Shown here in pieces: positions 1 to 64,000 of a stretch of DNA of 64,000 nucleotides. The notes below the pieces were generated by a model. It did no database searches and had not been told where the DNA came from. It was given only the letters and a program-made list of their open reading frames with translations. Source of the stretch: Halopiger goleimassiliensis (lineage in GTDB: Archaea > Halobacteriota > Halobacteria > Halobacteriales > Natrialbaceae). The translations under genes and the position numbers were made by a program. Location: the NCBI RefSeq assembly GCF_000455345.1, contig NZ_HG315690.1, positions 819,742-883,741 on the forward strand, in the 5' to 3' direction. Numbering within the stretch: the first letter of the stretch is position 1; every line of letters starts with the position of its first letter.

Positions 1-1151
1 GGACCGAAGTTCTTCGAGCGCAGCGTCGCCAGCACCTCGGACGTGGTGGACTGTTTCGCGCTCTCGCTGGTCCCGAGCGCCCGAACGAAGTTCGGGAACG
101 CCTCGTCGCGATCCACCACGCGTCGTTCCTCGTGCCAGAAGACGAGCCCGGGAATCAACAGCGGCAACGTCGCGATTGGCAGATACATCAACAGCGGGAT
201 CGCATCGAAGTTGATCGACGACGCTCCGGGGAGCAGCCCCAGGAAGCCCAGCGTGAGGACGATGACGATCAGCGCACACAGCGTGAGTCCAACGGCCGTC
301 GAAGCGAGCAGTCGTTTCTGCGTCGTCGTCCGGTAGCCGTCTTCGAGGTACCAGATCGGATCGTCCGGAACGATCGCCCGGATCAGGAAGAAGAACCCGA
401 TCTGGACGAACACGAACAACACGATGACGATGCTCGTGGTGAGCGTCGGATCGTTCCCCGTCAGCAACGGGAGCACGACCGCGAACACCAGCGCGAAGGT
501 CATCGAGATAATGATCGACAGGTAGAGGTCCTTCAGCACGTCCAGGTTGCTGAGCGACTGGCGATACACCGTCGAGTACTCGTCGATCAGGACGTCCTGT
601 TCCTGAAAGAGGAACTCGTCGAGTTCCTGACCGGCCTCGAGCGTGTAGGCCATCCGCTCTAAGAGGTCCTCGACGGACTCGCTCGGGACGGCCTTCGCGC
701 GCCGGCGACAGGCGTCGCCGAGGCTCAGGTGCCAGACGTCGACCAGGTCGACGACCCGTTGCATCTCCGTCGCGAGTTCGCCGTACTCCTCCTCGGCGGC
801 GAGCCGGCGCAACACTTCCATCCGGTCGATGTTCGTCGTCGACAGGATCGTCATGTGGATGATGAACAGATGGGAGCGATTCTCCATCTCGATCCGGCGC
901 TGGTCGAGCGCGAGGCGCGGATAGGCGACGGCGGCCAGGAAGACCAACAGGCCAAGCACCGGGAGCAACAGCTGGACGAGGAAGAAGACGTCCAGCACGA
1001 CCGCGCCGACGATCGTGAGCAGGAAGATCAAAAACGCCGGGATCAGGATCACCAGGGCGTAGATCCTGGTCGGGAGTTCCATCTCGTCGTACGCCCGAAT
1101 GATGGACTTCCCGAATTCTCCAGCGGCCGCGGATTTATCCGTTATCCCCAT
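1..1151 (-). CDS. arlJ: Archaellum membrane platform protein ArlJ (FlaJ), 3' end outside the window
   Basis: This is the polytopic membrane platform of the archaellum, which works with the ATPase ArlI to assemble the archaellin filament and belongs to the type II/IV secretion GspF-like family. About 383 residues are visible. They begin MGITDKSAAAGEFGKSI, followed by two hydrophobic segments near residues 33-82, a charged cytoplasmic helical stretch of about 130 residues (EMENRSHLFIIHMTILSTTN), and further hydrophobic segments near 220-265 and 290-340, as in ArlJ. The family is usually above 550 residues, so the C-terminal part lies beyond base 1. The start is the ATG complementary to 1149-1151. 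It lies 118 bp downstream of the ArlCDE gene in the same orientation. ArlH and ArlI normally precede ArlJ, but there is no room for them here. Confidence 0.85.
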   Translation of the reverse strand, partial: MGITDKSAAAGEFGKSIIRAYDEMELPTRIYALVILIPAFLIFLLTIVGAVVLDVFFLVQLLLPVLGLLVFLAAVAYPRLALDQRRIEMENRSHLFIIHMTILSTTNIDRMEVLRRLAAEEEYGELATEMQRVVDLVDVWHLSLGDACRRRAKAVPSESVEDLLERMAYTLEAGQELDEFLFQEQDVLIDEYSTVYRQSLSNLDVLKDLYLSIIISMTFALVFAVVLPLLTGNDPTLTTSIVIVLFVFVQIGFFFLIRAIVPDDPIWYLEDGYRTTTQKRLLASTAVGLTLCALIVIVLTLGFLGLLPGASSINFDAIPLLMYLPIATLPLLIPGLVFWHEERRVVDRDEAFPNFVRALGTSESAKQSTTSEVLATLRSKNFG

Positions 1152-1269
1152 AGTACACCGGTCGTTCGTCGGATCAGTCGACGAGATATCGGTCGCCGAC
1201 CGCGTGCCGGTTCTCGAGCACTACGTCTCGATGGACAGCATACAAAACTTCTGGCCCGCCGTCGGTCGA

Positions 1270-2502
1270 TCAAGCGGCGTCGACGGAATCGATCGCCGAC
1301 TCGAGGGCCACGTCCCGTCCCTTCTCGGGCGTCGCGATCGCCGAGATGTACTGCAAACTCCGTTTGTGTTCGCTCACCTCGAGCGCCGAGCGCGGTTCGG
1401 GATCCTCCTCGGGGACCGCTCCCTCGTCGCCGAACCCGCGCAGTAGGGATCGAAGGTACGTCGCCACCGGGTCGGAGATCCAGCCGATCGACTCGTAGTA
1501 GGCGACCGTTCGTGCCGCGCCGTCCACTCCCGCCGTCTCGACGAGATACTGCATCCAGTCGAGGGTCGCGATCTCCGCCCCGTGTCGCGAGGGATGGCGC
1601 ACCAGATACGGCGGCTCGCCGATCTCGCCGTTGACCTGGTCCTCGATCGATTCCACGTCGCTGGACGTCTCGGTCGATTCGAGTGGGTCCGCTTCGGTCT
1701 CGACCGACTCGTCGAGAGCGTCCCCGGTTTCGTCGGCGGACTCCTCCTCGCCGTCGTCTTCGTCCGGTGCGAACGAGTCGTCCTCTTCGTCCGGCAGGAA
1801 CTGGGTCAGATCCTCGTCGTCCTCCTCGTCCTCCGGTGGCTCGTCGTCCTCGAGGTCGTCCAGTTGCTCGTCCTCGAGCGGTTCGTCTTCGAACTCCACT
1901 TCCTCGTCCTCGAATTCGTCCATTTCGTCCTCCATATCGTCCGTTTCGAACTCGTCTTCCAGTGGATCCTCGTCAGCTGTTGCCATCTCGTCATCGAGGT
2001 CGTCGAACTCCTCGGCCGCCTCCTCGTCGTCGATCGGCAGATCGTCCTCGAGGAGGTCGTCGGCGTCGGCGTTGGCGATCTCTTCGTCGACCTGGTCGTC
2101 GGGATCGTTACCGACGAGTCCACCCTGGCCGGTCGCGCTCTCGAAGGCGTCGCCGATCTCCTGTTCGGCCGCGAAGGGGTTGACGCCGTGGGTGACGATC
2201 TCGTAGAGGTCGACCAGTTTGTCGACGTTCTGTTCGACCGTCTCGATCTCGTTGCTGATCTTCTCGTTCTCGCCGCGGACCGTCTCGACCTTCCCCTGGA
2301 GGGAGTCGATCTCCTTCTCGACCTCGTCGAGCCGGTAGTTGAGTTCCGAATCGTCCGCTTCGCCCCCATCGTCGTCGTCGAAGAGCTCGTCGCCCCCGGT
2401 GAGGCTGTCGTCGCCGCCGGCGAGGAGATCGTCCGCCTCGCCCGCCTCCTCGTCGTCATCGTCCGGTTCGCCGCCGAGTTCGCCGAATAATAACAGTACC
2501 AT
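1270..2502 (-). CDS. arlCDE: Archaellum cytosolic ring/switch protein, ArlC-ArlD/E fusion
   Basis: This cytosolic archaellum component of 410 residues is expected to sit under the motor and receive the taxis signal through CheF. An acidic N-terminus is followed by a coiled coil (about residues 52-100) and the ArlC-family motif VDKLVDLYEIVTHGVNPF. After that comes a very long, almost purely acidic linker (about 130-285). The C-terminal ArlD/E domain (about 295-400) carries IATLDWMQYLVETAG and AYYESIGWISDPV. Halobacteria often fuse these domains. The gene starts 13 bp after arlG ends and is clearly in the same operon. The acidic linker produces several long shadow frames on the opposite strand, which are not genes. 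Confidence 0.88.
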   Translation of the reverse strand: MVLLLFGELGGEPDDDDEEAGEADDLLAGGDDSLTGGDELFDDDDGGEADDSELNYRLDEVEKEIDSLQGKVETVRGENEKISNEIETVEQNVDKLVDLYEIVTHGVNPFAAEQEIGDAFESATGQGGLVGNDPDDQVDEEIANADADDLLEDDLPIDDEEAAEEFDDLDDEMATADEDPLEDEFETDDMEDEMDEFEDEEVEFEDEPLEDEQLDDLEDDEPPEDEEDDEDLTQFLPDEEDDSFAPDEDDGEEESADETGDALDESVETEADPLESTETSSDVESIEDQVNGEIGEPPYLVRHPSRHGAEIATLDWMQYLVETAGVDGAARTVAYYESIGWISDPVATYLRSLLRGFGDEGAVPEEDPEPRSALEVSEHKRSLQYISAIATPEKGRDVALESAIDSVDAA

Positions 2503-2514
2503 TGTTCGATCAGG

Positions 2515-2979
2515 TCAGCTCCCGTCGTAGTAGAACGCGATCGTGTCCTCGTTCCCGTCCGCGATGACCGTCACCGTGGTGTCTCCGCTCACCGTCGACT
2601 CGGGCGTGATCGTCAGTTCGACGACCCCACCGGGACCCCAGTCGTCGGTTTTATCGACGTCTACCCGCTCGTATTCGTACGTGTTCGTATAGGACCCGTC
2701 GACGAGGACGTCGATCTCGGTCCGCGGAATATCGCCGTGTCCGATGTTCTTGGCGAGGATCGTGACTTCGTCACCGCCGTCCGATACGAACGTCTCCGAC
2801 TGTGATTCGTCGCTGATGATCGCGACGTCGGTCTCGATTTCGTCCGCGATCGACGTCCCTCTCACCTCAATCGTGTCGCTCACCGAGCCGATCTCGACGA
2901 TGACCGTACCCGCGACTGCCGACGCGATCACGAGACTGCCGATGAACATGATCAGATGGGTCGCTGAAACGCTTGACAT
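2515..2979 (-). CDS. arlG: Archaellum stator-associated protein ArlG
   Basis: The product is 154 residues. It has an N-terminal hydrophobic helix (about residues 7-30, HLIMFIGSLVIASAVAGTV) and a beta-rich domain ending AFYYDGS, matching the ArlG (FlaG) layout. In characterised archaella, ArlG forms filaments capped by ArlF between the membrane and the S-layer and helps anchor the motor. The GTVIVEIGSVSDTIEVRG segment after the helix and the pairing with the ArlF gene 16 bp upstream support the call. The start is the ATG at 2977-2979. Confidence 0.88.
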   Translation of the reverse strand: MSSVSATHLIMFIGSLVIASAVAGTVIVEIGSVSDTIEVRGTSIADEIETDVAIISDESQSETFVSDGGDEVTILAKNIGHGDIPRTEIDVLVDGSYTNTYEYERVDVDKTDDWGPGGVVELTITPESTVSGDTTVTVIADGNEDTIAFYYDGS

Positions 2980-2995
2980 TCGTTAGTATCCTCCG

Positions 2996-3526
2996 TCAGG
3001 GCTGGACGTCCTCGAGCTCGGCCGAGTCGGCGATTCCGTACTCGGTCGTCACCTGCACGCGGTCGTCGTGTTCTCCCTCTTCTTCCGTGTCGGGGTCCGC
3101 GTTGGGATCGAAGTTCTCGAGGTCGTTGGCCACGATCTCGACCTCGAGGTGCGTGTCGGGGGCCCAGATATTCGTCTCCGTACGCACGTCGTTGCCGTCG
3201 ACGATCCGGGTGTCGTCCTCGTAGCCGTCCGTCCGATAGTACTCGCCGTTGACCAGCACGTCCGTATCGTGGATCGAGAGCGACTCGGTGCCGGTGTTCG
3301 TCACGTTGACCACGGCGACGGGGTCGTCGGGATCGGTGTTGTCCTTGAGTGCGAACCGTTCGACCTCGAGAGCGACGTTCTGCTGTTCCCGTAACTGATC
3401 GTGTTGGGCAGCGAACGCCTCACCGGTCTCCGCACCAACGGTAAACAGCGTCGGAACGAGGACCCCGAGCGCGGCGAGAATCCCGATCAGGATGACCAGG
3501 ACAGCGCCGCTCGTACTGAACCCCAT
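2996..3526 (-). CDS. arlF: Archaellum stator protein ArlF
   Basis: This 176-residue protein has an N-terminal membrane helix (SGAVLVILIGILAALGVLVP) followed by a beta-sandwich, as in ArlF (FlaF), which binds the S-layer and anchors the archaellum motor. The start is taken at the internal ATG giving MGFSTSG, because ArlF proteins begin with a short GFS-type sequence just before the helix; an upstream alternative would add seven residues (MLHQEEP). The DVLVNGEY and TNIWAPDTHLEVEI stretches belong to the beta domain. The gene lies between the archaellins and arlG in the same direction. Confidence 0.87.
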   Translation of the reverse strand: MGFSTSGAVLVILIGILAALGVLVPTLFTVGAETGEAFAAQHDQLREQQNVALEVERFALKDNTDPDDPVAVVNVTNTGTESLSIHDTDVLVNGEYYRTDGYEDDTRIVDGNDVRTETNIWAPDTHLEVEIVANDLENFDPNADPDTEEEGEHDDRVQVTTEYGIADSAELEDVQP

Positions 3527-3666
3527 TGGTTCTTCCTGATGCAGCAACCGGTCAAAAGCGTGCTGGCCACCAGGGTCGGAACCGGTCGGCGGTGTCCAGT
3601 GACGCGACAGGCGCGGCTGCTCGAGCGAGACGCAATCGCAGCGACGAGCCGTCGCTTCGGCCGCCG

Positions 3667-4293
3667 TTACAGGCGAACCCCTTGGCCGTCTTTCTGGAAC
3701 AGGTCCGGGGCCGACAGTTCGACGGAGGTCACTGCGGACGATGGCGAGACGATGTCGAGGGTCGCGTCCTGACTCTCTCCCATCGGACCATCCTCGTTAG
3801 CGAACGGTTCCGATTCGGCGTCGAAAACCAGGATGTACTCGCGGTTTTCGTTGTTGAGTACGGCATCGTCACGACCGACGGGATTCATGTCGAGGTCCAT
3901 CGCGACGAACTCGTCTCCATCGGGAGAAGCGGGATCGGACGCGTACACGAGATTCTCCTGGCCGCCGGGTCCGGTGACCTGGACCACGGTGTCGACGAGG
4001 TTGATCTCGCTCGCGCCCGGCGCGGCGGAGACTCCCACCCGGATCTCCGTGAGGTCGCCGTTGGCTTCGTCCCCGACGATTCCGACGGCAGTGTTCGCAG
4101 TGAGTCGCTCCGAGACGAGTTCCGTACTCTCCTCACCGGTCGCTTCAGCCTGCGCCTGCAACATGCCCCCTGTATCGATAACCACACCGGCTGCGATTGC
4201 AGCGACCAGCACCATCGCGATGAAGATGATGAGGACGCCGATACCAACCTGGCCACGGTCGTTAGAGTCGTAGGGGGTGAACGTGTCTGTCAT
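3667..4293 (-). CDS. Archaellin 3 (third in operon order)
   Basis: This filament subunit has 208 residues from the ATG giving [19 protein letters not shown]. It has a class III (type IV pilin-like) signal: a short charged leader, the prepilin peptidase site at RG/QVGIG, then the hydrophobic helix [18 protein letters not shown] that packs in the filament core. The conserved archaellin stretch [19 protein letters not shown] follows. The C-terminus ends VELSAPDLFQKDGQGVRL. Residues between about 95 and 175 form the outer domain. No N-X-S/T sequon is present. A GTATAAC box near 4364-4370 could give it its own promoter, since a 254-bp space separates it from the previous archaellin. Confidence 0.92.
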   Translation of the reverse strand: MTDTFTPYDSNDRGQVGIGVLIIFIAMVLVAAIAAGVVIDTGGMLQAQAEATGEESTELVSERLTANTAVGIVGDEANGDLTEIRVGVSAAPGASEINLVDTVVQVTGPGGQENLVYASDPASPDGDEFVAMDLDMNPVGRDDAVLNNENREYILVFDAESEPFANEDGPMGESQDATLDIVSPSSAVTSVELSAPDLFQKDGQGVRL

Positions 4294-4547
4294 GGATACC
4301 ACCTGACGATCGCCCACTCGGGAACCGGCACAGCGGCGAGAGCTGATCTCGAGCTGCCGTGCCAGTTATACGATCAGTTCGGTTGGATGATTCGTTCGAA
4401 CCGTCTTAGTACTGTTGGCTACCGTACTATTCGAAGACGTGGTCTTCGTGCTAACACTCGACTCAGGCCGTGATACCGACAGCTATCGCCGTCGCTATGC
4501 GACGTGATAACCCAAAAGAAAAACGACCGTTCGATCGCGGCGGTCAG

Positions 4548-5174
4548 TTACAGTCGGACCGCTTCGCCGTCTTCGCTGAACAGGTCGGGTGCGCGGAGTT
4601 CGACCTGCGTCGTCGCCGACGCCGGCGAGACGACGTCGATCGTCGCCGTGTCACTCTCGCCGTACGATCCGAATGGGCCCGCGTTGGGGTTGAACACGAG
4701 GATGTACTCCCCGTTGTCCGCCGACAGAACCGCGTTCTGCCCGTCGACGACGGTAGTGGGGTCGTTCGGATCGACGACCGCGAACTCGTCCCCGTTGTCC
4801 GGGACGGTGTTGGTCACGTCGTCGTCGGTGAACGTGAGCGTATCCTGTCCGCCGGGTCCGACGACTTGCACGATCGTATCCACGAGTGCGATGTCGTCAG
4901 CACCGGGTGCAGCGGTCACGCTGACTTCGACCGATCCGAGCTGGCCGTTGGTCGCATCGCTAACGATACCGACAGCACCGGTCGCATCGATCCGCTCGGA
5001 GACCAGATCGGTCGAATCTTCACCGGTCGCTTCCGCCTGGGATTGCAGGAATCCCGCCGTGTTGATCAGGACGCCCGCGGCGATCGCGGCGACCAGCACC
5101 ATCGCGATGAACACGATGAGTGTACCGATCCCTACCTGACCGCGGTCGTCGTCGTTAGTTTCCTTCCCGAACAT
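4548..5174 (-). CDS. Archaellin 2 (second in operon order)
   Basis: The product is a 208-residue archaellin with leader [12 protein letters not shown], the processing site before QVGIG, and the core helix [18 protein letters not shown]. The conserved region [18 protein letters not shown] follows, and the tail is [20 protein letters not shown]. It starts 2 bp after the stop of the large archaellin, so the two are almost certainly cotranscribed. Its N-terminal third is nearly identical to the other two archaellins, while the outer domain differs. No N-X-S/T sequon is seen. Confidence 0.93.
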
Positions 5175-5176
5175 TG

Positions 5177-6385
5177 TTACAGCCTCACCGATTCGTCGTC
5201 GTCAGTGATCGTCGTCGGAACGCGAAGCTCCGTTTCCGTCGTCGCGCCGGAGTCGGTGGTGAAGACCACCGTCAGTCGTTCACCTTCGTCGAGTTCCGTG
5301 TAACCGGTCACGTCGGATTCCAGGTTGAAGGTGACCTCGGCACGGTCGGTGCTGTCCTCGAGGACGGTATCGCTCGAGCCCTGCACCATCTCGATGTTCG
5401 TGATGTGCTCGACGGGCGCACCGTCAGAGCCGATGAACTGCACGGTCGTCTGCTCGAGGTCGATCGAGTCCGAACCGGGTGCGGTCGCGGTCAGGAACTC
5501 GAGGTCGGTCACGATGTTTTCAGCCGGGAGAACGTTACCGAAGCCGGTCGCGACCTGACTGATGGCACCAGTACTATCAACCGTGAGAGCAGTGTCAGCG
5601 ACGGTGATGCCCTCCACGTTTCTGATTTCGACGTTGTAAGTACCTTCGTCTATATCCACGTCCGACGGGACGTTGAACTGAGCGTCACCGCTGGCAATCT
5701 GGTCGAAGTCGAGTTCGACTTCGTTTTCAGACATTACAACGACCTCGAGGTCCTCGGCGTCTTCCGCTTCCAGCGTCGTTTTGCCGTCGACTTCCGTTAC
5801 CGTGGCGGCGTGGGTATCTGCGTTGGCACCCGCCGCGGGACCATCAGCAATGTCACCAGCAGTGAAGACGGTGACGTCTGTTCCGACATCAGCTTCGGCA
5901 ATCGTTTCGGTAACGGCGATAACGTTCTCACCGTCCAGCGTAATTTCGATGTCTCCCGCGTTATTCGGAAGTTCGAATTCGGGGGTCGTAGCGAACGTAC
6001 CATCGGCTTGGACCGTGATATCTTCTTCGACGGCGACGACCTCACCATCAGCGTCACTGACGGCAGCTCTGATCGTCACGACCTCGTCACTCGCGAGGTT
6101 AGTACCGTCGTCACCTGACGTCAGGGTGGTCACCTCGGTTTCTGAATCATCGAAACTCACTGGGTCCCCACCGCCGACGTCACCGGAGACGCTCAGCACT
6201 TGCAATCGATCGCTCACCTGTTCTGTACTCTCCTCACCCGTGGCTTCAGCCTGCGTCTGCAGGAAGCCAGCGGTGTTGATCAATACGCCCGCGGCAATAG
6301 CAGCGACCAGCACCATCGCGATGAACACGATGAGCGTGCCGATCCCCACCTGACCGCGCTCTCGGTCTGCATCTGTTTCGAACAT
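5177..6385 (-). CDS. Archaellin 1, enlarged by an inserted outer domain (first in operon order)
   Basis: The product is 402 residues from the ATG giving [16 protein letters not shown], about twice the size of its neighbours. The leader, cleavage site, core helix and the [18 protein letters not shown] segment are typical. Between roughly residues 60 and 260 there is a threonine-, aspartate- and valine-rich beta-like region (for example [18 protein letters not shown] and [14 protein letters not shown]) not present in the other two. The normal archaellin C-terminal half then resumes ([20 protein letters not shown]) and ends DDDESVRL. An earlier in-frame start at 6505 would add a non-archaellin extension and was rejected. 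This gene probably leads the operon. Confidence 0.9.
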
Positions 6386-6774
6386 GTTTCGTAGGGGGGA
6401 ACACCCGAATCGCTCGGGCGTCGGCATACACTCTAAACGGATGGGTATTAAAGCTGAGCCAGTATTTTCATGTGTGGGAACGGTCGCTCTCGGCGGACAG
6501 ACCATCTGTACTAAGTATTACGGCCAGTCCGCTACCGCCCCCTGTCGGACCCTCAACCGTTGATTGACCGACACGACCGCCGTCCCTGACCGCGTCGCGA
6601 ACCCCGTCTCCAACGCTCGTTTCCCGCACGCCCACCCGAGTCCCGGCCATCGCCGAGCCCAGCCGAACCCGCGTCCTCGAGCCTCGAGGAGCCGATTCCC
6701 AACGGTGAAAACGGCCGCTCCCGCGGTCCGAATCGGCAAGTACGGTTATGTGGGTCCGGTCGAAAGGCAGGCGC
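6386..6774 (-). promoter_or_regulatory. Divergent control region between the archaellin operon and the winged-helix gene
   Basis: This 389-bp stretch has no coding sequence that I can support. On the minus strand a TTTAATACC box (6444-6452) lies about 60 nt before the archaellin start and is a TATA candidate. On the plus strand GGTTATGTGGG (6744-6754) lies about 30 nt before the ATG at 6775 and is a good candidate promoter for the regulator gene. Confidence 0.45.
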
Positions 6775-7134
6775 ATGGACCCGACCGAGCTCCTGAACAC
6801 GCTGGGGCAGAAGTACAGCCCCGACATTCTCCGCTCGGCGGACGAGCCCAAGTCGGCCCAGGAGTTGAGCGACGAACTCGACGTTCCCGTCACGACCAGC
6901 TACCGACGGGTCGAAACGCTGACCGACCTCGGACTGCTCGAGGACGACGAGGACGACCCCTCGTTCGGTGAGACCGGCCAGAGCAAGACGCTCTACCAGC
7001 GCAACGTCTCCGAGATCGTCATCCGCTTCGAGGGCCAGGAGATCGAGATCGAATCGAAGGATCGCGAGGTGGCCGACCAGTCCCTGGCCAGCGTCTGGGA
7101 CGACCTCAGCCGCAGCGTCGGTGGTGACGACTGA
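6775..7134 (+). CDS. Winged-helix (ArsR-like) transcription regulator
   Basis: This is a 119-residue DNA-binding protein starting MDPTELLNTLGQKYSPDIL. A winged helix-turn-helix covers about residues 5-75: the helical LLNTLGQKYSPDILRSADEP, the recognition region ELDVPVTTSYRRVETLTDLG, and an acidic wing followed by QSKTLYQR. A C-terminal strand pair (EIVIRFEGQEIEIES) probably mediates dimerisation. The stop codon overlaps the start of the next gene (TGAATG), so the two form a unit. Its place beside the archaellin operon, divergently transcribed, makes a role in motility control possible but unproven. Confidence 0.75.
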   Translation: MDPTELLNTLGQKYSPDILRSADEPKSAQELSDELDVPVTTSYRRVETLTDLGLLEDDEDDPSFGETGQSKTLYQRNVSEIVIRFEGQEIEIESKDREVADQSLASVWDDLSRSVGGDD

Positions 7135-7413
7135 ATGCAACTCCTCGAGGCCCTGTACATCGTCTTCAGCGGGACCGTGATCGCGTCCGGACTCGTGATG
7201 GCGGGCATGGCCGTGCAGGCGTACGCGGAAACGAGACGACAGTCGATGGTCTACCTCTCGATCGGCTTCACGCTGATCGTCGCCGCCGCCACCGCGACCA
7301 CGATCAGCGCGTTCGTCAACGACTTCCAGAACCCGCGGACGCTGCTGACGGTCAACTACTTCGTGACGACGCTCGGCTTCACCGCCGTAATCATGAGTCT
7401 GTACGCCGATTGA
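7135..7413 (+). CDS. Small membrane protein, DUF7521-like
   Basis: This 92-residue integral membrane protein has three hydrophobic stretches: LYIVFSGTVIASGLVMAGMA, SIGFTLIVAAATATTISAFV and a C-terminal TTLGFTAVIMSLYA. It begins directly at the stop of the winged-helix gene, an arrangement I recall as common in halobacterial genomes, where a HTH protein is paired with a DUF7521 membrane protein. The pair may form a membrane-sensing regulatory unit. No catalytic motif is visible and the function is unknown. Confidence 0.7.
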   Translation: MQLLEALYIVFSGTVIASGLVMAGMAVQAYAETRRQSMVYLSIGFTLIVAAATATTISAFVNDFQNPRTLLTVNYFVTTLGFTAVIMSLYAD

Positions 7414-7441
7414 CGTGCATCCCTTCCGTTCGCAGTCTGGA

Positions 7442-7864
7442 CTATCCGGATCGATCCTGCTCGAGCGTGTCCACCCAGGCCGTCGATACACCGCGTTGCC
7501 CTGCTGCTTCACGTAGCGCGCTGTCCTCGGTCACCAGCGTGAGGGCGTCCCGCCGAGCGACCGCGAGATAGGCTGCGTCGTAGACCGTCAGCCCGGTCTC
7601 TCGTGCTACGTCCATCGTCTCCACCCCAGTCGGGCGCTCGATAATCAGTTCCCGCTCGAGTCGATCGAGAATATCGATCGCGTCAGCCATCGCCGAATCG
7701 GATAGCTCGTTCCGGACCAGCCCGAGTTTCCGGATCGCGTTGCCCGCTTCGTACCGAGTCAGGTCGAGCACGTGTTCGTCGAACAGGGCGTCGATCGTAT
7801 CGTCCGCGTTCCCCCGCCCGAGAACGATCGTCACGACCGAACTCGCGTCGAACAGATAGGCCAC
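7442..7864 (-). CDS. vapC: PIN-domain ribonuclease toxin VapC
   Basis: This 140-residue PIN-domain protein is probably the RNase toxin of a VapBC pair. The acidic catalytic residues are visible: Asp in YLFDASSV near the N-terminus, Glu in TRYEAGNAI, Asp in GLTVYDAAYLAVARR, and Asp in LVTEDSALREA. The length fits the family. It starts 3 bp after the vapB stop, giving the classic antitoxin-toxin order. VapC proteins cut specific structured RNAs such as initiator tRNA, but the target cannot be read from sequence. Confidence 0.87.
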   Translation of the reverse strand: MAYLFDASSVVTIVLGRGNADDTIDALFDEHVLDLTRYEAGNAIRKLGLVRNELSDSAMADAIDILDRLERELIIERPTGVETMDVARETGLTVYDAAYLAVARRDALTLVTEDSALREAAGQRGVSTAWVDTLEQDRSG

Positions 7865-7867
7865 TCG

Positions 7868-8173
7868 TTATCGTTCCTCTCGCGTCTCCCGGACAGCCGA
7901 CACGATCGCGTCCCGTTCGATGTCGTCGCCGAGTGCATCTCCGAGTGAGGCGGCGTCAGTCCGAAGGCGGTCGCGTCTGCGTTCCCGTAGTTCCTCCTCG
8001 AGGGCATCTCGGATTACTTCACTGACGTTGATATCCTCGTCTTCGAGGTCCGATTTCAGATCGTCGGGGATTTTCGCGGAGACCGTCGAGTCATACTGTT
8101 CCGTACTACGACTCAGTAATACAAAAGTCTTCTTCGGGGGCGTGGACGGATCAGGGCGACGTCGAACCGCCAC
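7868..8173 (-). CDS. vapB: Ribbon-helix-helix antitoxin VapB (start uncertain)
   Basis: The antitoxin partner of vapC carries the RHH signature TVSAKIPDDLKSDLEDEDI followed by NVSEVIRDALEEELRERRR and an acidic tail ending SAVRETREER that would mask the toxin. The start is unclear. The only in-frame initiation codon upstream of the conserved region is a GTG at 8173, which gives an atypical 28-residue extension. An ATG at 8092-8094 lies exactly where a VapB would normally begin but is out of frame with the rest, and a TATA-like GTATTA lies near 8117-8122. Either a non-canonical start is used or a small indel damaged the 5' end. Confidence 0.75.
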   Translation of the reverse strand: MAVRRRPDPSTPPKKTFVLLSRSTEQYDSTVSAKIPDDLKSDLEDEDINVSEVIRDALEEELRERRRDRLRTDAASLGDALGDDIERDAIVSAVRETREER

Positions 8174-8419
8174 AGAGCTGCTCGATCAGGGGTCGGGCGT
8201 CGAGTGAGCGACTTCGGTGGTTCCATCACGTTGGGCCACGACTCGACGGCCCCTAGTGATCGAAACCCAGCGGCAAGCCGGACGTCGCGGCGACTGTCGT
8301 CCGCAGTCACGGTCGTCGGAGCAGGGTATTTCAGTCGACGATTGATCACTCGCCTGACCGGACGAGCTGGAGGGGTTCGGCCGGGACACTTATCCCACCC
8401 TCGGAACCAATCTTGCGTC

Positions 8420-8614
8420 ATGAATATCGTAGACGGCGATAAGATCGAGTGTAGCCGCTGTGACGATATCGTCTCTCTCGACGACGCGAACATCCTCGGC
8501 AAATCCCACAACCGGAGCTACGCGAAACCGCTCTGTGACGAGTGCCTCGAGAAGGTGGGCGTCCCGCAAGGATACGAACTCGAGCGGGACGTTAGCTACC
8601 TCAAAGAGGACTGA
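8420..8614 (+). CDS. Small zinc-binding protein (two CxxC motifs)
   Basis: This 64-residue protein begins MNIVDGDKIECSRCDDIV. Two CxxC pairs, CSRC (residues 11-14) and CDEC (about 39-42), can bind one zinc, and the protein ends DVSYLKED. This size and layout are common among halobacterial small zinc proteins, some of which affect biofilm or stress responses, but no specific role can be assigned. It stands alone between the vapBC pair and the tungstate importer. Confidence 0.75.
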   Translation: MNIVDGDKIECSRCDDIVSLDDANILGKSHNRSYAKPLCDECLEKVGVPQGYELERDVSYLKED

Positions 8615-8817
8615 CATCCACGAGTCGACGCCCGACTGATCCGTTCGGATAGCTAGTCGAACTGTTCTCCGCTCGAGTGCCCCGTTCTGGGCGAGCGTTC
8701 CCACGTGTCGAAACCGATCCGCTGCGTCGGATCACACGATCCGTCACGGAATCGGCCCGCAGCGGTCGGTTCGGCCGATCCGAAGCTATTTCGGTCCGGG
8801 CAGCGTTCGTAGTATCT

Positions 8818-9756
8818 ATGTCGATACAACGCCGTGAGTTCGTCGCGGCTATCGCGAGCGGTGGTGCCGTTGGGGTCGCCGGCTGTGCGTCATTGACGGG
8901 CGACGGTGACGGGGACGACACCGAGGCCGGAATCCGCGGGGAGACGCTGACGCTCGCGACGACGACGAGTACGTACGATACCGGGCTGCTGGACGAACTC
9001 AACGCCCCGTTCGAGGACCGATACGGGGTGTCCGTGCATACGATCGACCAGGGAACGGGAGCGGCACTCCGGACCGCACGCAACGGCGACGCCGACGTCG
9101 TGATGGTCCACGCGCGCTCGCTCGAGGACGAGTTCATGGAAGCGGGCTACGGCATCAATCGACGCGATCTCATGTTCAACGACTTCGTCGTCGTCGGCCC
9201 GCCGGACGACCCGGCCGGCGTCGCCGACGACGAGAGCGTGGAGGCTGCCATGACGTCGATCGCCGAGACGGAGGCGACGTTCGTCTCCCGGGGCGACAGC
9301 TCGGGGACGCACACGAAGGAACTCGCGCTGTGGGACGCGGCGGGACTGACCGTCGAGACGTTCGGCACGTGGTACGTCGACGGCGGGGGCGGGATGGGCG
9401 AGATCCTGACCCAGGCGAGCATGCAGGCGGCGTACACGCTGGCCGATCGGGGAACCTTCCTCGACATGCGAGACGAAATCGATCTCGAGATCCACCTCGA
9501 GGGACCGATCGAGGATGGCCCGGACGAACTGATGAACCCGTACGGCATCGTCGCCGTCAACCCGGCCGTCCACGAGCACGTGAACTACGACCTCGCGATG
9601 GCCTACATCGGGTTCGTCACGAGCACCGAGGGACAGGCGATCGTCGAGGACGTCTCCTCGGACGGCGAACAGTTGTTCTTCCCGGAAGCGCTGTCGGCGG
9701 AGCCGAACTTTCAACAGTACGTTCCCGAAGGATGGGACCCCGCGAACGGCGAGTGA
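8818..9756 (+). CDS. tupA: Tungstate/molybdate ABC transporter substrate-binding lipoprotein (TupA type)
   Basis: This 312-residue exported oxyanion-binding protein starts at the ATG of [16 protein letters not shown]. It has a Tat-like RREF motif and a lipobox ending in Cys (GVAGC), so it is probably a membrane-anchored lipoprotein. The mature domain begins with [17 protein letters not shown], the TTTS signature of TupA-family tungstate binders. [14 protein letters not shown] and [11 protein letters not shown] are further type II binding-protein landmarks. It is followed by permease and ATPase genes. A TATA-like AGCTATTTC near 8785-8793 is about 30 nt before the start, suggesting a leaderless transcript. 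The choice of tungstate over molybdate is inferred from family signature only. Confidence 0.87.
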
Positions 9757-9771
9757 ACGACGACCCATAGC

Positions 9772-10488
9772 ATGACACTCGAGCCCGGTCTCCTGCCGCC
9801 GCTGCTGACCGAGTTTCCCTTCGAGTGGCACTACATCCGGAGCATCGTCCGGGTCTCCCTCTACGTGAGCCTGACTGCAGTCGGGCTGAGTACGGTGGTC
9901 GGCCTGCCGATCGCGCTTCTCCTGGGGTTCAAGGAGTTTCCCGGGAAGACGCTTCTCACCGCAGTCATCAATACGGGAATGGGGTTTCCGAGCGTCGTCG
10001 TCGGCCTCCTCGTCCTGTTCGCGGTGTCGAATCAGGGGCCGCTCGGATCGTGGGACCTCGTCTTTACGACCGAGGCGATGATCCTCTCGCAGTTCGTGCT
10101 GGCGCTGCCGGTCGTCACCGGCGTCAGTCTCGCGGCGGTCAGCAGCGTCGACGAAACCGTCCGGGACGCGGCGTACGCGATGGGTGGAACCCGAGCAGAC
10201 GTCGCCCTGGTCACGATCAAGGAGGCACGGGCCGGAATCGCGACCGCAGTCCTGGCGGGGTTTGGCCGTGCGATCAGCGAGGTGGGCTCCGTCCTCATCG
10301 TCGGCGGCAACATCGCCGCCTCCGACGGCACGTCCATCACGCGCACCCTCACGACCGCGATCCAACTCGAGGCGCGACAGGGCCGCTTCGAGACGGCGCT
10401 GGCGCTCGGTGCGATCCTCGTGGGACTCGTCCTGATCGTCAACGCCATCGTCGTCCGACTCGGAAACGGTGGTGGTCGGTACGGATGA
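9772..10488 (+). CDS. tupB: Tungstate/molybdate ABC transporter permease (TupB type)
   Basis: This 238-residue permease has five to six membrane segments and the EAA-like loop typical of binding-protein-dependent permeases ([18 protein letters not shown] followed by [10 protein letters not shown]). The segments [20 protein letters not shown] and [19 protein letters not shown] match TupB/CysT-type subunits. It starts 15 bp after tupA and overlaps the ATPase gene by four bases, so the three genes are one operon. It forms the membrane channel for the oxyanion. Confidence 0.88.
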
Positions 10489-11252
10489 CCGTAGAGGCGA
10501 TCGACGTTCGCCACGGCTACGGGGACGAGACGGTGTTCGAAGACGTCTCGCTATCGATCAGGTCGGGGGAAGTCGTCGCGATCATCGGCCCCTCGGGCGT
10601 CGGGAAATCCACGCTGTTGCGATTGCTGGCTCTCTTCGAACCTCCCGAAGCGGGTGCGATCACCTACGATGCCGAGGACGTCTGGCACTGTTCGGATCGA
10701 CGGCGACTCGCGTACCGCCGGCGAATCGGCATGGTGTTCCAGGAGGCGAGCCTCTTCGACGCGAGCGTCCGTCGCAACGCGGCGTACGGGCTTCGGGTTC
10801 GCCGATCCTGGCCGGATCGGATTCGACAGGCCCTCGCCCGGCTGTTCACCACGCCGAACGGAACCGGCGACGCGCTCGAGGCACTCGAGACCGTCGGGAT
10901 GCGGGAGCAGGCCGACCAGCAGGCCGCCTCGCTGTCGGGCGGCGAGGCCCAGCGAGTCGCGATCGCACGCGCGCTAGCATACGATCCGGAGGTGCTGTTG
11001 CTGGACGAACCGACCTCGGAACTCGATCCGCGAAACACGGCCGTCATCGAAGACGCCGTTCTCGCGGCGAAAAACCGCGGCATCGGTGTGGCACTCGCGA
11101 CCCACGACATGCACCAGGCCGAGCGGATCGCGGATCGCGTCGCGGTCTTTCTCGGCGACGGCATCATCGAGGTGGACGACGCCGAAACGATCTTCGAGAA
11201 CCCCGCGGACGAACGCACCCGGAAGTTTATCGAGGGCGAACTGATATACTGA
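10485..11252 (+). CDS. tupC: Tungstate/molybdate ABC transporter ATPase (TupC type)
   Basis: This 255-residue ABC ATPase energises the importer. It shows Walker [10 protein letters not shown], a Q-loop at [13 protein letters not shown], the signature [15 protein letters not shown], Walker [14 protein letters not shown] and the switch His in [14 protein letters not shown]. The ATG at 10485 overlaps the tupB stop (ATGA). No C-terminal TOBE domain is present; that domain occurs instead in the next gene. The protein ends FIEGELIY. Confidence 0.92.
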
Positions 11253-11301
11253 TGGCACCACCGATGGATCGGCCGCCGTCACACGCTCGAGGTATCCACC
11301 G

Positions 11302-12006
11302 ATGACGATCGAACGGGAGTACACCACGAAACTCGCCGTCGACGGCGTCACGATCGACCGTCGCGACGTCGAGATGCTGGACGCGATCGACCGACACGGC
11401 TCGATGCACAAGGCAGCGGAGGCCCTCGGCCGCTCCTACGCGCGACTTCAGAACCGCGTGGTCGAAATCGAGGACGCCGTCGGCCCGATCACCGAGCGTC
11501 AGCGCGGCGGCAGCGGCGGTGGGGGGACCGAGCTAACGGAGACCGCACGCGAGTTGCGCCGGCAGTTCGATCGCCACGACGCAGCCCTCGGAGGCGTCGC
11601 AGGGATCACAGAGTCGGTCTTCCCAGGTACCGTTCGGGATCGAACCGGGGAGCTCGCGACCGTCGAGACCGAGATCGGATCGATCCTCGCGCTGGTCCCC
11701 GACGACGCGACCGAGGTCCAGATCAGCGTCCGCTCCGACGCCGTCGTCCTGACCGACCCCGAGGAGACGCCTCGAGCGGACGGCACGAGCCTCCGGAACC
11801 AGTTCACGGGGACCGTCGAGGGGATCGAATCCGGCGACGCGATCACCAGGGTGACGATCCGATTCGCGCCCGAAGGGATGATTCAGGCGCTCGTCACCAA
11901 CGCCAGCGTCGACCGACTCGCGCTCGAGTCGGGCCAATCGATCACCGCCTCGTTCAAGGCGACCGCCGCGCGGGGCGTTCGACTCGAGCCATCTGCCGAC
12001 GAGTGA
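11302..12006 (+). CDS. ModE-like regulator with TOBE oxyanion-binding domain
   Basis: This 234-residue protein has an N-terminal winged helix of ModE type (about residues 15-80: DRRDVEMLDAIDRHGSMHKA then ALGRSYARLQNRVVEIE), a flexible glycine segment, and a C-terminal TOBE-like beta-barrel (about 165-230) with NQFTGTVEGIESGDAITRV and FKATAARGVRL. ModE proteins bind molybdate or tungstate and repress transporter genes, so control of the adjacent tupABC operon is the likely role. It is 49 bp downstream of tupC, probably in the same transcript, so it would regulate its own operon. Confidence 0.82.
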   Translation: MTIEREYTTKLAVDGVTIDRRDVEMLDAIDRHGSMHKAAEALGRSYARLQNRVVEIEDAVGPITERQRGGSGGGGTELTETARELRRQFDRHDAALGGVAGITESVFPGTVRDRTGELATVETEIGSILALVPDDATEVQISVRSDAVVLTDPEETPRADGTSLRNQFTGTVEGIESGDAITRVTIRFAPEGMIQALVTNASVDRLALESGQSITASFKATAARGVRLEPSADE

Positions 12007-12061
12007 CTTCCGGCAGACTCGTGGTGGCAACTGCGACGGACGTTCGACGTGTCACAGAAGC

Positions 12062-12132
12062 GTGCTCCGTCTGGGATTTGAACCACGCGAAACGCTCGCT
12101 GTCGCTCGCGTTTCTCTACTTCAAATCCCAGA
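12062..12132. repeat. Duplicated tRNA-Glu 3' end within an inverted repeat
   Basis: Bases 12062-12084 repeat exactly the 23 bases at 12174-12196, which cover the 3' end and T-arm of the tRNA-Glu gene. The repeat lies on the tRNA's 3' side, 112 bp away. A 13-bp part of it (12070-12082, TCTGGGATTTGAA) is also present inverted and perfect at 12120-12132. Between the arms a second inverted pair, GAAACGC/GCGTTTC, extends the possible hairpin. The arrangement resembles an attachment-site duplication left by an integrative element. Confidence 0.7.
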
Positions 12133-12174
12133 GCGTGCGCTTCCTTCTTCACTCACGACGTTCGTTCAGAAGAG

Positions 12175-12249
12175 TGCTCCGTCTGGGATTTGAACCCAGG
12201 TCATCGGCTCGAAAGGCCGAAATGATTGGCCGGACTACACCAACGGAGC
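12175..12249 (-). tRNA. tRNA-Glu (anticodon UUC)
   Basis: This is a complete 75-nt tRNA read on the minus strand. The acceptor stem GCTCCGT pairs with the 3' ACGGAGC, followed by discriminator A. The anticodon stem TCGGC/GCCGA encloses the loop CTTTCGA, which gives anticodon TTC (Glu). The T-arm is the usual GTTCAAATC type with stem CTGGG/CCCAG. No intron is seen and no CCA is encoded. The 3' end is duplicated just downstream at 12062-12084. Confidence 0.95.
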
Positions 12250-12595
12250 TCGTACTGCGTTCGCGTTCCGGGCCTCGACGGACGCGCCGTCGCCCGTGAA
12301 ACGTACGCACTCAACCGTTGCCGAGGGCTAGTAAAAAACGTTCCGTTCCGAACCGAGGGTGAGATGAGGTGACGCAGTTGGATCCCTGCGGAACGTCGAC
12401 AGTACCCGACCGAGCTGACGACACCGACGTATCGACGATCGAGATCAGTTTCGGTGTCCGCAGCAGCTAGTGACCGCGTCCCCGCAGGTCGCAGCGCCCC
12501 GGAGCCTGACGACGCGAATGTGTTCTCGAGTCCGGAGGGTCCGCAATCGAGACCCGACTCGAAAATCCGACGGCTCGTCGCCGACCGAGTCCGGC
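12250..12595. other. Non-coding stretch upstream of tRNA-Glu
   Basis: There is no supported gene in these 346 bases. A T-rich box on the minus strand (complement of CTAGTAAAAAACG, about 12329-12341) could be the tRNA promoter, though it lies some 85 nt before the mature 5' end. The rest is GC-rich spacer next to the convergent 3' end of the sugar dehydrogenase gene. Confidence 0.4.
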
Positions 12596-14932
12596 TCAGC
12601 CGTCGGGGCCGTCGGTTTCGTTCGTCACGTCCGCGTCGGACTCGGTTCCGTCGTCGGACGGGACATCGGCATCGCCGTCGACGGGTTCGGTGTCGTCGCT
12701 GTCGGCGGTTTCGTCGTCCCCGTCGGAGTCGTCTCCGCTGGGGAACGCCTCCCCCTCCTCGTCGTCGTCCGGCGCTTCCTCCTCGGGATCTCCCTCGCCG
12801 ACGACGAACGTGTCCTCAGGTTCGGGGACGGATTCTCCCTCCTCCGCGGGGACGATCTTGTAGATCTCGCCCGTCTCGGGCTCCGGTCGGAAGTCCGTGT
12901 TCGCGAGGACGTACAGTTCCCCCTCCTCGTCGCGCTCGATCGAGTAGACGTACCGGTTCAGCGACTCGCCCGCCGCCCCCTCGAACCGGAGTTCGGTCAG
13001 GTCCCAGCGCCGGGTCTCGACGAGGTCGCCGTCTCCGGCATCGGTCGCTTCGTCGCCGTCGGGCTCGACCGCCACGAGGACTTCGCCGTCGGCCTCGGCG
13101 ACCCCCTGGCTGCTCCAGTTGCCGAATACGAAGGCGTCCTCGAGTTCCGGGATCGCCCGGCCGGCGTACCGGTGGCCGCCGACGACGACCGAACTGTCGA
13201 TGAACGCCTCTGAGATCCGCGTGTGCTGGTACTCGGCGATCGGGTCCCGCAGCGACTCCCCGGCACGCAGGTCACTGACGTCGGCGTCCTCGGGGACCTG
13301 GTCGGGACAGTTTTCGATCTCCTCCAGCGGTGAAGCGGGACTGAAGCAGAACGATCCCTCCTTGACGTTCCAGCTGTAGTTGCCGCCCGCCTCGACCGCG
13401 TAGAGAGACTCGTAGCGGTGCTGGCCGGCGTCGGAGACGAACACCCGCCCGTCGTCGTCGATCGACATCCCCCACGGGTTGCGAAAGCCCCAGGCCCAGT
13501 ACTCGTCGCGATCCCGGTCGGAGCCGACCAGCGGGTTGTCGTCCGGGACGCCGTACGTGCCGAACTCGCGGTCCTCCTCGACGTCGACGTCGATCCGGTG
13601 GACACCGCCCAGCAGGTTCTCGGTCGTATCCTGGCCGTTGCCGCCCTGGTTCTCGTCGTACCAGTCGTCGACGTGACCGATTCCGATATCGTGGACGTTG
13701 CCGCCGTCGCCGTACGACGCGTAGAGGTAGCCGTCCGGACCGAACGCGAGCGGTCCACCGTTGTGGTTGTCCTGGGGCTGGGGGACCTCCATGATCGTCC
13801 GCTCGGTGTCCGGATCGGCGCGCTCGAGGCTCTCGTCGGTCTGGAACTCCGCGAGCACGTCGGTGTGATCGTAGCCGAGCCCCTCCCGCTCCGGCGCGCT
13901 GTAGCGGACGTAGAACCGACCGTTGTCGGCGAACTGGGGGTGGAGCGCGAAGCCGAGCAGGCCCCGCTCGTCGTAGCCGCCGAGTTCGCCGATGCCGAGG
14001 CTGACGAGCCGATCCCCGATGTCGAGGAACAGCTCCATGTCGTCGGGCGTCAGCGCCCCGCCGTCGGCCGGCGCGTCCGCTGGTTCGTCGTCCCCATCTT
14101 CCGCCGGCTCGTCGGCCGCGTCAGCCTCCGATTCCGCCTCCTCGACCCGAATGCGCCCGGTCATCGTTCCCGGGTGGACCTCGCAGACGTACCGGTCCAT
14201 CTCCGGGGTCGCCTCGAACTCCAGGGTCTGAGTTTCCCCGAGTTCGCGAACGATCGCCGTCCGCTCGAGAATGTCGTCGTTGGCGTCGAGGATGACGACG
14301 TTGTGCGGCTGGCCGTCGCCGTTCTCCCAGGTGAACCGGTAGGTCTCGCCCGCGGTCAACTCGAGGGTCGGGTTCTCGGTGCCGTCGATCTCGGCCGGCT
14401 CCATGCCGAACCAGCCGGGGATGACGCCGTTGAAGACGAACTCACCGGCCCCGTCGTCCGCGGGTGCGTCCTGGTCCGACCCGTCCGCGGCCGCGTCGTC
14501 CTGATCGTCGACGTCTGCTTCACCGCCTCGGGTCGCGTCATCGTCTACCCCGGCCTCGTCCGGTTCGTCCGGGGACGCGTCGTCCGCATTCTCCGTCGAC
14601 TCACCCGCTGTCCGTTCGTGGACGTTGGTCGCGAACACCTGTCCCGTCTGCGTGACGACGAAGTGACGAACCTCGCCGTCTATCTCGACGTAGTCGAAGT
14701 CCGTCGGAGCCGGCAGGTCCGCCGCGACTCTCCGCAGCCCGACGGTCTCTCCCGCGGGGAACTCACCCGCGACGGGGACGTCGTCCGCCGCGTCCGCCTC
14801 GTCCTGCGCGCCGACGGCCCCGGTCAGGCCGCCGAACGCGGCGACGGATCCCGAGGCAGCCAACGCCTGCAGGACCGTCCGTCGCGAGTGGCCACCGAAT
14901 CGCGTATCGGCTGTGTGGTTCGTTGGATTCAT
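12596..14932 (-). CDS. Exported PQQ-type sugar dehydrogenase with an inserted cupredoxin domain
   Basis: This 778-residue Tat-exported enzyme has the signal HSRRTVLQALAASGSVAAFG. Residues about 60-105 (APTDFDYVEIDGEVRHFVV then TGQVF) form the opening strand of the soluble PQQ-glucose dehydrogenase/Yli beta-propeller. The propeller is interrupted by an acidic linker and a cupredoxin-like domain (about 165-275) with copper ligands visible in GQPHNVVILD and YVCEVHPGTMTG (His, Cys, His, Met). It then resumes at FLDIGDRLVSLG, DERGLLGFALHPQF and DNHNGGPLAFGPDGYLY. NPWGMSIDDDGRVFVSDAGQ and GGNYSWNVKEG are later propeller landmarks. The last 70 residues are an acidic tail. The inserted copper domain could take electrons from the propeller cofactor; substrate and PQQ dependence are inferred from family. 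Confidence 0.85.
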   Translation of the reverse strand: MNPTNHTADTRFGGHSRRTVLQALAASGSVAAFGGLTGAVGAQDEADAADDVPVAGEFPAGETVGLRRVAADLPAPTDFDYVEIDGEVRHFVVTQTGQVFATNVHERTAGESTENADDASPDEPDEAGVDDDATRGGEADVDDQDDAAADGSDQDAPADDGAGEFVFNGVIPGWFGMEPAEIDGTENPTLELTAGETYRFTWENGDGQPHNVVILDANDDILERTAIVRELGETQTLEFEATPEMDRYVCEVHPGTMTGRIRVEEAESEADAADEPAEDGDDEPADAPADGGALTPDDMELFLDIGDRLVSLGIGELGGYDERGLLGFALHPQFADNGRFYVRYSAPEREGLGYDHTDVLAEFQTDESLERADPDTERTIMEVPQPQDNHNGGPLAFGPDGYLYASYGDGGNVHDIGIGHVDDWYDENQGGNGQDTTENLLGGVHRIDVDVEEDREFGTYGVPDDNPLVGSDRDRDEYWAWGFRNPWGMSIDDDGRVFVSDAGQHRYESLYAVEAGGNYSWNVKEGSFCFSPASPLEEIENCPDQVPEDADVSDLRAGESLRDPIAEYQHTRISEAFIDSSVVVGGHRYAGRAIPELEDAFVFGNWSSQGVAEADGEVLVAVEPDGDEATDAGDGDLVETRRWDLTELRFEGAAGESLNRYVYSIERDEEGELYVLANTDFRPEPETGEIYKIVPAEEGESVPEPEDTFVVGEGDPEEEAPDDDEEGEAFPSGDDSDGDDETADSDDTEPVDGDADVPSDDGTESDADVTNETDGPDG

Positions 14933-15384
14933 AGGATGAACGGGGCGGGATCAAACGGTCGGCGCGCGAGGGCAGCGGTAACGCTCGCACCGCAGTGGCG
15001 TCGGCCGCCCCGACGGGACCGACGGGCCCCGGTCTCACTCGGCGTCGATTCGGCCGCCGGTCCGCCCGCCGACCCCGAACGACTCGCCCCGTCATGGGTC
15101 GTGGTAACACGGTAATAAAGCGCGAGAACCGTTCCGCGCACAACCGGCTCTTGCGTTCCGTTTCACGGGCTAACCGCGAGTTGGAACCGCACGTCGATCG
15201 CCGACTCCCCACGGCAACGGCCGGACCGGTACCGTCCGACGCGGTGGGACGTTGCAGTCGAGGACACGCCGACGCGAGACGACCGGTACGCGGCGCGACG
15301 TGTAAACGCAATCATTCTCACCGATTCGCGGACGGGCCGTCTGCCATCTCAACGTTTTTCACCCCGCGACCCGACCGCACGCCC
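14933..15384. other. Divergent intergenic region between the dehydrogenase and FAH genes
   Basis: These 452 bases lack a convincing ORF. AACGTTTTTCACC (about 15350-15362) sits about 29 nt before the FAH start and is a TATA candidate. On the minus strand CGTTTGATCCC (about 14949-14959) is a weak box for the dehydrogenase. GGTAATAAAGCG near 15110 is AT-rich but far from both starts. Confidence 0.4.
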
Positions 15385-16122
15385 ATGAAATACGTCCGGT
15401 TCCGCGATCCGGCGGGCGCGGTACGACGCGGTGAGTACGAGAACGGGCAGGTCCACTTCGGAACGGAGAGCTACGCGCTCGAGGACGACGCGATCGACGT
15501 ACTCGCCCCCTGCGAGCCGTCGAAGATCGTCTGTATCGGGCGCAACTACGCCGATCACGCCGACGAGATGGGGTCGGACGTGCCCGATCGGCCGCTGCTC
15601 TTTCTGAAACCACCGAACGCAGTCGCGAGCCACGGCGATACGATCACGGCACCCGCGGGCAAGGAGCGCATCGACTACGAGGCCGAACTCGGCGTCGTCG
15701 TCGGCGAGCAGTGTCGCCACGTCCCCGAGGACGAGGCGATGGACGTCGTCGAGGGATTCACCTGCGTGAACGACGTTTCGAACCGTGACGACCAGCGCCA
15801 AGAGAAAAACTGGATCCGCGGGAAGGCCTTCGACGGCGCAGCACCGCTCGGTCCGGTCCTCGCGACGCCCGACGAGGTACCCGACGACGCTGCGGTGCGC
15901 TCCCGCGTCAACGGTGAACTCAAACAGGACGGCCACCGCGGACAGCTCATCTTCCCCGTCCCCGAACTGATCGCCGAGATCACGACCTACCTCACGCTCG
16001 AGCCGGGCGACGTCATCGCCACCGGCACGCCCGAGGGCGTCGGCCCCCTCGAGGACGGCGACGAGGTCGAGATCGAAGTCGAGGGCGTCGGTACGCTCGA
16101 GCATACCGTTCGGATTCCCTGA
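15385..16122 (+). CDS. Fumarylacetoacetate hydrolase (FAH) family enzyme
   Basis: This 245-residue FAH-fold enzyme acts on 2-oxo or acylpyruvate-type compounds. Recognisable family motifs are KIVCIGRNYADHADEMG, PLLFLKPPNAVASHGDTI, the metal-binding IDYEAELGVVVGE (acidic Glu pair), VEGFTCVNDVSNRD and the C-terminal DVIATGTPEGVGPL. The length matches small FAH proteins such as acylpyruvases and 2-hydroxyhepta-2,4-diene-1,7-dioate isomerase-like enzymes; the exact substrate cannot be told. Transcription appears monocistronic. Confidence 0.87.
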   Translation: MKYVRFRDPAGAVRRGEYENGQVHFGTESYALEDDAIDVLAPCEPSKIVCIGRNYADHADEMGSDVPDRPLLFLKPPNAVASHGDTITAPAGKERIDYEAELGVVVGEQCRHVPEDEAMDVVEGFTCVNDVSNRDDQRQEKNWIRGKAFDGAAPLGPVLATPDEVPDDAAVRSRVNGELKQDGHRGQLIFPVPELIAEITTYLTLEPGDVIATGTPEGVGPLEDGDEVEIEVEGVGTLEHTVRIP

Positions 16123-16187
16123 TTTTCGGACCCGACAGTCGGGTTCACTGGCTCCGAACGCCGGATCGATCGTCCACGGGGAGGGCC

Positions 16188-16508
16188 GCGATCGAGGAAC
16201 ACGAGAGAAAACCGGTTTTCGTTCCGTCGGTGGCGCTGTTCGAAGCGTACCGCGGTGAGCCGTGTGCCGACGGGAGTGCGGGCGTCCAACGTGTCGCATC
16301 GGGACTCGACTGGGCCGACCCGCTTCCGCTAACCGAACCGATGATTCGAGAGGCGGCGGTCATCGAGGCCGAACTGCTCGAGGCCGGCGAGCGGGTCAAC
16401 CTCGACGAGACGCTTATCGCCGGAATCTGTCGCCACAACGGGGCTCAGGTCGTCACCCGGGACGGCCACTTCGAGCAGATTCCCGACCTGGACGTGCAGT
16501 CGTACTAA
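16188..16508 (+). pseudogene. Truncated VapC-like PIN domain
   Basis: The frame encodes the middle and C-terminal part of a VapC-type PIN domain: VFVPSVALFEAYRGEP (the usual VPSxxLFE element), helices AAVIEAELLEAGERVNLDET, and the C-terminal ICRHNGAQVVTRDGHFEQI ending DLDVQSY. The N-terminal strand with the first catalytic Asp is missing; upstream in the same frame the sequence is not VapC-like, and no vapB precedes it. An in-frame GTG at 16230 could still start a 92-residue product. It is most likely a remnant of a toxin-antitoxin locus. Confidence 0.65.
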
Positions 16509-16515
16509 CCGACCG

Positions 16516-16803
16516 TCACTCGACCGTGAACAGGTGCCCCTCGGTGGGTACGTCGAACAATCCTACGCGTGCGCCCGCGTCGAGCCACGCGTGGCCGTAG
16601 GAAAACGACGCCAGGGCGTTGACCGGATCGTCGTTCTCGCGGAAGTGCCGGCCGTCCGCGAGGTAGGACTCGGCCATCTCGTAACACTCCGCGGCGGCCT
16701 CGGCCATCGGCGTCCCCGCCGGCGGCGCGACCGTCGCCTCCTCGAGGGCCTCCGCGAGCAGTTTCCCGTAGCGGTCCGTCTTCTCCTCGAGATCGGCGGT
16801 CAT
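16516..16803 (-). CDS. DUF357 family helical protein
   Basis: This 95-residue archaeal helical protein starts MTADLEEKTDRYGKLLAE. The motif ECYEMAESYLADGRHF and the following NALASFSYGHAWLDAGARVG are the DUF357 signature, a helical-hairpin repeat with conserved Ser-Tyr and Trp-Leu-Asp. The start was set at 16803 because upstream in-frame sequence is arginine- and serine-rich and unlike the family. It lies convergent to the VapC remnant. The molecular role is unknown. Confidence 0.82.
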   Translation of the reverse strand: MTADLEEKTDRYGKLLAEALEEATVAPPAGTPMAEAAAECYEMAESYLADGRHFRENDDPVNALASFSYGHAWLDAGARVGLFDVPTEGHLFTVE

Positions 16804-16943
16804 ATCGGATCCTGGTGCGGACCAGCCGTAAACCCGTTGCCATCGCGGGAACGCGCGCACCACCTCGGTACCCCGCGTCGAAGACGGACTACGGACCTGC
16901 TGGGAACGCAAGTCGTATACCCCTCGTATCCTTATTCGTGAGC

Positions 16944-18269
16944 ATGAGCGACCAGCCGCGCGTCGAGATTTACACCAAGGAGGACTGCCCCTACTGCGAG
17001 AAGGCGAAGGACCTCTTCGACAGCAAGGGGATCGAGTACGAGGAGTACAACGTCACCGGCGACGACGACCGCTTCGAGGAGATGGTCGAGCGTGCGAACG
17101 GCCGCAAGACCGCCCCCGAAGTCTTCATCGACGACGAACTCATCGGCGGGTGGGACGACACGAGCGCGCTGAACGAGACGGGCGAACTCGACGAGAAGTT
17201 AGGTATTGCAGACGACAGCGACGACGAAATCGTCGAACACCGCAAGCTCATCATCGCGGGGACGGGGATCGCCGGCCTGACCGCCGCCATCTACGCCGGC
17301 CGCGCGAACAACGAGCCACTGGTCATCGAGGGCGACGAGCCGGGCGGCCAACTCACGCTCACGACGGACGTTGCCAACTACCCGGGCTTCCCCGAGGGGA
17401 TCGGCGGCCCAGAACTGGTCAACAACATGAAAGAGCAGGCCAAACAGTTCGGTGCCGACCTGAAAAACGGCATCATCGAGTCCGTCGACGACTCCCAGCG
17501 GCCGTTCCGCGTCGAACTGACCAACGGCGACGTCTACACCGCCGACGCAGTCATCGCCGCCTCGGGCGCGAGTGCCCGCACGCTCGACATCCCCGGCGAG
17601 GACGAACTGATGGGATACGGCCTCTCGACCTGCGCCACCTGTGACGGCGCGTTCTTCCGCGGCGAGGACATGCTCGTCGTCGGCGGCGGCGACGCCGCGA
17701 TGGAGGAGGCGACCTTCCTGACGAAGTTCGCCGACACCGTCTACATCGCCCACCGCCGCGAGGAGTTCCGCGCGGAGGACTACTGGGTCGACCGCGTCCA
17801 GGAGAAGGTCGAGGAGGGCGAGATCGAGATCATGAAAAACACCGAACTGATCGAGGTCCACGGCTCCCAGGAGGAGGGCGTCGACTACGTCACCCTCGTC
17901 GAGAACGAGAAGGGGCACCCGACCGACCGCCTCGACGACCCCGAGACCAACGAGTTCGAGTTCGACGTCGGTGCCGTCTTCCTCGCGATCGGACACACGC
18001 CCAACACCGAGTACCTCGAGGACACCGGCGTCGAGATGGACGACGAAGGCTACCTCGAAACACAGGGCGGCGACGGCGGCGGCCAGACCGAGACGGCCGT
18101 TCCCGGCATCTTCGGTGCCGGCGACGTCGTCGACTACCACTACCAGCAGGCCGTCACCGCCGCCGGGATGGGATCGAAGGCCGCACTGGACGCCGACGAG
18201 TACCTCGAGGACCTCGAACGCGCCGACTCGAGCGCCGAGGAGGCGGAGCCTGCGGCGGCCGACGACTGA
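16944..18269 (+). CDS. Glutaredoxin-thioredoxin reductase fusion protein
   Basis: This 441-residue redox fusion has a glutaredoxin-like domain at residues 1-85 (IYTKEDCPYCEKAKDLF, active site CPYC; APEVFIDDELIGGWDD). It is joined through an acidic linker to a complete thioredoxin reductase domain (from about 100). The reductase shows the FAD motif GTGIAGLTAAIYAGRA, GGQLTLTTDVANYPGFP, redox cysteines STCATCDGAFF, the NADPH fold GGGDAAMEEATFL with AHRREEFRA, and a C-terminal FAD motif PGIFGAGDVVDYHYQQAVTA. The HRR stretch fits NADPH use. The fused Grx may be a built-in electron acceptor. The acidic C-terminus is typical of halophiles. It is a single gene, with a GTATACCCC box about 25 nt before the start. 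Confidence 0.92.
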   Translation: MSDQPRVEIYTKEDCPYCEKAKDLFDSKGIEYEEYNVTGDDDRFEEMVERANGRKTAPEVFIDDELIGGWDDTSALNETGELDEKLGIADDSDDEIVEHRKLIIAGTGIAGLTAAIYAGRANNEPLVIEGDEPGGQLTLTTDVANYPGFPEGIGGPELVNNMKEQAKQFGADLKNGIIESVDDSQRPFRVELTNGDVYTADAVIAASGASARTLDIPGEDELMGYGLSTCATCDGAFFRGEDMLVVGGGDAAMEEATFLTKFADTVYIAHRREEFRAEDYWVDRVQEKVEEGEIEIMKNTELIEVHGSQEEGVDYVTLVENEKGHPTDRLDDPETNEFEFDVGAVFLAIGHTPNTEYLEDTGVEMDDEGYLETQGGDGGGQTETAVPGIFGAGDVVDYHYQQAVTAAGMGSKAALDADEYLEDLERADSSAEEAEPAAADD

Positions 18270-18451
18270 TCGCGGCCGCTCGAGTGCTGCCGGGCGACGC
18301 ACGGCCGAGTCGATCGACGCACGATTCGCTTTTTCGATGCACCGCTCGCTTCCCTCACAGCCTGCCGTCGGGTCGTCCGGCCCGACCCGTCGACGAGGAC
18401 CGCGAAACCCGTCAACGCGCCGGACAGTGCGGGAGCAGGTTGGCCGTGTGA

Positions 18452-18461
18452 GTTATGTGGG
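18452..18461 (+). promoter_or_regulatory. Candidate promoter of the parA-cheW operon
   Basis: GTTATGTGGG lies about 30 nt before the ATG at 18485. The identical 10-mer occurs at the same distance before the winged-helix gene next to the archaellin operon (6745-6754). Confidence 0.4.
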
Positions 18462-18484
18462 CAGAATCGAAACGAGCCACTCGA

Positions 18485-19273
18485 ATGGCGGGACCCGCTC
18501 GGCTCTGCGTGACAAATCAAAAGGGAGGCGTCGGAAAGACCACCGTCGCGATCAACCTCGCCGGTGCGTTGAACGAACTCGACCGCGAGGTCCTGTTCGT
18601 CGACCTCGATCCACAGGGGAACGCGACGGAAGGGCTCGGCTTGCTCGAGGCCTACGACGCGGAACCGCCGACCCTTCTCGATGCACTGGTCGAACCGACC
18701 GACGTGTCGCGTTCGGAACTCGTCTACGACCACGAGGAGATGGACGTCGTTCCGAGCAACGTCGACATGAACGCGGCCGAGGCGACGCTCGCGCCCGAAG
18801 ACGACGGGGCGACGCGACTCGATACCCTGTTGACGGAGCTCGAAACGGGGTACGACGTCGTCGTCGTCGACTGTCCGCCGAACCTCGGACAGGTGACCGA
18901 CAACGCCCTGATCGCGACGGAGAACCTGGTCATCCCGGCGCTGGCCGAGTCGACCAGTAAACGGTCGCTGGAACTGCTCTTCGATTACGTCGGCGCATTG
19001 GAGATGGACTACGACGCCGAGATCGAACCCCGGGCGCTGGTCGCCAACCGGATCGAGACCACGCGCGAAGCCGACGAGATGCTCGAGTGGTTCGACGAGG
19101 CGCTGCCGGACGTGCCCCTCTATCGCATTCGGAAACGCGTCGCCCTCCAGCGGGCGTTCGCCGAGGGGACGTCGGCCTTCGCCGTCGAGGAGGAGATCGA
19201 CATGTGCGAGCGGTTCCTCGAGCTCGCCGACCAGCTGGTCGAGACGCTCGAGCCGATGGAGGTAAACGCATGA
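18485..19273 (+). CDS. ParA/MinD-like ATPase of the taxis operon
   Basis: This 262-residue deviant-Walker ATPase is of the ParA/Soj type. It shows Walker A CVTNQKGGVGKTTVAINLA (with the signature Lys), VLFVDLDPQGNATEGLG, and Walker B YDVVVVDCPPNLGQVTDNAL. The start is MAGPARLCVTN, because upstream residues are not conserved-looking. Its stop overlaps the ATG of a CheW-domain gene. ParA homologues near cheW genes in bacteria (ParC) and haloarchaea are thought to position chemoreceptor arrays; that is the likely role here rather than chromosome segregation, since no parB follows. Membrane association is not evident. Confidence 0.87.
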   Translation: MAGPARLCVTNQKGGVGKTTVAINLAGALNELDREVLFVDLDPQGNATEGLGLLEAYDAEPPTLLDALVEPTDVSRSELVYDHEEMDVVPSNVDMNAAEATLAPEDDGATRLDTLLTELETGYDVVVVDCPPNLGQVTDNALIATENLVIPALAESTSKRSLELLFDYVGALEMDYDAEIEPRALVANRIETTREADEMLEWFDEALPDVPLYRIRKRVALQRAFAEGTSAFAVEEEIDMCERFLELADQLVETLEPMEVNA

Positions 19274-20436
19274 CAGACGACCGAGCACGCCGAATACGAG
19301 ACCTGCGGAACCGACGGGCGTCGAGTGACGACGACGCAGCCGACGACGAGCAGACGTCGTCGGCGGACGAACAGCCAGCAGTCGCCGACGGGGACGGATC
19401 GGATCCGTCCGACGGCTCGACCACCGAGACCTCCGAGACCGACGAATCCGACGAGGCGGAATCCGCGGCCGACGACGCTCCAGAGCGAACCGATGCGGAC
19501 GACGATCCGGCGGTCGACGAACAGCCGGAGTCCGAGCCCGCCGAGGCGACCGACGGAGCCGAGGAGACCGACGACGCGGAGACGGATCCCGAGCAGGTTC
19601 CCGAAGCCGGATCGGAACCCGACGACGCGGATGACGTGCCCACCGAAGCGGTGGCTGAAGCGACCACGGCGGCGGCACCCGCACCGACGGACGCGGACGG
19701 GGAGGCGGGCCAGTCGCTCTCGTTCGAGGAATCGGCGGCGATCGGGACCCCGGACTCGAGTGCCGGCGACGGCCTCCAGCCGATGGTCGACGCCGACCAG
19801 GCGACCCAGTCGGCGTTCGGCGGTGCGATCGCCAGCGACGACGTCCTCTCGGAGTTCGTCGACGACGTCGGCACGGAGGGCGCGGGAGGCGGAGCGGCGG
19901 CGGTCGAGGCCGGCGGCTACGGCAGTCGCGGCGCGGCCGTCTTCGAGCAGGGCGACACCCTCGTCGCGTCGGCACACGACGACGAGGCGATCCAGATGCT
20001 CGAGTTCTACCTCAACGACAACCGCTACGCGATCGAGATCGATCGAATCAGCGCGATCGTCGAGATGAAAGAGATCACGCGGTTCCCGCGCGGTCCCGAC
20101 GCGATCGACGGCGTGACCGACCTGCGCGGCGAGATTACGGCCGTTCTCGATCCGACGGCCCTGCTCGACGTCGAGCGAAACGAACTGAGCGACGACCAGT
20201 ACATCGTCGTGCTGGAACGCGACGACGACAAGCAGAAGCTGGGAATCCGCGTGACGGACGTCTCGCAGGCGGTCACCTATCGCGAGTCCCAGATCGACGA
20301 GACGGCAGCGGCGATGGACTCGGCGAACGAGAGTCAACACGAATTCATCAACGGCATCGTCAAGAAACCGATCGACGACCGGACGGCGCTGGTCACGTGG
20401 CTCGACATCGACGCCATCATCGAGAACACGGACTGA
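19270..20436 (+). CDS. CheW-domain protein with a long acidic N-terminal region
   Basis: This 388-residue protein has a basic start (MTDDRARRIRDLRNRRASSD). It then runs through about 200 residues of low-complexity Asp/Glu/Ala/Thr sequence, and ends in a CheW domain (about 240-388: MLEFYLNDNRYAIEIDRISA, PDAIDGVTDLRGEITAVLDP, DQYIVVLERDDDKQKLGIRV). CheW couples receptors to CheA. The disordered extension is much longer than in normal CheW proteins and may be a tether to ParA, encoded by the preceding overlapping gene, or to the array. It is followed 21 bp later by a standard CheW. Confidence 0.87.
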   Translation: MTDDRARRIRDLRNRRASSDDDAADDEQTSSADEQPAVADGDGSDPSDGSTTETSETDESDEAESAADDAPERTDADDDPAVDEQPESEPAEATDGAEETDDAETDPEQVPEAGSEPDDADDVPTEAVAEATTAAAPAPTDADGEAGQSLSFEESAAIGTPDSSAGDGLQPMVDADQATQSAFGGAIASDDVLSEFVDDVGTEGAGGGAAAVEAGGYGSRGAAVFEQGDTLVASAHDDEAIQMLEFYLNDNRYAIEIDRISAIVEMKEITRFPRGPDAIDGVTDLRGEITAVLDPTALLDVERNELSDDQYIVVLERDDDKQKLGIRVTDVSQAVTYRESQIDETAAAMDSANESQHEFINGIVKKPIDDRTALVTWLDIDAIIENTD

Positions 20437-20457
20437 GCCCACCACTACTATCACACA

Positions 20458-20904
20458 ATGGCTACGACGAAATCGACAGCGGACACGAGCGAGAGTACGC
20501 ACGTGCTCGAGTTCGACCTCGGGGAGAATCGGTACTGCGTCGACATCGGCTACGTCGCGGAGATCGTCAACACCGACGAGCTGACGCCGATTCCGAACAC
20601 CCCGTCACACATCGAGGGCGTGATGGATCTGCGCGGCGAGACGACGAAGATCGTCAACCTGCGGGAGATCTTCCGTGACAGGGCAGGTGACGGCGACGAC
20701 GTCATCGGAAATCGGATCATCGTCTTCAAGCGCAAGCGCGACTCGAACGAACGGATCGGCTGGTTAGCCGACGAGGTCCACCAGGTTCGAGAACTCCAGA
20801 CGGACATCGTCGATACCGCCGTCGAAGGCTCCCAGATCGCGGGGATCGTCCGCCGCGAGGACGAGTTCGTGCTCTGGATCGATCCGACCGCCGTCAGGGT
20901 GTAG
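20458..20904 (+). CDS. cheW: Chemotaxis coupling protein CheW
   Basis: This 148-residue single CheW domain has VLEFDLGENRYCVDIGYVAE, the loop IPNTPSHIEGVMDLRGETTK, and the C-terminal QIAGIVRREDEFVLWIDPTA. It links transducers to the histidine kinase CheA, which is not encoded in the window. It is probably translated from the same mRNA as parA and the long CheW. A start at 20458 follows a short spacer of 21 bp. Confidence 0.92.
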   Translation: MATTKSTADTSESTHVLEFDLGENRYCVDIGYVAEIVNTDELTPIPNTPSHIEGVMDLRGETTKIVNLREIFRDRAGDGDDVIGNRIIVFKRKRDSNERIGWLADEVHQVRELQTDIVDTAVEGSQIAGIVRREDEFVLWIDPTAVRV

Positions 20905-21054
20905 CGCGGGACCATCGACTTCTTCGGTACCGTTCGACACGCTCGACCAGTAGTAGCGGGTCCGTCCTCGATCCGAAGGGCCGTGGGCGGGCGATGGATC
21001 GTCGCCCCTCGAGAGCGAAAACCGCAGGCGGGCTCGCGGAATCGGCCATGAGAG

Positions 21055-21063
21055 CTATAAAAC
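21055..21063 (+). promoter_or_regulatory. TATA box of the HemAT-like gene
   Basis: CTATAAAAC lies about 26 nt before the ATG at 21085 and 17 nt before the one at 21076. The spacing favours a leaderless transcript beginning at 21085, which helps choose the start. Confidence 0.5.
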
Positions 21064-21084
21064 GAACCCCTATTCATGGGTGTA

Positions 21085-22692
21085 ATGGGAACGTCCGTTT
21101 CCGACTACAAGATCGACGACGAGAAGCGACGAACTGTCGACGGCGCAGCGCTCACCGACGAACTCGGGATCGACCGCCGCGAGATCGAACGGCGCAAGGC
21201 GTTCACCCGATTCGACGACGCCGACGCCGAGCGGCTCGAGTCGCTCGCGCCCATCGTCGAGGAACTTGCCGACGACCTCGTGGACGACTTCTACGATCAC
21301 CTCCAGTCGTTCTCCGACTCCGCGGCGATTCTGGACTCCTCCTCGAAGGGGCTCGAGGCGCTCGAGCGGACCCAACGCCAGTATCTGACGGATCTCGTCG
21401 GCGGCGAGTACGGGCAAGGGTACTTCGATCGACGGGCCCGCGTCGGGAAGATCCACGACATGCTGGACCTCGGGCCGAAGTTCTATCTCGGGAGTTACAC
21501 GATCTACTACGACGGCATCATTTCCGCGATCGGCGACGACGCCACGGAACGGCTGGATGCGGCGGCCAGCCACGCCGAGGCGGACCGACTCGAGGGTCCT
21601 GACGGCCGCAACGGAGCCGACCGACTCGAGCGAGCAGCCGAGCAGAACGCGGCAGAGCAAGCCGAGGGCGACGCCGTCGTCTCCCTCGAGGACGCCCAGC
21701 GCGTCGTCGACGACGTCGTCGCGGACGCGCTCTCGGTGCTGAAGCTTCTCACGCTCGATCAGCAGACGGCGATGGAGACCTACATCCACTCCTACGCCGA
21801 CGTCGAGGCGGAACTCGAGCGACGGCGACAGGTCGCGGAGAACGTCTCGACCGAGGTGACCGAACTCCGGGAGGACTCCGCGGACGTCGGCGACCGCTCG
21901 GCCGAGATCGCCGACCTCGCGGACGACCAGTCGGAGACGATGGCGGAGGTGGCGACGGAGGTCTCGAACCTCTCGGCGACGGTCGAGGAGATCGCCTCGA
22001 ACGCCGAGGAGGTGAGCGCGACCAGCGAGCGCGCGGAGACGATCGCGACGGAGACGGTGGAGACGGCGACGGCGGCCATCGAGCGGATGGAACGCGTGGA
22101 AACCGCGGCGGCCGACGTGACCGACGATGTCGAGGAACTCCGAGAAGGGGTCGATCGGATCGACGAGATCGTCGACGTGATCAACGATATCGCCGACCAG
22201 ACCAACTTGCTCGCGCTGAACGCCTCGATCGAGGCTGCCACAGCCGGCGAAGACGGCACAGGGTTCGCCGTCGTCGCGGACGAGGTCAAGTCGCTGGCCG
22301 AAGAAGCACAGGACGAAGCCGCGGAGATCGAACAACTCGTCGGCACGATCCAGGAGAACACCCGCGAGACGAGTCGGAGTCTCGAGACGGCGACCGACGA
22401 GATTTCGGCGGGCGTCGATGGCGTGAACGAGACCGTCGAGAACTTGCGGCGGATCGAGGAGACGATCGAGGAAGCCAGCGTCGGGATTCGGGAAGTCGCG
22501 ACGGCGACGGACGAACAGGCCGCCGGCACGGAGGAGGTCGCGAGCGCGACCGACGCGGCCATGCAACAGGCCGAGGAGGTCGCCGAGGAAGTCACGGCGA
22601 TCGCGAGCGCCAACGAGCGACTGCGCGAGTCCATCGACGAGATCGACACCGAGGTAGGGCGACTCACGGGCGATGACGACGGGGGTTCCTGA
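21085..22692 (+). CDS. HemAT-like soluble globin-coupled taxis transducer
   Basis: This 535-residue soluble taxis transducer has an N-terminal globin-coupled sensor domain (about residues 20-170). [20 protein letters not shown] and [11 protein letters not shown] begin it, and [20 protein letters not shown] contains the likely proximal haem His. A charged linker leads to the MCP signalling domain (about 240-520), whose tip has [20 protein letters not shown] then [16 protein letters not shown]. No membrane segment is present, as in HemAT aerotaxis receptors. Oxygen or another gas is the expected ligand. It lies between cheW and cheF genes. I chose the second ATG (21085) from promoter spacing; an in-frame ATG at 21076 adds MGV. 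Confidence 0.9.
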
Positions 22693-22798
22693 TCGCAGGC
22701 GGGGTCGGGGCAGGGTAGCCGTCGGGCGGTTCCGGTCCGACTCGTGCGGAACTCGCACGCGCAGTGTGGGGACTTGTCATCCCGTTCCCCAGTGTAAA

Positions 22799-22810
22799 GA
22801 GATATATATG
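22799..22810 (+). promoter_or_regulatory. Candidate TATA box upstream of cheF
   Basis: GAGATATATATG is the most AT-rich element in the 186-bp space before cheF. From its position transcription would start near 22830, giving a leader of about 50 nt to the chosen ATG at 22879. Confidence 0.45.
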
Positions 22811-22878
22811 TCGATCCCCGAATGACGGTAACGAACCCTTCACGTTCGTCGCGCAGTGAGTTGACACCGGACCGAACT

Positions 22879-23757
22879 ATGACAGAGGACATCGTCGCAG
22901 ACTTTACCGCCCGATTCGTGCTGAACGAGGGAGCGGACGGTGCGGGCACGCCGGTCAACGGGCGGATCATCACGACCAAGCGACGACTGGTCCTCGCGAC
23001 CGGTGACGACAAGACGACGATTCCGCTGTCGAACGTGATCGACATCAACGTCGGATCGGTCCCCAGCCACGTCAAACAGTTCTTCGACGACACGGTTACC
23101 ATCGGCTTCGAGGGGCCGACCGGCGTCAGGAGCGTCGTCATCGAGAGCGAAGGTGACACGCTCGAGACGTTCGTCGCGATCCTCTTTCGGGTCCTGTTGA
23201 ACGGCCGCACGGTCGCCGTGAAACACCCGGCACGGGTCGGTGGTCGCGTGAAGGACAGTCCCGTCACGAAGGGGAAACTCCGGATCAAGAAGCGCTCGAT
23301 CGAGGTCGCGACGAACGGCGAGCGGCTCCGGTTCGCCGTCGAGAGCGTGATGAACATCAACCGGGCGAACAAACTCGGCGAGCGGGACGACCGCGTCACG
23401 CTGGTCGTCAAATGGGTCGACGACGACGGCCTGACGAAGACATCGCTGATCGCGCCCGCGAAGAGCCAGTACGTCAATCTGCTCGCTCGGTTCCTCCGCC
23501 TCGAGTTCGACGAACTCCGCGAGGAGATCGAGGAGATCGAACTGACCAACCCCGAGAAACGGGTGCTGGTCAGCGTCCACGCGACCGGCGGAGAGATCGA
23601 CTTCACCAACCTGCTCGACGGCGATCCGGCCTACGTGACCAACGTGTTGAACTCGGTCAAGAACAAGGACCTGATCCTCGAGAACGGCGACGGCATCACG
23701 CTGACGCCGAAAGGACGGATCATCGTGAGCCAGCGGATCGAAGACGTCAACGCCTGA
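22879..23757 (+). CDS. cheF: Taxis adaptor CheF, linking CheY to the archaellum
   Basis: This 292-residue archaea-specific taxis protein is of the CheF (DUF439) family, known to bind CheY and the ArlC/D/E proteins and so carry the switch signal to the archaellum. The recognised features are the N-terminal MTEDIVADFTARFVLNEG, NGRIITTKRRLVLATGDD, FVAILFRVLLNGRTVAVKHP, a central KGKLRIKKRSIEVATNGERL and a C-terminal winged-helix-like region ending GRIIVSQRIEDVNA. An upstream ATG at 22822 would add a non-conserved basic stretch. Its target ArlCDE is encoded at the left end of the window. Confidence 0.88.
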   Translation: MTEDIVADFTARFVLNEGADGAGTPVNGRIITTKRRLVLATGDDKTTIPLSNVIDINVGSVPSHVKQFFDDTVTIGFEGPTGVRSVVIESEGDTLETFVAILFRVLLNGRTVAVKHPARVGGRVKDSPVTKGKLRIKKRSIEVATNGERLRFAVESVMNINRANKLGERDDRVTLVVKWVDDDGLTKTSLIAPAKSQYVNLLARFLRLEFDELREEIEEIELTNPEKRVLVSVHATGGEIDFTNLLDGDPAYVTNVLNSVKNKDLILENGDGITLTPKGRIIVSQRIEDVNA

Positions 23758-23820
23758 CCGGCCACCCGGGAGCGTGAACGCATCGGAACGTTTAGCAACC
23801 GCAAGCCCGGACGGTGTGAT

Positions 23821-24318
23821 ATGGGGCTGCTCGACGCGCTGTTTCGCTCGAACGAAATCCTCGGCATCGCCGAGGAGACGCTCGAGTTCGCCCTCGAGTC
23901 CTCGGAGGCGGCCCATCCGAACGAGTACATGGGGTTTTTGCGAGGAACCGAGGCGGACCAACTCGGTCTGGACCGGGACGGACTCGTCATCACGGACGTG
24001 CTCGTGATCCCGGGGACCGAATCGAACAGCGTGAGCGCGACGGTCAGGACGAACCAGATCCCGAACGACGTCAAGGCGCTGGGCAGCGTCCACTCCCACC
24101 CGAACGGCGTCATCGAGCCGAGCAGTGCGGACCTGGGGACGTTCGGACGGGGCAGCGTCCACATCATCATCGGTGCCCCGTACCGGCGACGCGACTGGCG
24201 GGCGTTCGACTCGTCGGGGGAACCGACGAACCTGAACGTAATAGACGTCGAACTGCCCGACACCGAGGAGTTTTTCGACTTCACACAGGAGGACATCGAC
24301 GAGGAGCTTCGGGGATGA
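23821..24318 (+). CDS. JAMM/MPN+ metallopeptidase-like protein
   Basis: This 165-residue protein has the zinc peptidase JAMM motif: the Glu in PNEYMGFLRG, then GSVHSHPNGVIEPSSADLGTF (His-X-His with a downstream Ser and Asp). Haloarchaeal JAMM proteins include desampylases that remove ubiquitin-like SAMP proteins; that activity is possible here. The C-terminus is acidic (FDFTQEDIDEELRG). It is followed 106 bp later by ribL. Confidence 0.83.
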   Translation: MGLLDALFRSNEILGIAEETLEFALESSEAAHPNEYMGFLRGTEADQLGLDRDGLVITDVLVIPGTESNSVSATVRTNQIPNDVKALGSVHSHPNGVIEPSSADLGTFGRGSVHIIIGAPYRRRDWRAFDSSGEPTNLNVIDVELPDTEEFFDFTQEDIDEELRG

Positions 24319-24424
24319 TGCGACACCGTATCGCTCGACGCGAGCACGACGGATGGGGTGACGGTCACGAATCAGCGTTCGCCCGACAGGGAACCGACAA
24401 CCCAGTCGTAACTGGTTCTCCGAG

Positions 24425-24865
24425 GTGGCGACCGTGACGCGGACGGTCATCGCCCAGGGTACCTTCGACATCCTGCACCCTGGTCACGTCCACTATCTCG
24501 AGGAGGCGGCCGCGATGGGTGACGAACTGATCGTTATCGTCGCCCGCAAGGCGAACGTCGACCACAAGGCGAAACCGATCTGTCCCGCCACGCAGCGACG
24601 GGACGTCGTCGACGCCCTCGAGGCCGTCGACGAGGCGATTCTGGGCCACGAACGGGACATCTTCGTCCCGATCGAGGAGATCGATCCCGACGTCATCGCG
24701 CTGGGACACGACCAGCACCACGACGCCGACGCGATCGAGGCCGAACTCGAAGCGCGCGGCGTCGACTGTACGGTCGAGCGAGCCAGCGCCCGCGAACCCG
24801 CGAGCGAGGACGAACTGCTCTCGACCCGACTCATCGTCGACGAGATCCTCGAGCGGCGTGGCTGA
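24425..24865 (+). CDS. ribL: Archaeal FAD synthase RibL
   Basis: This 146-residue nucleotidyltransferase converts FMN and ATP (or CTP) to FAD. It is a cytidylyltransferase-fold protein with [19 protein letters not shown] (HPGH motif), [16 protein letters not shown] and [17 protein letters not shown], matching archaeal RibL. It starts at a GTG (MATVTRTV); a second GTG three codons later is equally possible. The C-terminus contains [12 protein letters not shown]. It lies convergent to a very small zinc-protein gene. Confidence 0.88.
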
Positions 24866-24938
24866 TCCGCAACCCCCACGTAGATGGGTCCCAGAGAGCG
24901 CGTCGCGAACAGTTCGTTCGATTCGGGACCCGGCCCGT

Positions 24939-25094
24939 TCAGTTCTCGAGGATCTCCGGCGGCGGGAGCCGAAGCGAATCGACGGCGTGGCCCGTCTCGA
25001 CGAAGTGCTCGATCGCCTGCTTCGACACCTCGGCTTCGGAGTAGCCGTCCGACGTCGACACCTGCCAGCCACACTCGAGACAGTACTTGTACAT
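24939..25094 (-). CDS. Small zinc-finger-like protein, 51 residues
   Basis: This short ORF reads MYKYCLECGWQVSTSDGYS and continues EAEVSKQAIEHFVETGHAVD, ending PPPEILEN. The CxxC pair plus two His (EHFVETGH) form a plausible CCHH zinc site. Codon use is typical of the genome, with strong GC in third positions. It lies convergent to ribL, ending 73 bp past its stop. The function is unknown; halobacteria encode many such micro-proteins. Confidence 0.7.
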   Translation of the reverse strand: MYKYCLECGWQVSTSDGYSEAEVSKQAIEHFVETGHAVDSLRLPPPEILEN

Positions 25095-25354
25095 CCCTCT
25101 CGTCGTAGTCGGTGATAGGGGCCGGAAAGGTCAGTGCAGGAAATCGAAGGGAACGAGCCTGCGGTTCCCGATAATGGGTGTGATCGACCTCGATCGACGC
25201 CGGGGTTCGGTCGGTGACGCTCGAGCAGTGATCGAACTCCTCGATGGTGGCGGACCATCCACGAAGAGGGTATCCCCGAAGATATTCGCCGGAGAGCGCC
25301 GGGATCGTTACGGCATCCGGGGCCTTTATGCGCCGAGGTTTCGTCGCTGTTCGT

Positions 25355-27094
25355 ATGAGCCAGGAGTCACAGGGGGACTCGCCCGTGGAGGGCAAACCCG
25401 ACGATCTACCGAGCAGCGAAGTCACGGAGGGGACCGAACGGGCACCCCACCGTGCGATGTTCCGGGCGATGGGCTACGACGACGAGGACCTCTCCTCGCC
25501 GATGATCGGCGTCGCGAACCCGGCGGCCGACATCACGCCGTGTAACGTCCATCTGGACGACGTCGCGGAGTCGGCCTACGAGGGGGTCGACGAGGCCGGC
25601 GGGATGCCCATCGAGTTCGGGACGATCACCATCTCCGACGCCATCTCGATGGGCCACGAGGGGATGAAAGCCTCGCTGATCTCCCGAGAGGTCATCGCCG
25701 ACTCCGTCGAACTGGTCGCGTTCGGCGAGCGCATGGACGGCCTCGTGACCATCGGCGGCTGTGACAAGAACATGCCGGGCATGATGATGGCCGCCATCCG
25801 CGCGGATCTGCCCAGCGTCTTCCTCTACGGCGGATCGATCATGCCGGGCGAACACGACGGTCGGGAGATCACGATCCAGAACGTCTTCGAGGGCGTCGGT
25901 GCCGTCGCCGACGGCGACATGAGCGAGGACGAACTCGACGAGATGGAGCGCAACGCCTGCCCCGGCGCTGGAGCCTGCGGCGGGATGTTCACGGCCAACA
26001 CGATGTCCTCCATCTCCGAAGCGATCGGGTTCGCCCCCCTCGGTGCGGCCTCCCCGCCGGCCGAACACCACGGCCGGTACACGGTCGCCCGCGAGAGCGG
26101 GAAACTCGCCGTGGAGGCCGTCGAGAAGGGCATCCGGCCCTCCGATTTCCTCTCCCGGGAGTCTTTCGAGAACGCCATCGCCTTGCAGGTCGCCGTCGGC
26201 GGCTCGACCAACGCCGTGCTCCACCTGCTGGCGATGGCCGCCGAAGCCGGCGTCGACCTCGACGTCGAGGACTTCAACGAGATCAGCCGACGTACCCCGA
26301 AGATCGCCAACCTCCAGCCCGGCGGCGAGAAGGTGATGAACGACCTCCACGAGGTCGGCGGCGTCCCCGTGGTGTTGCGGGAACTGCTCGAGCACGACCT
26401 GCTGCACGGCGACGCGCTGACGGTCACCGGCGAGACGATGGCCGAGGCGCTCGAGCGCGACGACCCGCCCCGCATTTCGGACCTCGACGCCGACTTCCTG
26501 CACACCGTCGACGATCCGATCCACGAGCGCGGTGCGATCCGCATCCTGACGGGCAACCTCGCGCCCGAGGGTGCGGTCATCAAGATCACCGGCGAGGACC
26601 ACCTCCACCACGAGGGGCCGGTCCGCATCTTCGAGAACGAGGAGAACGCGATGAAGTACGTCCAGGAGGGGCGCGTCGAGACGGGCGACGTCATCGGCAT
26701 CCGCAACGAAGGCCCCCGAGGCGGCCCCGGCATGCGGGAGATGCTCGGCGTCACCTCAGCCGTGGCGGGCCAGGGGCACGCCGAGGACGTGGCGCTCTTT
26801 ACCGACGGCCGGTTCTCCGGCGCGACCCGCGGGTTCTCGATCGGCCACGTCGCACCCGAGGCCGCCGTCGGCGGTCCCATCGCCGCCCTCGAGGACGGCG
26901 ACACCGTCACCATCGACATCGACGACCTCGAACTCTCAGTGGACCTCAGCGACGAGGAGATCGAACGCCGACTCGCGGAGCGGGATCTCCCCGAACCGCA
27001 GTACACGAGCGGCGTGTTGGCGAAGTACGGTCGCGACTTCGACTCCGCGGCGAACGGTGCCGTGACGAACCCCGCGGCGAAGCGCGACGACTGA
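25355..27094 (+). CDS. ilvD: Dihydroxy-acid dehydratase IlvD
   Basis: This 579-residue Fe-S dehydratase of valine, leucine and isoleucine synthesis converts 2,3-dihydroxy acids to 2-oxo acids. The cluster cysteines are in [11 protein letters not shown] and [50 protein letters not shown] and the C-terminal [20 protein letters not shown] are family hallmarks. The start is [10 protein letters not shown]; an earlier start at 25244 would overlap unlikely sequence. CCTTTATGCG about 28 nt upstream is a fair promoter box. No other branched-chain gene is adjacent. Confidence 0.96.
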
Positions 27095-27121
27095 CGAGAC
27101 CGATCCGATCGAGTCAGGCTG

Positions 27122-27592
27122 ATGGTAATTCCAGACATCTCCCCTGCGATCCCCGACGACGCCGACGCGCTCGCCGCCGTCTACCGGAGCGCGTACCGGG
27201 AGAACCGGGAACTCGGCTTCCCCGCGAAGGCGGAGTCGGTCACGGCCGCGATCGTCTCGACCTGGATCGCGGAGGCGCGCGTCTACGTCGCTACCGTCGA
27301 GGACGAACTCGTCGGTGGCGTCCGGATCGAGGAGACGGCCCCGGACCGGGCGAAACTCAGCCGACTCGGCGTCCACGAGGAGTGGAAAGGCAACGGGATC
27401 GGGAGCGAACTCGTCGACCACGCCGAGCAGGCGGCTCGAGACCGCGGCTTCGATACGGTGTGGCTGACTACCCCGCCGGAGCACCCGTTTCTCCCCGCGT
27501 TCTATCGCGGCCGCGGCTACGAGAAGACCGGCGACTACCCGCTCGAGTACCGCGACTACGACGAGATCGTCATGGAAAAGCGGCTCCGATAA
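27122..27592 (+). CDS. GNAT family N-acetyltransferase
   Basis: This 156-residue GNAT protein has an N-terminal AIPDDADALAAVYRSAYREN, the acetyl-CoA binding motif SRLGVHEEWKGNGIGSEL with VDHAEQAARDRGFDTVWL, and the final strand pair PAFYRGRGYEKTGDYPLEY. The acceptor is unknown. It begins 27 bp after ilvD and may be cotranscribed. It ends 10 bp before the convergent mobA. Confidence 0.88.
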   Translation: MVIPDISPAIPDDADALAAVYRSAYRENRELGFPAKAESVTAAIVSTWIAEARVYVATVEDELVGGVRIEETAPDRAKLSRLGVHEEWKGNGIGSELVDHAEQAARDRGFDTVWLTTPPEHPFLPAFYRGRGYEKTGDYPLEYRDYDEIVMEKRLR

Positions 27593-27602
27593 TCGAATCG
27601 GC

Positions 27603-28247
27603 TCACCCCTCGGAGCGATCTCCATCCTGCTCGAGTCGTCGCCGCACGTCCTCCAGTTCCGTCCGCGTCTCGACGCTTTCGAACGTCGCCGGACCGACGC
27701 AATCGAGGTCCTGCTCGGAGACCGTGACGGTCTCGAGGCGATCGACCGCGTCGAAGACGCGCTCGTCGTCGGACTCGAGGACCTGCTCGCAGGCGGCCCG
27801 CATCGCGTCGGTCCGGTAGACGGCCTGGAAGGGTTGTCGGTAACCATCCGTGAGACGAACGAGCGCGCCGTCGTGGCCTCGCGCTCGCTCGGCCAACACC
27901 TCGAGCAGGTCCGGATCGACGAAGGGCATGTCGCAGGGGACGACGGCGGCGTACTCCCGGTCGATCGCGGCCAGACCCGCGTGAACGCCGGCGACCGGGC
28001 CACGATCCGGAACCCGATCGACCGAGAACCGTACGTCGGCGTGGCCGGCCAGCGCGTCTCGGAACGGATCGACCTGCGCCGGGCGGCAGTTGACCACGAC
28101 CGGGGCTGTGACCCGAGCCAGTCGGCCGACGACCCGTCGAACTAGCGGTTCGTCGCCGATCCGCGCGAGCGCCTTGTCCCGGTCGCCGAAGCGCGTCGAG
28201 AAACCGCCGGCGACGACCAGCCCGGCGAGCGATCGATCGGACGTCAC
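27603..28247 (-). CDS. mobA: Molybdenum cofactor guanylyltransferase MobA
   Basis: This 214-residue nucleotidyltransferase attaches GMP to molybdopterin. The motif LVVAGGFSTRFGDRDKALA fits the LxxGxSxRxGxxK loop. VDRVPDRGPVAGVHAGL and YAAVVPCDMPFVDPDLLEVL are MobA landmarks. The start is a GTG (MTSDRSLAG) 26 nt from a TATA-like GCTTATCTT, consistent with a leaderless mRNA. The upstream control region contains a 16-bp palindrome. It links functionally with the tungstate/molybdate importer at 8.8-11.3 kb. Confidence 0.87.
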   Translation of the reverse strand: MTSDRSLAGLVVAGGFSTRFGDRDKALARIGDEPLVRRVVGRLARVTAPVVVNCRPAQVDPFRDALAGHADVRFSVDRVPDRGPVAGVHAGLAAIDREYAAVVPCDMPFVDPDLLEVLAERARGHDGALVRLTDGYRQPFQAVYRTDAMRAACEQVLESDDERVFDAVDRLETVTVSEQDLDCVGPATFESVETRTELEDVRRRLEQDGDRSEG

Positions 28248-28269
28248 GTCACCGCTTTCCGAGGAACGA

Positions 28270-28297
28270 AAGATAAGCGTTGGTGATACGTTTCACC
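28270..28297 (-). promoter_or_regulatory. mobA promoter with a palindromic operator candidate
   Basis: On the minus strand GCTTATCTT (28270-28278) has TATA spacing to the GTG start at 28247. Immediately upstream, 28282-28297 is a 16-bp near-perfect palindrome (GGTGATACGTTTCACC, one mismatched pair), a possible regulator site overlapping the BRE. Confidence 0.4.
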
Positions 28298-28438
28298 ATA
28301 TCGATAGGTTTCGGCGGACGCTCGGGTCGAATCGATAGACTGCGGCGAGTCGTCGCCTCATCTCAACTGTGAGAATCACGGATATTTACACTCTCGAGGG
28401 GCTAATTCCCGCGTTCTTACCGTTTCTCGAGCAAGAAA

Positions 28439-28447
28439 GCTTATACC
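28439..28447 (+). promoter_or_regulatory. TATA box before the 108-residue conserved gene
   Basis: GCTTATACC lies about 27 nt before the ATG at 28470, the spacing expected for a leaderless transcript. Confidence 0.45.
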
Positions 28448-28469
28448 GACCGATTCGACTCATCGAAGC

Positions 28470-28796
28470 ATGGCACGCGATACTCCGGTACGCAGCCAGA
28501 CAGCACAGGACGACGACGCACTCCCGAATCTCGTGACAATCGTCGGTCGCGGCGTTCCCTCGAAGTTCGAGATCGCCGTCGACGGCGAACTCGAGATGGT
28601 CGGCGACGACCCCGTCGCAGAGGCGACGATCGTCACGGAACAGGTCGCCGAGGGCACGATCGACGTCGGCGTCCAGCGGTTCCGATTCTCCGGCGAGATG
28701 GCCAACGTCCGCCTCGTCGACTGGAACGGCGTCCCCGCGCCCGAATCGCCCAGTACCCCGAACGTCCACGTCGACTACAACGTTCCCCAGCGATAA
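28470..28796 (+). CDS. Conserved halobacterial protein of unknown function, 108 residues
   Basis: The protein begins MARDTPVRSQTAQDDDALPN and has a beta-rich core: LVTIVGRGVPSKFEIAVDGE, LEMVGDDPVAEATIVTEQVA, IDVGVQRFRFSGEMANVRLV, ending NVHVDYNVPQR. No signal peptide, membrane helix or metal motif is present. Good codon bias and a well-spaced TATA box support it as a real gene, probably a small soluble beta-sandwich. I do not recognise a named family. Confidence 0.7.
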   Translation: MARDTPVRSQTAQDDDALPNLVTIVGRGVPSKFEIAVDGELEMVGDDPVAEATIVTEQVAEGTIDVGVQRFRFSGEMANVRLVDWNGVPAPESPSTPNVHVDYNVPQR

Positions 28797-28944
28797 GCCA
28801 CAGTTCTTCGCTCGAGACGTCGATTTCTCCCGGTTTTTCGTCCCGTCGGCGATAGCCTGACGGTCGACGGCGACGGTTGCATCCGTTCCCAGGCGTTGCC
28901 ACCGTCGAAACCCCCTTTGATCGGGAGGCGCTACGATCCGGGGA

Positions 28945-29913
28945 ATGCCAACCGCGACCGTCTCGAGCGGTGCCCGCCTCCACGTCGGCTTCCAGAACCT
29001 CTCGCTGGCCCGGCAACGGCTCTACGGCGGCATCGGCGTGGGCCTCGCGGAGCCGCGGGTCACCGTCAGCGCCGAACCCGCCTCCGAAATTCGAACGGCG
29101 GATCCGCTCGTCCGCGAGTACGCGTCCCGTGCCGTCGACGTCCTCGACGTCCCGGGCGTCTCGGTGTCGCTCGAGGAAGGCCTGCCGCGCCACGTCGGCC
29201 TCGGCAGCGGCACGCAACTCGCGCTCTCGGTGCTTGCCGCGACGGCCCGAGCCCACGGCCTCGAGCCCCGCGTTCGCGAGCACGCGCCGGCGATGGGACG
29301 AGGCGGTCGCAGCGGCGTCGGCGTCGCCACCTTCGAGGACGGCGGCTTCGTCGTCGACGCGGGCCACCCGACGAACCGGTTCACCACCGAACCGCCCGCG
29401 GAGGGCGACTGGACCGTGCCGCCGGTCGTCGCGCGCCACGACGTGCCCGCCGAGTGGCGATTCCTCGTCGTCGTCCCCGACGCCGAACCGGGTCGCAGCG
29501 GCGACGACGAGGACGCGAGCATGCGTAGCGTCGTCGAACGTGCCGACCCCGCGGTCGCGGACGAAATCGCCGGCGTCGTCACCCGCAAACTCCTCCCCGC
29601 GGCCGCGGAAGGCCGACTCGAGGCCTTCGGTGAGGCGATCGCCGAGATCGGTCGCAAAAACGGTACCTGGTACACCGACGCCCAGGGCGGCGTCTTCCGT
29701 CCGCCAGCGGGCGAACTCGTCGAAGCGCTCGCGGACTGTCCCGTCCTGTCGGGCGTCGGTCAGTCCTCGTGGGGCCCGGTCGTCTACGGGGTCACCGATC
29801 GACAGCACGCCGGAGAGGCCCGATCCGCGGCCGCGGACGCGCTCGAGGAACTGGGGCTCGAGGGTCGGATCGTCGTCACGACGGCAGCGGACGAGGGCGC
29901 ACGCGTTCGGTAG
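28945..29913 (+). CDS. GHMP-fold protein like beta-RFAP synthase
   Basis: This 322-residue protein resembles beta-ribofuranosylaminobenzene 5'-phosphate synthase, the GHMP-superfamily enzyme that condenses PRPP with p-hydroxybenzoate or aminobenzoate in methanopterin synthesis. Supporting segments are SGARLHVGFQNLSLARQRLYG, GLPRHVGLGSGTQLALSVLA (GHMP-like glycine loop), APAMGRGGRSGVGVATFEDG and the C-terminal VGQSSWGPVVYGVTD. Halobacteria do not make methanogenic levels of methanopterin, so the product here is uncertain; a modified pterin or an unrelated aryl riboside is possible. It is a monocistronic gene with CCTTTGATCG near 28915 as possible TATA. Confidence 0.8.
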   Translation: MPTATVSSGARLHVGFQNLSLARQRLYGGIGVGLAEPRVTVSAEPASEIRTADPLVREYASRAVDVLDVPGVSVSLEEGLPRHVGLGSGTQLALSVLAATARAHGLEPRVREHAPAMGRGGRSGVGVATFEDGGFVVDAGHPTNRFTTEPPAEGDWTVPPVVARHDVPAEWRFLVVVPDAEPGRSGDDEDASMRSVVERADPAVADEIAGVVTRKLLPAAAEGRLEAFGEAIAEIGRKNGTWYTDAQGGVFRPPAGELVEALADCPVLSGVGQSSWGPVVYGVTDRQHAGEARSAAADALEELGLEGRIVVTTAADEGARVR

Positions 29914-30062
29914 CCGTCTGTAGCGGCGGTGAGCACGATAACCGCGAGCAGGGAGCGAGAAGCTTTTGATCGACCGTTTGCCGGGTGCGGTCGCAGAGCG
30001 ACCTGACACAGAGCAATCGGTCGGCCCACAAACGGTATGCGTCTGCCCGCGTAGTGGTCGGT

Positions 30063-30899
30063 ATGGAGCGGATGCCGCTGGGAGTCTCGCGGCTGGATCG
30101 GACGATTGGCGGGGGTGCGCCCGCGGGCAGCGTCGTCCTGGCGGCCGGCGAATCCGGGGCCGGTGCCCGCGAGTTCTGTTATACGAGCGCGATCATGAAC
30201 GGCCTCGCCATCGCCGGGGACGAGCTGTTCGATCTGCACTACGGAGATCTCACCGGGGCCGCGACGGTCCCGGACGAGATCCATTACGTCTCGTTCACCG
30301 ACGAACGCAACGCGGTGATCGACGAGATGACGGTCGTGATGGACGACGACCTCGTCAGCGCGGGGATGGACGACGTCGAGTACGTCGAACTGGCCCAGGA
30401 GTACTTCCAGCTGACCGCCGTCCCGCGGGAGTGGTACGCACCCGGCCCGACCGACATCACCGAACTCGGGCACAACGCCGGCGGGACGAACGTCCTCGAG
30501 GCGTTCGCCGACTACCTGACCGAACACGCGGCCGGCAACCTCGTCGTCGTCGACTCGATCACCGACCTGATCGCGGTCGCCGACCACCACCTCGAGTGGT
30601 CCGACCTCACGGTCCTGCTGAAGGGGCTCGCGCGGGCCTCCCACCGCTGGGGCGGGATCATCCTCCTGCTGGTCAACGCAGACGTCCTCTCGGGGACGCA
30701 ACTCGGGCGACTCAAGGAGGCGACCGACGGGACATTCCGGTTCGAGTGGGAAAGCGGCGGCTCCGAGCGCGCCCGGACGCTCGTCGTCGAACAGTTCCGG
30801 GGCGTCCTCTCCCGCCTCGAGGACGAGGACATCGTCCGGTTCGATACGGAGGTCCACGACGGCGGCTTCGACATCAGCAACGTGCGAAAGATTCGTTGA
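30063..30899 (+). CDS. RecA/KaiC-like protein with a degenerate P-loop
   Basis: This 278-residue RecA-superfamily protein resembles the RAD55/KaiC-like HTR-type proteins of halobacteria. LGVSRLDRTIGGGAPAGSVV and a Walker B-like NLVVVDSITDLIA are present. The P-loop position reads GESGAGARE, without the Lys-Ser/Thr needed for normal nucleotide binding. DDVEYVELAQEYFQL and the C-terminal VVEQFRGVLSRLEDEDIVRF follow. It is probably a regulatory or structural member rather than an active ATPase. The start at 30063 is preferred because the upstream extension is poor in acidic residues. Confidence 0.78.
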   Translation: MERMPLGVSRLDRTIGGGAPAGSVVLAAGESGAGAREFCYTSAIMNGLAIAGDELFDLHYGDLTGAATVPDEIHYVSFTDERNAVIDEMTVVMDDDLVSAGMDDVEYVELAQEYFQLTAVPREWYAPGPTDITELGHNAGGTNVLEAFADYLTEHAAGNLVVVDSITDLIAVADHHLEWSDLTVLLKGLARASHRWGGIILLLVNADVLSGTQLGRLKEATDGTFRFEWESGGSERARTLVVEQFRGVLSRLEDEDIVRFDTEVHDGGFDISNVRKIR

Positions 30900-30963
30900 C
30901 CGATCCCCACGCGTGCAGCGCCGGCAACAACCCTTATCAGCCGCTCGCACCAAGCCGCTGGAA

Positions 30964-31821
30964 ATGGCGAGCGATGACGCGGATGGGGGATCGATCTCCG
31001 TGTCGCTTCCGGCCGAGGTCGACGACTGGCTCGCCGCAACCGCCGAGCGACGCGACGAGGACAGGGCAACGACCTGTCGACGGCTGCTCTCTGCCGTCCA
31101 CGAGGTCACGACGGGGGCGGACGATCCCGTCGACCCCGAACGGATTGTGGACCTCGAGCGCGAACTCGAGGAGCAACGCGAGGAGTACACGGAGTTGATC
31201 GAAGACGTCCGCTCGCGCGTGATCCAGGTCAAACGCGAGACCGACGGCCGGGCACCGGCCGATCACGACCACGAGGCGTACGCGAGCGACGCGGATCTCG
31301 AGGCGCTCGCGGCGGACCTCGAGTCGATCGTCGCCGACCTCGAGCGCCTCGAGGACCGGCTCGAGGGCGGGTTCGACAACTTCGAGGAGGTGCTCGACCA
31401 CCTGCTCGATCGAACGGACGCGCTGGAGAACCGCGCGGCGGTCCTCGCCAGAACGATCCTCGACGTGCGCGACCGACAGGAGACGCTGCTGGAACGGGAG
31501 CGTCGCCGACGGAGAGTCGAAGAGCTTCAACTCGCCGCGAACCAGCTGGGCGTGCGGACGGCCGCCTGTGAGGAGTGTGGCGCGTCGGTCGACGTCGCCC
31601 TGTTGACCGCACCGGAGTGTCCGGCGTGTGCCTCGCCCGTCGCGGACGTCGCGGAGAACACGTCCTGGTTCGGCTCGCACACCCTCGTCACCGGCGATCC
31701 GCCGGCGCTCGAGGGCGAGGTGGCCGACGCCGAACCCGCGGAGGAACTCTACGACGTGATCGAGGCCGACGCGACGGACGACGCCGGCCCGACGCCGAGC
31801 CTCGAGAGGGAGCAGCGATGA
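30964..31821 (+). CDS. Coiled-coil protein with C-terminal zinc ribbon
   Basis: This 285-residue protein begins MASDDADGGSISVSLPAEVD, with an RHH-like N-terminal segment (VSLPAEVDDWLAATAERRDE). It continues with about 130 residues of heptad-like acidic and leucine-rich helix (IVDLERELEEQREEYTELIE and LESIVADLERLEDRLEGG). The C-terminal zinc ribbon has CEECGASVDVALLTAPECPAC. The stop overlaps the start of the next gene. CCTTATCAG near 30930-30938 is a promoter candidate about 30 nt upstream. It may be a DNA-bound or scaffold protein; the function is unknown. Confidence 0.72.
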   Translation: MASDDADGGSISVSLPAEVDDWLAATAERRDEDRATTCRRLLSAVHEVTTGADDPVDPERIVDLERELEEQREEYTELIEDVRSRVIQVKRETDGRAPADHDHEAYASDADLEALAADLESIVADLERLEDRLEGGFDNFEEVLDHLLDRTDALENRAAVLARTILDVRDRQETLLERERRRRRVEELQLAANQLGVRTAACEECGASVDVALLTAPECPACASPVADVAENTSWFGSHTLVTGDPPALEGEVADAEPAEELYDVIEADATDDAGPTPSLEREQR

Positions 31822-32435
31822 GCGAGGACGACCCGGCGGACGAGACGGGCTCGAGCCCGGAAGAGCGTCCCGATTCCCCGCCGGGATCGAACGGTAGCGA
31901 CGGCGACCCGGACGCGACGGGCTCGAGCGTCGACGAACCGGACGTCACGGACTCAGTCGACGACTCGCGTGTGCCGGCTCCGACCGCGGCGGACGTCACG
32001 GATGGCGGGGGAGAGACGGTCCGATACACTGGCCCCGACGTCGACGCTGCCGGAGAAACGGAGGGCGACGACGATCGCGTCCCCCTGTCGGACCTCGCCG
32101 ACCGGGTCGCCGATCGCGACGCCGACGGGGCGACCGCCGATCCCGACGGGCTGTTCGAACGGGAAGACGTCGCCGACATCGACCGCGACCGCCTCTGGCA
32201 GCGCCTCGAGGAGGAAGACCCACCGGAGCCGGAACCGATGCCGGGCGAACGCGACGTCCGGGAAGTCGACGCCCACGCCTACTGTCACGGCTGCGAGCAC
32301 TTCGCGGAGCCGCCGACCGTCGCCTGTCGCCACGAAGAGGCGACTATCCTCGAGATTCCTTCCCTGGGAACGTTCCGTGTCGCGGATTGTCCTGTCGTCC
32401 GCGAGGAAGAGCGACTCGAGGAACGGGACCACTGA
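31818..32435 (+). CDS. Acidic protein with a C-terminal Cys/His metal-binding domain
   Basis: This 205-residue protein starts at the ATG overlapping the previous stop (ATGA), so the two are translationally coupled. The first 120 residues are low-complexity and acidic. The folded part is at the end: DRDRLWQRLEEEDPPEPEP, then DAHAYCHGCEHFAEPPTVAC (Cys-His-Cys-His cluster), RHEEATILEIPSLGTFRVAD and CPVVREEERLEERDH. Four cysteines and two histidines could bind zinc. It probably works with the upstream coiled-coil zinc protein. Confidence 0.72.
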   Translation: MSEDDPADETGSSPEERPDSPPGSNGSDGDPDATGSSVDEPDVTDSVDDSRVPAPTAADVTDGGGETVRYTGPDVDAAGETEGDDDRVPLSDLADRVADRDADGATADPDGLFEREDVADIDRDRLWQRLEEEDPPEPEPMPGERDVREVDAHAYCHGCEHFAEPPTVACRHEEATILEIPSLGTFRVADCPVVREEERLEERDH

Positions 32436-32864
32436 CGACCACGCAGTCGATCGAGCGGCGCGGGATCGTGTTAGATACTACCGTGGGGTATCAGTTCTGA
32501 ACACCACGAAAGCCCCTGCGCCGCTCGACTCCTGCGACTCGCTGCGCGCCGCCTCCGGCGGTGCTTGCGTCGTCTCGTACGTCGAGCGACGCAGCCCCTT
32601 TCATTCCCACCCGCGGTGGCTTCCCGGGCAGCCGATACGGATGGGGATGAAAGGGGCTGGCGTTGAGCGAACGCTTTGCGTTCGCGATCCGTGAGGGAGC
32701 AGCCTCTCTCGGGGCAGGGAAAGCGTGCAGCAAGCCCATCGACTGGATGGCATCGGGAGCTTCCGTGGTGGTCGCACTCATTTCGGTACTGCAGACGCGG
32801 ACTCCGACCACCACCGGGGCGCGGGACGTGAGGATTTTTGCTCTCGGATCGACTACCGTCGGAC
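32436..32864. other. Non-coding region containing a structured repeat-like element
   Basis: There is no supported gene in these 429 bases. The part from about 32505 to 32690 has strong potential to fold (see the repeat entry). The remainder leads to the TFS gene, for which AGGATTTTTGC (about 32831-32841) is a likely promoter box. Confidence 0.5.
32593..32685. repeat. Inverted-repeat element, candidate MITE or structured RNA
   Basis: AGCCCCTTTCATTCCCA at 32593-32609 pairs with TGGGGATGAAAGGGGCT at 32642-32658 with one mismatch. Right after it, GCGAACG/CGTTCGC (32667-32673 and 32679-32685) forms a 7-bp hairpin with loop CTTTG. A further copy of AAGCCCCT lies at about 32510. A minus-strand ORF over it is compositionally unlike neighbouring proteins. 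Confidence 0.6.
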
Positions 32865-33194
32865 ATGCAATTCTGCGACGAGTGCGGTTCGATGATGAAA
32901 GCCGACGGCGACCGGATGGTCTGTACGAACGAGGCGTGTGCGGCCTCGAGCGAACGGGACAGCGACCTCGAAGACCAGTTCGTGACGACCGAGAGCCAGT
33001 CCGATGACGACGTCATCGAGTCGACCGAGGACGCCAACTTCGAGGGCAAACCCAAATCGACCGACGTCGTCTGCGACGAGTGTGGCACCCAGGAGGCCTG
33101 GTACACGCTCAAACAGACCGCCTCCGCCGACGAACCGCCGACGCGGTTTTTCAAGTGTACCGAGTGTGGCCACCGGTGGCGCGAGTACAACTGA
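32865..33194 (+). CDS. tfs: Transcription elongation/cleavage factor TFS
   Basis: This 109-residue archaeal homologue of TFIIS and RPB9-type subunits rescues backtracked RNA polymerase by stimulating transcript cleavage. The N-terminal zinc ribbon is MQFCDECGSMMKADGDRMVC. The C-terminal ribbon is VVCDECGTQEAWYTLKQT with FKCTECGHRWREYN. The acidic catalytic hairpin ASADEPPTRFF is present with its Asp-Glu pair. The intervening linker is acidic. The start is the ATG of MQFCDEC. Confidence 0.95.
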   Translation: MQFCDECGSMMKADGDRMVCTNEACAASSERDSDLEDQFVTTESQSDDDVIESTEDANFEGKPKSTDVVCDECGTQEAWYTLKQTASADEPPTRFFKCTECGHRWREYN

Positions 33195-33290
33195 GCCGTG
33201 CTGGGCAGCCGACCGTGACGACTGATCCGTGATCGTCGGGGGCCGTCCAACCCAGCGTCACCGACTGATCGACCCTGCGCCGACGGGTGG

Positions 33291-33300
33291 GTTTATAATC
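33291..33300 (+). promoter_or_regulatory. TATA box for the seven-helix membrane protein
   Basis: GTTTATAATC lies about 27 nt before the ATG at 33324, a canonical position for a leaderless transcript. Confidence 0.5.
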
Positions 33301-33323
33301 GTTCCGCGAGCCACCGCTACGTG

Positions 33324-34091
33324 ATGACAGTTCGGTTCGCAGCCGACGACCCCGGTACGACGGTCGCCATCGCACAACTGCTCGCGTATCTGGTGATCGG
33401 CGGGACGGCAGCCGTCTTGCTCTACTACCTGGCGCAGTACGTCCGCCACGTGCTCGCCGACGGCTCCGGCTACCAGTCGTGGTACCTGTTCGTCGGCGTC
33501 GGTGCCGGCGTCGTCTACGCCGTCGCCGGAATCGGGTCGGTCCTCCTCGAGTCGACCTGGATCGATTCGTTCGTCGACGGCGCGATCCTGTTTTTCATCC
33601 TCTTTCTCGCGTTAGGCATTCGGGCGATGTACCTCGCCGACCCCGGCGGGGTCGGCCGCTCGAGTCGGCTCCCGGTCTGGGTCGACTACGCCGTCGTCGC
33701 CGTTTTCGTCGCCGCCTGGTGGGGGACGTTCCTGGTCGATACGACCTGGACGCGACCGGTCGTCGCGGTCGGCTGGATACTCACCTCGATCTGGGCGGTC
33801 GGCTACGCCGTGCTGGCGGTCCGACGCCACGAGGGGACGACGTTCGCCGCGCTCACTCGCCACCTCCTGCCGACGATCGTCTGCGTCGTCGCCGTCGTCT
33901 TCGTCGACCTGCTCACCCGGTTCGCCGGGGCGTACGTCGCCGTCGCGGACGCCGTCTGGCTCGTCGGCACGACCCTGGTCGGCGCGTTCCTGTTCAACAC
34001 CGCCGTCGCCATCCGCCAGCAGGGCGGCGAACTCGAGCGGCTGTACGACTGGACCACCTGGCGGGAACAGCGCCTCGAGGACGGCGACTGA
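33324..34091 (+). CDS. Predicted seven-helix membrane protein
   Basis: This 255-residue integral membrane protein has about seven hydrophobic segments, for example AIAQLLAYLVIGGTAAVLLY, LFVGVGAGVVYAVAGIGSVL, GAILFFILFLALGIRAMYL, YAVVAVFVAAWWGTFLV and VWLVGTTLVGAFLFNTAVA. It ends in a charged cytoplasmic tail (WTTWREQRLEDGD). Lysine is absent, so it is not a retinal protein. The function is unknown; the seven-helix architecture suggests a sensor or transporter-like role. Confidence 0.72.
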   Translation: MTVRFAADDPGTTVAIAQLLAYLVIGGTAAVLLYYLAQYVRHVLADGSGYQSWYLFVGVGAGVVYAVAGIGSVLLESTWIDSFVDGAILFFILFLALGIRAMYLADPGGVGRSSRLPVWVDYAVVAVFVAAWWGTFLVDTTWTRPVVAVGWILTSIWAVGYAVLAVRRHEGTTFAALTRHLLPTIVCVVAVVFVDLLTRFAGAYVAVADAVWLVGTTLVGAFLFNTAVAIRQQGGELERLYDWTTWREQRLEDGD

Positions 34092-34581
34092 TACGGGGCG
34101 AACCGCCGCCGCGGACGCCTCGTGGGAGTCGATCCCGATGTCGGTATCGATACGTCAGTTCACGACGCGTTCCAGGGTGTCGTGGAAAAGAACGGATTGG
34201 CCAATCCCCCGTACTCCCCGCGAGGGGTTTCCCCCTTTGACGGTTTTCCGGGACCGCGTTTCGGGAGCGTCCCGGTGGGTCCCGTCGTCGATCGTCCGGA
34301 CATCCACCCGGGGCCGAGCGGTGGGGTCTCCACCGTCCCCCGGATTTGGTCTTTCTGATCTCGGTTCCCACTGGTCGAAGACGACCGTTCGACGCGAGCC
34401 GATGTGAAACCGTCGACGGCCCGGATCGAAACCGGTCGCAGCCGTACTGCAACTGAGGAAAGCAGCTGCGTTTCCGGCGGTCCCGCGGTGCAGTTAGCCC
34501 CGTCTTCGGCATCCTCATCCAGTTTATTTAAATCCACCCGACTCGTGTTAAAGCTAGTCTCTCGAGGGACGACGACCCGTC
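34092..34581. other. Intergenic stretch without a supported gene
   Basis: These 490 bases lie between two convergent genes. ORFs on either strand have poor composition. CAGTTTATTTAAATCC (34523-34538) is a striking AT-rich block just past the end of the minus-strand phosphodiesterase gene and could mark a transcription end or a promoter for an unseen RNA. Confidence 0.4.
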
Positions 34582-36195
34582 TCACTCGAGGTACCCCAGA
34601 TCCGCGAGTCGCTGTTCGACGCCCTCGTCTTCGGTTTCGACGGAAGGAGCGTCGTCGCGGCGGGCATACGTGTCGACGCCCGGGTCGTCGACACAGGGAA
34701 GCGGGTCGCCGTCCATTCGCTCGCCGAACGGGACGTCGAGGGTCGCGAGGACGGTCGGGGCGACGTCGAAGAGGTGGGCGTCCCCGACGCCTGCCGCGTG
34801 GTCGACGGCGTCGCCGCGGGCCGCGATCGTCCCGTCGCGTTTGTGGTTCCAGGGTTCGGTCGGCGGGCCGAACTGCTCGTCCCGGAGCGTCGCCGAGAGG
34901 AAGTGATCGAAGTCGGCGGGGACCGCCACGATGTCGACTGCCCGGTCGGTCTCCGGGCCGTGGAAGTACTCCTCGCGCGGACGGACGGCCTCGAACACCG
35001 GCTCGCCGTCGGGCGTCCGGACGGACCTGAGGGCGTCGATCAGTCGCGTCCGGACCGCCTCGTACTCCTCCTGCGGGACGACGCCGTCGGGTTCGCGCCC
35101 CTCGAGGTTGATCCGGACGCCACACTCGATCCGCGAGCGGACGTAGGCCTGCGAGTCGGGGAAGTCGACCTGCTCCGCTCCCGCGTTGACCAGCCCTGCC
35201 GGCGCGTGTTTCGCGGCGACGTCGGCGAGCCCCAGCCGCTCGAGGACGGCCTCGATGCGCTGGCTCGTCAGGCCGACCCTCGCGGCGACGGCCATCGCTC
35301 TGGCAGCCGGTCCGGGGTCGTGATCGGTGGCGTCCTCGCCCGCTTTCAGGGCGTCGTCCCGGACGGTCGCCCAGGTCGGCATCCCGTCGCCGCCCTTGCG
35401 CGTCGCGACCAGCCCCTCCTGGCGCAAGAATTCGTTGACGCGAAACTCCCGGCCGTCGTAGGGACCCATCCCGTGGTCGCTGGCGACGATCACGGTGTCC
35501 GGGTCGTGTGTCTCGAGGATGGCCGCGAGCTGGCGGTCGAGTTCGCGGTAGATCGCCCGGATCGCCGCTTCGTCCTCGGGTGTCTCGTGGAAGATCGAGT
35601 CGGTCGCCTGGAACTCGACGAAGCCGAACTCGGGGTCGAATCGATCCGAGAGGTAGCGAAACGCCTCGCCGCGCATCCGAACGCAGTCCGCGTAGGCGTC
35701 GCCGAGGTCGCTCGCGTTCTCCTCCGGATAGACCCGATAGTCGCCGATGGCGTCGCGAACGTCCTCGAGCAGTCCCTCGGGGTGACAGTCGGGATCCTCC
35801 GGCGCGGTGTAGCCCGGCAGCAACGCGCCGTCGAACGGCCGCGGCGGGTGCGTGACCGGCGCGTTGACGACGACGCTCGTCAGCCCGTGTTCGTCGAGGA
35901 TCTCCCACAGCGTCGGCTCGCGAACGTCCGAGGCGTTGACCACGTCCCAGTCGTAACCGTCGAACCGCAGGAAGCCGAAGACGCCGTGTTTGCCGGGATT
36001 CTTCCCCGTGTAGAGCGAGGGCCACGCCGAGGCGGTCCACGGCGGGATCTGTGATTCGAGCGTACCGCCCGTCCCGTCGCGGTAGATCGACTCGAGCGTC
36101 GGTACCGCGTCGTCCTCGAACAGCGGAGCCAGCACCCGATCGCAGGCGGCGTCGATGCCGACCAGCAAGGTCCGGAGGGAGGAGTCGTCGTCCAT
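34582..36195 (-). CDS. Alkaline phosphatase-fold phosphodiesterase, type I
   Basis: This 537-residue protein of the alkaline phosphatase superfamily (nucleotide pyrophosphatase/phosphodiesterase branch) has metal ligands at LLVGIDAACDRVLAPL, the nucleophile region PPWTASAWPSLYTGKNPGKH (Thr), and VIVASDHGMGPYDGREF (Asp-His). QATDSIFHETPEDE and the C-terminal VAPTVLATLDVPFGERMDG also fit. Substrate might be a nucleotide sugar or a phosphodiester in a glycan or lipid; the locus ahead favours the former. A GGATAACCAAG box about 32 nt before the start belongs to the shared promoter set of this region. The protein ends RLADLGYLE, as in the 49.5-kb paralogue. Confidence 0.85.
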   Translation of the reverse strand: MDDDSSLRTLLVGIDAACDRVLAPLFEDDAVPTLESIYRDGTGGTLESQIPPWTASAWPSLYTGKNPGKHGVFGFLRFDGYDWDVVNASDVREPTLWEILDEHGLTSVVVNAPVTHPPRPFDGALLPGYTAPEDPDCHPEGLLEDVRDAIGDYRVYPEENASDLGDAYADCVRMRGEAFRYLSDRFDPEFGFVEFQATDSIFHETPEDEAAIRAIYRELDRQLAAILETHDPDTVIVASDHGMGPYDGREFRVNEFLRQEGLVATRKGGDGMPTWATVRDDALKAGEDATDHDPGPAARAMAVAARVGLTSQRIEAVLERLGLADVAAKHAPAGLVNAGAEQVDFPDSQAYVRSRIECGVRINLEGREPDGVVPQEEYEAVRTRLIDALRSVRTPDGEPVFEAVRPREEYFHGPETDRAVDIVAVPADFDHFLSATLRDEQFGPPTEPWNHKRDGTIAARGDAVDHAAGVGDAHLFDVAPTVLATLDVPFGERMDGDPLPCVDDPGVDTYARRDDAPSVETEDEGVEQRLADLGYLE

Positions 36196-36220
36196 CGTCG
36201 ACCCCTCCCACGGATCGGGC

Positions 36221-36232
36221 CTTGGTTATCCG
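36221..36232 (-). promoter_or_regulatory. Candidate promoter box of the phosphodiesterase gene
   Basis: The complement of CTTGGTTATCCG is a GGATAACCAAG element, 32 nt before the start at 36195 and similar to boxes upstream of several glycan-locus genes. Confidence 0.4.
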
Positions 36233-36392
36233 CGCGATTACCCGCCGAATCGACTCCTTTCTCGTGCCGATTCGTGGGCTCCGACGTCGCGGGCGACTCG
36301 CGGACGGACGCGACCGGCGTTCGCCGGGTGATCCGCGACGCTCCCGCTCGCGAGTAACGGACGCCTCGAGTCCCGGAGAACTGAAACGGCGC

Positions 36393-36551
36393 TTACTCCT
36401 CGGCCGGAGCGCTCCGCGGGGTGATCCACTCACGGACGCGGTCCGAGTAAGCGCCGATGCCGATGCCGGCGAGCAACGACGCGAAGCTGGGCACGAGTAT
36501 CCAGAGCAGGTCCGGGTGTTCGGAACCGGTGTGGAGTACGGTCTCGAGCAT
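36393..36551 (-). CDS. Small membrane protein, 52 residues
   Basis: This micro-protein begins MLETVLHTGSEHPDLLWILV and has one transmembrane helix (LLWILVPSFASLLAGIGIG) followed by AYSDRVREWITPRSAPAEE. I recall this design (a TEHPDLLW start with a GIG helix) as common in halobacteria. The start ATG at 36549-36551 is preferred over an upstream in-frame start because the family begins MLE-type. The function is unknown. Confidence 0.65.
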   Translation of the reverse strand: MLETVLHTGSEHPDLLWILVPSFASLLAGIGIGAYSDRVREWITPRSAPAEE

Positions 36552-36674
36552 TCGTTCGTTGCGTTCGCCGGCCGGGGTTCTCAAGCTATCGTTTCGGCGT
36601 CTGCGCTGGGCCGGCGATTCGGGAAGGCGGGAGCAAAACGGAGAAGTCTCCGCGACGGAGCCGGCGGAGGCCGG

Positions 36675-37685
36675 TTACTTCACGCTGTCGTACACCGAGG
36701 CGATGGCCCGCATCCCCAGCGAGCCGTACTCGAGGCTGTAGTAGGTCTCGAGGTCCGGGTTGAACTTCGCCTTGTAGCGGTTGATCCGGCGGGTGTCGGC
36801 CCCGACGAGGTCGTAGACCTCGAGGCCGCGCTCGCGGCCGTCCCGCATGATCGCCCAGTCCAGCAGGTCGTTCGTCGGCACGTCGACGTCGGCCCCGGTC
36901 CGGACGCCGCCCATCCACCGGCCGATCCGGTCGCCGTACTCGAGCGCGAGGATGCCGCCGACGAACTCGCCGTCGACGCGCAGCGTGTAGGGTCTGACGG
37001 CCCCACCGACGGTCGCCTCCGCGAGGTCGCAGACGAACTCGAGGGGGACGTCGAAGTCGATTCCCTGAGACTCGTAGCGATGCCGAACCTGCTCGTGGAT
37101 CAACCCGATCTCCTCGGGGCCGCCCACCTCGATCTCGTAGGCGTCGTCGGCCGTGTTGCGGACGTTGCGACGCGCGTCGCTGCTGAACGACGCCAGCAGG
37201 TCGTCCTCCTCGCGGGTGAGGTCGACGGCGTAGGTGTACTCCGGCGTCGCCTCGAACGCGTTCCACTTGAACGGGCGCGCGTCCCGAACGCCCGGCGAGG
37301 TCCGGACGTGGCCGTAGCGCGGCCCGAGTTCCTCCTCGATCCACTCGAGACAGCCGTCGACGAACCGCTGGCGGCGTTTCTCCCGCTTGCGCTGTTTCAG
37401 CTTCCCCATGTTGCAAAACGCCGGCCCGAGATACGGCACCCGGAGGTGTGGCGGCGGGGAAAACACAGTCGTGACGAGGCGTTTGTCGATCTCGAAGACC
37501 GGGAAAATGCCAACGGGTTCCTGGCCTTTGAAGCCGACCAGCGGATGCAACGTCGCGTCGGCGTGGTCGGCCAGCACGGAAAGCGCCTCGCGTTCGTGGG
37601 GGAGCCGTCCCTGCGGCGAGCGGTCGACGTAGCCGTTCCAGCGCTCGAGGTCCTCGTCGGTCGCGCGCCGTACCTCGATGCTCAT
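36675..37685 (-). CDS. FemAB-like GNAT acyltransferase (first of two)
   Basis: This 336-residue protein of the FemAB/double-GNAT family (BioF2-like acetyltransferase domain) begins MSIEVRRATDEDLERWNGYV. The usual motifs are present: SPQGRLPHEREALSVLADHA, PLVGFKGQEPVGIFPVF, SSDARRNVRNTADDAYEIEV and the C-terminal DWAIMRDGRERGLEVYDLVG followed by NRYKAKFNPDLETYYSLEYG. Members transfer acyl or aminoacyl groups onto glycans or peptides. It shares its layout with the 51-kb protein in the same locus. Confidence 0.82.
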   Translation of the reverse strand: MSIEVRRATDEDLERWNGYVDRSPQGRLPHEREALSVLADHADATLHPLVGFKGQEPVGIFPVFEIDKRLVTTVFSPPPHLRVPYLGPAFCNMGKLKQRKREKRRQRFVDGCLEWIEEELGPRYGHVRTSPGVRDARPFKWNAFEATPEYTYAVDLTREEDDLLASFSSDARRNVRNTADDAYEIEVGGPEEIGLIHEQVRHRYESQGIDFDVPLEFVCDLAEATVGGAVRPYTLRVDGEFVGGILALEYGDRIGRWMGGVRTGADVDVPTNDLLDWAIMRDGRERGLEVYDLVGADTRRINRYKAKFNPDLETYYSLEYGSLGMRAIASVYDSVK

Positions 37686-38023
37686 TCGATCACCCCGCGC
37701 CGTGCCGGGTCGCTATCGGTCGCTCGGTGAGCCATACTCGAGCGGTCGCGCCGGGAGCACTTTGTAATCGCCTCGCTTCCGGGATGCTCCCGGGATCGAT
37801 CGGTCACAGCGGCGGTCGCGCCGGTGGCTCCCGCGACGGGAGTTGCCCCTCTACAGCCACGTCCTCCCTCGTTTTCGTCGTTTCGAGCGTACTCGGTCCC
37901 GTTCCGCCGTATTCGGGGTACAACCGCTCGACGGGAAATGCGGTCTCGCGCGATGAGACTCTCCGTTTGGTGAGTTATGGGACGGCTAACAATAGTTTCT
38001 GCCGTCGGTCCATCGGTACCCGA
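37686..38023. other. Divergent promoter region of the glycan locus
   Basis: There is no ORF worth supporting in these 338 bases. GGCTAACAATAG (37984-37995) sits about 34 nt before the DUF1616 start and resembles the other AACAA promoter boxes in the locus. Confidence 0.4.
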
Positions 38024-39061
38024 ATGAGAGAGCTACTGATCAGAACGGTCCGGCCGTTCTCGGCAGTCGGTCACGGGACGAGGGTTCTCCTCGAGCGTAC
38101 CCCGGCGGACCTGATCGGCGTCGGCGGTTTCGCCGCGCTCGCGGCAGTGCTACTGGCGGCCCTCGACGTCGCCTCGCCGGTCGTCCGCGGCGCGATCGGG
38201 TTCCCGCTACTGTTTTTCGCACCCGGATACGCCGTCGTCTCCGCGCTGTTCCCGCGCCGAACCGTCCCCCGGGACCTGCGGGCAAGCGACTCGAGCGGGG
38301 AGACCCGAACGGTGACCGACGTCGAGCGCATCGCGCTTTCGTTCGGACTGAGCGTCGCCGTCGTCCCGCTCGTGGGACTCGTGACGGCGTTCCTCTTCGG
38401 GACCGTCACCGGACCGTCCGCCGTCGGCGCGATCGCCACCGCCACCGTCGTCGGCGTCGCGCTCGCGACGGTTCGCCGAGGTCGGGTTCCCCCGGAGGAG
38501 CGGTATCGGTTCGACGCCCGGCGCAAACTCGGGACCGCCGCTCGAGCGATCTTCGACGCGCGTTCGACGCTGCACCTGGCGGTCAACCTCCTGCTGGTTT
38601 CTACCCTGATCCTCGCGTTGACGACGGTCGGCTACGCGTTCGTCGCCCCGCAGGACGGCGAGGAGTACACGAACGTACAACTGCTGAGCGAGAACGACGC
38701 CGGCGAGTACGTCGCCGGCGACTATCCGGAGACGGTCGAGTCGGGCGAGCCGCTCTCGCTCGCCGTCGGCGTCGAGAACCGGGAAGACCGGACGATGGAG
38801 TACACGCTCGTCCTCCAGGAGCAGTGGATCAGCGACGGCGACGTGATCGAGCGGACGGAACTGCAACGCACCGGGTACGCCATGAACGACGGCGAGTCGG
38901 TGACCGACGAGGTGTCCGTCACGCCCGCAGCCGAGTCGGGCACCGTCCGAATCGCCGCGCTGCTGTACGCCGACGACGTCCCCGAGACGCCGACGCTCGA
39001 GAACGCCGACGAACGCGCCTACGTCTGGACCGAAATCGTCGACGAGGTCGGCGGCGAGTGA
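38024..39061 (+). CDS. DUF1616 membrane protein
   Basis: This 345-residue protein has about four membrane segments in the N-terminal half (IGVGGFAALAAVLLAALDVA, GFPLLFFAPGYAVVSALFPR, FGLSVAVVPLVGLVTAFLFG and VNLLLVSTLILALTTVGYAF). The FPLLFFAPGYA motif is diagnostic of DUF1616. An extracellular beta-sandwich domain follows (PETVESGEPLSLAVGVENRE, EYTLVLQEQWI), like those in cell-envelope proteins. DUF1616 genes regularly occur in archaeal surface-glycan clusters. The start ATG is at 38024. Confidence 0.83.
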   Translation: MRELLIRTVRPFSAVGHGTRVLLERTPADLIGVGGFAALAAVLLAALDVASPVVRGAIGFPLLFFAPGYAVVSALFPRRTVPRDLRASDSSGETRTVTDVERIALSFGLSVAVVPLVGLVTAFLFGTVTGPSAVGAIATATVVGVALATVRRGRVPPEERYRFDARRKLGTAARAIFDARSTLHLAVNLLLVSTLILALTTVGYAFVAPQDGEEYTNVQLLSENDAGEYVAGDYPETVESGEPLSLAVGVENREDRTMEYTLVLQEQWISDGDVIERTELQRTGYAMNDGESVTDEVSVTPAAESGTVRIAALLYADDVPETPTLENADERAYVWTEIVDEVGGE

Positions 39062-39210
39062 TCACCCGCACGAGCGACCTCCGCCGTCGTGTGGATCGGT
39101 GCCGCTTCACGTTCGTCGCCCTGGCGTCACGCTGGCGGTAGTGAGGCCGTACCCCCGACCCAACAGGGACATAACAATTCACCGATCCGGCCTCGTCCGG
39201 ACCGAGAGGA

Positions 39211-41025
39211 ATGTCATCGCACTCAGCGACTACGACGTCGGCGTTCGACGGCCACCTCGCATCCAAGTTCGCACTCGCCTGTGGCTTTCTCGCCATCGCG
39301 CTGGCCGCGCTCGCCGCTCGATCCGCACCGGCGACCGGCTACGAGGTGTCGATCTTCGCGTCGACGCCGACGCCCGTCTGGGCCGGTATCGGGGTCGCCC
39401 TCTTCGTGGCGGTCTTCGCCGCGCTGACCGCGACGACCGATCGGGGCGTTCGCGGCTGTGCGCTCGCGCTCGGCGGCCTCGCGACGGTCCTGTTCGCCGG
39501 ACTGCCGCTCGTTCGAAACTACCTCTACTACGGCTATCACGACGCGTTGACCCACCTCGGCTGGGCGCGCGCCCTCGAGCAGGGGTCGATCCTCCCGTTC
39601 GACCTCACCTATCCCGGCATCCACACGACCGGCGTGTACATCGGCTCCGTCCTCGAGATTCCGATCGCTCGCGCGATGGTGTTCGTGACGGTCGTCGCGG
39701 CGCTGTTGTTCTTCGTCTTCGTGCCGCTGTCCGTCCGTGCGATCGTCCCCGACGCCCGGGCGACGGCCCTCGCGGCGTTCGGTGCCTTCCTCCTCCTGCC
39801 GATCACGACCATCGCGACGCATCACCACCCGCACGCGATGACCCAGGCGATCATGTTCTCGGCGGCCTTCGTCTACGTCCTCACCCGGTACCTCCGGTCG
39901 GATCCCGCGGAAAACGGCACCGCGTTTGGGGCCGCGCTGGCGCTCGCGTCGGTCGCAGCCGTCGTCTTCCACCCGCAACTCGTGGCCCACCTGCTCGCCG
40001 TCGCCGTCGGCATCTGTCTCGTCCAGTTTCTCGCCCGCCGGTTCAAATCGGAGGGGGCCGTCACCCGGCACCGAACCCTCTACGGCCATACGCTGTTTCT
40101 GTTCGCCGTCTTCCTCCTGTGGACGGCGAACAACACCTTCTACTTCGACACGGTGGAGTACATCGCCAGTCGCGCCCTCGAGTTCGTCCTCGGTGTCGGC
40201 GAGGCCGGCGCGTCGATCGGTGCCCAGGGGGCGTCGCTGAGCGAGATCGGGGTCAGTATGGCGGAGATCTTCGCCAAACTGTTCGGTCCCCACCTCGTGC
40301 TGTCGGTGCTCGCCGCAGGCCTGCTCGCCGGCGTGCTCGTCGGCGTCCGGACGCGATACGACCACCTTCCGGCGATGGCGACCTACTACGGGGTCGGCCT
40401 CGTTGCCCTCGGAACGTTGTTCGTCGTCTACTTCGTCGCCTCCGGATCGGAGATTTATTTCCGCGTTCTCGGGCTCATGATGGTGTTCGTCGTGATCCTC
40501 GGCTCGATCGCCATCTCGCTCGGCTACGACGCCCTCTCGAGTCGGATTCCGTCCACGGTGGCCGGGTCGGTCGTCGGCCTGACCGTGCTCGCGTTGCTCG
40601 TGATGTCGCTGCTCGCGGTGTTCCCGTCGCCGTACATTTATCACGCGTCACCGCACGTCACGGAGACGACCGCCTCCGGGTACGAGACGGCGTTCGCCGC
40701 CCAGGACGACGACGTCGAGATGGTCGGGTTCCGCGGGACGACGAACCGGTTCGACGACGCGATCCACGGCAACGAAGAACGGATGCGCGCCCACGGTAGC
40801 GTCTCGGAGGAGACCTTCGACGAGGGACTGACGGAGTACTACGACGAGGATCGGTATCTGATCGTCACGGAGGCCGACTACCAGCGGGAGCAGGTAGCGT
40901 ACCAAGAACTCCGGTACGGCGACGGCGAGATCGAGGCGGCGACGAGCCAACCCGGCGTCAGTCGAGTCCTGTCCAACGACGAGTTCGAACTGTACTACGT
41001 TCACGCCGAGGGGACGTTCGCGTGA
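39211..41025 (+). CDS. Multi-pass membrane protein, probable GT-C type glycan enzyme
   Basis: This 604-residue protein has around twelve hydrophobic segments and a C-terminal soluble domain of about 130 residues (from FPSPYIYHASPHVTETTAS). The first luminal loop after the second or third helix carries YGYHDALTHLGWARALEQG and is followed by DLTYPGIHTTGVYIGSVLE, an arrangement like GT-C transferases that use polyprenyl-linked sugars. THHHPHAMTQAIMF is another loop. No definite catalytic motif is seen. Its position between DUF1616 and a flippase gene supports a glycan-assembly role. Confidence 0.72.
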   Translation: MSSHSATTTSAFDGHLASKFALACGFLAIALAALAARSAPATGYEVSIFASTPTPVWAGIGVALFVAVFAALTATTDRGVRGCALALGGLATVLFAGLPLVRNYLYYGYHDALTHLGWARALEQGSILPFDLTYPGIHTTGVYIGSVLEIPIARAMVFVTVVAALLFFVFVPLSVRAIVPDARATALAAFGAFLLLPITTIATHHHPHAMTQAIMFSAAFVYVLTRYLRSDPAENGTAFGAALALASVAAVVFHPQLVAHLLAVAVGICLVQFLARRFKSEGAVTRHRTLYGHTLFLFAVFLLWTANNTFYFDTVEYIASRALEFVLGVGEAGASIGAQGASLSEIGVSMAEIFAKLFGPHLVLSVLAAGLLAGVLVGVRTRYDHLPAMATYYGVGLVALGTLFVVYFVASGSEIYFRVLGLMMVFVVILGSIAISLGYDALSSRIPSTVAGSVVGLTVLALLVMSLLAVFPSPYIYHASPHVTETTASGYETAFAAQDDDVEMVGFRGTTNRFDDAIHGNEERMRAHGSVSEETFDEGLTEYYDEDRYLIVTEADYQREQVAYQELRYGDGEIEAATSQPGVSRVLSNDEFELYYVHAEGTFA

Positions 41026-41077
41026 GCCTTCGACCGGTTCGAACGGCCTCGAGCGGGCGACCGGTTTCGAAACGCGT

Positions 41078-41088
41078 CGATAACAAAG
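41078..41088 (+). promoter_or_regulatory. Candidate promoter ahead of the small ORF and flippase gene
   Basis: CGATAACAAAG is 30 nt before a small ORF at 41114 and 172 nt before the flippase ATG. Similar boxes precede other genes of the locus. Confidence 0.4.
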
Positions 41089-41113
41089 CCCCTCCCGAGA
41101 GCCTCACGAAACG

Positions 41114-41266
41114 ATGGATACGGAAGGGAGCCCGGTAGCCGAATACGACGGTACCGCGACCGCGTCGACTGACCACACCGTCTCCTCGAGCACGCGATTC
41201 GATCGTCGGATCGTCGAACGGACACGAACCGAGACCGCGGTGTTCCGCGCAACTAATGTCGAGTAA
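41114..41266 (+). CDS. Possible small leader ORF overlapping the flippase start
   Basis: This is a 50-codon ORF: MDTEGSPVAEYDGTATASTD through RFDRRIVERTRTETAVFRAT to NVE. It begins at the ATG spaced correctly for a leaderless transcript from the box at 41078 and runs 11 nt into the flippase gene in another frame. No recognised family. It could couple translation to the flippase, or simply be an untranslated leader. Confidence 0.35.
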   Translation: MDTEGSPVAEYDGTATASTDHTVSSSTRFDRRIVERTRTETAVFRATNVE

Positions 41267-42809
41267 CGAACAGGAACTCTCGGCGTTGCTCTCGAGTGCG
41301 GCGCTGGTGATGGTCGGCGGAATTGCGAGTTCGCTCGCCAACCTGGGTGAGCGCGTCGTCGTCGGGCGGCTGCTGTCGCCGGATGCGTACGGTGAGGTGA
41401 GCGTCGGGCTCGCGTTACTGACCTTCACGCTGATGATCGCGCTCGCGGGCTGTGAACAGGGGGTCTCCCGATTCATTCCCCGGTACGAGTCAGACGAGGA
41501 TCAGCGAGGCGTCTGGGTGAGCGGGCTCGTCGTCACGATCTCGCTGTCGGTGGTGTTCGGCGCGGCCCTGTTCGCCGCCGCGAGTCCGATCGCAACTCGG
41601 TTGTTCGAGACCGAGGAGGCCGTAACGTTCGTCCGATTGATAGCCGTCTCGATACCGTTTATCGCTGCGTTCCGGATCGCCGTCGCGGTGATTCGCGGCT
41701 ACGAGAACACGGTCTACAAGACGGTCGTCCAGAGCTTCCTCGATCCACTGTTGCGGATCGGCTCCATCGCGGTACTGTTACTCGCTGGGGTCGGCATCGT
41801 CGCCGTCGGCTGGGCGTACCTGCTTGCCGCGGTCGTGACGTTCGTCGTCGCTCACGTCCTCCTCGGTCGGCTGATGGCCCTCCGCGGTGGGTATCGGACC
41901 CACGTCAGGGAGCTACTCGCGTTCTCCGCGCCGCTCGTCGTCTCGACCGTTATCGGGACCATGCTGGCCCGAACGGACACGCTCATGCTCGGGTACTTTC
42001 GCAGTTCGTACGAGGTCGGCATGTACGACGCCGCGTATCCGATCGCAGCCGGGCTGACGATCGTCCTCTCCGCGTTCGGCTTCCTCTACCTGCCGATCGC
42101 GTCCCGTCTCGAAGCGGACGGCGATCGGGAGGTCGTCGACGACATCTACGCGACGTCGACGAAGTGGGTGTACATCATCACGTTCCCCGCGTTCCTCCTG
42201 CTGGTCGTCTTCCCGGAGGACGTTATCGCGCTCGTGTTCAGTCCCTCGTATACGGACGCCGCTACAGTGTTGCCCGTCCTCGCCATCGGCTTCTTTTTGA
42301 GCGCGACGGCGGGTCGCGACAGGGAGACGCTGTCCGCAGTGGGTGCGACCACCTGGATCGCAGTCGCGAACGGCGTCGGGTTGGCGCTCAACGTGCTCGT
42401 CAACCTCGTGCTCATCCCCCAATACGGCTTTATGGGTGCTGGCGTCACCTCCCTGCTCTCGCTTATCGTCGTCCACGGAATCATCTGTGGCGTTCTCGCG
42501 ATCCAGTACGGTATCACCCCGCTCTCTCGAGAGGCAGTTCGGTGTTACGTCGCCCTCCCGGTGGTGTTCGTACCGCTGACTGGAGCCCTCTCGCCCTGGA
42601 TCTCCATCACTCCGGTGACGCTCCTCCCCTTCCTCGTCGTCGTCGGCCTGCTGTCGATCGTCGTCACCGGGCTCGCCGGCGGCCTCGAGCCCGACGACGT
42701 CGTCGTGGTCGACGTCGTCGAGGACCACACCGGCATCTCACTGTCACCGATCCGCCGATGGATTCCGGATTCAGAGGGGGAGCCGACGGACTCCCTTTCG
42801 GCCGACTGA
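41256..42809 (+). CDS. Wzx-type oligosaccharide flippase
   Basis: This 517-residue MOP-superfamily flippase has about fourteen hydrophobic segments. SAALVMVGGIASSLANLGER with VVVGRLLSPDAYGEVSVGLA opens it, FRIAVAVIRGYENTVYKTVV and LMLGYFRSSYEVGMYDAAYP follow, and VLPVLAIGFFLSATAGRDRE and NLVLIPQYGFMGAGVTSLLS close the transport domain. These are typical of RfbX/AglR proteins that move lipid-linked oligosaccharide across the membrane. The C-terminal tail is acidic. It is the export step of the surface-glycan pathway in this locus. Confidence 0.9.
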   Translation: MSSNEQELSALLSSAALVMVGGIASSLANLGERVVVGRLLSPDAYGEVSVGLALLTFTLMIALAGCEQGVSRFIPRYESDEDQRGVWVSGLVVTISLSVVFGAALFAAASPIATRLFETEEAVTFVRLIAVSIPFIAAFRIAVAVIRGYENTVYKTVVQSFLDPLLRIGSIAVLLLAGVGIVAVGWAYLLAAVVTFVVAHVLLGRLMALRGGYRTHVRELLAFSAPLVVSTVIGTMLARTDTLMLGYFRSSYEVGMYDAAYPIAAGLTIVLSAFGFLYLPIASRLEADGDREVVDDIYATSTKWVYIITFPAFLLLVVFPEDVIALVFSPSYTDAATVLPVLAIGFFLSATAGRDRETLSAVGATTWIAVANGVGLALNVLVNLVLIPQYGFMGAGVTSLLSLIVVHGIICGVLAIQYGITPLSREAVRCYVALPVVFVPLTGALSPWISITPVTLLPFLVVVGLLSIVVTGLAGGLEPDDVVVVDVVEDHTGISLSPIRRWIPDSEGEPTDSLSAD

Positions 42810-43015
42810 TCGTTCGATACTGCCGCCTCGCGGCTCCGGGAAACGTTCATTCGCCGCCTACCGTCCGCGATGCGTCGCTCACCGTCCCGTTAACTATGCC
42901 ACACCGTCGGGAGGGACGACACGAGCAGATGATACCGATCGTTGCTACGGTCCCGTCCTCGTCAGGCGAGCGGCCGAGCGACCGACCGAGACGACGAGGG
43001 GTGTGTGACTGACGT

Positions 43016-44218
43016 ATGGAGCGGAACGTCCCCCTTCGCGGCCTCGAGACGAACGCGATCGAGAACGTCTACGTCTTCGTCGCGGACTCGGTGCGGTACG
43101 ACGAGTTGCCCGACCGCGTGGCCGACCGCGGCCGATCGTTCAAGATGGCCGCGTCGGCGCTGTGTACGCCCCAGGCGATGTCGAGCATCGCGACCGGCCG
43201 GTACGCGCCCCGCCACGGCGTCACCTGGTTCAACGACTCGCTCAACGCGTCGATGCCGACGGTGTTCGACCTCGAGATCGCGTCGGGATACAACGAGGTC
43301 GTGTGGGACGGCCGAGCGGTCGGCGACGTCCTCGGCGAGCCGGGCTCAGTAGACCTCGAGACCGTCGAAGAACCGTTCGTCCTCTTCGAACACGACAACG
43401 GCGGTCATTCGCCGTACGTCGGGTACGAGGATCGATCGACCGCCGAGATGTTCGCGGAACTCTCCGACTGCGAGGAACTTCGCGACCTGTACCGGCGGAC
43501 CGTCGAAGCGAGCACGGACCGCTTCGAGGAGCGGCTGCGGCTCCTCGAGGAGCGGGGGTTGCGGGAGAACACGCTCGTGATCTACCTGGCCGATCACGGC
43601 GAACTCCTCGGCGAACACGGCGGGTTCGTCGGTCACGGGCTTCCCTCCGCACCCGAGGTCGCCTACGTGCCGGCCGTCTTCGTGCATCCATCGCTCGGGA
43701 ACGATCACGGTGAGACGTTCCTCCAGCACGTCGACCTGTTCCCGACCATCCGATCGCTCGTGGGTGGGACCGCCGATCGAGTCGAGACCGATGGGAAGTC
43801 GCTGCTGTCCCCGATCGAGCCGGATCGGCCGGCCTACACGCAGGGAATCATGCGTCCGAACGAGTCGTACCGCGATACGTTCATGGACCCGAACTACGAC
43901 GCCCCGAGCGTCTGGACGGCCGACGGGGGGTACGTGTTCAACGAGACGAGCACGCTCGTTTTACCCCTGACCGCGACGTACGATGCGCTCTTCTCCGGGT
44001 ACACTGGTTCGTTCGCCGGCGGACCGAGCACGCCGAAGCGGCTCCTGAACGCCTACCGTCACTATCTCGCCGGCGAACGAACGTACGGCGAGCCGTCGAT
44101 CTCGAAAGCCGACGCGCGAGGGATGGCCGAGCGGATCTCGAGCATCACCGTCGAGACGGAGACCCGATCGCTCGACGAGGAGACGAAAGCACATCTCGAA
44201 CAACTAGGGTACCGGTAG
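43016..44218 (+). CDS. Sulfatase-fold enzyme with an altered active-site motif
   Basis: This 400-residue sulfatase-superfamily protein has NVYVFVADSVRYDELPD (metal-binding Asp pair) and SALCTPQAMSSIATGRYAPR. The Cys is in the formylglycine position but the usual CxPxR reads CTPQA, so maturation is uncertain. VIYLADHGELLGEHGGFVGH supplies further metal ligands. VFVHPSLGNDHGETFLQHVD completes the fold. There is no signal peptide, so it may be cytoplasmic. Candidate roles are transfer or hydrolysis of sulfate or phosphodiester groups on glycans. It ends EQLGYR like the two phosphodiesterases. Confidence 0.82.
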   Translation: MERNVPLRGLETNAIENVYVFVADSVRYDELPDRVADRGRSFKMAASALCTPQAMSSIATGRYAPRHGVTWFNDSLNASMPTVFDLEIASGYNEVVWDGRAVGDVLGEPGSVDLETVEEPFVLFEHDNGGHSPYVGYEDRSTAEMFAELSDCEELRDLYRRTVEASTDRFEERLRLLEERGLRENTLVIYLADHGELLGEHGGFVGHGLPSAPEVAYVPAVFVHPSLGNDHGETFLQHVDLFPTIRSLVGGTADRVETDGKSLLSPIEPDRPAYTQGIMRPNESYRDTFMDPNYDAPSVWTADGGYVFNETSTLVLPLTATYDALFSGYTGSFAGGPSTPKRLLNAYRHYLAGERTYGEPSISKADARGMAERISSITVETETRSLDEETKAHLEQLGYR

Positions 44219-44583
44219 GAGCCGGCCAGTTGCCGGTTCGAACCGAGTTGACCGACGACGACCCGTTCGACGGGACGGACAGTTGTCCTGTTTTGATCGG
44301 TAGTGGCCGCTCGAGTGTCGAAGACCGCCGAGCGTGACTATCTAGGTATTGATATTTGCCCGCGCCTAAAGACGCGGGAATTCACGAAGTGGCTGTTCAG
44401 GTTGCGCGGTTCTCTCCCTGTAGAAAGATAGTCGACCCGACAGGCAGTAACGGGCGACTTTCTCGTTCGTAGCTCGGTAAATGTGATATGTATTACATAA
44501 ATTCCAGATAGTTCGCATCGGTATAAAGGAAGCACTGATTAATGGGACGGTGTTTGCACCCTGACTCTCTTCCTCGAAATAGC
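44219..44583. other. AT-rich intergenic region with an IS605-like hairpin
   Basis: No gene is supported in these 365 bases. At 44359-44378 the stem CCCGCG/CGCGGG encloses CCTAAAGA, a pattern that resembles right-end hairpins of halobacterial IS200/IS605 elements. From 44450 on the sequence is AT-rich (GTGATATGTATTACATAAAT, 44480-44499), likely the promoter zone of the beta-helix gene. Confidence 0.45.
44359..44378. mobile_element. Possible IS200/IS605-type terminal hairpin remnant
   Basis: CCCGCGCCTAAAGACGCGGG forms a 6-bp GC stem with an 8-nt loop. I recall near-identical hairpins at the 3' ends of halobacterial tnpB-type elements. No transposase gene is nearby, so it would be a solo end or a small derivative. 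Confidence 0.4.
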
Positions 44584-46566
44584 ATGACCGAAAGAGAGTC
44601 AGGCCACGGTGATGAATCCGAGAGTTCGCTGTTCAACCGTCGAACGTACCTGAAAGGGGTCGCGACGAGCGCTGCACTCCCGGTCGCCGCCGCGACGTCG
44701 GCCGCTGCAGACGATGGCGACTACGAAGAGATCGTCGTTCCGTCGAACCAGCGGTTCACGAAGACCCTCTCGAACGGCGAGACGTGGGGGAACGTCGTCA
44801 TCGACATTTCGGCGCGGGGCGCGAAGTTCCGCATCAACGCCACCGGTAACGACTGGACGATCCGGAACGTCGGCATCCGTGGCGTCTGGGACGACCCGTC
44901 GAAGGACGAACCGATCATTCTCTCCGGCAACGGCCGTGTAGAGAACTTCTACTGGGCTGACGGTACCAACTGGTCGGCCGGTGGCGGGTCCGCCACGGGG
45001 ATGTTCGTCCCGCCGAGTCACTCCGGACGGATCGTCATCGAGAACGCCCACTTCCGGGACTTCGGGGACAACGCCGTCTACGCCTCGAGTCCGGGGAACC
45101 CCCGCCAACACCCGGCGACCGGTTCCGGCGGCGAAGTGATCATCCGGAACTCCTACGCCGCCGAGTGTACGCCGGCCGGCTTCCGGCTCGGAACCGACGG
45201 GTCGAAGATCGAGAACTGCGTCCTCTACCGGAACTACCGGAACTACTGGGCGTTCTACCAGCACACCGAAGTGATCGACAGCGACCTGAGCAACGCCGAC
45301 GGGACGGGCGACATCAGCCACCGAAACGGCCTCGGCGACATCGTCCTCGGCGATAGCTCGTGGTCGGCCTCGGCCCGGGCCCAGGTCACCGCCGAAAACA
45401 GCTACTGGGAGTCGGCCGGGAGCCACGGCGGTGCGAGTACGTCGAACATCCACGGCTCACCCGCAAACCGATCGCCACGGACGAAACCGAGCGAAGTCGA
45501 GGGCGTTCCCCTGACCCCCGAGGAAGCCGCCTCCGGCACCGCCTCGAGCAACCCGCCCTCCAACCCGCCGAACGACGAACCCGAGGAGAGCCCGGACATC
45601 GAGGACGTCTGGAAGGACGACGAACCCAACCACGTCGAACTGACCGGCGGCTCCCCGGACGACATCGCCGAGTATCGGCTCGCCGGCTTCGGCGACGTCG
45701 AGTACGGCGGAAACGCCAACACCGGCGAGAACGACCCCTACCGCGAAACCATCTCCGGTACCAGCGACGGATTCACCGTGGAAGGCTACGTCGCCGGCGG
45801 CACCGACGACTTCCACGTCACGGGGTCGGTGGTCGACGTGAACGCGAACATCGAGGTCACCGCGACGGTCAACGGCCACGAGTTCGCCCTCGAGGACCTC
45901 GAGGGCGTCGGTCCCCGCGACGAGGACGAGTCGGACGACGACGGACCGAAGGTCGAGGAGATCTGGAAGGACGACGCGCCCAACCAGGTCGAACTGACCG
46001 GCGGCTCCCCGGACGAGATCGCCGAGTACCGCATCGACGGCCGCGGCGAGGCCGAGTACGGTGACGGAGCCGACACGAATCCGGACGACCCGTACCGCGA
46101 ACGGATCTCGACCGACGGCGACGCCTTCTCGCTCGAGGGGTACGCCGCCGGGGGCACCGACGACTTCCGGATCAGCGGCGCGGTGACCGCGGTCGACTCC
46201 AACGTCGACGTCGTCGCCACCGTCAACGGCCACGAGTTCGCCCTCGAGGAGCTCGAGGGCGTCGGTTCCCGGGATGACGACGACGAAGACGACGAAGAGG
46301 AGGCCCCGGAGCTGCCGAACATGCTGATCGTCGACGGTGCCGCGGCCGAGGGGACGACCGAGTACTCCTTCAGCGTCACCGGCGACCTCGTCCAGTCCGA
46401 GTACGACGACGCGACGATCGACGCCGACGACGAGGTCGACGGCCGGACCGCCAGCGGCACGGTCGACGACGGCCGTGACGCCTACTGGTTCAGCGGCGAC
46501 CTCGAGGACTTCACGATCGCCGGCGAGGCGACTGTCACCCTCAAATACCAGGCTCGAGTGATCTAA
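44584..46566 (+). CDS. Tat-exported beta-helix protein with repeated C-terminal domains
   Basis: This 660-residue protein has a Tat signal (FNRRTYLKGVATSAALPVAA). A right-handed parallel beta-helix-like region covers about residues 50-285 (NDWTIRNVGIRGVWDDPSKD, SGRIVIENAHFRDFGDNAVY, GSKIENCVLYRNYRNYWAFY). After a proline-rich linker come two near-identical domains at about 342 and 460 (ELTGGSPDDIAEYRLAGFGD and ELTGGSPDEIAEYRIDGRGE) and a third, more divergent one from about 577. The repeats end VNGHEFALEDLEGVG and are joined by acidic linkers. It is probably a secreted polysaccharide-binding or polysaccharide-modifying protein of the locus; no catalytic residues can be assigned. Confidence 0.85.
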   Translation: MTERESGHGDESESSLFNRRTYLKGVATSAALPVAAATSAAADDGDYEEIVVPSNQRFTKTLSNGETWGNVVIDISARGAKFRINATGNDWTIRNVGIRGVWDDPSKDEPIILSGNGRVENFYWADGTNWSAGGGSATGMFVPPSHSGRIVIENAHFRDFGDNAVYASSPGNPRQHPATGSGGEVIIRNSYAAECTPAGFRLGTDGSKIENCVLYRNYRNYWAFYQHTEVIDSDLSNADGTGDISHRNGLGDIVLGDSSWSASARAQVTAENSYWESAGSHGGASTSNIHGSPANRSPRTKPSEVEGVPLTPEEAASGTASSNPPSNPPNDEPEESPDIEDVWKDDEPNHVELTGGSPDDIAEYRLAGFGDVEYGGNANTGENDPYRETISGTSDGFTVEGYVAGGTDDFHVTGSVVDVNANIEVTATVNGHEFALEDLEGVGPRDEDESDDDGPKVEEIWKDDAPNQVELTGGSPDEIAEYRIDGRGEAEYGDGADTNPDDPYRERISTDGDAFSLEGYAAGGTDDFRISGAVTAVDSNVDVVATVNGHEFALEELEGVGSRDDDDEDDEEEAPELPNMLIVDGAAAEGTTEYSFSVTGDLVQSEYDDATIDADDEVDGRTASGTVDDGRDAYWFSGDLEDFTIAGEATVTLKYQARVI

Positions 46567-46572
46567 CCCGGG

Positions 46573-47742
46573 TCACGCGATTCGACCGACGGATTCCGTC
46601 TCGAGCGCGGCCTGCACGGTCCGATCGAGGAGGTCCACGTCGACGCGCAGGTCGTCGCCGGTCGTCGGACAGGCGACGTAGCCGTACCAGCCACCGATCT
46701 GTTTCGTGAGCATGTAGTAGATGCCGTTGACCCGATCTTCGGGCATCAACTCGACCACCGAGACGTCGTCCGCGTAGATGAGGTCCGTCAGCCCGGCCCC
46801 GTGCGGCGTGACGACGCAGTCGGCCTGGGCGAACAGCGCGATCGTCTCCAGGACCGACATCGAGGCGAGCTCGTAGCGTTCGAACCCCATCGGCTCGAGT
46901 CGGTCGAGCGCGGCTCCTTCGTTCAGCAGCCGCCGGGTCGCGGCGTCGTCGCGGCTGACGTAGACGCGATCCGCGAAGCGGTCGGTGTCGACCGCCTCGA
47001 GCGCCCGCTCGCGGAGTTCCGAGCGCAGCCAGCGGTGGGAGACCGGCGACGGATTGGGCGGATCGATCTCGCGGCGCATCGAGGGCACGACGAGTCGATC
47101 GACCCGACAGGTGGCGGCGTTCCAGTGGACGAGGTCGTCCTCGTCGTAACCCAGTAACGCGAGGGTCTCGCGCTGGAAGCCGTTGAGATCCGGACCGACG
47201 ATCAGTTTCGGGCGTCGCCCGGTCTCCGCCTCGTACCGCTCGACGCCCTCGAGTCGCGTCAGCGTCTCCGCGACCCAGTGGAAGTAGCCGTCCTCCCAGC
47301 TGTTGTGCAGCAGGACGGCCTCCTCGAGGTCCTCGCGCCGGCCGTTACCGGCGACGATCCGTCTGGGAGTCTCCCGCAGGGAGTTGACGACGTTGAGCGT
47401 CTGGACGTTCGGGCTGATCGAGGCCTCGCCGACGTACTGCCCGTCGGTCACGGCGAGCGGCGGCGAGCCGACGAGGCGCACGTCCTCGAGCGCGCCGACG
47501 AACGGCTTCGAGATCGTGTAGGTTCCCGTCCATCGCTCCATCGCGGGGAGTTCCCCGGCGACGGCGTCCGGCGGCGGGACCGTGACCGTCTCGGTCTCGC
47601 CGTACTCGATCAGCGAGCCGTTCTCGTAACAGCGGTCGAACAGTTCGACCCTGGTCAGCCGGTTCCGGTCCGCCGCCGTCGCCCTGACCGCGCAGGAAAA
47701 CCCCTTGCGCTCGATCGCGTCCGCGATCGTCTCGAGGTTCAT
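46573..47742 (-). CDS. Family 61 glycosyltransferase (DUF563)
   Basis: This 389-residue cytoplasmic glycosyltransferase of GT61 type has LLHNSWEDGYFHWVAETLTR, RRPKLIVGPDLNGFQRETL, RVYVSRDDAATRRLLNEGAA and the terminal motif CVVTPHGAGLTDLIYADDVS (His-Gly-Ala-Gly). These are typical of the family. It is transcribed opposite to the beta-helix gene, ending only 6 bp from it, and divergent from the next phosphodiesterase gene. It probably adds a pentose or hexose to the surface glycan. Confidence 0.87.
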   Translation of the reverse strand: MNLETIADAIERKGFSCAVRATAADRNRLTRVELFDRCYENGSLIEYGETETVTVPPPDAVAGELPAMERWTGTYTISKPFVGALEDVRLVGSPPLAVTDGQYVGEASISPNVQTLNVVNSLRETPRRIVAGNGRREDLEEAVLLHNSWEDGYFHWVAETLTRLEGVERYEAETGRRPKLIVGPDLNGFQRETLALLGYDEDDLVHWNAATCRVDRLVVPSMRREIDPPNPSPVSHRWLRSELRERALEAVDTDRFADRVYVSRDDAATRRLLNEGAALDRLEPMGFERYELASMSVLETIALFAQADCVVTPHGAGLTDLIYADDVSVVELMPEDRVNGIYYMLTKQIGGWYGYVACPTTGDDLRVDVDLLDRTVQAALETESVGRIA

Positions 47743-47909
47743 TACGGGTGTCCACCCCGACGGAACACTTGAGTATGCGCGAACTTACGGGCTCCCGACG
47801 GGTTGGGGAGCGGACGCCGTCCGACCCGAGCGGACGTCGGAACGGGACGGTCACCGTTTCGTGACCGTACTCGGCGGCGATAGGCGACGGCTGGTCGCCG
47901 GAAGCGCTC

Positions 47910-47920
47910 CCATAACAAAA
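47910..47920 (+). promoter_or_regulatory. Candidate promoter box of the second phosphodiesterase gene
   Basis: CCATAACAAAA lies about 45 nt before the ATG at 47961, part of the recurring AACAAA-type set. Confidence 0.35.
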
Positions 47921-47960
47921 CCCGAGGCGGGAGTGGGGTCACCCACTGATCTCCGGAGCT

Positions 47961-49562
47961 ATGTCAACACCCACTGCTCACGCCGAGACGGACCGCGCGT
48001 TCGTCCTCGGGATCGACGGCGTCCCCTGGGATCGGCTCGCCGGGTGGATCGACGCCGGCCAACTCCCGAACTTCGAGCGTCTCGCCGACGAAGGTGCGTG
48101 TTCGCCGCTGTACAGCACGACCCCGCCGACGACGCCGACCGCATGGCCCACCATCGCGACCGGCGTCCGCCCGGACAAACACGGGATCTACGGCTTCCAG
48201 CGGCTGAATCCCGACTACACACAGCAGATGTACACCAGCGAGGACCGGACGCGACCGGCGCTGTGGAACCTGCTGTCCCCCGCCGTCGTCGGCAACGTCC
48301 CGATGACGTATCCGGCCTCGGAAATCGAGGGCTCGATGGTCGCGGGCATGATCTCCCCGTCGCTCGACGAGCGCGCGACCCACCCCGACGACCTCGCCGG
48401 TCGACTCGCGGATCGGGTCCCCGACTACGAGATCGGCCTCAACTGGCAACAGTACTCGGGCGAGGCGGAGCGGTTCGAGCGGGACCTCACGTCGCTGCTC
48501 GAGGCCCGCCGGGACGCCATGCGCGAGCTGATGGACGACGAGGACTGGCGGCTCTTTTTCTTCGTCTACACCGCGCCGGACCGCCTCCAGCACCTGCTGT
48601 GGGACGACGACGTCATGCTCGCCCACTACGAGCGCCTCGACGAGATCCTCGGCGAGGTCATCGACTACACCGATCGCCTCGGAGCGAACCTGTTCGTCGT
48701 CTCCGACCACGGCTTCGGCCCCATCTCGAAATTCGTCAACTTGAATGCCGTCCTCGCGAACGAGGGGTACCTCACTCGACGTGATCGAAGCGCCGCGCAG
48801 TCCTCACTCGAGGGGCTGGGCATCACGAAGTCCGCGATCCTCGGGTCGATCCGAAAGCTCGGCATCGACGACGGCCACCTCGTCGACGCGCTGCCGAAGG
48901 CCGTCGTCGATCGGGTCGCCTCCACGGTCCCCGGCGATCACGGCCTGTACGACGTCGACTTCGCGGAGACGGTCGCGTTCGCCCACGGGCCGAGTCACGT
49001 CTACGTCAACGACACGGAGCGCTTCGAGAACGGAGTCGTCGATCCCGCGGCAGTCCCCGAGATCAAACGGGAACTGACCGCGTGTTTCGCGAACGTCACG
49101 GATCCCGAGACCGGGCGGCGAGCGCTATCGGTCTCCGACGGCGACGACCTGTTCCCGACCGACGAGTTCTCCCCGGACCTGGTCGTCGTCGGGACGAACG
49201 GCTACGAGGAGAAGACGAAACTGGCCGACGAGGTCTTCACGCCAGCCGGGGCGAAGGCGGCGAGCCACCGCAGCGAGGGCGTCTTCCTCGCCCGCGGGCC
49301 AACGATCGAAGCACGCGGCCGGGGTTCGCCGGCGTCCGTGCTCGACGTCGCTCCCACGGTGTTGCACAGCGTCGGCGAACCCCTCCCCGACGACCTCGAC
49401 GGCTCCGCGCTGACCGCCTGCATCGCCGGTCGCGAGGAGCCCACGACGCGGAGCGTCGACCAGCACGTCGCGGCTCGAGGCGAGTCCGACGACGCCGGAC
49501 ACACCGACGACGAACTCGACGACGTCGAGGACCGACTGCGCGGCCTCGGCTACATGGAGTAA
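47961..49562 (+). CDS. Alkaline phosphatase-fold phosphodiesterase, second copy
   Basis: This 533-residue paralogue of the 34.6-kb enzyme has AFVLGIDGVPWDRLAGWID (metal Asp), the nucleophile segment TTPPTTPTAWPTIATGVRPD, HGIYGFQRLNPD, and FVVSDHGFGPISKFVNLN. YTAPDRLQHLLWDDDV and APTVLHSVGEPLPDDLDG add ligands. The acidic C-terminus ends RLRGLGYME. Such proteins cut phosphodiester or pyrophosphate bonds and could remodel phosphoglycans. It is a single gene. Confidence 0.87.
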   Translation: MSTPTAHAETDRAFVLGIDGVPWDRLAGWIDAGQLPNFERLADEGACSPLYSTTPPTTPTAWPTIATGVRPDKHGIYGFQRLNPDYTQQMYTSEDRTRPALWNLLSPAVVGNVPMTYPASEIEGSMVAGMISPSLDERATHPDDLAGRLADRVPDYEIGLNWQQYSGEAERFERDLTSLLEARRDAMRELMDDEDWRLFFFVYTAPDRLQHLLWDDDVMLAHYERLDEILGEVIDYTDRLGANLFVVSDHGFGPISKFVNLNAVLANEGYLTRRDRSAAQSSLEGLGITKSAILGSIRKLGIDDGHLVDALPKAVVDRVASTVPGDHGLYDVDFAETVAFAHGPSHVYVNDTERFENGVVDPAAVPEIKRELTACFANVTDPETGRRALSVSDGDDLFPTDEFSPDLVVVGTNGYEEKTKLADEVFTPAGAKAASHRSEGVFLARGPTIEARGRGSPASVLDVAPTVLHSVGEPLPDDLDGSALTACIAGREEPTTRSVDQHVAARGESDDAGHTDDELDDVEDRLRGLGYME

Positions 49563-49704
49563 CGCTGGCCCAGCCCCGTAGCGAAAGGATCCGTTACTTC
49601 CGGTAGTGGGAGCCATACGCCCGAGATGGATTCGTCTCCGAAAGCGAGGCGCGACGCATTCAGCGACTAACTAACCGTGTTAGGGCCGACACCAGGACCA
49701 GTCC

Positions 49705-50670
49705 ATGAGAGAGGTCGTCCGTTCTACACAGGCCGCCCACGAAACTCTCGCCGATCGGTCGATCCTGATCACCGGTGGCGCAGGCTTCGTCGGCAGTCAC
49801 ATCGCGTCCCGGCTTCCAGAAGCGTCCGAGGTCAGGGTACTCGATGCCTTTACCACCGGTCGACCGGAGAACGTCCCGGACGACGCAACGATCGTCGAGG
49901 GCGACGTACGCGACGACGACGTCGTCGCCGAGGCCCTCGAGGGGATCGACCTCGTCTTTCACGAGGCGGCGCTCGTCAGCGTCGAGCGATCGGTCGCGGC
50001 ACCGGCGACGAGCCACCGAATCAACGCCGACGCGACGCTGCGGCTGCTCGAGGCGGCCCGGGACCACGACGCACGGGTCGTGCTCGCCTCGAGCGCGGCG
50101 ATCTACGGCCAGCCCGAGACGGTGCCGATCCCGGAGTCGGCACCCAAGGAGCCGGCGTCGCCGTACGGCCTCGACAAACTGACGATCGATCACTATGCCA
50201 GGCTCTACCACGAGCTGTACGGACTCGAGACCGTCGCGCTCCGGTACTTCAACGTCTACGGACCGGGGCAGACGGCCGGCGAGTACAGCGGCGTAATCAG
50301 CGCGTTCGTCGACAAGGCCCTGGCCGGCGAGGACATCACGGTCCACGGCGACGGGGGCCAGACGCGGGACTTCGTCTACGTCGAGGACGTCGTCCAGGCC
50401 AATCGCAAGGCCGCAGTGACGGACCACGTCGGGACGGCCTACAACGTCGGCAGCGGCGAATCGATCTCGATCCGCGAGCTGGCCGAACTCGTCCGCGAGG
50501 TCACCGACTCCGACTCCGACATCGTTCACGTGGACGGCCGAACGGGTGACATCGAACACTCGGAAGCGGACATCTCGAAAGCGAGAGACGGCCTCGAATA
50601 CGAACCGACGGTCTCGATTCGGGAGGGCCTCGAGCGAACCGTGGAGTGGTACCGAACGCGAGAGTCCTGA
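49705..50670 (+). CDS. NAD-dependent nucleotide-sugar epimerase/dehydratase
   Basis: This 321-residue extended short-chain dehydrogenase fits UDP-sugar 4-epimerases. The Rossmann motif is ILITGGAGFVGSHIASRL, and the catalytic Tyr-Lys is in ASPYGLDKLTIDHYARLYH after LASSAAIYGQPETVP. VALRYFNVYGPGQ and GDGGQTRDFVYVEDVV are further landmarks. It likely makes an activated sugar (UDP-galactose, galacturonate or N-acetylgalactosamine type) for the locus. The exact substrate is not readable. Confidence 0.9.
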   Translation: MREVVRSTQAAHETLADRSILITGGAGFVGSHIASRLPEASEVRVLDAFTTGRPENVPDDATIVEGDVRDDDVVAEALEGIDLVFHEAALVSVERSVAAPATSHRINADATLRLLEAARDHDARVVLASSAAIYGQPETVPIPESAPKEPASPYGLDKLTIDHYARLYHELYGLETVALRYFNVYGPGQTAGEYSGVISAFVDKALAGEDITVHGDGGQTRDFVYVEDVVQANRKAAVTDHVGTAYNVGSGESISIRELAELVREVTDSDSDIVHVDGRTGDIEHSEADISKARDGLEYEPTVSIREGLERTVEWYRTRES

Positions 50671-50765
50671 CGGATCGACGCCGGTTCGGGTGTCGCTTCT
50701 GGGACCCCGACGACGGTGTCACTCCGAACGGCACCTATTTGATTTCAGCAATCCAACTGCTTCGT

Positions 50766-51146
50766 ATGACGGCGTCGGAGACGGACGGTTCGAGCATCGG
50801 TTCCCGTAACTGGAAACTGGCGATCTTCGGGGTCGCCCACGTACTGGTCGGAATCGGCTTCTTTTACGGCCTCGTGACAGATTCGATAACGCTGCTCACG
50901 GCCGTGCTGGTCGGCGTTCTCGGATTTGTCCTGCTCTCGCTGGCCATCGTCGTCCGACGCGAGGGGCTTATCACGCCCGAAAACAAGCTCATCGGCGGTT
51001 TCGTGCTGGTCGCGATAGTGCTTCTCTTCGGTCTCGAGACGATCACTGACCTCCCGTCGGAGGTCGTCTTCGGGATCGTGTTCGTCGTCGGCGTCGTCCT
51101 CCCGCACCTGGTGCTCGAGTACACGGATTACGGACAGCTAGTGTGA
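50766..51146 (+). CDS. Small four-helix membrane protein
   Basis: This 126-residue membrane protein starts MTASETDGSSIGSRNWKLAI. Its hydrophobic segments are IFGVAHVLVGIGFFYGLVTD, LLTAVLVGVLGFVLLSLAIV, LIGGFVLVAIVLLFGLETIT and VVFGIVFVVGVVLPHLVLEY. The start at 50766 is preferred because upstream residues read as a basic, non-membrane extension. The function is unknown; its place suggests an envelope role. Confidence 0.65.
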   Translation: MTASETDGSSIGSRNWKLAIFGVAHVLVGIGFFYGLVTDSITLLTAVLVGVLGFVLLSLAIVVRREGLITPENKLIGGFVLVAIVLLFGLETITDLPSEVVFGIVFVVGVVLPHLVLEYTDYGQLV

Positions 51147-51196
51147 GCCACAGCGTCCAGCCGGCACCCCGAATCGAACCGACGCCCCGATCGCAG

Positions 51197-52216
51197 TCAC
51201 TTCAACGATCCGGCCATCCGCTGATACACCGTCTTCGCGACCGTCATCTCCGGCCCCGAGGATTCGACGACGTAGTACGGCCGGAGTTCGCCGTTGAACT
51301 TGCCTTTGTACTCACAGAGCCGTTCCGTGTTCGCGCCGACGAGGTCGTACCCCGTCACGGACTCGAGTTCGGGATCGGTGACGACGTCCTCGAGGATCGC
51401 TCGATGCAGGAGGTTGTTGACGCTGACGTTGTCGTAGGAGGCGGTGACGCCGCCCTGCCAGTAGTAGGCCAGGTCGTTCGAAATCAGCGTGATGATGCCG
51501 CTCTCGTACTCGCCGTCGGGGGTACGCGCGACGTAGACCCGCCAGCGGTCGTCGTCGAGATTCGAGAGGAGATTGCGGAGGAACTGCCGCGACATCGGGG
51601 CCTCCTCGCCGAACTCAGCGTACTGCTCGACGACGTCGTCGTAGATCCGCAGCGCCGCGCCGATCCCCTCGGTGTCGATCTCGAGGTCGACCTGGTCGTA
51701 GCGGCGCATCTCGTTGCGAAGGCTCTTGGAGAAGCCCATCATCGCGTCGTCGACGTCCTCGGCGTCCGCGAGGTCGACGACGTAGGTAAACTCCGGTTCG
51801 ACGCTGCAGTCGTTCCAGGTATAGGGGCGCGGATCGTCGTACCCCAGCGGACACGTCATCCGGAACAGCGTCGACCGCCGGCCGACCTCGAGGTCCTCGA
51901 GGACGCCCTCCGCGAGGGCCGCGTTGATGCGTTCCGCCTTCCGGCGCTTCGGACTGTTCGGGTCGAGAATCGGTCCCAGGCGGGGCACGCCCAGCGACAG
52001 CGGTGGCGAGAAGACGGTCCGCCCGACGGCCCGGTCCGCGACGAAGACCGGCAGCAGGCCGACCGTCTGCTGTCCCTTGAACGCCCCGTAGAGCCGTAAC
52101 TCGGCGTCGGTGTGCGACTCGAGGACGGCCAGGGCGTCCGGATCGTGGAACACCTCGACGCCCCGATCGGGGAGCGCGTCTCCCCATTCCGTGAGATCCA
52201 ACCGTTCGACGTCCAT
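51197..52216 (-). CDS. FemAB-like GNAT acyltransferase (second of two)
   Basis: This 339-residue FemAB-type protein shares with the 36.7-kb copy the segments FHDPDALAVLESHTDAELRL, GAFKGQQTVGLLPVFVADR, FSKSLRNEMRRYDQVDLEI and the terminal YDLVGANTERLCEYKGKFNG followed by LRPYYVVESSGPEMT. Two such genes in one locus suggest sequential acylation or aminoacylation of a glycan or peptide. The promoter box CCGATAACAAAG (complement of 52243-52254) is 32 nt upstream. Confidence 0.82.
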   Translation of the reverse strand: MDVERLDLTEWGDALPDRGVEVFHDPDALAVLESHTDAELRLYGAFKGQQTVGLLPVFVADRAVGRTVFSPPLSLGVPRLGPILDPNSPKRRKAERINAALAEGVLEDLEVGRRSTLFRMTCPLGYDDPRPYTWNDCSVEPEFTYVVDLADAEDVDDAMMGFSKSLRNEMRRYDQVDLEIDTEGIGAALRIYDDVVEQYAEFGEEAPMSRQFLRNLLSNLDDDRWRVYVARTPDGEYESGIITLISNDLAYYWQGGVTASYDNVSVNNLLHRAILEDVVTDPELESVTGYDLVGANTERLCEYKGKFNGELRPYYVVESSGPEMTVAKTVYQRMAGSLK

Positions 52217-52242
52217 GTACGTTCGGGTCCGACGACTATTCG

Positions 52243-52254
52243 CTTTGTTATCGG
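52243..52254 (-). promoter_or_regulatory. Candidate promoter box of the second FemAB-like gene
   Basis: The minus strand reads CCGATAACAAAG, 32 nt before the start at 52216. It is nearly identical to the boxes at 41078 and 55044. Confidence 0.42.
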
Positions 52255-52351
52255 ATCGCTACCGACCGAGCCCGATCCGGAGTCGACGGGTAGCCGCCGG
52301 GTACCGTGCCGGTCGAGATACCCGTCCAGCGACGGCTCTGCGAGACGAGAA

Positions 52352-53575
52352 TCAGCCCTCGAGCGTCGCCAGGATCCGCCACCAGTCCTCGCTCGCCCGG
52401 TCCATCGAAGCCGTGTCGCGAACTCCCGTCGCCTCCGCTGCGAGCGCCTCCCGGAAGTCGGTATCATCGAGACAGCGGGCCATCGCCGCAGCGTACGTCT
52501 CGGGGTCCCGATCGGGGACGACGATACCGTTCTCGCCGTCGGTGACGACGTCCTCGATCGAGCCGACAGCGGGAACGATCGCCGGCAGGCCAGTGGCCAT
52601 CGCCTCGAGCATCACCAGCGGCATCGCGTCCCGTCTCGAGGTGAGGACGAACAGCCGCGAGCGGCGGTAGTAGGCCGCCGGTTCGTCCACCCAGCCCGGC
52701 AGGTCGACCCGATCCTCGAGGTCGCGGGTGGCGAGTTCGTCCGCGACGTCCTCCCGAAGGGGGCCGTCCCCCACCATGACCGCGCTGAACTCGGTCCGGC
52801 GCTCCGCGAGGGCCTCGAGCGCGTCGACGAACCGCAGCGGGTCCTTCTCGGCGCTGAACCGGCCGACCCAGACGAGGTCGTACTCGGGGGAGACGTCCGC
52901 GGCGGGCCGGTAGGTGTCGACGTCGATGGCGTTGGTGAGCCGTTCGATCCGATCCGGCGGGACGCCGTAGCGGACCAGCTGTTCGGCGTGAGCCGATCCC
53001 GGAACCGACACGGCGTCGAATCGCCTGAACGCCCACCGTGGGATCGGGCCGTACCACTGGTGGACGTGGTGATCGAGATCGATCCCGATGATCCCCAGGT
53101 GAGCCGGGTAGCCGTAGACGGCCTTGCAAACCAGCGCGTAGAGGCCGTACGGGAACAGCGAGATCGACGCGACAGCGTCGTACTCGTTGCGATACCCTTC
53201 GTAGAGGGCGACCACGAGCAGCATCGCGATCCGGAGGATTCGCGGACCGACGTCCGGGACGGGGACGGCTCGCGCCCCCTCGAGGTCGGGATCGGGGTCG
53301 AGACAGACCAGCGTCGTCCGGCCGGCGACGTCGGCCAGCGGGCCGTAGTGGCGCTCGTTCTTGTGAGCCAGCCCCGAGACGACGAGGACGCGTTTCTCGT
53401 CGGCTCGAGCGGCCGGCGACCCCTCGAGCCAGTCGTCGCCTTCGGTTTCCTCGGCGGGGGACTCGTCTCGGGATCGGGTCGTCGAATCGTCCTCCGGCCG
53501 GGTCGTCGATTCGTCCCCTGAACTGGCTCCGGCGGGATCGATCGAGCCCGATCGGTCGGTCCCGGCCTCGCTCAT
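52352..53575 (-). CDS. GT4-family glycosyltransferase
   Basis: This 407-residue retaining glycosyltransferase has a disordered acidic N-terminus (about 70 residues) and a GT-B fold. KRVLVVSGLAHKNERHYGPL starts the first domain, VPGSAHAEQLVRYGVPPDR leads to LTNAIDVDTYRPA, then YDLVWVGRFSAEKDPLRFVD, FSAVMVGDGPLREDVADELA and the donor-binding LVMLEAMATGLPAIVPAVG. The ATG overlaps the stop of the preceding gene by four bases (ATGA), so the pair is co-expressed. Confidence 0.9.
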   Translation of the reverse strand: MSEAGTDRSGSIDPAGASSGDESTTRPEDDSTTRSRDESPAEETEGDDWLEGSPAARADEKRVLVVSGLAHKNERHYGPLADVAGRTTLVCLDPDPDLEGARAVPVPDVGPRILRIAMLLVVALYEGYRNEYDAVASISLFPYGLYALVCKAVYGYPAHLGIIGIDLDHHVHQWYGPIPRWAFRRFDAVSVPGSAHAEQLVRYGVPPDRIERLTNAIDVDTYRPAADVSPEYDLVWVGRFSAEKDPLRFVDALEALAERRTEFSAVMVGDGPLREDVADELATRDLEDRVDLPGWVDEPAAYYRRSRLFVLTSRRDAMPLVMLEAMATGLPAIVPAVGSIEDVVTDGENGIVVPDRDPETYAAAMARCLDDTDFREALAAEATGVRDTASMDRASEDWWRILATLEG

Positions 53576-54909
53576 AGCGAGTGCGGGCTCGAGGGGCCGC
53601 CGGTAGCGGCGTCGGCGTCGGTCGCGGCGAGGAGGTACTCCGACGTCGCGTAGCTCATCCAGGCCTGGCACCACCGCATCAGCGTCACGCGCTTGGTGTG
53701 GAAGCGGTATTTCCGGTAGTAGAACCGGCCGTCTTCGACCTGGAGGTTGGCCAGCACCCAGCGGAGGATGCGTTCGGCCATCTCGAGGTCGCCCTCGCGG
53801 GTGAACACCAGGATGCCCTGCGTGCTGGCGTGGATGTCCCGCGGGTAGGCGCTGGTTTCGTCGAAGTTCGGCGCGCCGTCGAGTTCGAACAGGTCGTTCC
53901 GGTAGAACTCGAGGGCGTCAGAGAGCGTGTCGGCGTAGCGATCCGAGCCGACGAGATCGCGGTAGCGCTGGAAGGACTCGATGACGAAGCCGTTGTGGTG
54001 GCTGTCCATCGAGAGGTGGGAGGCGTCGGCCGGGAGCCGGTAGGGCCAGCCGCCGACGTCGGTCTGGTTGGCCGCGATGTGATCGAGGACCTTCGTCGCG
54101 CGCTCGCGGTACTCCTCGTCGCCGAAGTGGTCGTAGAGGTCGACGAGCATCCCCGCGCCCAGCGCGGCGGCGTTGATCGTATAGGCGTCGTCGGGGTGGT
54201 TGAGGTGGTAGTCGACCTTCGCTCCCTCGTCGACCTCCCGGTAGTTGAGGTCCTCGACGAGGAAGTCGGCGGCCGTCCGCGCGATCTCGGCATAGCGGTC
54301 GTCGAGGTGTGAGGCCTGGAGCAAGGCCCTGACCGCGTAGGTCGTCGAGACGATGTCCGGATCGCTGGGCTCACCCTTCGTGTGGAGGTGCTGGATCTCG
54401 TGGCGATGCCCGCCGCAGAAGCCGCTGTAGCCCTCGATGCGTTCCTCGAGCAGCCAGTCGGCCAGGTAGCGGGCCTCCTCGACCGGATCGAACGCCGGTT
54501 CGTCGATCGCGAGGTCGAGCGACTCGAGATCCACGTCGGCCCGTCCCCTGTCGGTTCCGTCACCCTCGGCCGTCGCCGCCCGCCGGGCCAGTTCGTGGTA
54601 GTTCAGGTTGGCCATCGTGAACAGCGCCGCGCCCTTGTAGTTGCGACGGTGCTCGACGCGGAACAGCGGCCGAACGTCGACGGGCGCACGCTTGACGACC
54701 TCCTGAACGACGAGGTTCACGAACCGGTTCTCGACGGGTAGTGCCTGGAGTAGCTGACTGCTCATCCCGTCGCCGTAGTCGGGGCCGCTGTACTCCCGGG
54801 TCCGGGCGTACTCGAGCGTCGAATCGAGAACGGGGAGATACCGCTCGAGTTCCGGCGACGGTTCCGCCACGGCGGTCTCGTCGGTGTCTGGAACGCCTCG
54901 TGACTGCAT
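53572..54909 (-). CDS. Alpha/alpha-toroid family protein, possible glycan-active enzyme
   Basis: This 445-residue protein is built of helical repeats typical of (alpha/alpha)6 barrels, such as epimerases and lyases. FCGGHRHEIQHLHTKGEPSD, TTYAVRALLQASHLDDRYAE, YTINAAALGAGMLVDLYDHF, GGWPYRLPADASHLSMDSHH and RKYRFHTKRVTLMRWCQAWM look like family-conserved patches lined with His, Tyr and Trp. I recall similar halobacterial proteins mislabelled as antibiotic transporters. No export signal is present. The start is set at the ATG at 54907-54909 (MQSRGVPDTDE). GGATACCAATG about 31 nt upstream is a promoter box. It is probably linked to the overlapping GT4 gene. Confidence 0.72.
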   Translation of the reverse strand: MQSRGVPDTDETAVAEPSPELERYLPVLDSTLEYARTREYSGPDYGDGMSSQLLQALPVENRFVNLVVQEVVKRAPVDVRPLFRVEHRRNYKGAALFTMANLNYHELARRAATAEGDGTDRGRADVDLESLDLAIDEPAFDPVEEARYLADWLLEERIEGYSGFCGGHRHEIQHLHTKGEPSDPDIVSTTYAVRALLQASHLDDRYAEIARTAADFLVEDLNYREVDEGAKVDYHLNHPDDAYTINAAALGAGMLVDLYDHFGDEEYRERATKVLDHIAANQTDVGGWPYRLPADASHLSMDSHHNGFVIESFQRYRDLVGSDRYADTLSDALEFYRNDLFELDGAPNFDETSAYPRDIHASTQGILVFTREGDLEMAERILRWVLANLQVEDGRFYYRKYRFHTKRVTLMRWCQAWMSYATSEYLLAATDADAATGGPSSPHSL

Positions 54910-55043
54910 CGGCGACACGTAACACGTTCCGCGGCATTGGTATCCGGCCGCTACCGTCGCTCGAGCGGCTGCTCGCACTCGTTTCTGAGGGTGGCAGGCA
55001 CGAACTGTGATGGGGTCTGCAGCCCGTTACTGGAGGTACGAGC

Positions 55044-55055
55044 CCGATAACAAAT
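55044..55055 (+). promoter_or_regulatory. Candidate promoter box of the DUF354 gene
   Basis: CCGATAACAAAT is 31 nt before the ATG at 55081 and shares its core with the boxes at 41078 and 52243. Confidence 0.42.
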
Positions 55056-55080
55056 CCAGTCGGGAACGCAGGAGAGAGCG

Positions 55081-56214
55081 ATGACCGACTCGTCCATGAA
55101 CTACCTGTTTTTTACGAACACGCCGGCACACGTCCACCTGTACAAACACGCCGTCAGACGGTTACGCGAGCGGGGCCACGACGTCTGCGTCCTCGCCAGG
55201 GACTACACCTGCACGGTGGAGTTGCTCGAGTGGTACGACCTCCCCTACGAGGTCTACGGGGGGTGTGACACCTCGAAGGGGTCGCTGCTGAGTCGGCTCC
55301 CCGCCCACTACGTGCGGGCGATCCGGTACGCCCGGCGGTTCGATCCGGACCTGATCTTCGGAATGGGGGGTTATGCGGCCCACACCGGCGCGGCGGTCCG
55401 TGCGCCGACGGTCCTGCTGATCGACTCGGAGCCGGCGTCGTTCGATCACACGATCTCGACGCCCTTCGCCCGGACGATCCTCACGCCCAACACGTTCCGC
55501 AAGGACCTCGGTGAGAACCACTACGTCTTCCCCGGACTCAAGGAGTGTGCGTACCTCCATCCCGACGTCTACGAGCCGGATCCCTCGGTGCGGGACCGAC
55601 TCGGTCTCGAGCGCGACGAGCCGTTCGTCGTCCTCCGGCTGAACGCCTTCGGTTCGCAACACGACGTCGGCGAGCGGGGGATCTCCGGCGAGTGGCGACG
55701 ACGCATCGTCGAACGCCTCGCCGAGGACGCGACGGTACTGGTCTCCGACGAGGGCGGCGATACCGATCTCTCCGCGTTGCCCGCCGAACCGTTCGACCTC
55801 CACCCGGCGCTGATGCACGACGTCCTCTCCGAGGCGAGCCTGCTGGTCGCCGACACCCAGACGATGGTCACCGAGGCCGCCCTGCTCGGAACGCCCGCGA
55901 TCCGATCGAACTCCTTCGTCGGCGACGACGACATGGGCAACTTCGTCGCCCTCGAGAACCAGGGCCTGATCCGCAACGTCGAGTCCCCCGCAGCCATCCT
56001 CGAGACGGCGACGGACCTGCTCGCTCGCGACGACCTCGAGGAGGAGTGGCAGCGCCGCCGCGAGCAGTTCCTCGCGGACAAGGCGAACCTCACCGAACTC
56101 GTCCTCGACGTCGCCGAGTCTCGCGGCCGAGTCGACGACCTCGACGTACTCGAGGGGTACGGGCGCACGACGGAGCCGCAACCGGCGAGTGCGGTCGGCG
56201 TGGGAAGCGATTGA
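55081..56214 (+). CDS. DUF354 family protein (GT-B/epimerase-like)
   Basis: This 377-residue DUF354 protein has a fold related to UDP-N-acetylglucosamine 2-epimerase. YLFFTNTPAHVHLYKHAVRR opens the N-terminal domain. DLIFGMGGYAAHTGAAVRAP, TVLLIDSEPASFDHTISTPF, VFPGLKECAYLHPDVYEPDP and the C-terminal VADTQTMVTEAALLGTPAIR (acceptor of the diphosphate) are family landmarks. DUF354 genes occur in archaeal glycan loci, and nucleotide-sugar processing is the expected role. It is followed by a region with a probable decayed gene. Confidence 0.87.
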   Translation: MTDSSMNYLFFTNTPAHVHLYKHAVRRLRERGHDVCVLARDYTCTVELLEWYDLPYEVYGGCDTSKGSLLSRLPAHYVRAIRYARRFDPDLIFGMGGYAAHTGAAVRAPTVLLIDSEPASFDHTISTPFARTILTPNTFRKDLGENHYVFPGLKECAYLHPDVYEPDPSVRDRLGLERDEPFVVLRLNAFGSQHDVGERGISGEWRRRIVERLAEDATVLVSDEGGDTDLSALPAEPFDLHPALMHDVLSEASLLVADTQTMVTEAALLGTPAIRSNSFVGDDDMGNFVALENQGLIRNVESPAAILETATDLLARDDLEEEWQRRREQFLADKANLTELVLDVAESRGRVDDLDVLEGYGRTTEPQPASAVGVGSD

Positions 56215-56654
56215 AGAACTCCCCCTCTCAGTCGTCGCCTTCCTCGAGAAGGTGGTCGCAGCCGGCGAACTGATCGCCGTCCGTCGTGCTCGGAACGAGC
56301 GCGGCGAATCTCACCCGATCGATCGCGGCCTCAGCGAAATCGGATCCGATCCCTGTGGAACGAGGTCGTACTCCGTCCACTTTCCACCGTCGATACGGTC
56401 CTCCGTGACGAACGCTCCCTTCACTCGTCGACCAACACGTCTTCGTTGACGACAGCCATCCGGCAGGCACGCGCGGTCTCGTTCCTGCCGGTGATCGGAC
56501 GCAGGCAGCCACCATTCCGACGACGGACGTACGGATGCTGGATCGGAGAATCGCCCGCCTGTCCATCACCGCGCGGACCGATCGGAAGAGCATAATTCGT
56601 GGTCGTAGCCGCGAATCGATCCGATACGCCCGCCGAAAACAGGGTTCGACCGAC
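56215..56654. other. Gap between DUF354 and the anchored protein gene
   Basis: No intact gene is seen in these 440 bases. The only coding-like signal is the frameshifted minus-strand remnant at 56228-56459. The part from 56460 to 56654 appears empty. Confidence 0.4.
56228..56459 (-). pseudogene. Possible decayed small gene
   Basis: Three minus-strand stretches in successive frames read like pieces of one small protein: MAVVNEDVLVDE (56459 down to 56424, then a stop), KGAFVTEDRIDGGKWTEYDL then VPQGSDPISLRP (from 56421), and EAAIDRVRFAALVPSTTDGD then QFAGCDHLLEEGDD (ending 56228). Codon use in each piece resembles real genes. Two small indels would be required. No family recognised. Confidence 0.35.
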
Positions 56655-57986
56655 CTATCGACTACGTCTCGCCAGCGCCAGGGCGGTCAGTAAGAGCGCG
56701 CCGATCGAGACGATCGCCGCGAAGCCGGACATCGGTAACGCGGCGCTGTCCTCGTCGGTTCCTCCGGCGTCGGGCGCTGGCGCGACGGTCAGCGCCTCGA
56801 GCGAGTCTACCTCGGCCTCGTACCGATAGCTGGTGCCGGGCTCCTCGACGAGCGTCGTGTCGGCGGGGGTCCATTCGCCGTCTTCGGCCGCGTAGAGTGC
56901 GACTTCGTCTGCCTCGTAGCCGACGTCGTCGACCCAGTCGCTCTCGACGGTGAACGTGACCGTCGCCGACGCCGACGTCGCGTCGGTGTCGATCGTGAGA
57001 GACGCCGGCGGATCGACGTCCTCGTACGGCGACGCGGGGAGGTCGGCCGGTCGGTCGTGGGACACCGTCAGCGTCGCCGTCCCGTCGATGCCGGTCAGCT
57101 CGAGGGCGTCGATGCTCGCGTTGTCGCTCGAGCCGACCCCTGGCTGGACGGAGACGACGTCGTCGGGTGAGGCACCGGCGATTCCGATCGCCGTCCCGCC
57201 CTCGTACCGATCGTAGGTGATCGAGGGGTCGTCACAGGTGCCGGTCCGGATCGTCACGGGTTCCGCGAGGTCGAGCGACTGGCGGTTCGGCGCGTCTTCG
57301 TCGCCCGAGAGGAACTCCCAGTCCTCGATTTCGCCGTCCTCGTACCACTCGAGGTCGTCCAGCATCTCGTCCCCGTGGAAGTCCGACGCCTCGTTGAATC
57401 CCGGCTGGATCGTCACGGCGAACTCGCCGTCGAGCCCGCCGTTGATCGCGCCGCCGTCGGTGCGACCCTCGCGCCAGAGCCAGGAGGCGTAGGCCCAGTC
57501 GCCCTCGCGGTCCCACTCGACCACGTTGCTCGGGGCGTCGTAGCGGTCGTCCTGGACGGTCCACTCGGCTTCCGCCGGCAAGCCGACGATATCGAACGTG
57601 ACCATCCCGCCGGTTGATCCCTCCTCGAACCGGTCGTGGACCATCACGAGACTCGTGCCGTCGGTTCCCTCGTGGAGCATGAGGGCGCTCGTGTTCTCCT
57701 CCTGGAGGTGGGTCGTCCCGTAAGAACTGTAGAGTCGTTCCTCGTCGGGCAGGTCCGGATGGGTCTCGTGATTGCGGTAGTCGTAGAACGACTCGACGGT
57801 CCCGTCGGTCTCGAGTGGTTCGACGGCGCGACACATCTCGCCCTGTTCGACCACGTAGGAGTCGGGCGTCGACTGGGCCGGGTTCGCACTCACGGCGTCG
57901 GCCACCCCGAGCGGAGCCACGCCGACCAGCGCACCGGTCACGAACAGCGCGACGATCGCACAGGCTCGTAGCGTGCCGCGGCTCAT
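56655..57986 (-). CDS. Secreted protein with a C-terminal membrane anchor
   Basis: This 443-residue protein has a Sec-like signal (CAIVALFVTGALVGVAPLG) and a large beta-rich exterior. It contains VEQGEMCRAVEPLETDGTVE, WAYASWLWREGRTDGGAINGG, AVTIQPGFNEASDFHGDEM and later TIRTGTCDDPSITYDRYEGG, with possible disulfide cysteines. The C-terminus MSGFAAIVSIGALLLTALAL followed by ARRSR resembles an archaeosortase (PGF-CTERM) signal in length and charge, but the tripeptide is SGF. It overlaps the deacetylase gene by four bases, so they act together on the surface. The function is unknown. Confidence 0.75.
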   Translation of the reverse strand: MSRGTLRACAIVALFVTGALVGVAPLGVADAVSANPAQSTPDSYVVEQGEMCRAVEPLETDGTVESFYDYRNHETHPDLPDEERLYSSYGTTHLQEENTSALMLHEGTDGTSLVMVHDRFEEGSTGGMVTFDIVGLPAEAEWTVQDDRYDAPSNVVEWDREGDWAYASWLWREGRTDGGAINGGLDGEFAVTIQPGFNEASDFHGDEMLDDLEWYEDGEIEDWEFLSGDEDAPNRQSLDLAEPVTIRTGTCDDPSITYDRYEGGTAIGIAGASPDDVVSVQPGVGSSDNASIDALELTGIDGTATLTVSHDRPADLPASPYEDVDPPASLTIDTDATSASATVTFTVESDWVDDVGYEADEVALYAAEDGEWTPADTTLVEEPGTSYRYEAEVDSLEALTVAPAPDAGGTDEDSAALPMSGFAAIVSIGALLLTALALARRSR

Positions 57987-59044
57987 CCGTCGTTCACCAC
58001 CGCCGGGGGTCGCGGGTTACGGGTCGCCCCCTCCCCGGCCGTCGGTTCGGGGTCCGTTCGCGCCGGCTCGAGGCCGGTCGCCGTCGATTCGACGTCCGCC
58101 CCGGACGCTTCGTCGGCTGGGTTCCCTTCCTCGCCCGTGCTCTTCTCGAGAGCCAGTTCGTCGTACAGGTCGCCCGGCGTGCCGATCCACGCCCCGAGGT
58201 CGCGGGCGCGCTGGACGAACCAGCGGTACAGCTCGCGATGGCCCGGGAACTCCCGCTCGTTGAACAGCCGCGGGTGCCACAGCACCGTCATCACCGCGTC
58301 GTTGGCCGCGGCCTCCTCGAGCACCGACTCGCAGGTGCGACGCGCGGCGACCGGGTTCGCGCCGGGATCGGGCAGCGCCTGATCCATGATCGTCAGCGGG
58401 AAGACGACGAACTCGTCGTCGAACGGCCGCAGCGGCCGATAGCCGTGCTGGAAGCCACACTCGGTCGCCGACCCCAGGCTCGTATCGTACGAGAGGCCGA
58501 TCCGCCGGTAGTGACGCCACGTTTCGGGCCGCTCGAGTCGGAGGTGGTGCTGTCGCCCGCCCCGGATCGGGCCGTCGAGGATCTCCTCGAGGACGGCCCG
58601 CTCCTCGCGCAGTCGTTCGGGGTCGTCCGCCGTGTGGTACGAGCCGTGGAGGCCGACCTCCCAGCCGCCGGCCTCGAGATCGCGAAGTACCGACGCGACG
58701 TCCTCGGCCGTCGGATCGTACCGACCCAGATGCTGGATCCAGTTCTCGGACGAGAGCCACTCCCGGACCGGCCGATCGGCCAGCAGGTGCTGTTCGTTGA
58801 GGACGTAAAAGGCCGATCGAACGCCGAGGTCCGACTCGAGGGCCATCAGTTCCTCGAACTGCCAGTAGGGGTTCGCGGACGACAGGGCCGTCGAGAGGTG
58901 ATAGGCCGGTCGTTCCTGCGTGGCGTAAAACAGCGAACGGAGCCCCTTGTACGGCCGGTCGACGTCGTGGGTGAGACAGAGCGCGAACGTGGCGTCGTCG
59001 GGGAGGCCGTCGACGCGGGTTGGAGGGCGGTTCGTATCACTCAT
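57983..59044 (-). CDS. NodB-like polysaccharide deacetylase family protein
   Basis: This 353-residue protein of the carbohydrate esterase 4/NodB type has FALCLTHDVDRPYKGLRSLF (metal-binding Asp-Val-Asp), GWEVGLHGSYHTADDPERLR (His-x3-His ligands), RRIGLSYDTSLGSATECGF and VMTVLWHPRLFNEREFPGH. The C-terminal 60 residues are low-complexity acidic. It has no signal peptide. Members deacetylate N-acetyl sugars. The ATG start (MSDTNRPP) was chosen; the codon immediately before it is a GTG in frame. The stop overlaps the next gene (ATGA). Confidence 0.83.
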   Translation of the reverse strand: MSDTNRPPTRVDGLPDDATFALCLTHDVDRPYKGLRSLFYATQERPAYHLSTALSSANPYWQFEELMALESDLGVRSAFYVLNEQHLLADRPVREWLSSENWIQHLGRYDPTAEDVASVLRDLEAGGWEVGLHGSYHTADDPERLREERAVLEEILDGPIRGGRQHHLRLERPETWRHYRRIGLSYDTSLGSATECGFQHGYRPLRPFDDEFVVFPLTIMDQALPDPGANPVAARRTCESVLEEAAANDAVMTVLWHPRLFNEREFPGHRELYRWFVQRARDLGAWIGTPGDLYDELALEKSTGEEGNPADEASGADVESTATGLEPARTDPEPTAGEGATRNPRPPAVVNDG

Positions 59045-59195
59045 CACAGGATCACGCTCACGCGAACCGATACGATAGTAAATGACGACATTATCAACTG
59101 CCGACGTGCTGGGCCGCGCGTCGTCCGGGCTAGGTATCGGTTACCCGTCGCTGATCGTCTGGAAGCGGGTCGTTACCACGCGGAGTCTCCGTACC

Positions 59196-59828
59196 CTATC
59201 GTCGCTTTCCCACGTCGTTCCACGACCGCCGTCCCGCGTCTACCAGCGCGAACAGGAGGCGTTTCACGCCTACGAGACACTCCCGGAGCACGGGTGCACC
59301 GTCGGCGAGCCAGACCAGCGCCGCCGCTCCGGCGAGTCCGACCTGAATCCACAGGTAGGTCGAGGGCTCCCCGGTGAGAAACTCCTGGTGGTAGTTCTCG
59401 AACAGCCGCCAGAATTCGTCGGCGAAGGCGGTGTGGTCCGCGGGCGACTCGATCCGCCGCACTGGCCACAGCACCAGCGAGACGTAAATGGTTCCGTCGC
59501 CGCGGACGGCAGCGTCGAGGACGTCACCCGGCAGATGTAACAGGTAGCCGACTCCGAAGGCCAATCCCGCTCGAGTCCGTCCGACGCGTCTCGCTACGAG
59601 GCCGACGACGATCGACAGCGGCACGGCGACGAAGATCGAGTGGCCGAGCGCGTAGCCGGACTCGAAGACGCCGAACTCCCAGGCCAGGGGTTTGTCGATG
59701 ACGTCGGGCAACACCGACGCGACGACGACCGTCAGCGCCTCGAGGCCGCCCGGCGGCTCCCGGTAGACGAGCCGCACGAACAGCGAGTACGCGAGGTAGC
59801 CGACGATGGCGTGTTCCCACGGCCACAT
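59196..59828 (-). CDS. YdjM-like membrane-bound metal-dependent hydrolase
   Basis: This 210-residue protein of the YdjM/YbcI family has metal-type residues spread across its helices: WPWEHAIVGYLAYSLFVRLV, VVASVLPDVIDKPLAWEFGV, SGYALGHSIFVAVPLSIVVG and GVGYLLHLPGDVLDA (His and Asp). Four to five membrane segments are visible. Such proteins may act as phospholipid or undecaprenyl-phosphate-type hydrolases, but this is not established. The CATAACTATCC box (59853-59865, minus strand) lies about 30 nt upstream. Confidence 0.82.
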   Translation of the reverse strand: MWPWEHAIVGYLAYSLFVRLVYREPPGGLEALTVVVASVLPDVIDKPLAWEFGVFESGYALGHSIFVAVPLSIVVGLVARRVGRTRAGLAFGVGYLLHLPGDVLDAAVRGDGTIYVSLVLWPVRRIESPADHTAFADEFWRLFENYHQEFLTGEPSTYLWIQVGLAGAAALVWLADGAPVLRECLVGVKRLLFALVDAGRRSWNDVGKRR

Positions 59829-59943
59829 CGGTACCTGCTGGCCGTCGTGCGTGGATAGTTATGGGATCGCTACTGGCGAGCGACCGGACGATGCCCCGGT
59901 CAGGTGCGAAGACCGATACGACTCGAGCGACGACTGGGTACCG

Positions 59944-60663
59944 ATGACGGAGGTTCACCGGATTCCGGTCACGGACGACGAGGCGGTCGCCGCCGTCCAC
60001 CATCCCGCCGACGGCGACGGCTGGTTCGTCCCCTGTCACGGCTTTCGAAGCGACAAATCCGGCAGCTACGAGCGTCGGTGCCGCCGCGCCGTCGAGGCGG
60101 GCTACGACGCGATCCGGTTCGACTTCCGGGGCTGTGGCGAGTCCGACGGCGCGTTCGCCGACTCGACGCTCGGCGCACGGCTGGCCGACCTCGAGGCCGT
60201 TCTCGAGTACGTCGATCCCTCGCGCTGCGTGTTGTTCGGCTCGAGTTTCGGCGCGAAGGTCGCCATGCACGCCGCAGCGACCGTCGCGGCCGATCGCGTC
60301 GAGGCGGTGATCGCCCGCGCGCCGGTCACGTACAACCGGGCGTTCGACGACTACCGCGACACCGTCGCCAGCGACGGCGAACTCACGTTCGAGGACGGCG
60401 AGCGGATCGACGAGCGGTTCTTCACGGACCTCGATCGACACCCGTTCACGGCGGTCGAGCGCGACCTCGACGTCCCCGTCGCGATCTTTCACGGCGACGC
60501 CGACGCCTCGGTGCCCGTCGCCGACAGCCGACGGGCCGCCGCTGCCCTCGAGACCGACGTGCTCCTGCAGACGTACGCCGGGGAAGGACACCTGTTCTCG
60601 AACGCCGCCGAACGTCATCTCCTCGCGGTCGCGTTCGCCTGGCTCGAGGGGATGGCAGTTTGA
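59944..60663 (+). CDS. Alpha/beta hydrolase
   Basis: This 239-residue serine hydrolase has the nucleophile elbow LFGSSFGAKVAMHAAATVA (GxSxG), the oxyanion region WFVPCHGFRSDKSGSYERRC, AIFHGDADASVPVADSRRAA (catalytic Asp) and AGEGHLFSNAAERHLLAVAF (catalytic His). The length is that of small esterases of this type. Substrate unknown. It is monocistronic, convergent to DUF7511 downstream. Confidence 0.9.
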   Translation: MTEVHRIPVTDDEAVAAVHHPADGDGWFVPCHGFRSDKSGSYERRCRRAVEAGYDAIRFDFRGCGESDGAFADSTLGARLADLEAVLEYVDPSRCVLFGSSFGAKVAMHAAATVAADRVEAVIARAPVTYNRAFDDYRDTVASDGELTFEDGERIDERFFTDLDRHPFTAVERDLDVPVAIFHGDADASVPVADSRRAAAALETDVLLQTYAGEGHLFSNAAERHLLAVAFAWLEGMAV

Positions 60664-60729
60664 ACCGTAGCTACTACTCGCAACAGTGGGTACGGATCGA
60701 TCCCTCCCGAGACAGTCGCCCGAGAGCAG

Positions 60730-60957
60730 TCACCGAACCGCTGCCAGGTCGACGAACGCCGTCCGGTCGGCCGACAGCCAGGTAGTGATTCGCTCGGCGT
60801 CGGAGCACTCTCGGGGGGTGATCGTACACCGGTCCGGCTTGTTCTCGTATCGCACGACGATCAGCTCCAAGTCGACGTCGTCGTCCACCCGTTCGGTGGC
60901 CGCAGCCAGTCGTTGTCGAACGCCGTCGGAGTCGTACTCGCTCCCGGATCCTGTCAT
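60730..60957 (-). CDS. DUF7511-like small protein
   Basis: This 75-residue protein reads LELIVVRYENKPDRCTITPR and ends [20 protein letters not shown]. That pattern (V-x-Y-E-x-x-P-D-R-C-T-I and T-W-L-S-A-D) I recognise as the halobacterial DUF7511 family. No catalytic motif is visible. The conserved Cys and Trp may serve structural or metal roles. The start is the ATG at 60955-60957. Confidence 0.75.
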   Translation of the reverse strand: MTGSGSEYDSDGVRQRLAAATERVDDDVDLELIVVRYENKPDRCTITPRECSDAERITTWLSADRTAFVDLAAVR

Positions 60958-61203
60958 TGGGTGTCAAACGTCAGCGACGTTGTACTCGAGTCCAGACCCG
61001 AAATCAACAAAGCTGCTTCTAGTTGGTATCGTGATCGGTATTGATCGCTCCGGATCGATCCATACGTCCCGATACCGTCGCGTCGCCGTGAGCCGCCCTT
61101 CGAACGTCGGTGGACGCGCTACCTCCACGAGCCACGTCGGGGCATAGAGCACTATGGACCGCTCCCGTCGGCTACGTAGCCGGTGGCAGCGCTACTAGTT
61201 AGC

Positions 61204-61211
61204 GTTATATG
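61204..61211 (+). promoter_or_regulatory. TATA box of the DUF7260 gene
   Basis: GTTATATG lies about 28 nt before a GTG at 61237, which supports that codon as the start of a leaderless transcript rather than the GTG at 61225. Confidence 0.45.
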
Positions 61212-61236
61212 AACGACGTAGCGAGTGTCACGTACT

Positions 61237-62016
61237 GTGACTGACGCTTCGCCGACGACGACGATCCTCGAGCCGGCGATCGCCGTCCTCGAGCGGGAAC
61301 GAGAGGAGGTACTCGCCGAACGGCGGGCGTTCGATCGATTCGCCAGTCGAGTCGCGGACCTCGACGCCAGGCCCGCCAGTGCGACCGCCCAGTTCGCCGG
61401 ACCGGGAGCCGTCACTCACGTCTCCTCGACGGGCAACGACTGTTCGGCCGTCCGGGAGGCTTTCGACGAGACGGTCATGAGCCTCTCGCACTATTCGGAC
61501 CGGTACGACGAGACGTGGATCGAGAGTATCGCCGCGGAACTCAACCCGGACGTGGCCGCGGCACTGCAACGTCACGAGCGGCTCCATCCCCCGCTGAAAC
61601 GGTCGCTCCAGTTGGCGGCCGAACAGGCCGTGACGAACCGAACGGAACTGCTCGACCTGCTCGAGACCGAACGCGACGCCCTCGCCGAGTACGAGTCGGA
61701 GCTGTCGGACGCCGAAGGCGAACTACAGTCGCTGCTCGACCAGCCGATCTCGAACCTCGAGTTCAACGCGTTACGGCTGACGAGAACCCGACTCGAGGAG
61801 TTAGGGGACCGGTGTGATCGCCTCGCAACGGAGCGACAGCGCCAGCTTCACGAGCGTCGGTGCCAGTTGTCCGTGATCGACGGCGACGTCTTCGAGGCGT
61901 ACCTCTACGGGAACTACGAGCACTCCTACCCCGTCCTCGCGGCGATCACGCTACTCGCCGACCGGATCGAATCGAGTATCGCCGACGTCGACCGGTTGCT
62001 GGTGCGGAGCCACTAG
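61237..62016 (+). CDS. DUF7260-like coiled-coil protein
   Basis: This 259-residue protein is largely helical. AIAVLEREREEVLAERRAFD, a central MSLSHYSDRYDETWIESIAA, LRLTRTRLEELGDRCDRLAT with ERQRQLHERRCQLS, and YLYGNYEHSYPVLAAITLLA are the patches I associate with DUF7260. A GTG start fits the promoter spacing. The function is unknown; no membrane or DNA-binding motif is visible. Confidence 0.72.
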   Translation: MTDASPTTTILEPAIAVLEREREEVLAERRAFDRFASRVADLDARPASATAQFAGPGAVTHVSSTGNDCSAVREAFDETVMSLSHYSDRYDETWIESIAAELNPDVAAALQRHERLHPPLKRSLQLAAEQAVTNRTELLDLLETERDALAEYESELSDAEGELQSLLDQPISNLEFNALRLTRTRLEELGDRCDRLATERQRQLHERRCQLSVIDGDVFEAYLYGNYEHSYPVLAAITLLADRIESSIADVDRLLVRSH

Positions 62017-62382
62017 GCGATCGGCCGGATCAGTCTCGACGACGAGGTGTCGAAGTATTCACCCCAATAGAGACAGGAAGAATAAGTGAGAATCATAGTT
62101 CGTTGGAGAGGTTTTCCCTTCCGAAGACGCCCTGTCCGTTTCGGGTGAAGTTCGCTCGTCCCGTTCGTTTCCAAACGTCCCCGAATACGGCCGGTACAGT
62201 AGGAATCACGCAGGTAATGGGTAATGATTGATGGGGTCGACATCGATCCACACGCAGAAACGAATCTTAGTAATAAATACCACTATGTATATCTATACAT
62301 TATCAGTTCTGTTTGGTTATCCATCAGTAAGTATACTCTGGACAACACTATGTGGGAGAAGTCGAATACGTCCAGATAGCAA
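62017..62382. other. AT-rich intergenic region with a palindrome
   Basis: No gene is supported in these 366 bases. The second half (62260-62360) is markedly AT-rich. It holds ATGTATATCTATACAT (62285-62300), a 16-bp near-palindrome, and AGTAAGTATACTC (about 62326-62338) as a promoter candidate for the next gene. Confidence 0.45.
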
Positions 62383-63252
62383 ATGCGCGAACAGAACGGG
62401 CGCGGTACCCACCGGACGGACCGAACGAGGGGAATCGACTCGGCGTCGGATTCGCGGACCCGGTCGGTCGATCGGCTCTCACGACGGTCGACGCTGATGC
62501 ACCTATCCGCTGCCGTCGGCCTCAGCACCGGATTCAGCGGCTGTCTCGGACGAACGGTCGCCAGGGAAACGGAACTGCCGATCCAGGCCCATCGCTGCTT
62601 CGGCAGCGTCTATCCCGAGAACACCGTTCGCGCGGCGGTTCTCGCGGCCGAAGTGGCCGATCAGATCGAGTTCGACGTCCGACGCTGTGGCTCGGGCGAA
62701 ATCGTCGTCTTCCACGACGAGCGGGTCGATAGACTGACCGACGAAACCGGCCCCGTCTCGGAGTTCGACGCCCAGGAACTACGGAGGCTACACGTCGCCG
62801 ACAGCGACGAGCGGATTCCACTGCTCTCCGAGATGCTCGAGGCGATCCCCGGGGAGTGTACGGCCAATATCGAACTCAAGGAACCCGGCCTCGCGGCCGA
62901 TGCGATTCGGAAGGGGCGGGCCGCCGATCCGGATATCGTGATCTCCTCGCTCGAGCCCGACCTGCTCCGGGAAGCCGAGAACGCTCCCGGGCGGGACGAC
63001 GTCGAGACCGCGCTCGTCGGCGTCGGCACGGTCGGCGACAGCTACGCCGAGGGGATCGCGACGGCGGCCGCGATCGGCTGTGATCGGGTCCACCTGTCGG
63101 CCGAACTCGTCGCGAACACCGACGCGGTATCGCTCGCCCACCGTGAGGGGCTGTGGGTCAACAGCGCGACGCTCCGAACCTCGCGGGGGGTGGATCGAAT
63201 GCGACAGACGCCGGTCGACGGTCTGAGCGGCGATCGACCCGACATCTTCTGA
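62383..63252 (+). CDS. Glycerophosphodiester phosphodiesterase-family lipoprotein
   Basis: This 289-residue GDPD-family enzyme has a Tat/lipobox N-terminus (LSRRSTLMHLSAAVGLSTGF then SGC), so it is probably surface-anchored. The catalytic residues are IQAHRCFGSVYPENTVRAAV (His-Arg then PENT; the usual HRG is HRC), QIEFDVRRCGSGEIVVFHDE (Glu-x-Asp and His), and NIELKEPG (Glu-Lys). VISSLEPDLLREAENAPGRD and VGTVGDSYAEGIATAAAIG follow. Expected substrates are glycerophosphodiesters or glycan phosphodiesters. Confidence 0.85.
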   Translation: MREQNGRGTHRTDRTRGIDSASDSRTRSVDRLSRRSTLMHLSAAVGLSTGFSGCLGRTVARETELPIQAHRCFGSVYPENTVRAAVLAAEVADQIEFDVRRCGSGEIVVFHDERVDRLTDETGPVSEFDAQELRRLHVADSDERIPLLSEMLEAIPGECTANIELKEPGLAADAIRKGRAADPDIVISSLEPDLLREAENAPGRDDVETALVGVGTVGDSYAEGIATAAAIGCDRVHLSAELVANTDAVSLAHREGLWVNSATLRTSRGVDRMRQTPVDGLSGDRPDIF

Positions 63253-63294
63253 CCACGGAGGTGAGCGGCCTCGAGCGCGGCGACGTCGAACCGC

Positions 63295-64000
63295 TCACGC
63301 CCGGTCCAGATCGAGCGTCCAGGAGCCGGCTTTCGCCCAGCCGTCCTGCTGACGGATCCGGAGCCGGTTGATGGTCGCGTCCTCGCTTCGTATCGTGTCG
63401 ACCTCGGTCCAGGAGCGACCGTGGGATCGCGAGACGAACCCGGAGACGGTGTCCTCCGTGATCGACCAGCCGAACTTGATCCAGCCCCTCCGGCGCTCGA
63501 TCCCGGTCTCGTGCCACTCGGTGCCGTCGTACCAGCAGTAGCGGTCCCCGTCAGCGGTCGCCGCCTCGTTGCGCCCGATGGCGAACTCGTCGTTCGTATT
63601 AGTGACGACGCCGAGGGAGATCTCCGCGCTGGCGCTGCCGCTGTCGAAGAACCAGACGTCGATCCAGCCGACCTTCCGCTCGCCGCTGCCGCGGGTCAGT
63701 TCCATCGTCTCGACGCCCGAGGTGTCGAGTACGATCGCGCCGTTGCCGCCGATCGAGCCGTCGGAGGCGTCCCACCGGCTGAACGAGGCGTTGCGGTGGA
63801 CCCCGTACCGCTCCGTGCCGCGGTAGATGGTGCCGAGCCCGCCGCGGTCGACGAGGTACCAGACGCCCCGCTCCTGATCGTAGACGAGTTGCTCGAGGAC
63901 GTCGCCGTCCGCGAACTCGTAGGCCCACTCGACGTCGTGGGCGACGAGTTCGTGGCCGTCGGCGAGGCGATCGGCGTACGGGAGTCTGGATTTGACGATC
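63295..64000 (-). CDS. Large surface-type protein, C-terminal 235 residues only
   Basis: The frame is open to the right edge and its start is outside. The visible part reads KSRLPYADRLADGHELVAHD, VYDQERGVWYLVDRGGLGTI, GTERYGVHRNASFSRWDASD, GAIVLDTSGVETMELTRGSG, VGWIDVWFFDSGSASAEISL and ends GSWTLDLDRA. Tryptophan- and glycine-rich beta strands suggest an extracellular carbohydrate-binding or five-bladed hydrolase-like fold. I do not recognise the family. The 3' end lies 42 bp past the convergent GDPD gene. Confidence 0.65.
   Translation of the reverse strand, partial: IVKSRLPYADRLADGHELVAHDVEWAYEFADGDVLEQLVYDQERGVWYLVDRGGLGTIYRGTERYGVHRNASFSRWDASDGSIGGNGAIVLDTSGVETMELTRGSGERKVGWIDVWFFDSGSASAEISLGVVTNTNDEFAIGRNEAATADGDRYCWYDGTEWHETGIERRRGWIKFGWSITEDTVSGFVSRSHGRSWTEVDTIRSEDATINRLRIRQQDGWAKAGSWTLDLDRA

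Follow-up and report, generated by a model that had tools for sequence, protein, structure and literature searches.

Bacterial Wzx/Wzy loci for O-antigen and capsule synthesis combine conserved flanks with a swappable center that holds a flippase, glycosyltransferases, and tailoring enzymes. In Halobacterium, Agl30 and Agl31 (VNG1056C/VNG1057C) are proven sulfotransferases, of which Agl31 is soluble (PMC11980604). Both have been expressed in Haloferax volcanii. Agl32 is an archaeal D-glucuronyl C5-epimerase for which an all-helical toroid fold class was reported (PMC13308652). The acidic exopolysaccharide cluster HAH_1661-1667 of Haloarcula hispanica contains glycosyltransferases, a polysaccharide biosynthesis protein, and an arylsulfatase-like gene (PMC5467301).

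Here, we analyzed a locus of 18 genes, named A to R, at positions 34582 to 59828 of a 64,000-nt stretch of the Halopiger goleimassiliensis genome (the window, C1:819742-883741). Like the Hbt. salinarum Agl30/Agl31 cluster (PMC11980604), it places "sulfatases" of the alkaline phosphatase (AP) fold that end in a C-terminal LGY beside glycosyltransferases and pathway genes; unlike that cluster, it lacks aglB, includes PF01663 members, FemAB pairs, and a variable center, and the activity of its AP-fold proteins is a prediction. It also resembles HAH_1661-1667 as a polysaccharide cluster with glycosyltransferases and a sulfatase-like gene, although the latter is much smaller, and the description consulted mentions no conserved flanks, FemAB pair, or PF01663 genes (PMC5467301).

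Conserved flanks and a variable center

Two conserved flanks, A-B-C-D on the left and L-M-N-O-P-Q on the right, enclose a variable center. Across 21 comparison genomes, which were chosen for carrying N, flank genes occupied 169 of 189 gene-genome cells, compared to 22 of 126 for center genes. Each flank gene was syntenic in 17 to 21 of these genomes, from many genera, at median identities of 48 to 78%, whereas E, F, H, I, J, and K were each present in 0 to 9. Every gene named in an earlier, sequence-only reading was found where it had been placed, with haloarchaeal codon and charge bias, and Pfam families matched the three AP-fold proteins, two FemAB-like proteins, flippase, GT61, GT4, epimerase, and DUF354 protein which that reading had listed. 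C, D, N, and P are further members of the cluster. The sole match in an Rfam search was a tRNA-Glu.

The left flank begins with A (34582..36195, minus strand), a PF01663 AP-fold protein (E 3e-34) found in 17/21 loci at a median identity of 77% and paired with B (36675..37685, minus strand), a FemAB/GNAT-like protein (PF13480); an A-B pair was found at locus L038, too. C (37727..39061, plus strand), a DUF1616 membrane protein whose true start probably lies inside the open reading frame (ORF), and D (39211..41025, plus strand), with 11 transmembrane (TM) segments, a C-terminal soluble part, and a weak DUF6541 match, each occurred in 18 of the 21 loci at 50% identity. D is a candidate polymerase or GT-C enzyme.

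The center opens with E (41256..42809, plus strand), a MOP-family flippase (PF01943), and F (43016..44218, plus strand), a sulfatase-fold AP protein (PF00884, E 3e-15; 3/21 loci). G (44542..46566, plus strand) is a fast-evolving protein present in almost all centers; it had been described as an exported beta-helix protein, and it has a Tat-type twin-arginine start and C-terminal repeated modules, but no Pfam family covers it and the beta-helix was judged by eye. Then follow the GT61 enzyme H (46573..47742, minus strand; PF04577; 3/21 loci), a second PF01663 AP-fold protein, I (47961..49562, plus strand; E 3e-43; 9/21 loci), the NAD-dependent epimerase/dehydratase J (49705..50670, plus strand; PF01370; 1/21 loci), and K (50646..51146, plus strand), a small 4-TM protein found here alone (0/21 loci). 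In the centers of the compared loci, 28 families were counted, 14 as singletons; nearly every center combined a flippase with an exported protein of the G type, and the cassettes of relatives hold ATP-grasp, GT4, deacetylase, GFO/IDH, or Asn-synthase genes. Since relatives can do without F and I, the core glycan does not need either of them.

In the right flank, L (51197..52216, minus strand) is the second FemAB-like protein (PF13480; 20/21 loci, 78%), with 37% identity to B; as the earlier reading proposed, the pair may attach amino acids to the polymer. It is followed by the GT4 glycosyltransferase M (52352..53674, minus strand; 18/21 loci), which probably starts downstream of the ORF start, by N (53572..54909, minus strand), and by O (55081..56214, plus strand), a GT-B-like protein that scores just over the DUF354 cutoff, was present in all 21 loci at 76%, and has a conserved C terminus, VGVGxD. 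P (56655..57986, minus strand; 20/21 loci) carries a PGF-pre-PGF domain, a signal, and a C-terminal TM segment, and is a probable archaeosortase substrate and surface protein. The assignment of Q (57983..59047, minus strand; 19/21 loci, 69%) as a VimE-like polysaccharide deacetylase is supported by a match to NCBIfam VimE at E 1e-18, but with a score under the family cutoff. R (59196..59828, minus strand; 12/21 loci), a YdjM-like membrane protein, often lies at the locus edge.

N is predicted to be an alpha-helical toroid with a remote GH76/2-epimerase (AGE) fold. Its model (pLDDT 59, pTM 0.69; modest confidence) matched GH76 and cellobiose 2-epimerase at TMq 0.38-0.47, which would liken it to the toroid class of Agl32 (PMC13308652). 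Assignment as a pectate lyase or GH76 enzyme was rejected, as sequence matches were weak and the likeness is at fold level only. Identification with Agl32 gained no support from aglB islands, where homologues of Agl32 sit: a profile of N found no homologue in those of five genomes, and elsewhere only paralogues at 46-51%.

The flank/center layout, flippase, glycosyltransferases, and tailoring enzymes are those of Wzx/Wzy O-antigen and capsule loci, whereas the archaeal gene set, AP-fold proteins, and PGF/DUF1616 proteins set the present locus apart. No Wzz/Wza-type exporter was seen in the locus; the flippase E is present, and for the polymerase role D is a candidate only.

Comparison with agl clusters, which had been proposed as a check, showed that this is a separate conserved-flank, variable-center locus and not an aglB-anchored one: aglB is absent from the 64,000-nt window and lies about 1.6 Mb away, at C1:2444082. 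That distance weighs against the idea that the product is an N-linked S-layer glycan of the agl pathway, with its oligosaccharyltransferase encoded elsewhere, as do the layout, typical of polysaccharide loci, and the presence of D, which could serve as a dedicated polymerase or transferase. Nevertheless, the genome does have an aglB, P is likely a surface protein, and the same enzyme classes, including a homologue of A at 59%, adjoin aglB in another genome; we regard an N-linked destination as a minority possibility. This alternative concerns where the glycan goes, and A, F, and I could be transferases under it as well.

Nucleophile and C-terminal tail of the AP-fold proteins

A, F, and I all lack TM segments and a signal, in line with the soluble Agl31. 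A and I had been called paralogous, and they are, but distantly (26% identity over 563 columns, E 8e-31). A has the nucleophile region PPWTASAWPSLYTG and I the Thr nucleophile region PPTTPTAWPTIATG, both with the metal motif SDHG. Both had also been read as phosphodiesterase-fold proteins; the PF01663 fold stands, yet the name denotes a fold and not an activity. F displays the AP/sulfatase fold, with PF00884 and Foldseek matches of its predicted model (mean pLDDT 62, a modest confidence) to sulfatases and YejM/PbgA at E of about 1e-8. The matches include 6hhm, the structure reported closest to Agl31. At the aligned nucleophile position, however, F has Thr51 within CTPQA; CxPxR is absent and its Arg missing. 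Among relatives of F, 9/9 have a Thr/Ser nucleophile and none has the formylglycine (FGly) motif C/S-x-P/A/S-x-R. Because the catalytic formylglycine motif is absent, a reading of F as a sulfatase was not borne out.

Furthermore, each of the three has, behind a degenerate linker, a conserved LGY tail at its C terminus: VEQRLADLGYLE in A (34585..34620, minus strand), whose final 4 residues are invariant in 18 orthologues, HLEQLGYR in F (44192..44215, plus strand), and VEDRLRGLGYME in I (49524..49559, plus strand). In the compared loci, the tail was present on 49/53 AP-fold genes versus 3/715 other genes. Of the three "non-AP" proteins bearing it, one (L036) contains the AP motif DHG and so probably has the AP fold as well, and some tail-less AP-fold genes look split or frame-broken (L034, L015). 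Among AP-fold genes, none of 16 FGly-type sulfatases bore the tail, versus 97 of the remaining 105. The tail also occurs on AP-fold genes from the aglB islands of three further genomes, among them the 59% homologue of A. A literature search, partial in coverage and hence weak evidence of novelty, found no LGY motif in AP-fold enzymes. The F model places the tail without confidence (last block, pLDDT 36). Borne on a flexible linker, the tail probably serves as a docking peptide through which A, F, and I reach a common partner.

These results also bear on whether the AP-fold proteins are true cytosolic hydrolases (nucleotide-sugar pyrophosphatases, phosphodiesterases, or sulfatases) with a role in precursor trimming or the recycling of intermediates. 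Hydrolysis would agree with the family names PF01663 and PF00884 and with PDB matches, themselves weak, to NPP and phosphonoacetate hydrolase, but F lacks the FGly motif that sulfatases need, and the tail class excludes FGly enzymes while including proven transferases. We therefore consider hydrolysis improbable.

The transferred group and its donor

As read from published cloning primers, the C termini of Agl30 and Agl31 are HLEDLGYL and LEELGYT, and the VNG1063H primers likewise show an LGY tail. A, F, and I thus have both the AP-superfamily fold in a glycan cluster and the C-terminal LGY tail of the Agl30/31 type, a likeness read from primer-derived C termini and published descriptions. In the Hbt. 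salinarum type strain DSM 3754, no AP gene matched the Agl30/31 primers even when 4 mismatches were tolerated, and its AP-gene cluster differs from the published one; the NRC-1 gene start had no match in the relatives searched. Since the tail and, where readable, the Thr/Ser nucleophile are common with the sulfotransferase-containing class, sulfate addition is a better reading than phosphodiester cleavage. Judged by sequence, A, F, and I are probably cytosolic AP-fold transferases, with sulfotransferases as the probable kind.

Two observations count against sulfate. A and I belong to a different Pfam subfamily (PF01663) from the sulfatase-like Agl30/31 and so may transfer something else. Moreover, a Pfam search found neither ATP sulfurylase (PF01747) nor a true APS kinase in the H. 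goleimassiliensis or DSM 3754 genome. Matches to the APS-kinase family above the cutoff were, on inspection, FtsY and SRP54 P-loops or another small kinase. The lack of canonical PAPS-forming enzymes in both genomes would suit an alternative in which AP-fold proteins transfer phosphate-linked groups (for example, glycerol-phosphate or phosphoethanolamine-like units) or rearrange phosphodiesters, giving a teichoic-acid-like polymer, and only the sulfatase-like subfamily sulfates. So would the intact Thr and metal-site motifs of the PF01663 proteins A and I and the matches that F has among phosphoethanolamine transferases in both NCBIfam and the PDB. On the other hand, LtaS/EptA-type enzymes are membrane anchored and act outside, whereas neither a TM segment nor a signal is present in A, F, or I, and the sole characterized LGY-tail proteins known here are sulfotransferases. 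Phosphate transfer accordingly appears rather unlikely, and sulfate addition remains our preferred reading.

Proposed pathway and implications

On balance, we favor a surface-polysaccharide biosynthesis locus in which A, F, and I, as members of the Agl30/31 class, decorate a lipid-linked glycan before flipping. From the observed gene content, synteny, nucleophile, and tail, we infer the reactions, their order, and the role of the tail as follows. M and O would build the lipid-linked glycan core inside the cell, assisted by N and Q, and the cassette genes H, J, F, and I would customize it. Docked through the LGY tail at a common partner, A, F, and I would act before flipping: their metal-bound Thr would pass a group, most likely sulfate and less likely phosphate or a phosphodiester, on to a hydroxyl of the sugar. 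Flippase E would then export the glycan, D with C would polymerize or transfer it, and the exported G would process or bind it. The surface glycan with charged decorations originally proposed is supported, with group transfer as a better reading of the AP-fold proteins than sulfatase or phosphodiesterase activity.

More broadly, and tentatively, haloarchaea may possess a large class of glycan transferases, cytosolic and of the AP fold, that spans PF00884 and PF01663 and is marked by a Thr/Ser nucleophile and a C-terminal LGY docking tail. Its members would sulfate glycans by way of a covalent enzyme intermediate, from a donor other than classical PAPS, and their genes would be shuffled in serotype-like surface-glycan cassettes. 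The combination of no FGly motif and an LGY tail offers a simple sequence rule for telling true sulfatases from AP-fold transferases that likely build glycans; many of the latter currently bear sulfatase or phosphodiesterase annotations. With these results, the 2025 finding on Agl30/Agl31 reaches dozens of loci, and both the tail and the sulfate donor become open to test. Our data further suggest that swapped cassettes can diversify archaeal surface glycans, much as in bacterial capsules, a point of relevance to virus recognition and salt adaptation.

Gene content and a predicted helical toroid protein

Genes A to R (34582-59828) lie within positions 819742-883741 of contig C1 of a 3.9-Mb genome (G000), which its acidic proteins and gene families mark as haloarchaeal. 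They were called by codon and charge bias and then checked against Pfam and NCBIfam. The gene list of the sequence-only reading was correct; beyond it, C encodes a DUF1616 protein, D a protein with 11 TM segments, N a protein modeled as a helical toroid, and P a surface protein with a PGF domain. The exported protein G (44542-46566) has repeated modules at its C terminus; its homologues are about 560 to 845 aa long, and some loci carry two copies.

A model of N from 16 orthologues was all-helical (mean pLDDT, 59; pTM, 0.69), and its best PDB matches were GH76 mannanases, a GH88 protein, and 2-epimerases. The same 2-epimerases are the closest fold relatives of Agl32, an all-helical glucuronyl C5-epimerase of archaea (PMC13308652). 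No sequence link between N and Agl32 emerged from a search of the aglB islands of five genomes with a profile of N. Judged by its modeled fold, N may act as an epimerase or as a glycoside hydrolase.

AP-fold proteins and their C-terminal tail

The alkaline phosphatase (AP)-fold proteins A, F, and I are probably cytosolic, since sequence prediction gave neither a TM segment nor a signal. A and I belong to PF01663, share 26% identity, and, by motif spacing, have a Thr where NPP carries its nucleophile, together with SDHG metal motifs. F scores as a PF00884 member, with a predicted fold that matches those of sulfatases and the YejM/PbgA group. In F and its relatives, the nucleophile column holds Thr or Ser, not Cys, and the formylglycine-motif Arg is missing; by these residues, F is not a formylglycine sulfatase. 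An AP-fold gene in another genome (L034:5650-6887, G038) is apparently split over two overlapping frames, possibly through assembly error or decay.

A, I, and F end in RLADLGYLE, RLRGLGYME, and HLEQLGYR, respectively. Among 18 sequences of A, the last four residues never vary, and identity in the preceding linker falls to 0.38; for I, it falls to 0.21-0.25 in the linker, with the tail at 0.9. The other locus proteins lose conservation at their ends (N to 0.06), with the exception of the GT-B-like/DUF354 protein O (55081-56214). Nearly all O orthologues keep a C-terminal VGVGxD, possibly another short docking motif, behind a degenerate stretch.

For the tail count, AP-fold genes were found by profiles lacking the last 25 residues, and the tail was scored as a terminal [LM]GYx0-3. 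In the glycan loci fetched by that stage, 49 of 53 AP-fold genes carried it versus 3 of 715 other genes. With every fetched locus counted, tail and formylglycine motif were mutually exclusive (tail on 0 of 16 formylglycine-type proteins versus 97 of 105 others), and a smaller hand-read set agreed.

Relation to Agl30 and Agl31 and the donor question

Zaretsky and colleagues identified Hbt. salinarum VNG1056C and VNG1057C, which carry an AP-superfamily annotation and resemble sulfatases, as the sulfotransferases Agl30 and Agl31 by deletion and by expression in Hfx. volcanii (PMC11980604). The portions of that paper covered here hold no comparison of the two C termini. Its cloning primers, when translated, end in HLEDLGYL and LEELGYT, and thus these proven transferases carry the same tail as A, F, and I; its VNG1063H primer encodes KELGYIE. 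The tail was also present on aglB-proximal AP-fold genes of three other genomes and on AP-fold genes of the Hbt. salinarum type strain's glycan contig. Mainly because the proven transferases and other glycan-locus AP-fold genes share the tail, we take A, F, and I to be transferases, by shared class features and not orthology. On type-strain contig C17 (DSM 3754; L136), the published VNG1056/1057/1063 primers match none of the three LGY-tailed AP-fold genes, and so the type-strain glycan cluster seems unlike that of NRC-1.

The locus is not aglB-anchored: aglB of G000 is at C1:2444082, outside the window. In G006, several PF01663 genes in a row, one of them 59% identical to A, are no more than about 15 kb from aglB. 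In the region examined there (L145, G006:C10:281901-301800), a series of AP-fold genes stands beside aglB; most resemble PF01663, and each of them has the ending LGYLE.

A PF01747 search for ATP sulfurylase in nine genomes, including G000 and Hbt. salinarum DSM 3754, gave no match. A PF01583 search for APS kinase gave only weak P-loop matches; those inspected were FtsY, SRP54, or another small kinase and were rejected. Neither a PF01747 ATP sulfurylase nor a true APS kinase was seen in G000 or G399, with the type strain of a glycan-sulfating species included. As a lead, PAPS may be made by unrecognised enzymes, for example a CysND-type sulfurylase or a divergent kinase, or transferases of the A/F/I class may use another donor. 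Alternatively, A and I may move phosphate groups, for which these negative searches are the best argument.

Conserved flanks and a variable centre

Strong matches to N occurred in 44 of 121 sampled same-family genomes (17 of 29 genera), and 2 more matches were weak. We compared about 36 kb around N from 20 N-carrying genomes, with the G016 region as the 21st, all oriented. The left flank (A-B-C-D) and right flank (L-M-N-O-P-Q) were found in 17 to 21 of the 21 genomes at median identities of 48 to 78%, with order and strands mostly kept. In contrast, the centre differed almost everywhere: at ≥35% identity, the flippase E was found in 6 genomes, F and the GT61 protein H in 3 each, I in 9, the epimerase J in 1, and the small 4-TM protein K in none. 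G was intermediate (14 of 21; median, 41%). With G and the anchor N left out, flank genes filled 169 of 189 gene-genome cells versus 22 of 126 for centre genes, figures that describe a pattern and not independent trials, the rows being related. Distance from the anchor does not explain this contrast, because the left flank, farther from N than the centre, is still conserved.

The FemAB-like proteins B and L, both encoded by flank genes (median, 78%), are 37% identical, and putative amino-acid transfer is one possibility for them. A adjoins B in most loci. A second glycan region of G000 (L037-L038, C1:484000-523800) contains a second A-B pair (58% and 50%) and paralogues of I (53%), D (35%), and G.

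The bounded centres of 17 genomes, G000 included, held 85 genes from 28 families, of which 14 were singletons. Almost every centre contained a G-type exported protein and a flippase, the latter frequently from a different lineage. Among the optional cargo were ATP-grasp, GT4, polysaccharide deacetylase, GFO/IDH, and Asn-synthase-like genes. The ATP-grasp gene (e.g., L026:8264-9481), present in 6 of the 17 centres and absent from the H. goleimassiliensis locus, may serve to add amino acids or amides to the glycan.

Bacterial O-antigen and capsule loci are built in the same way, with conserved flanks around different centres. The gene content seen in the sequence-only reading is confirmed, and its interpretation is borne out in part: a surface-glycan locus is supported, a formylglycine-type sulfatase is not, since F lacks the motif. 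On sequence grounds, this surface-glycan locus of an archaeon combines conserved flanks, swappable cargo, and AP-fold proteins resembling the Agl30/Agl31 class.
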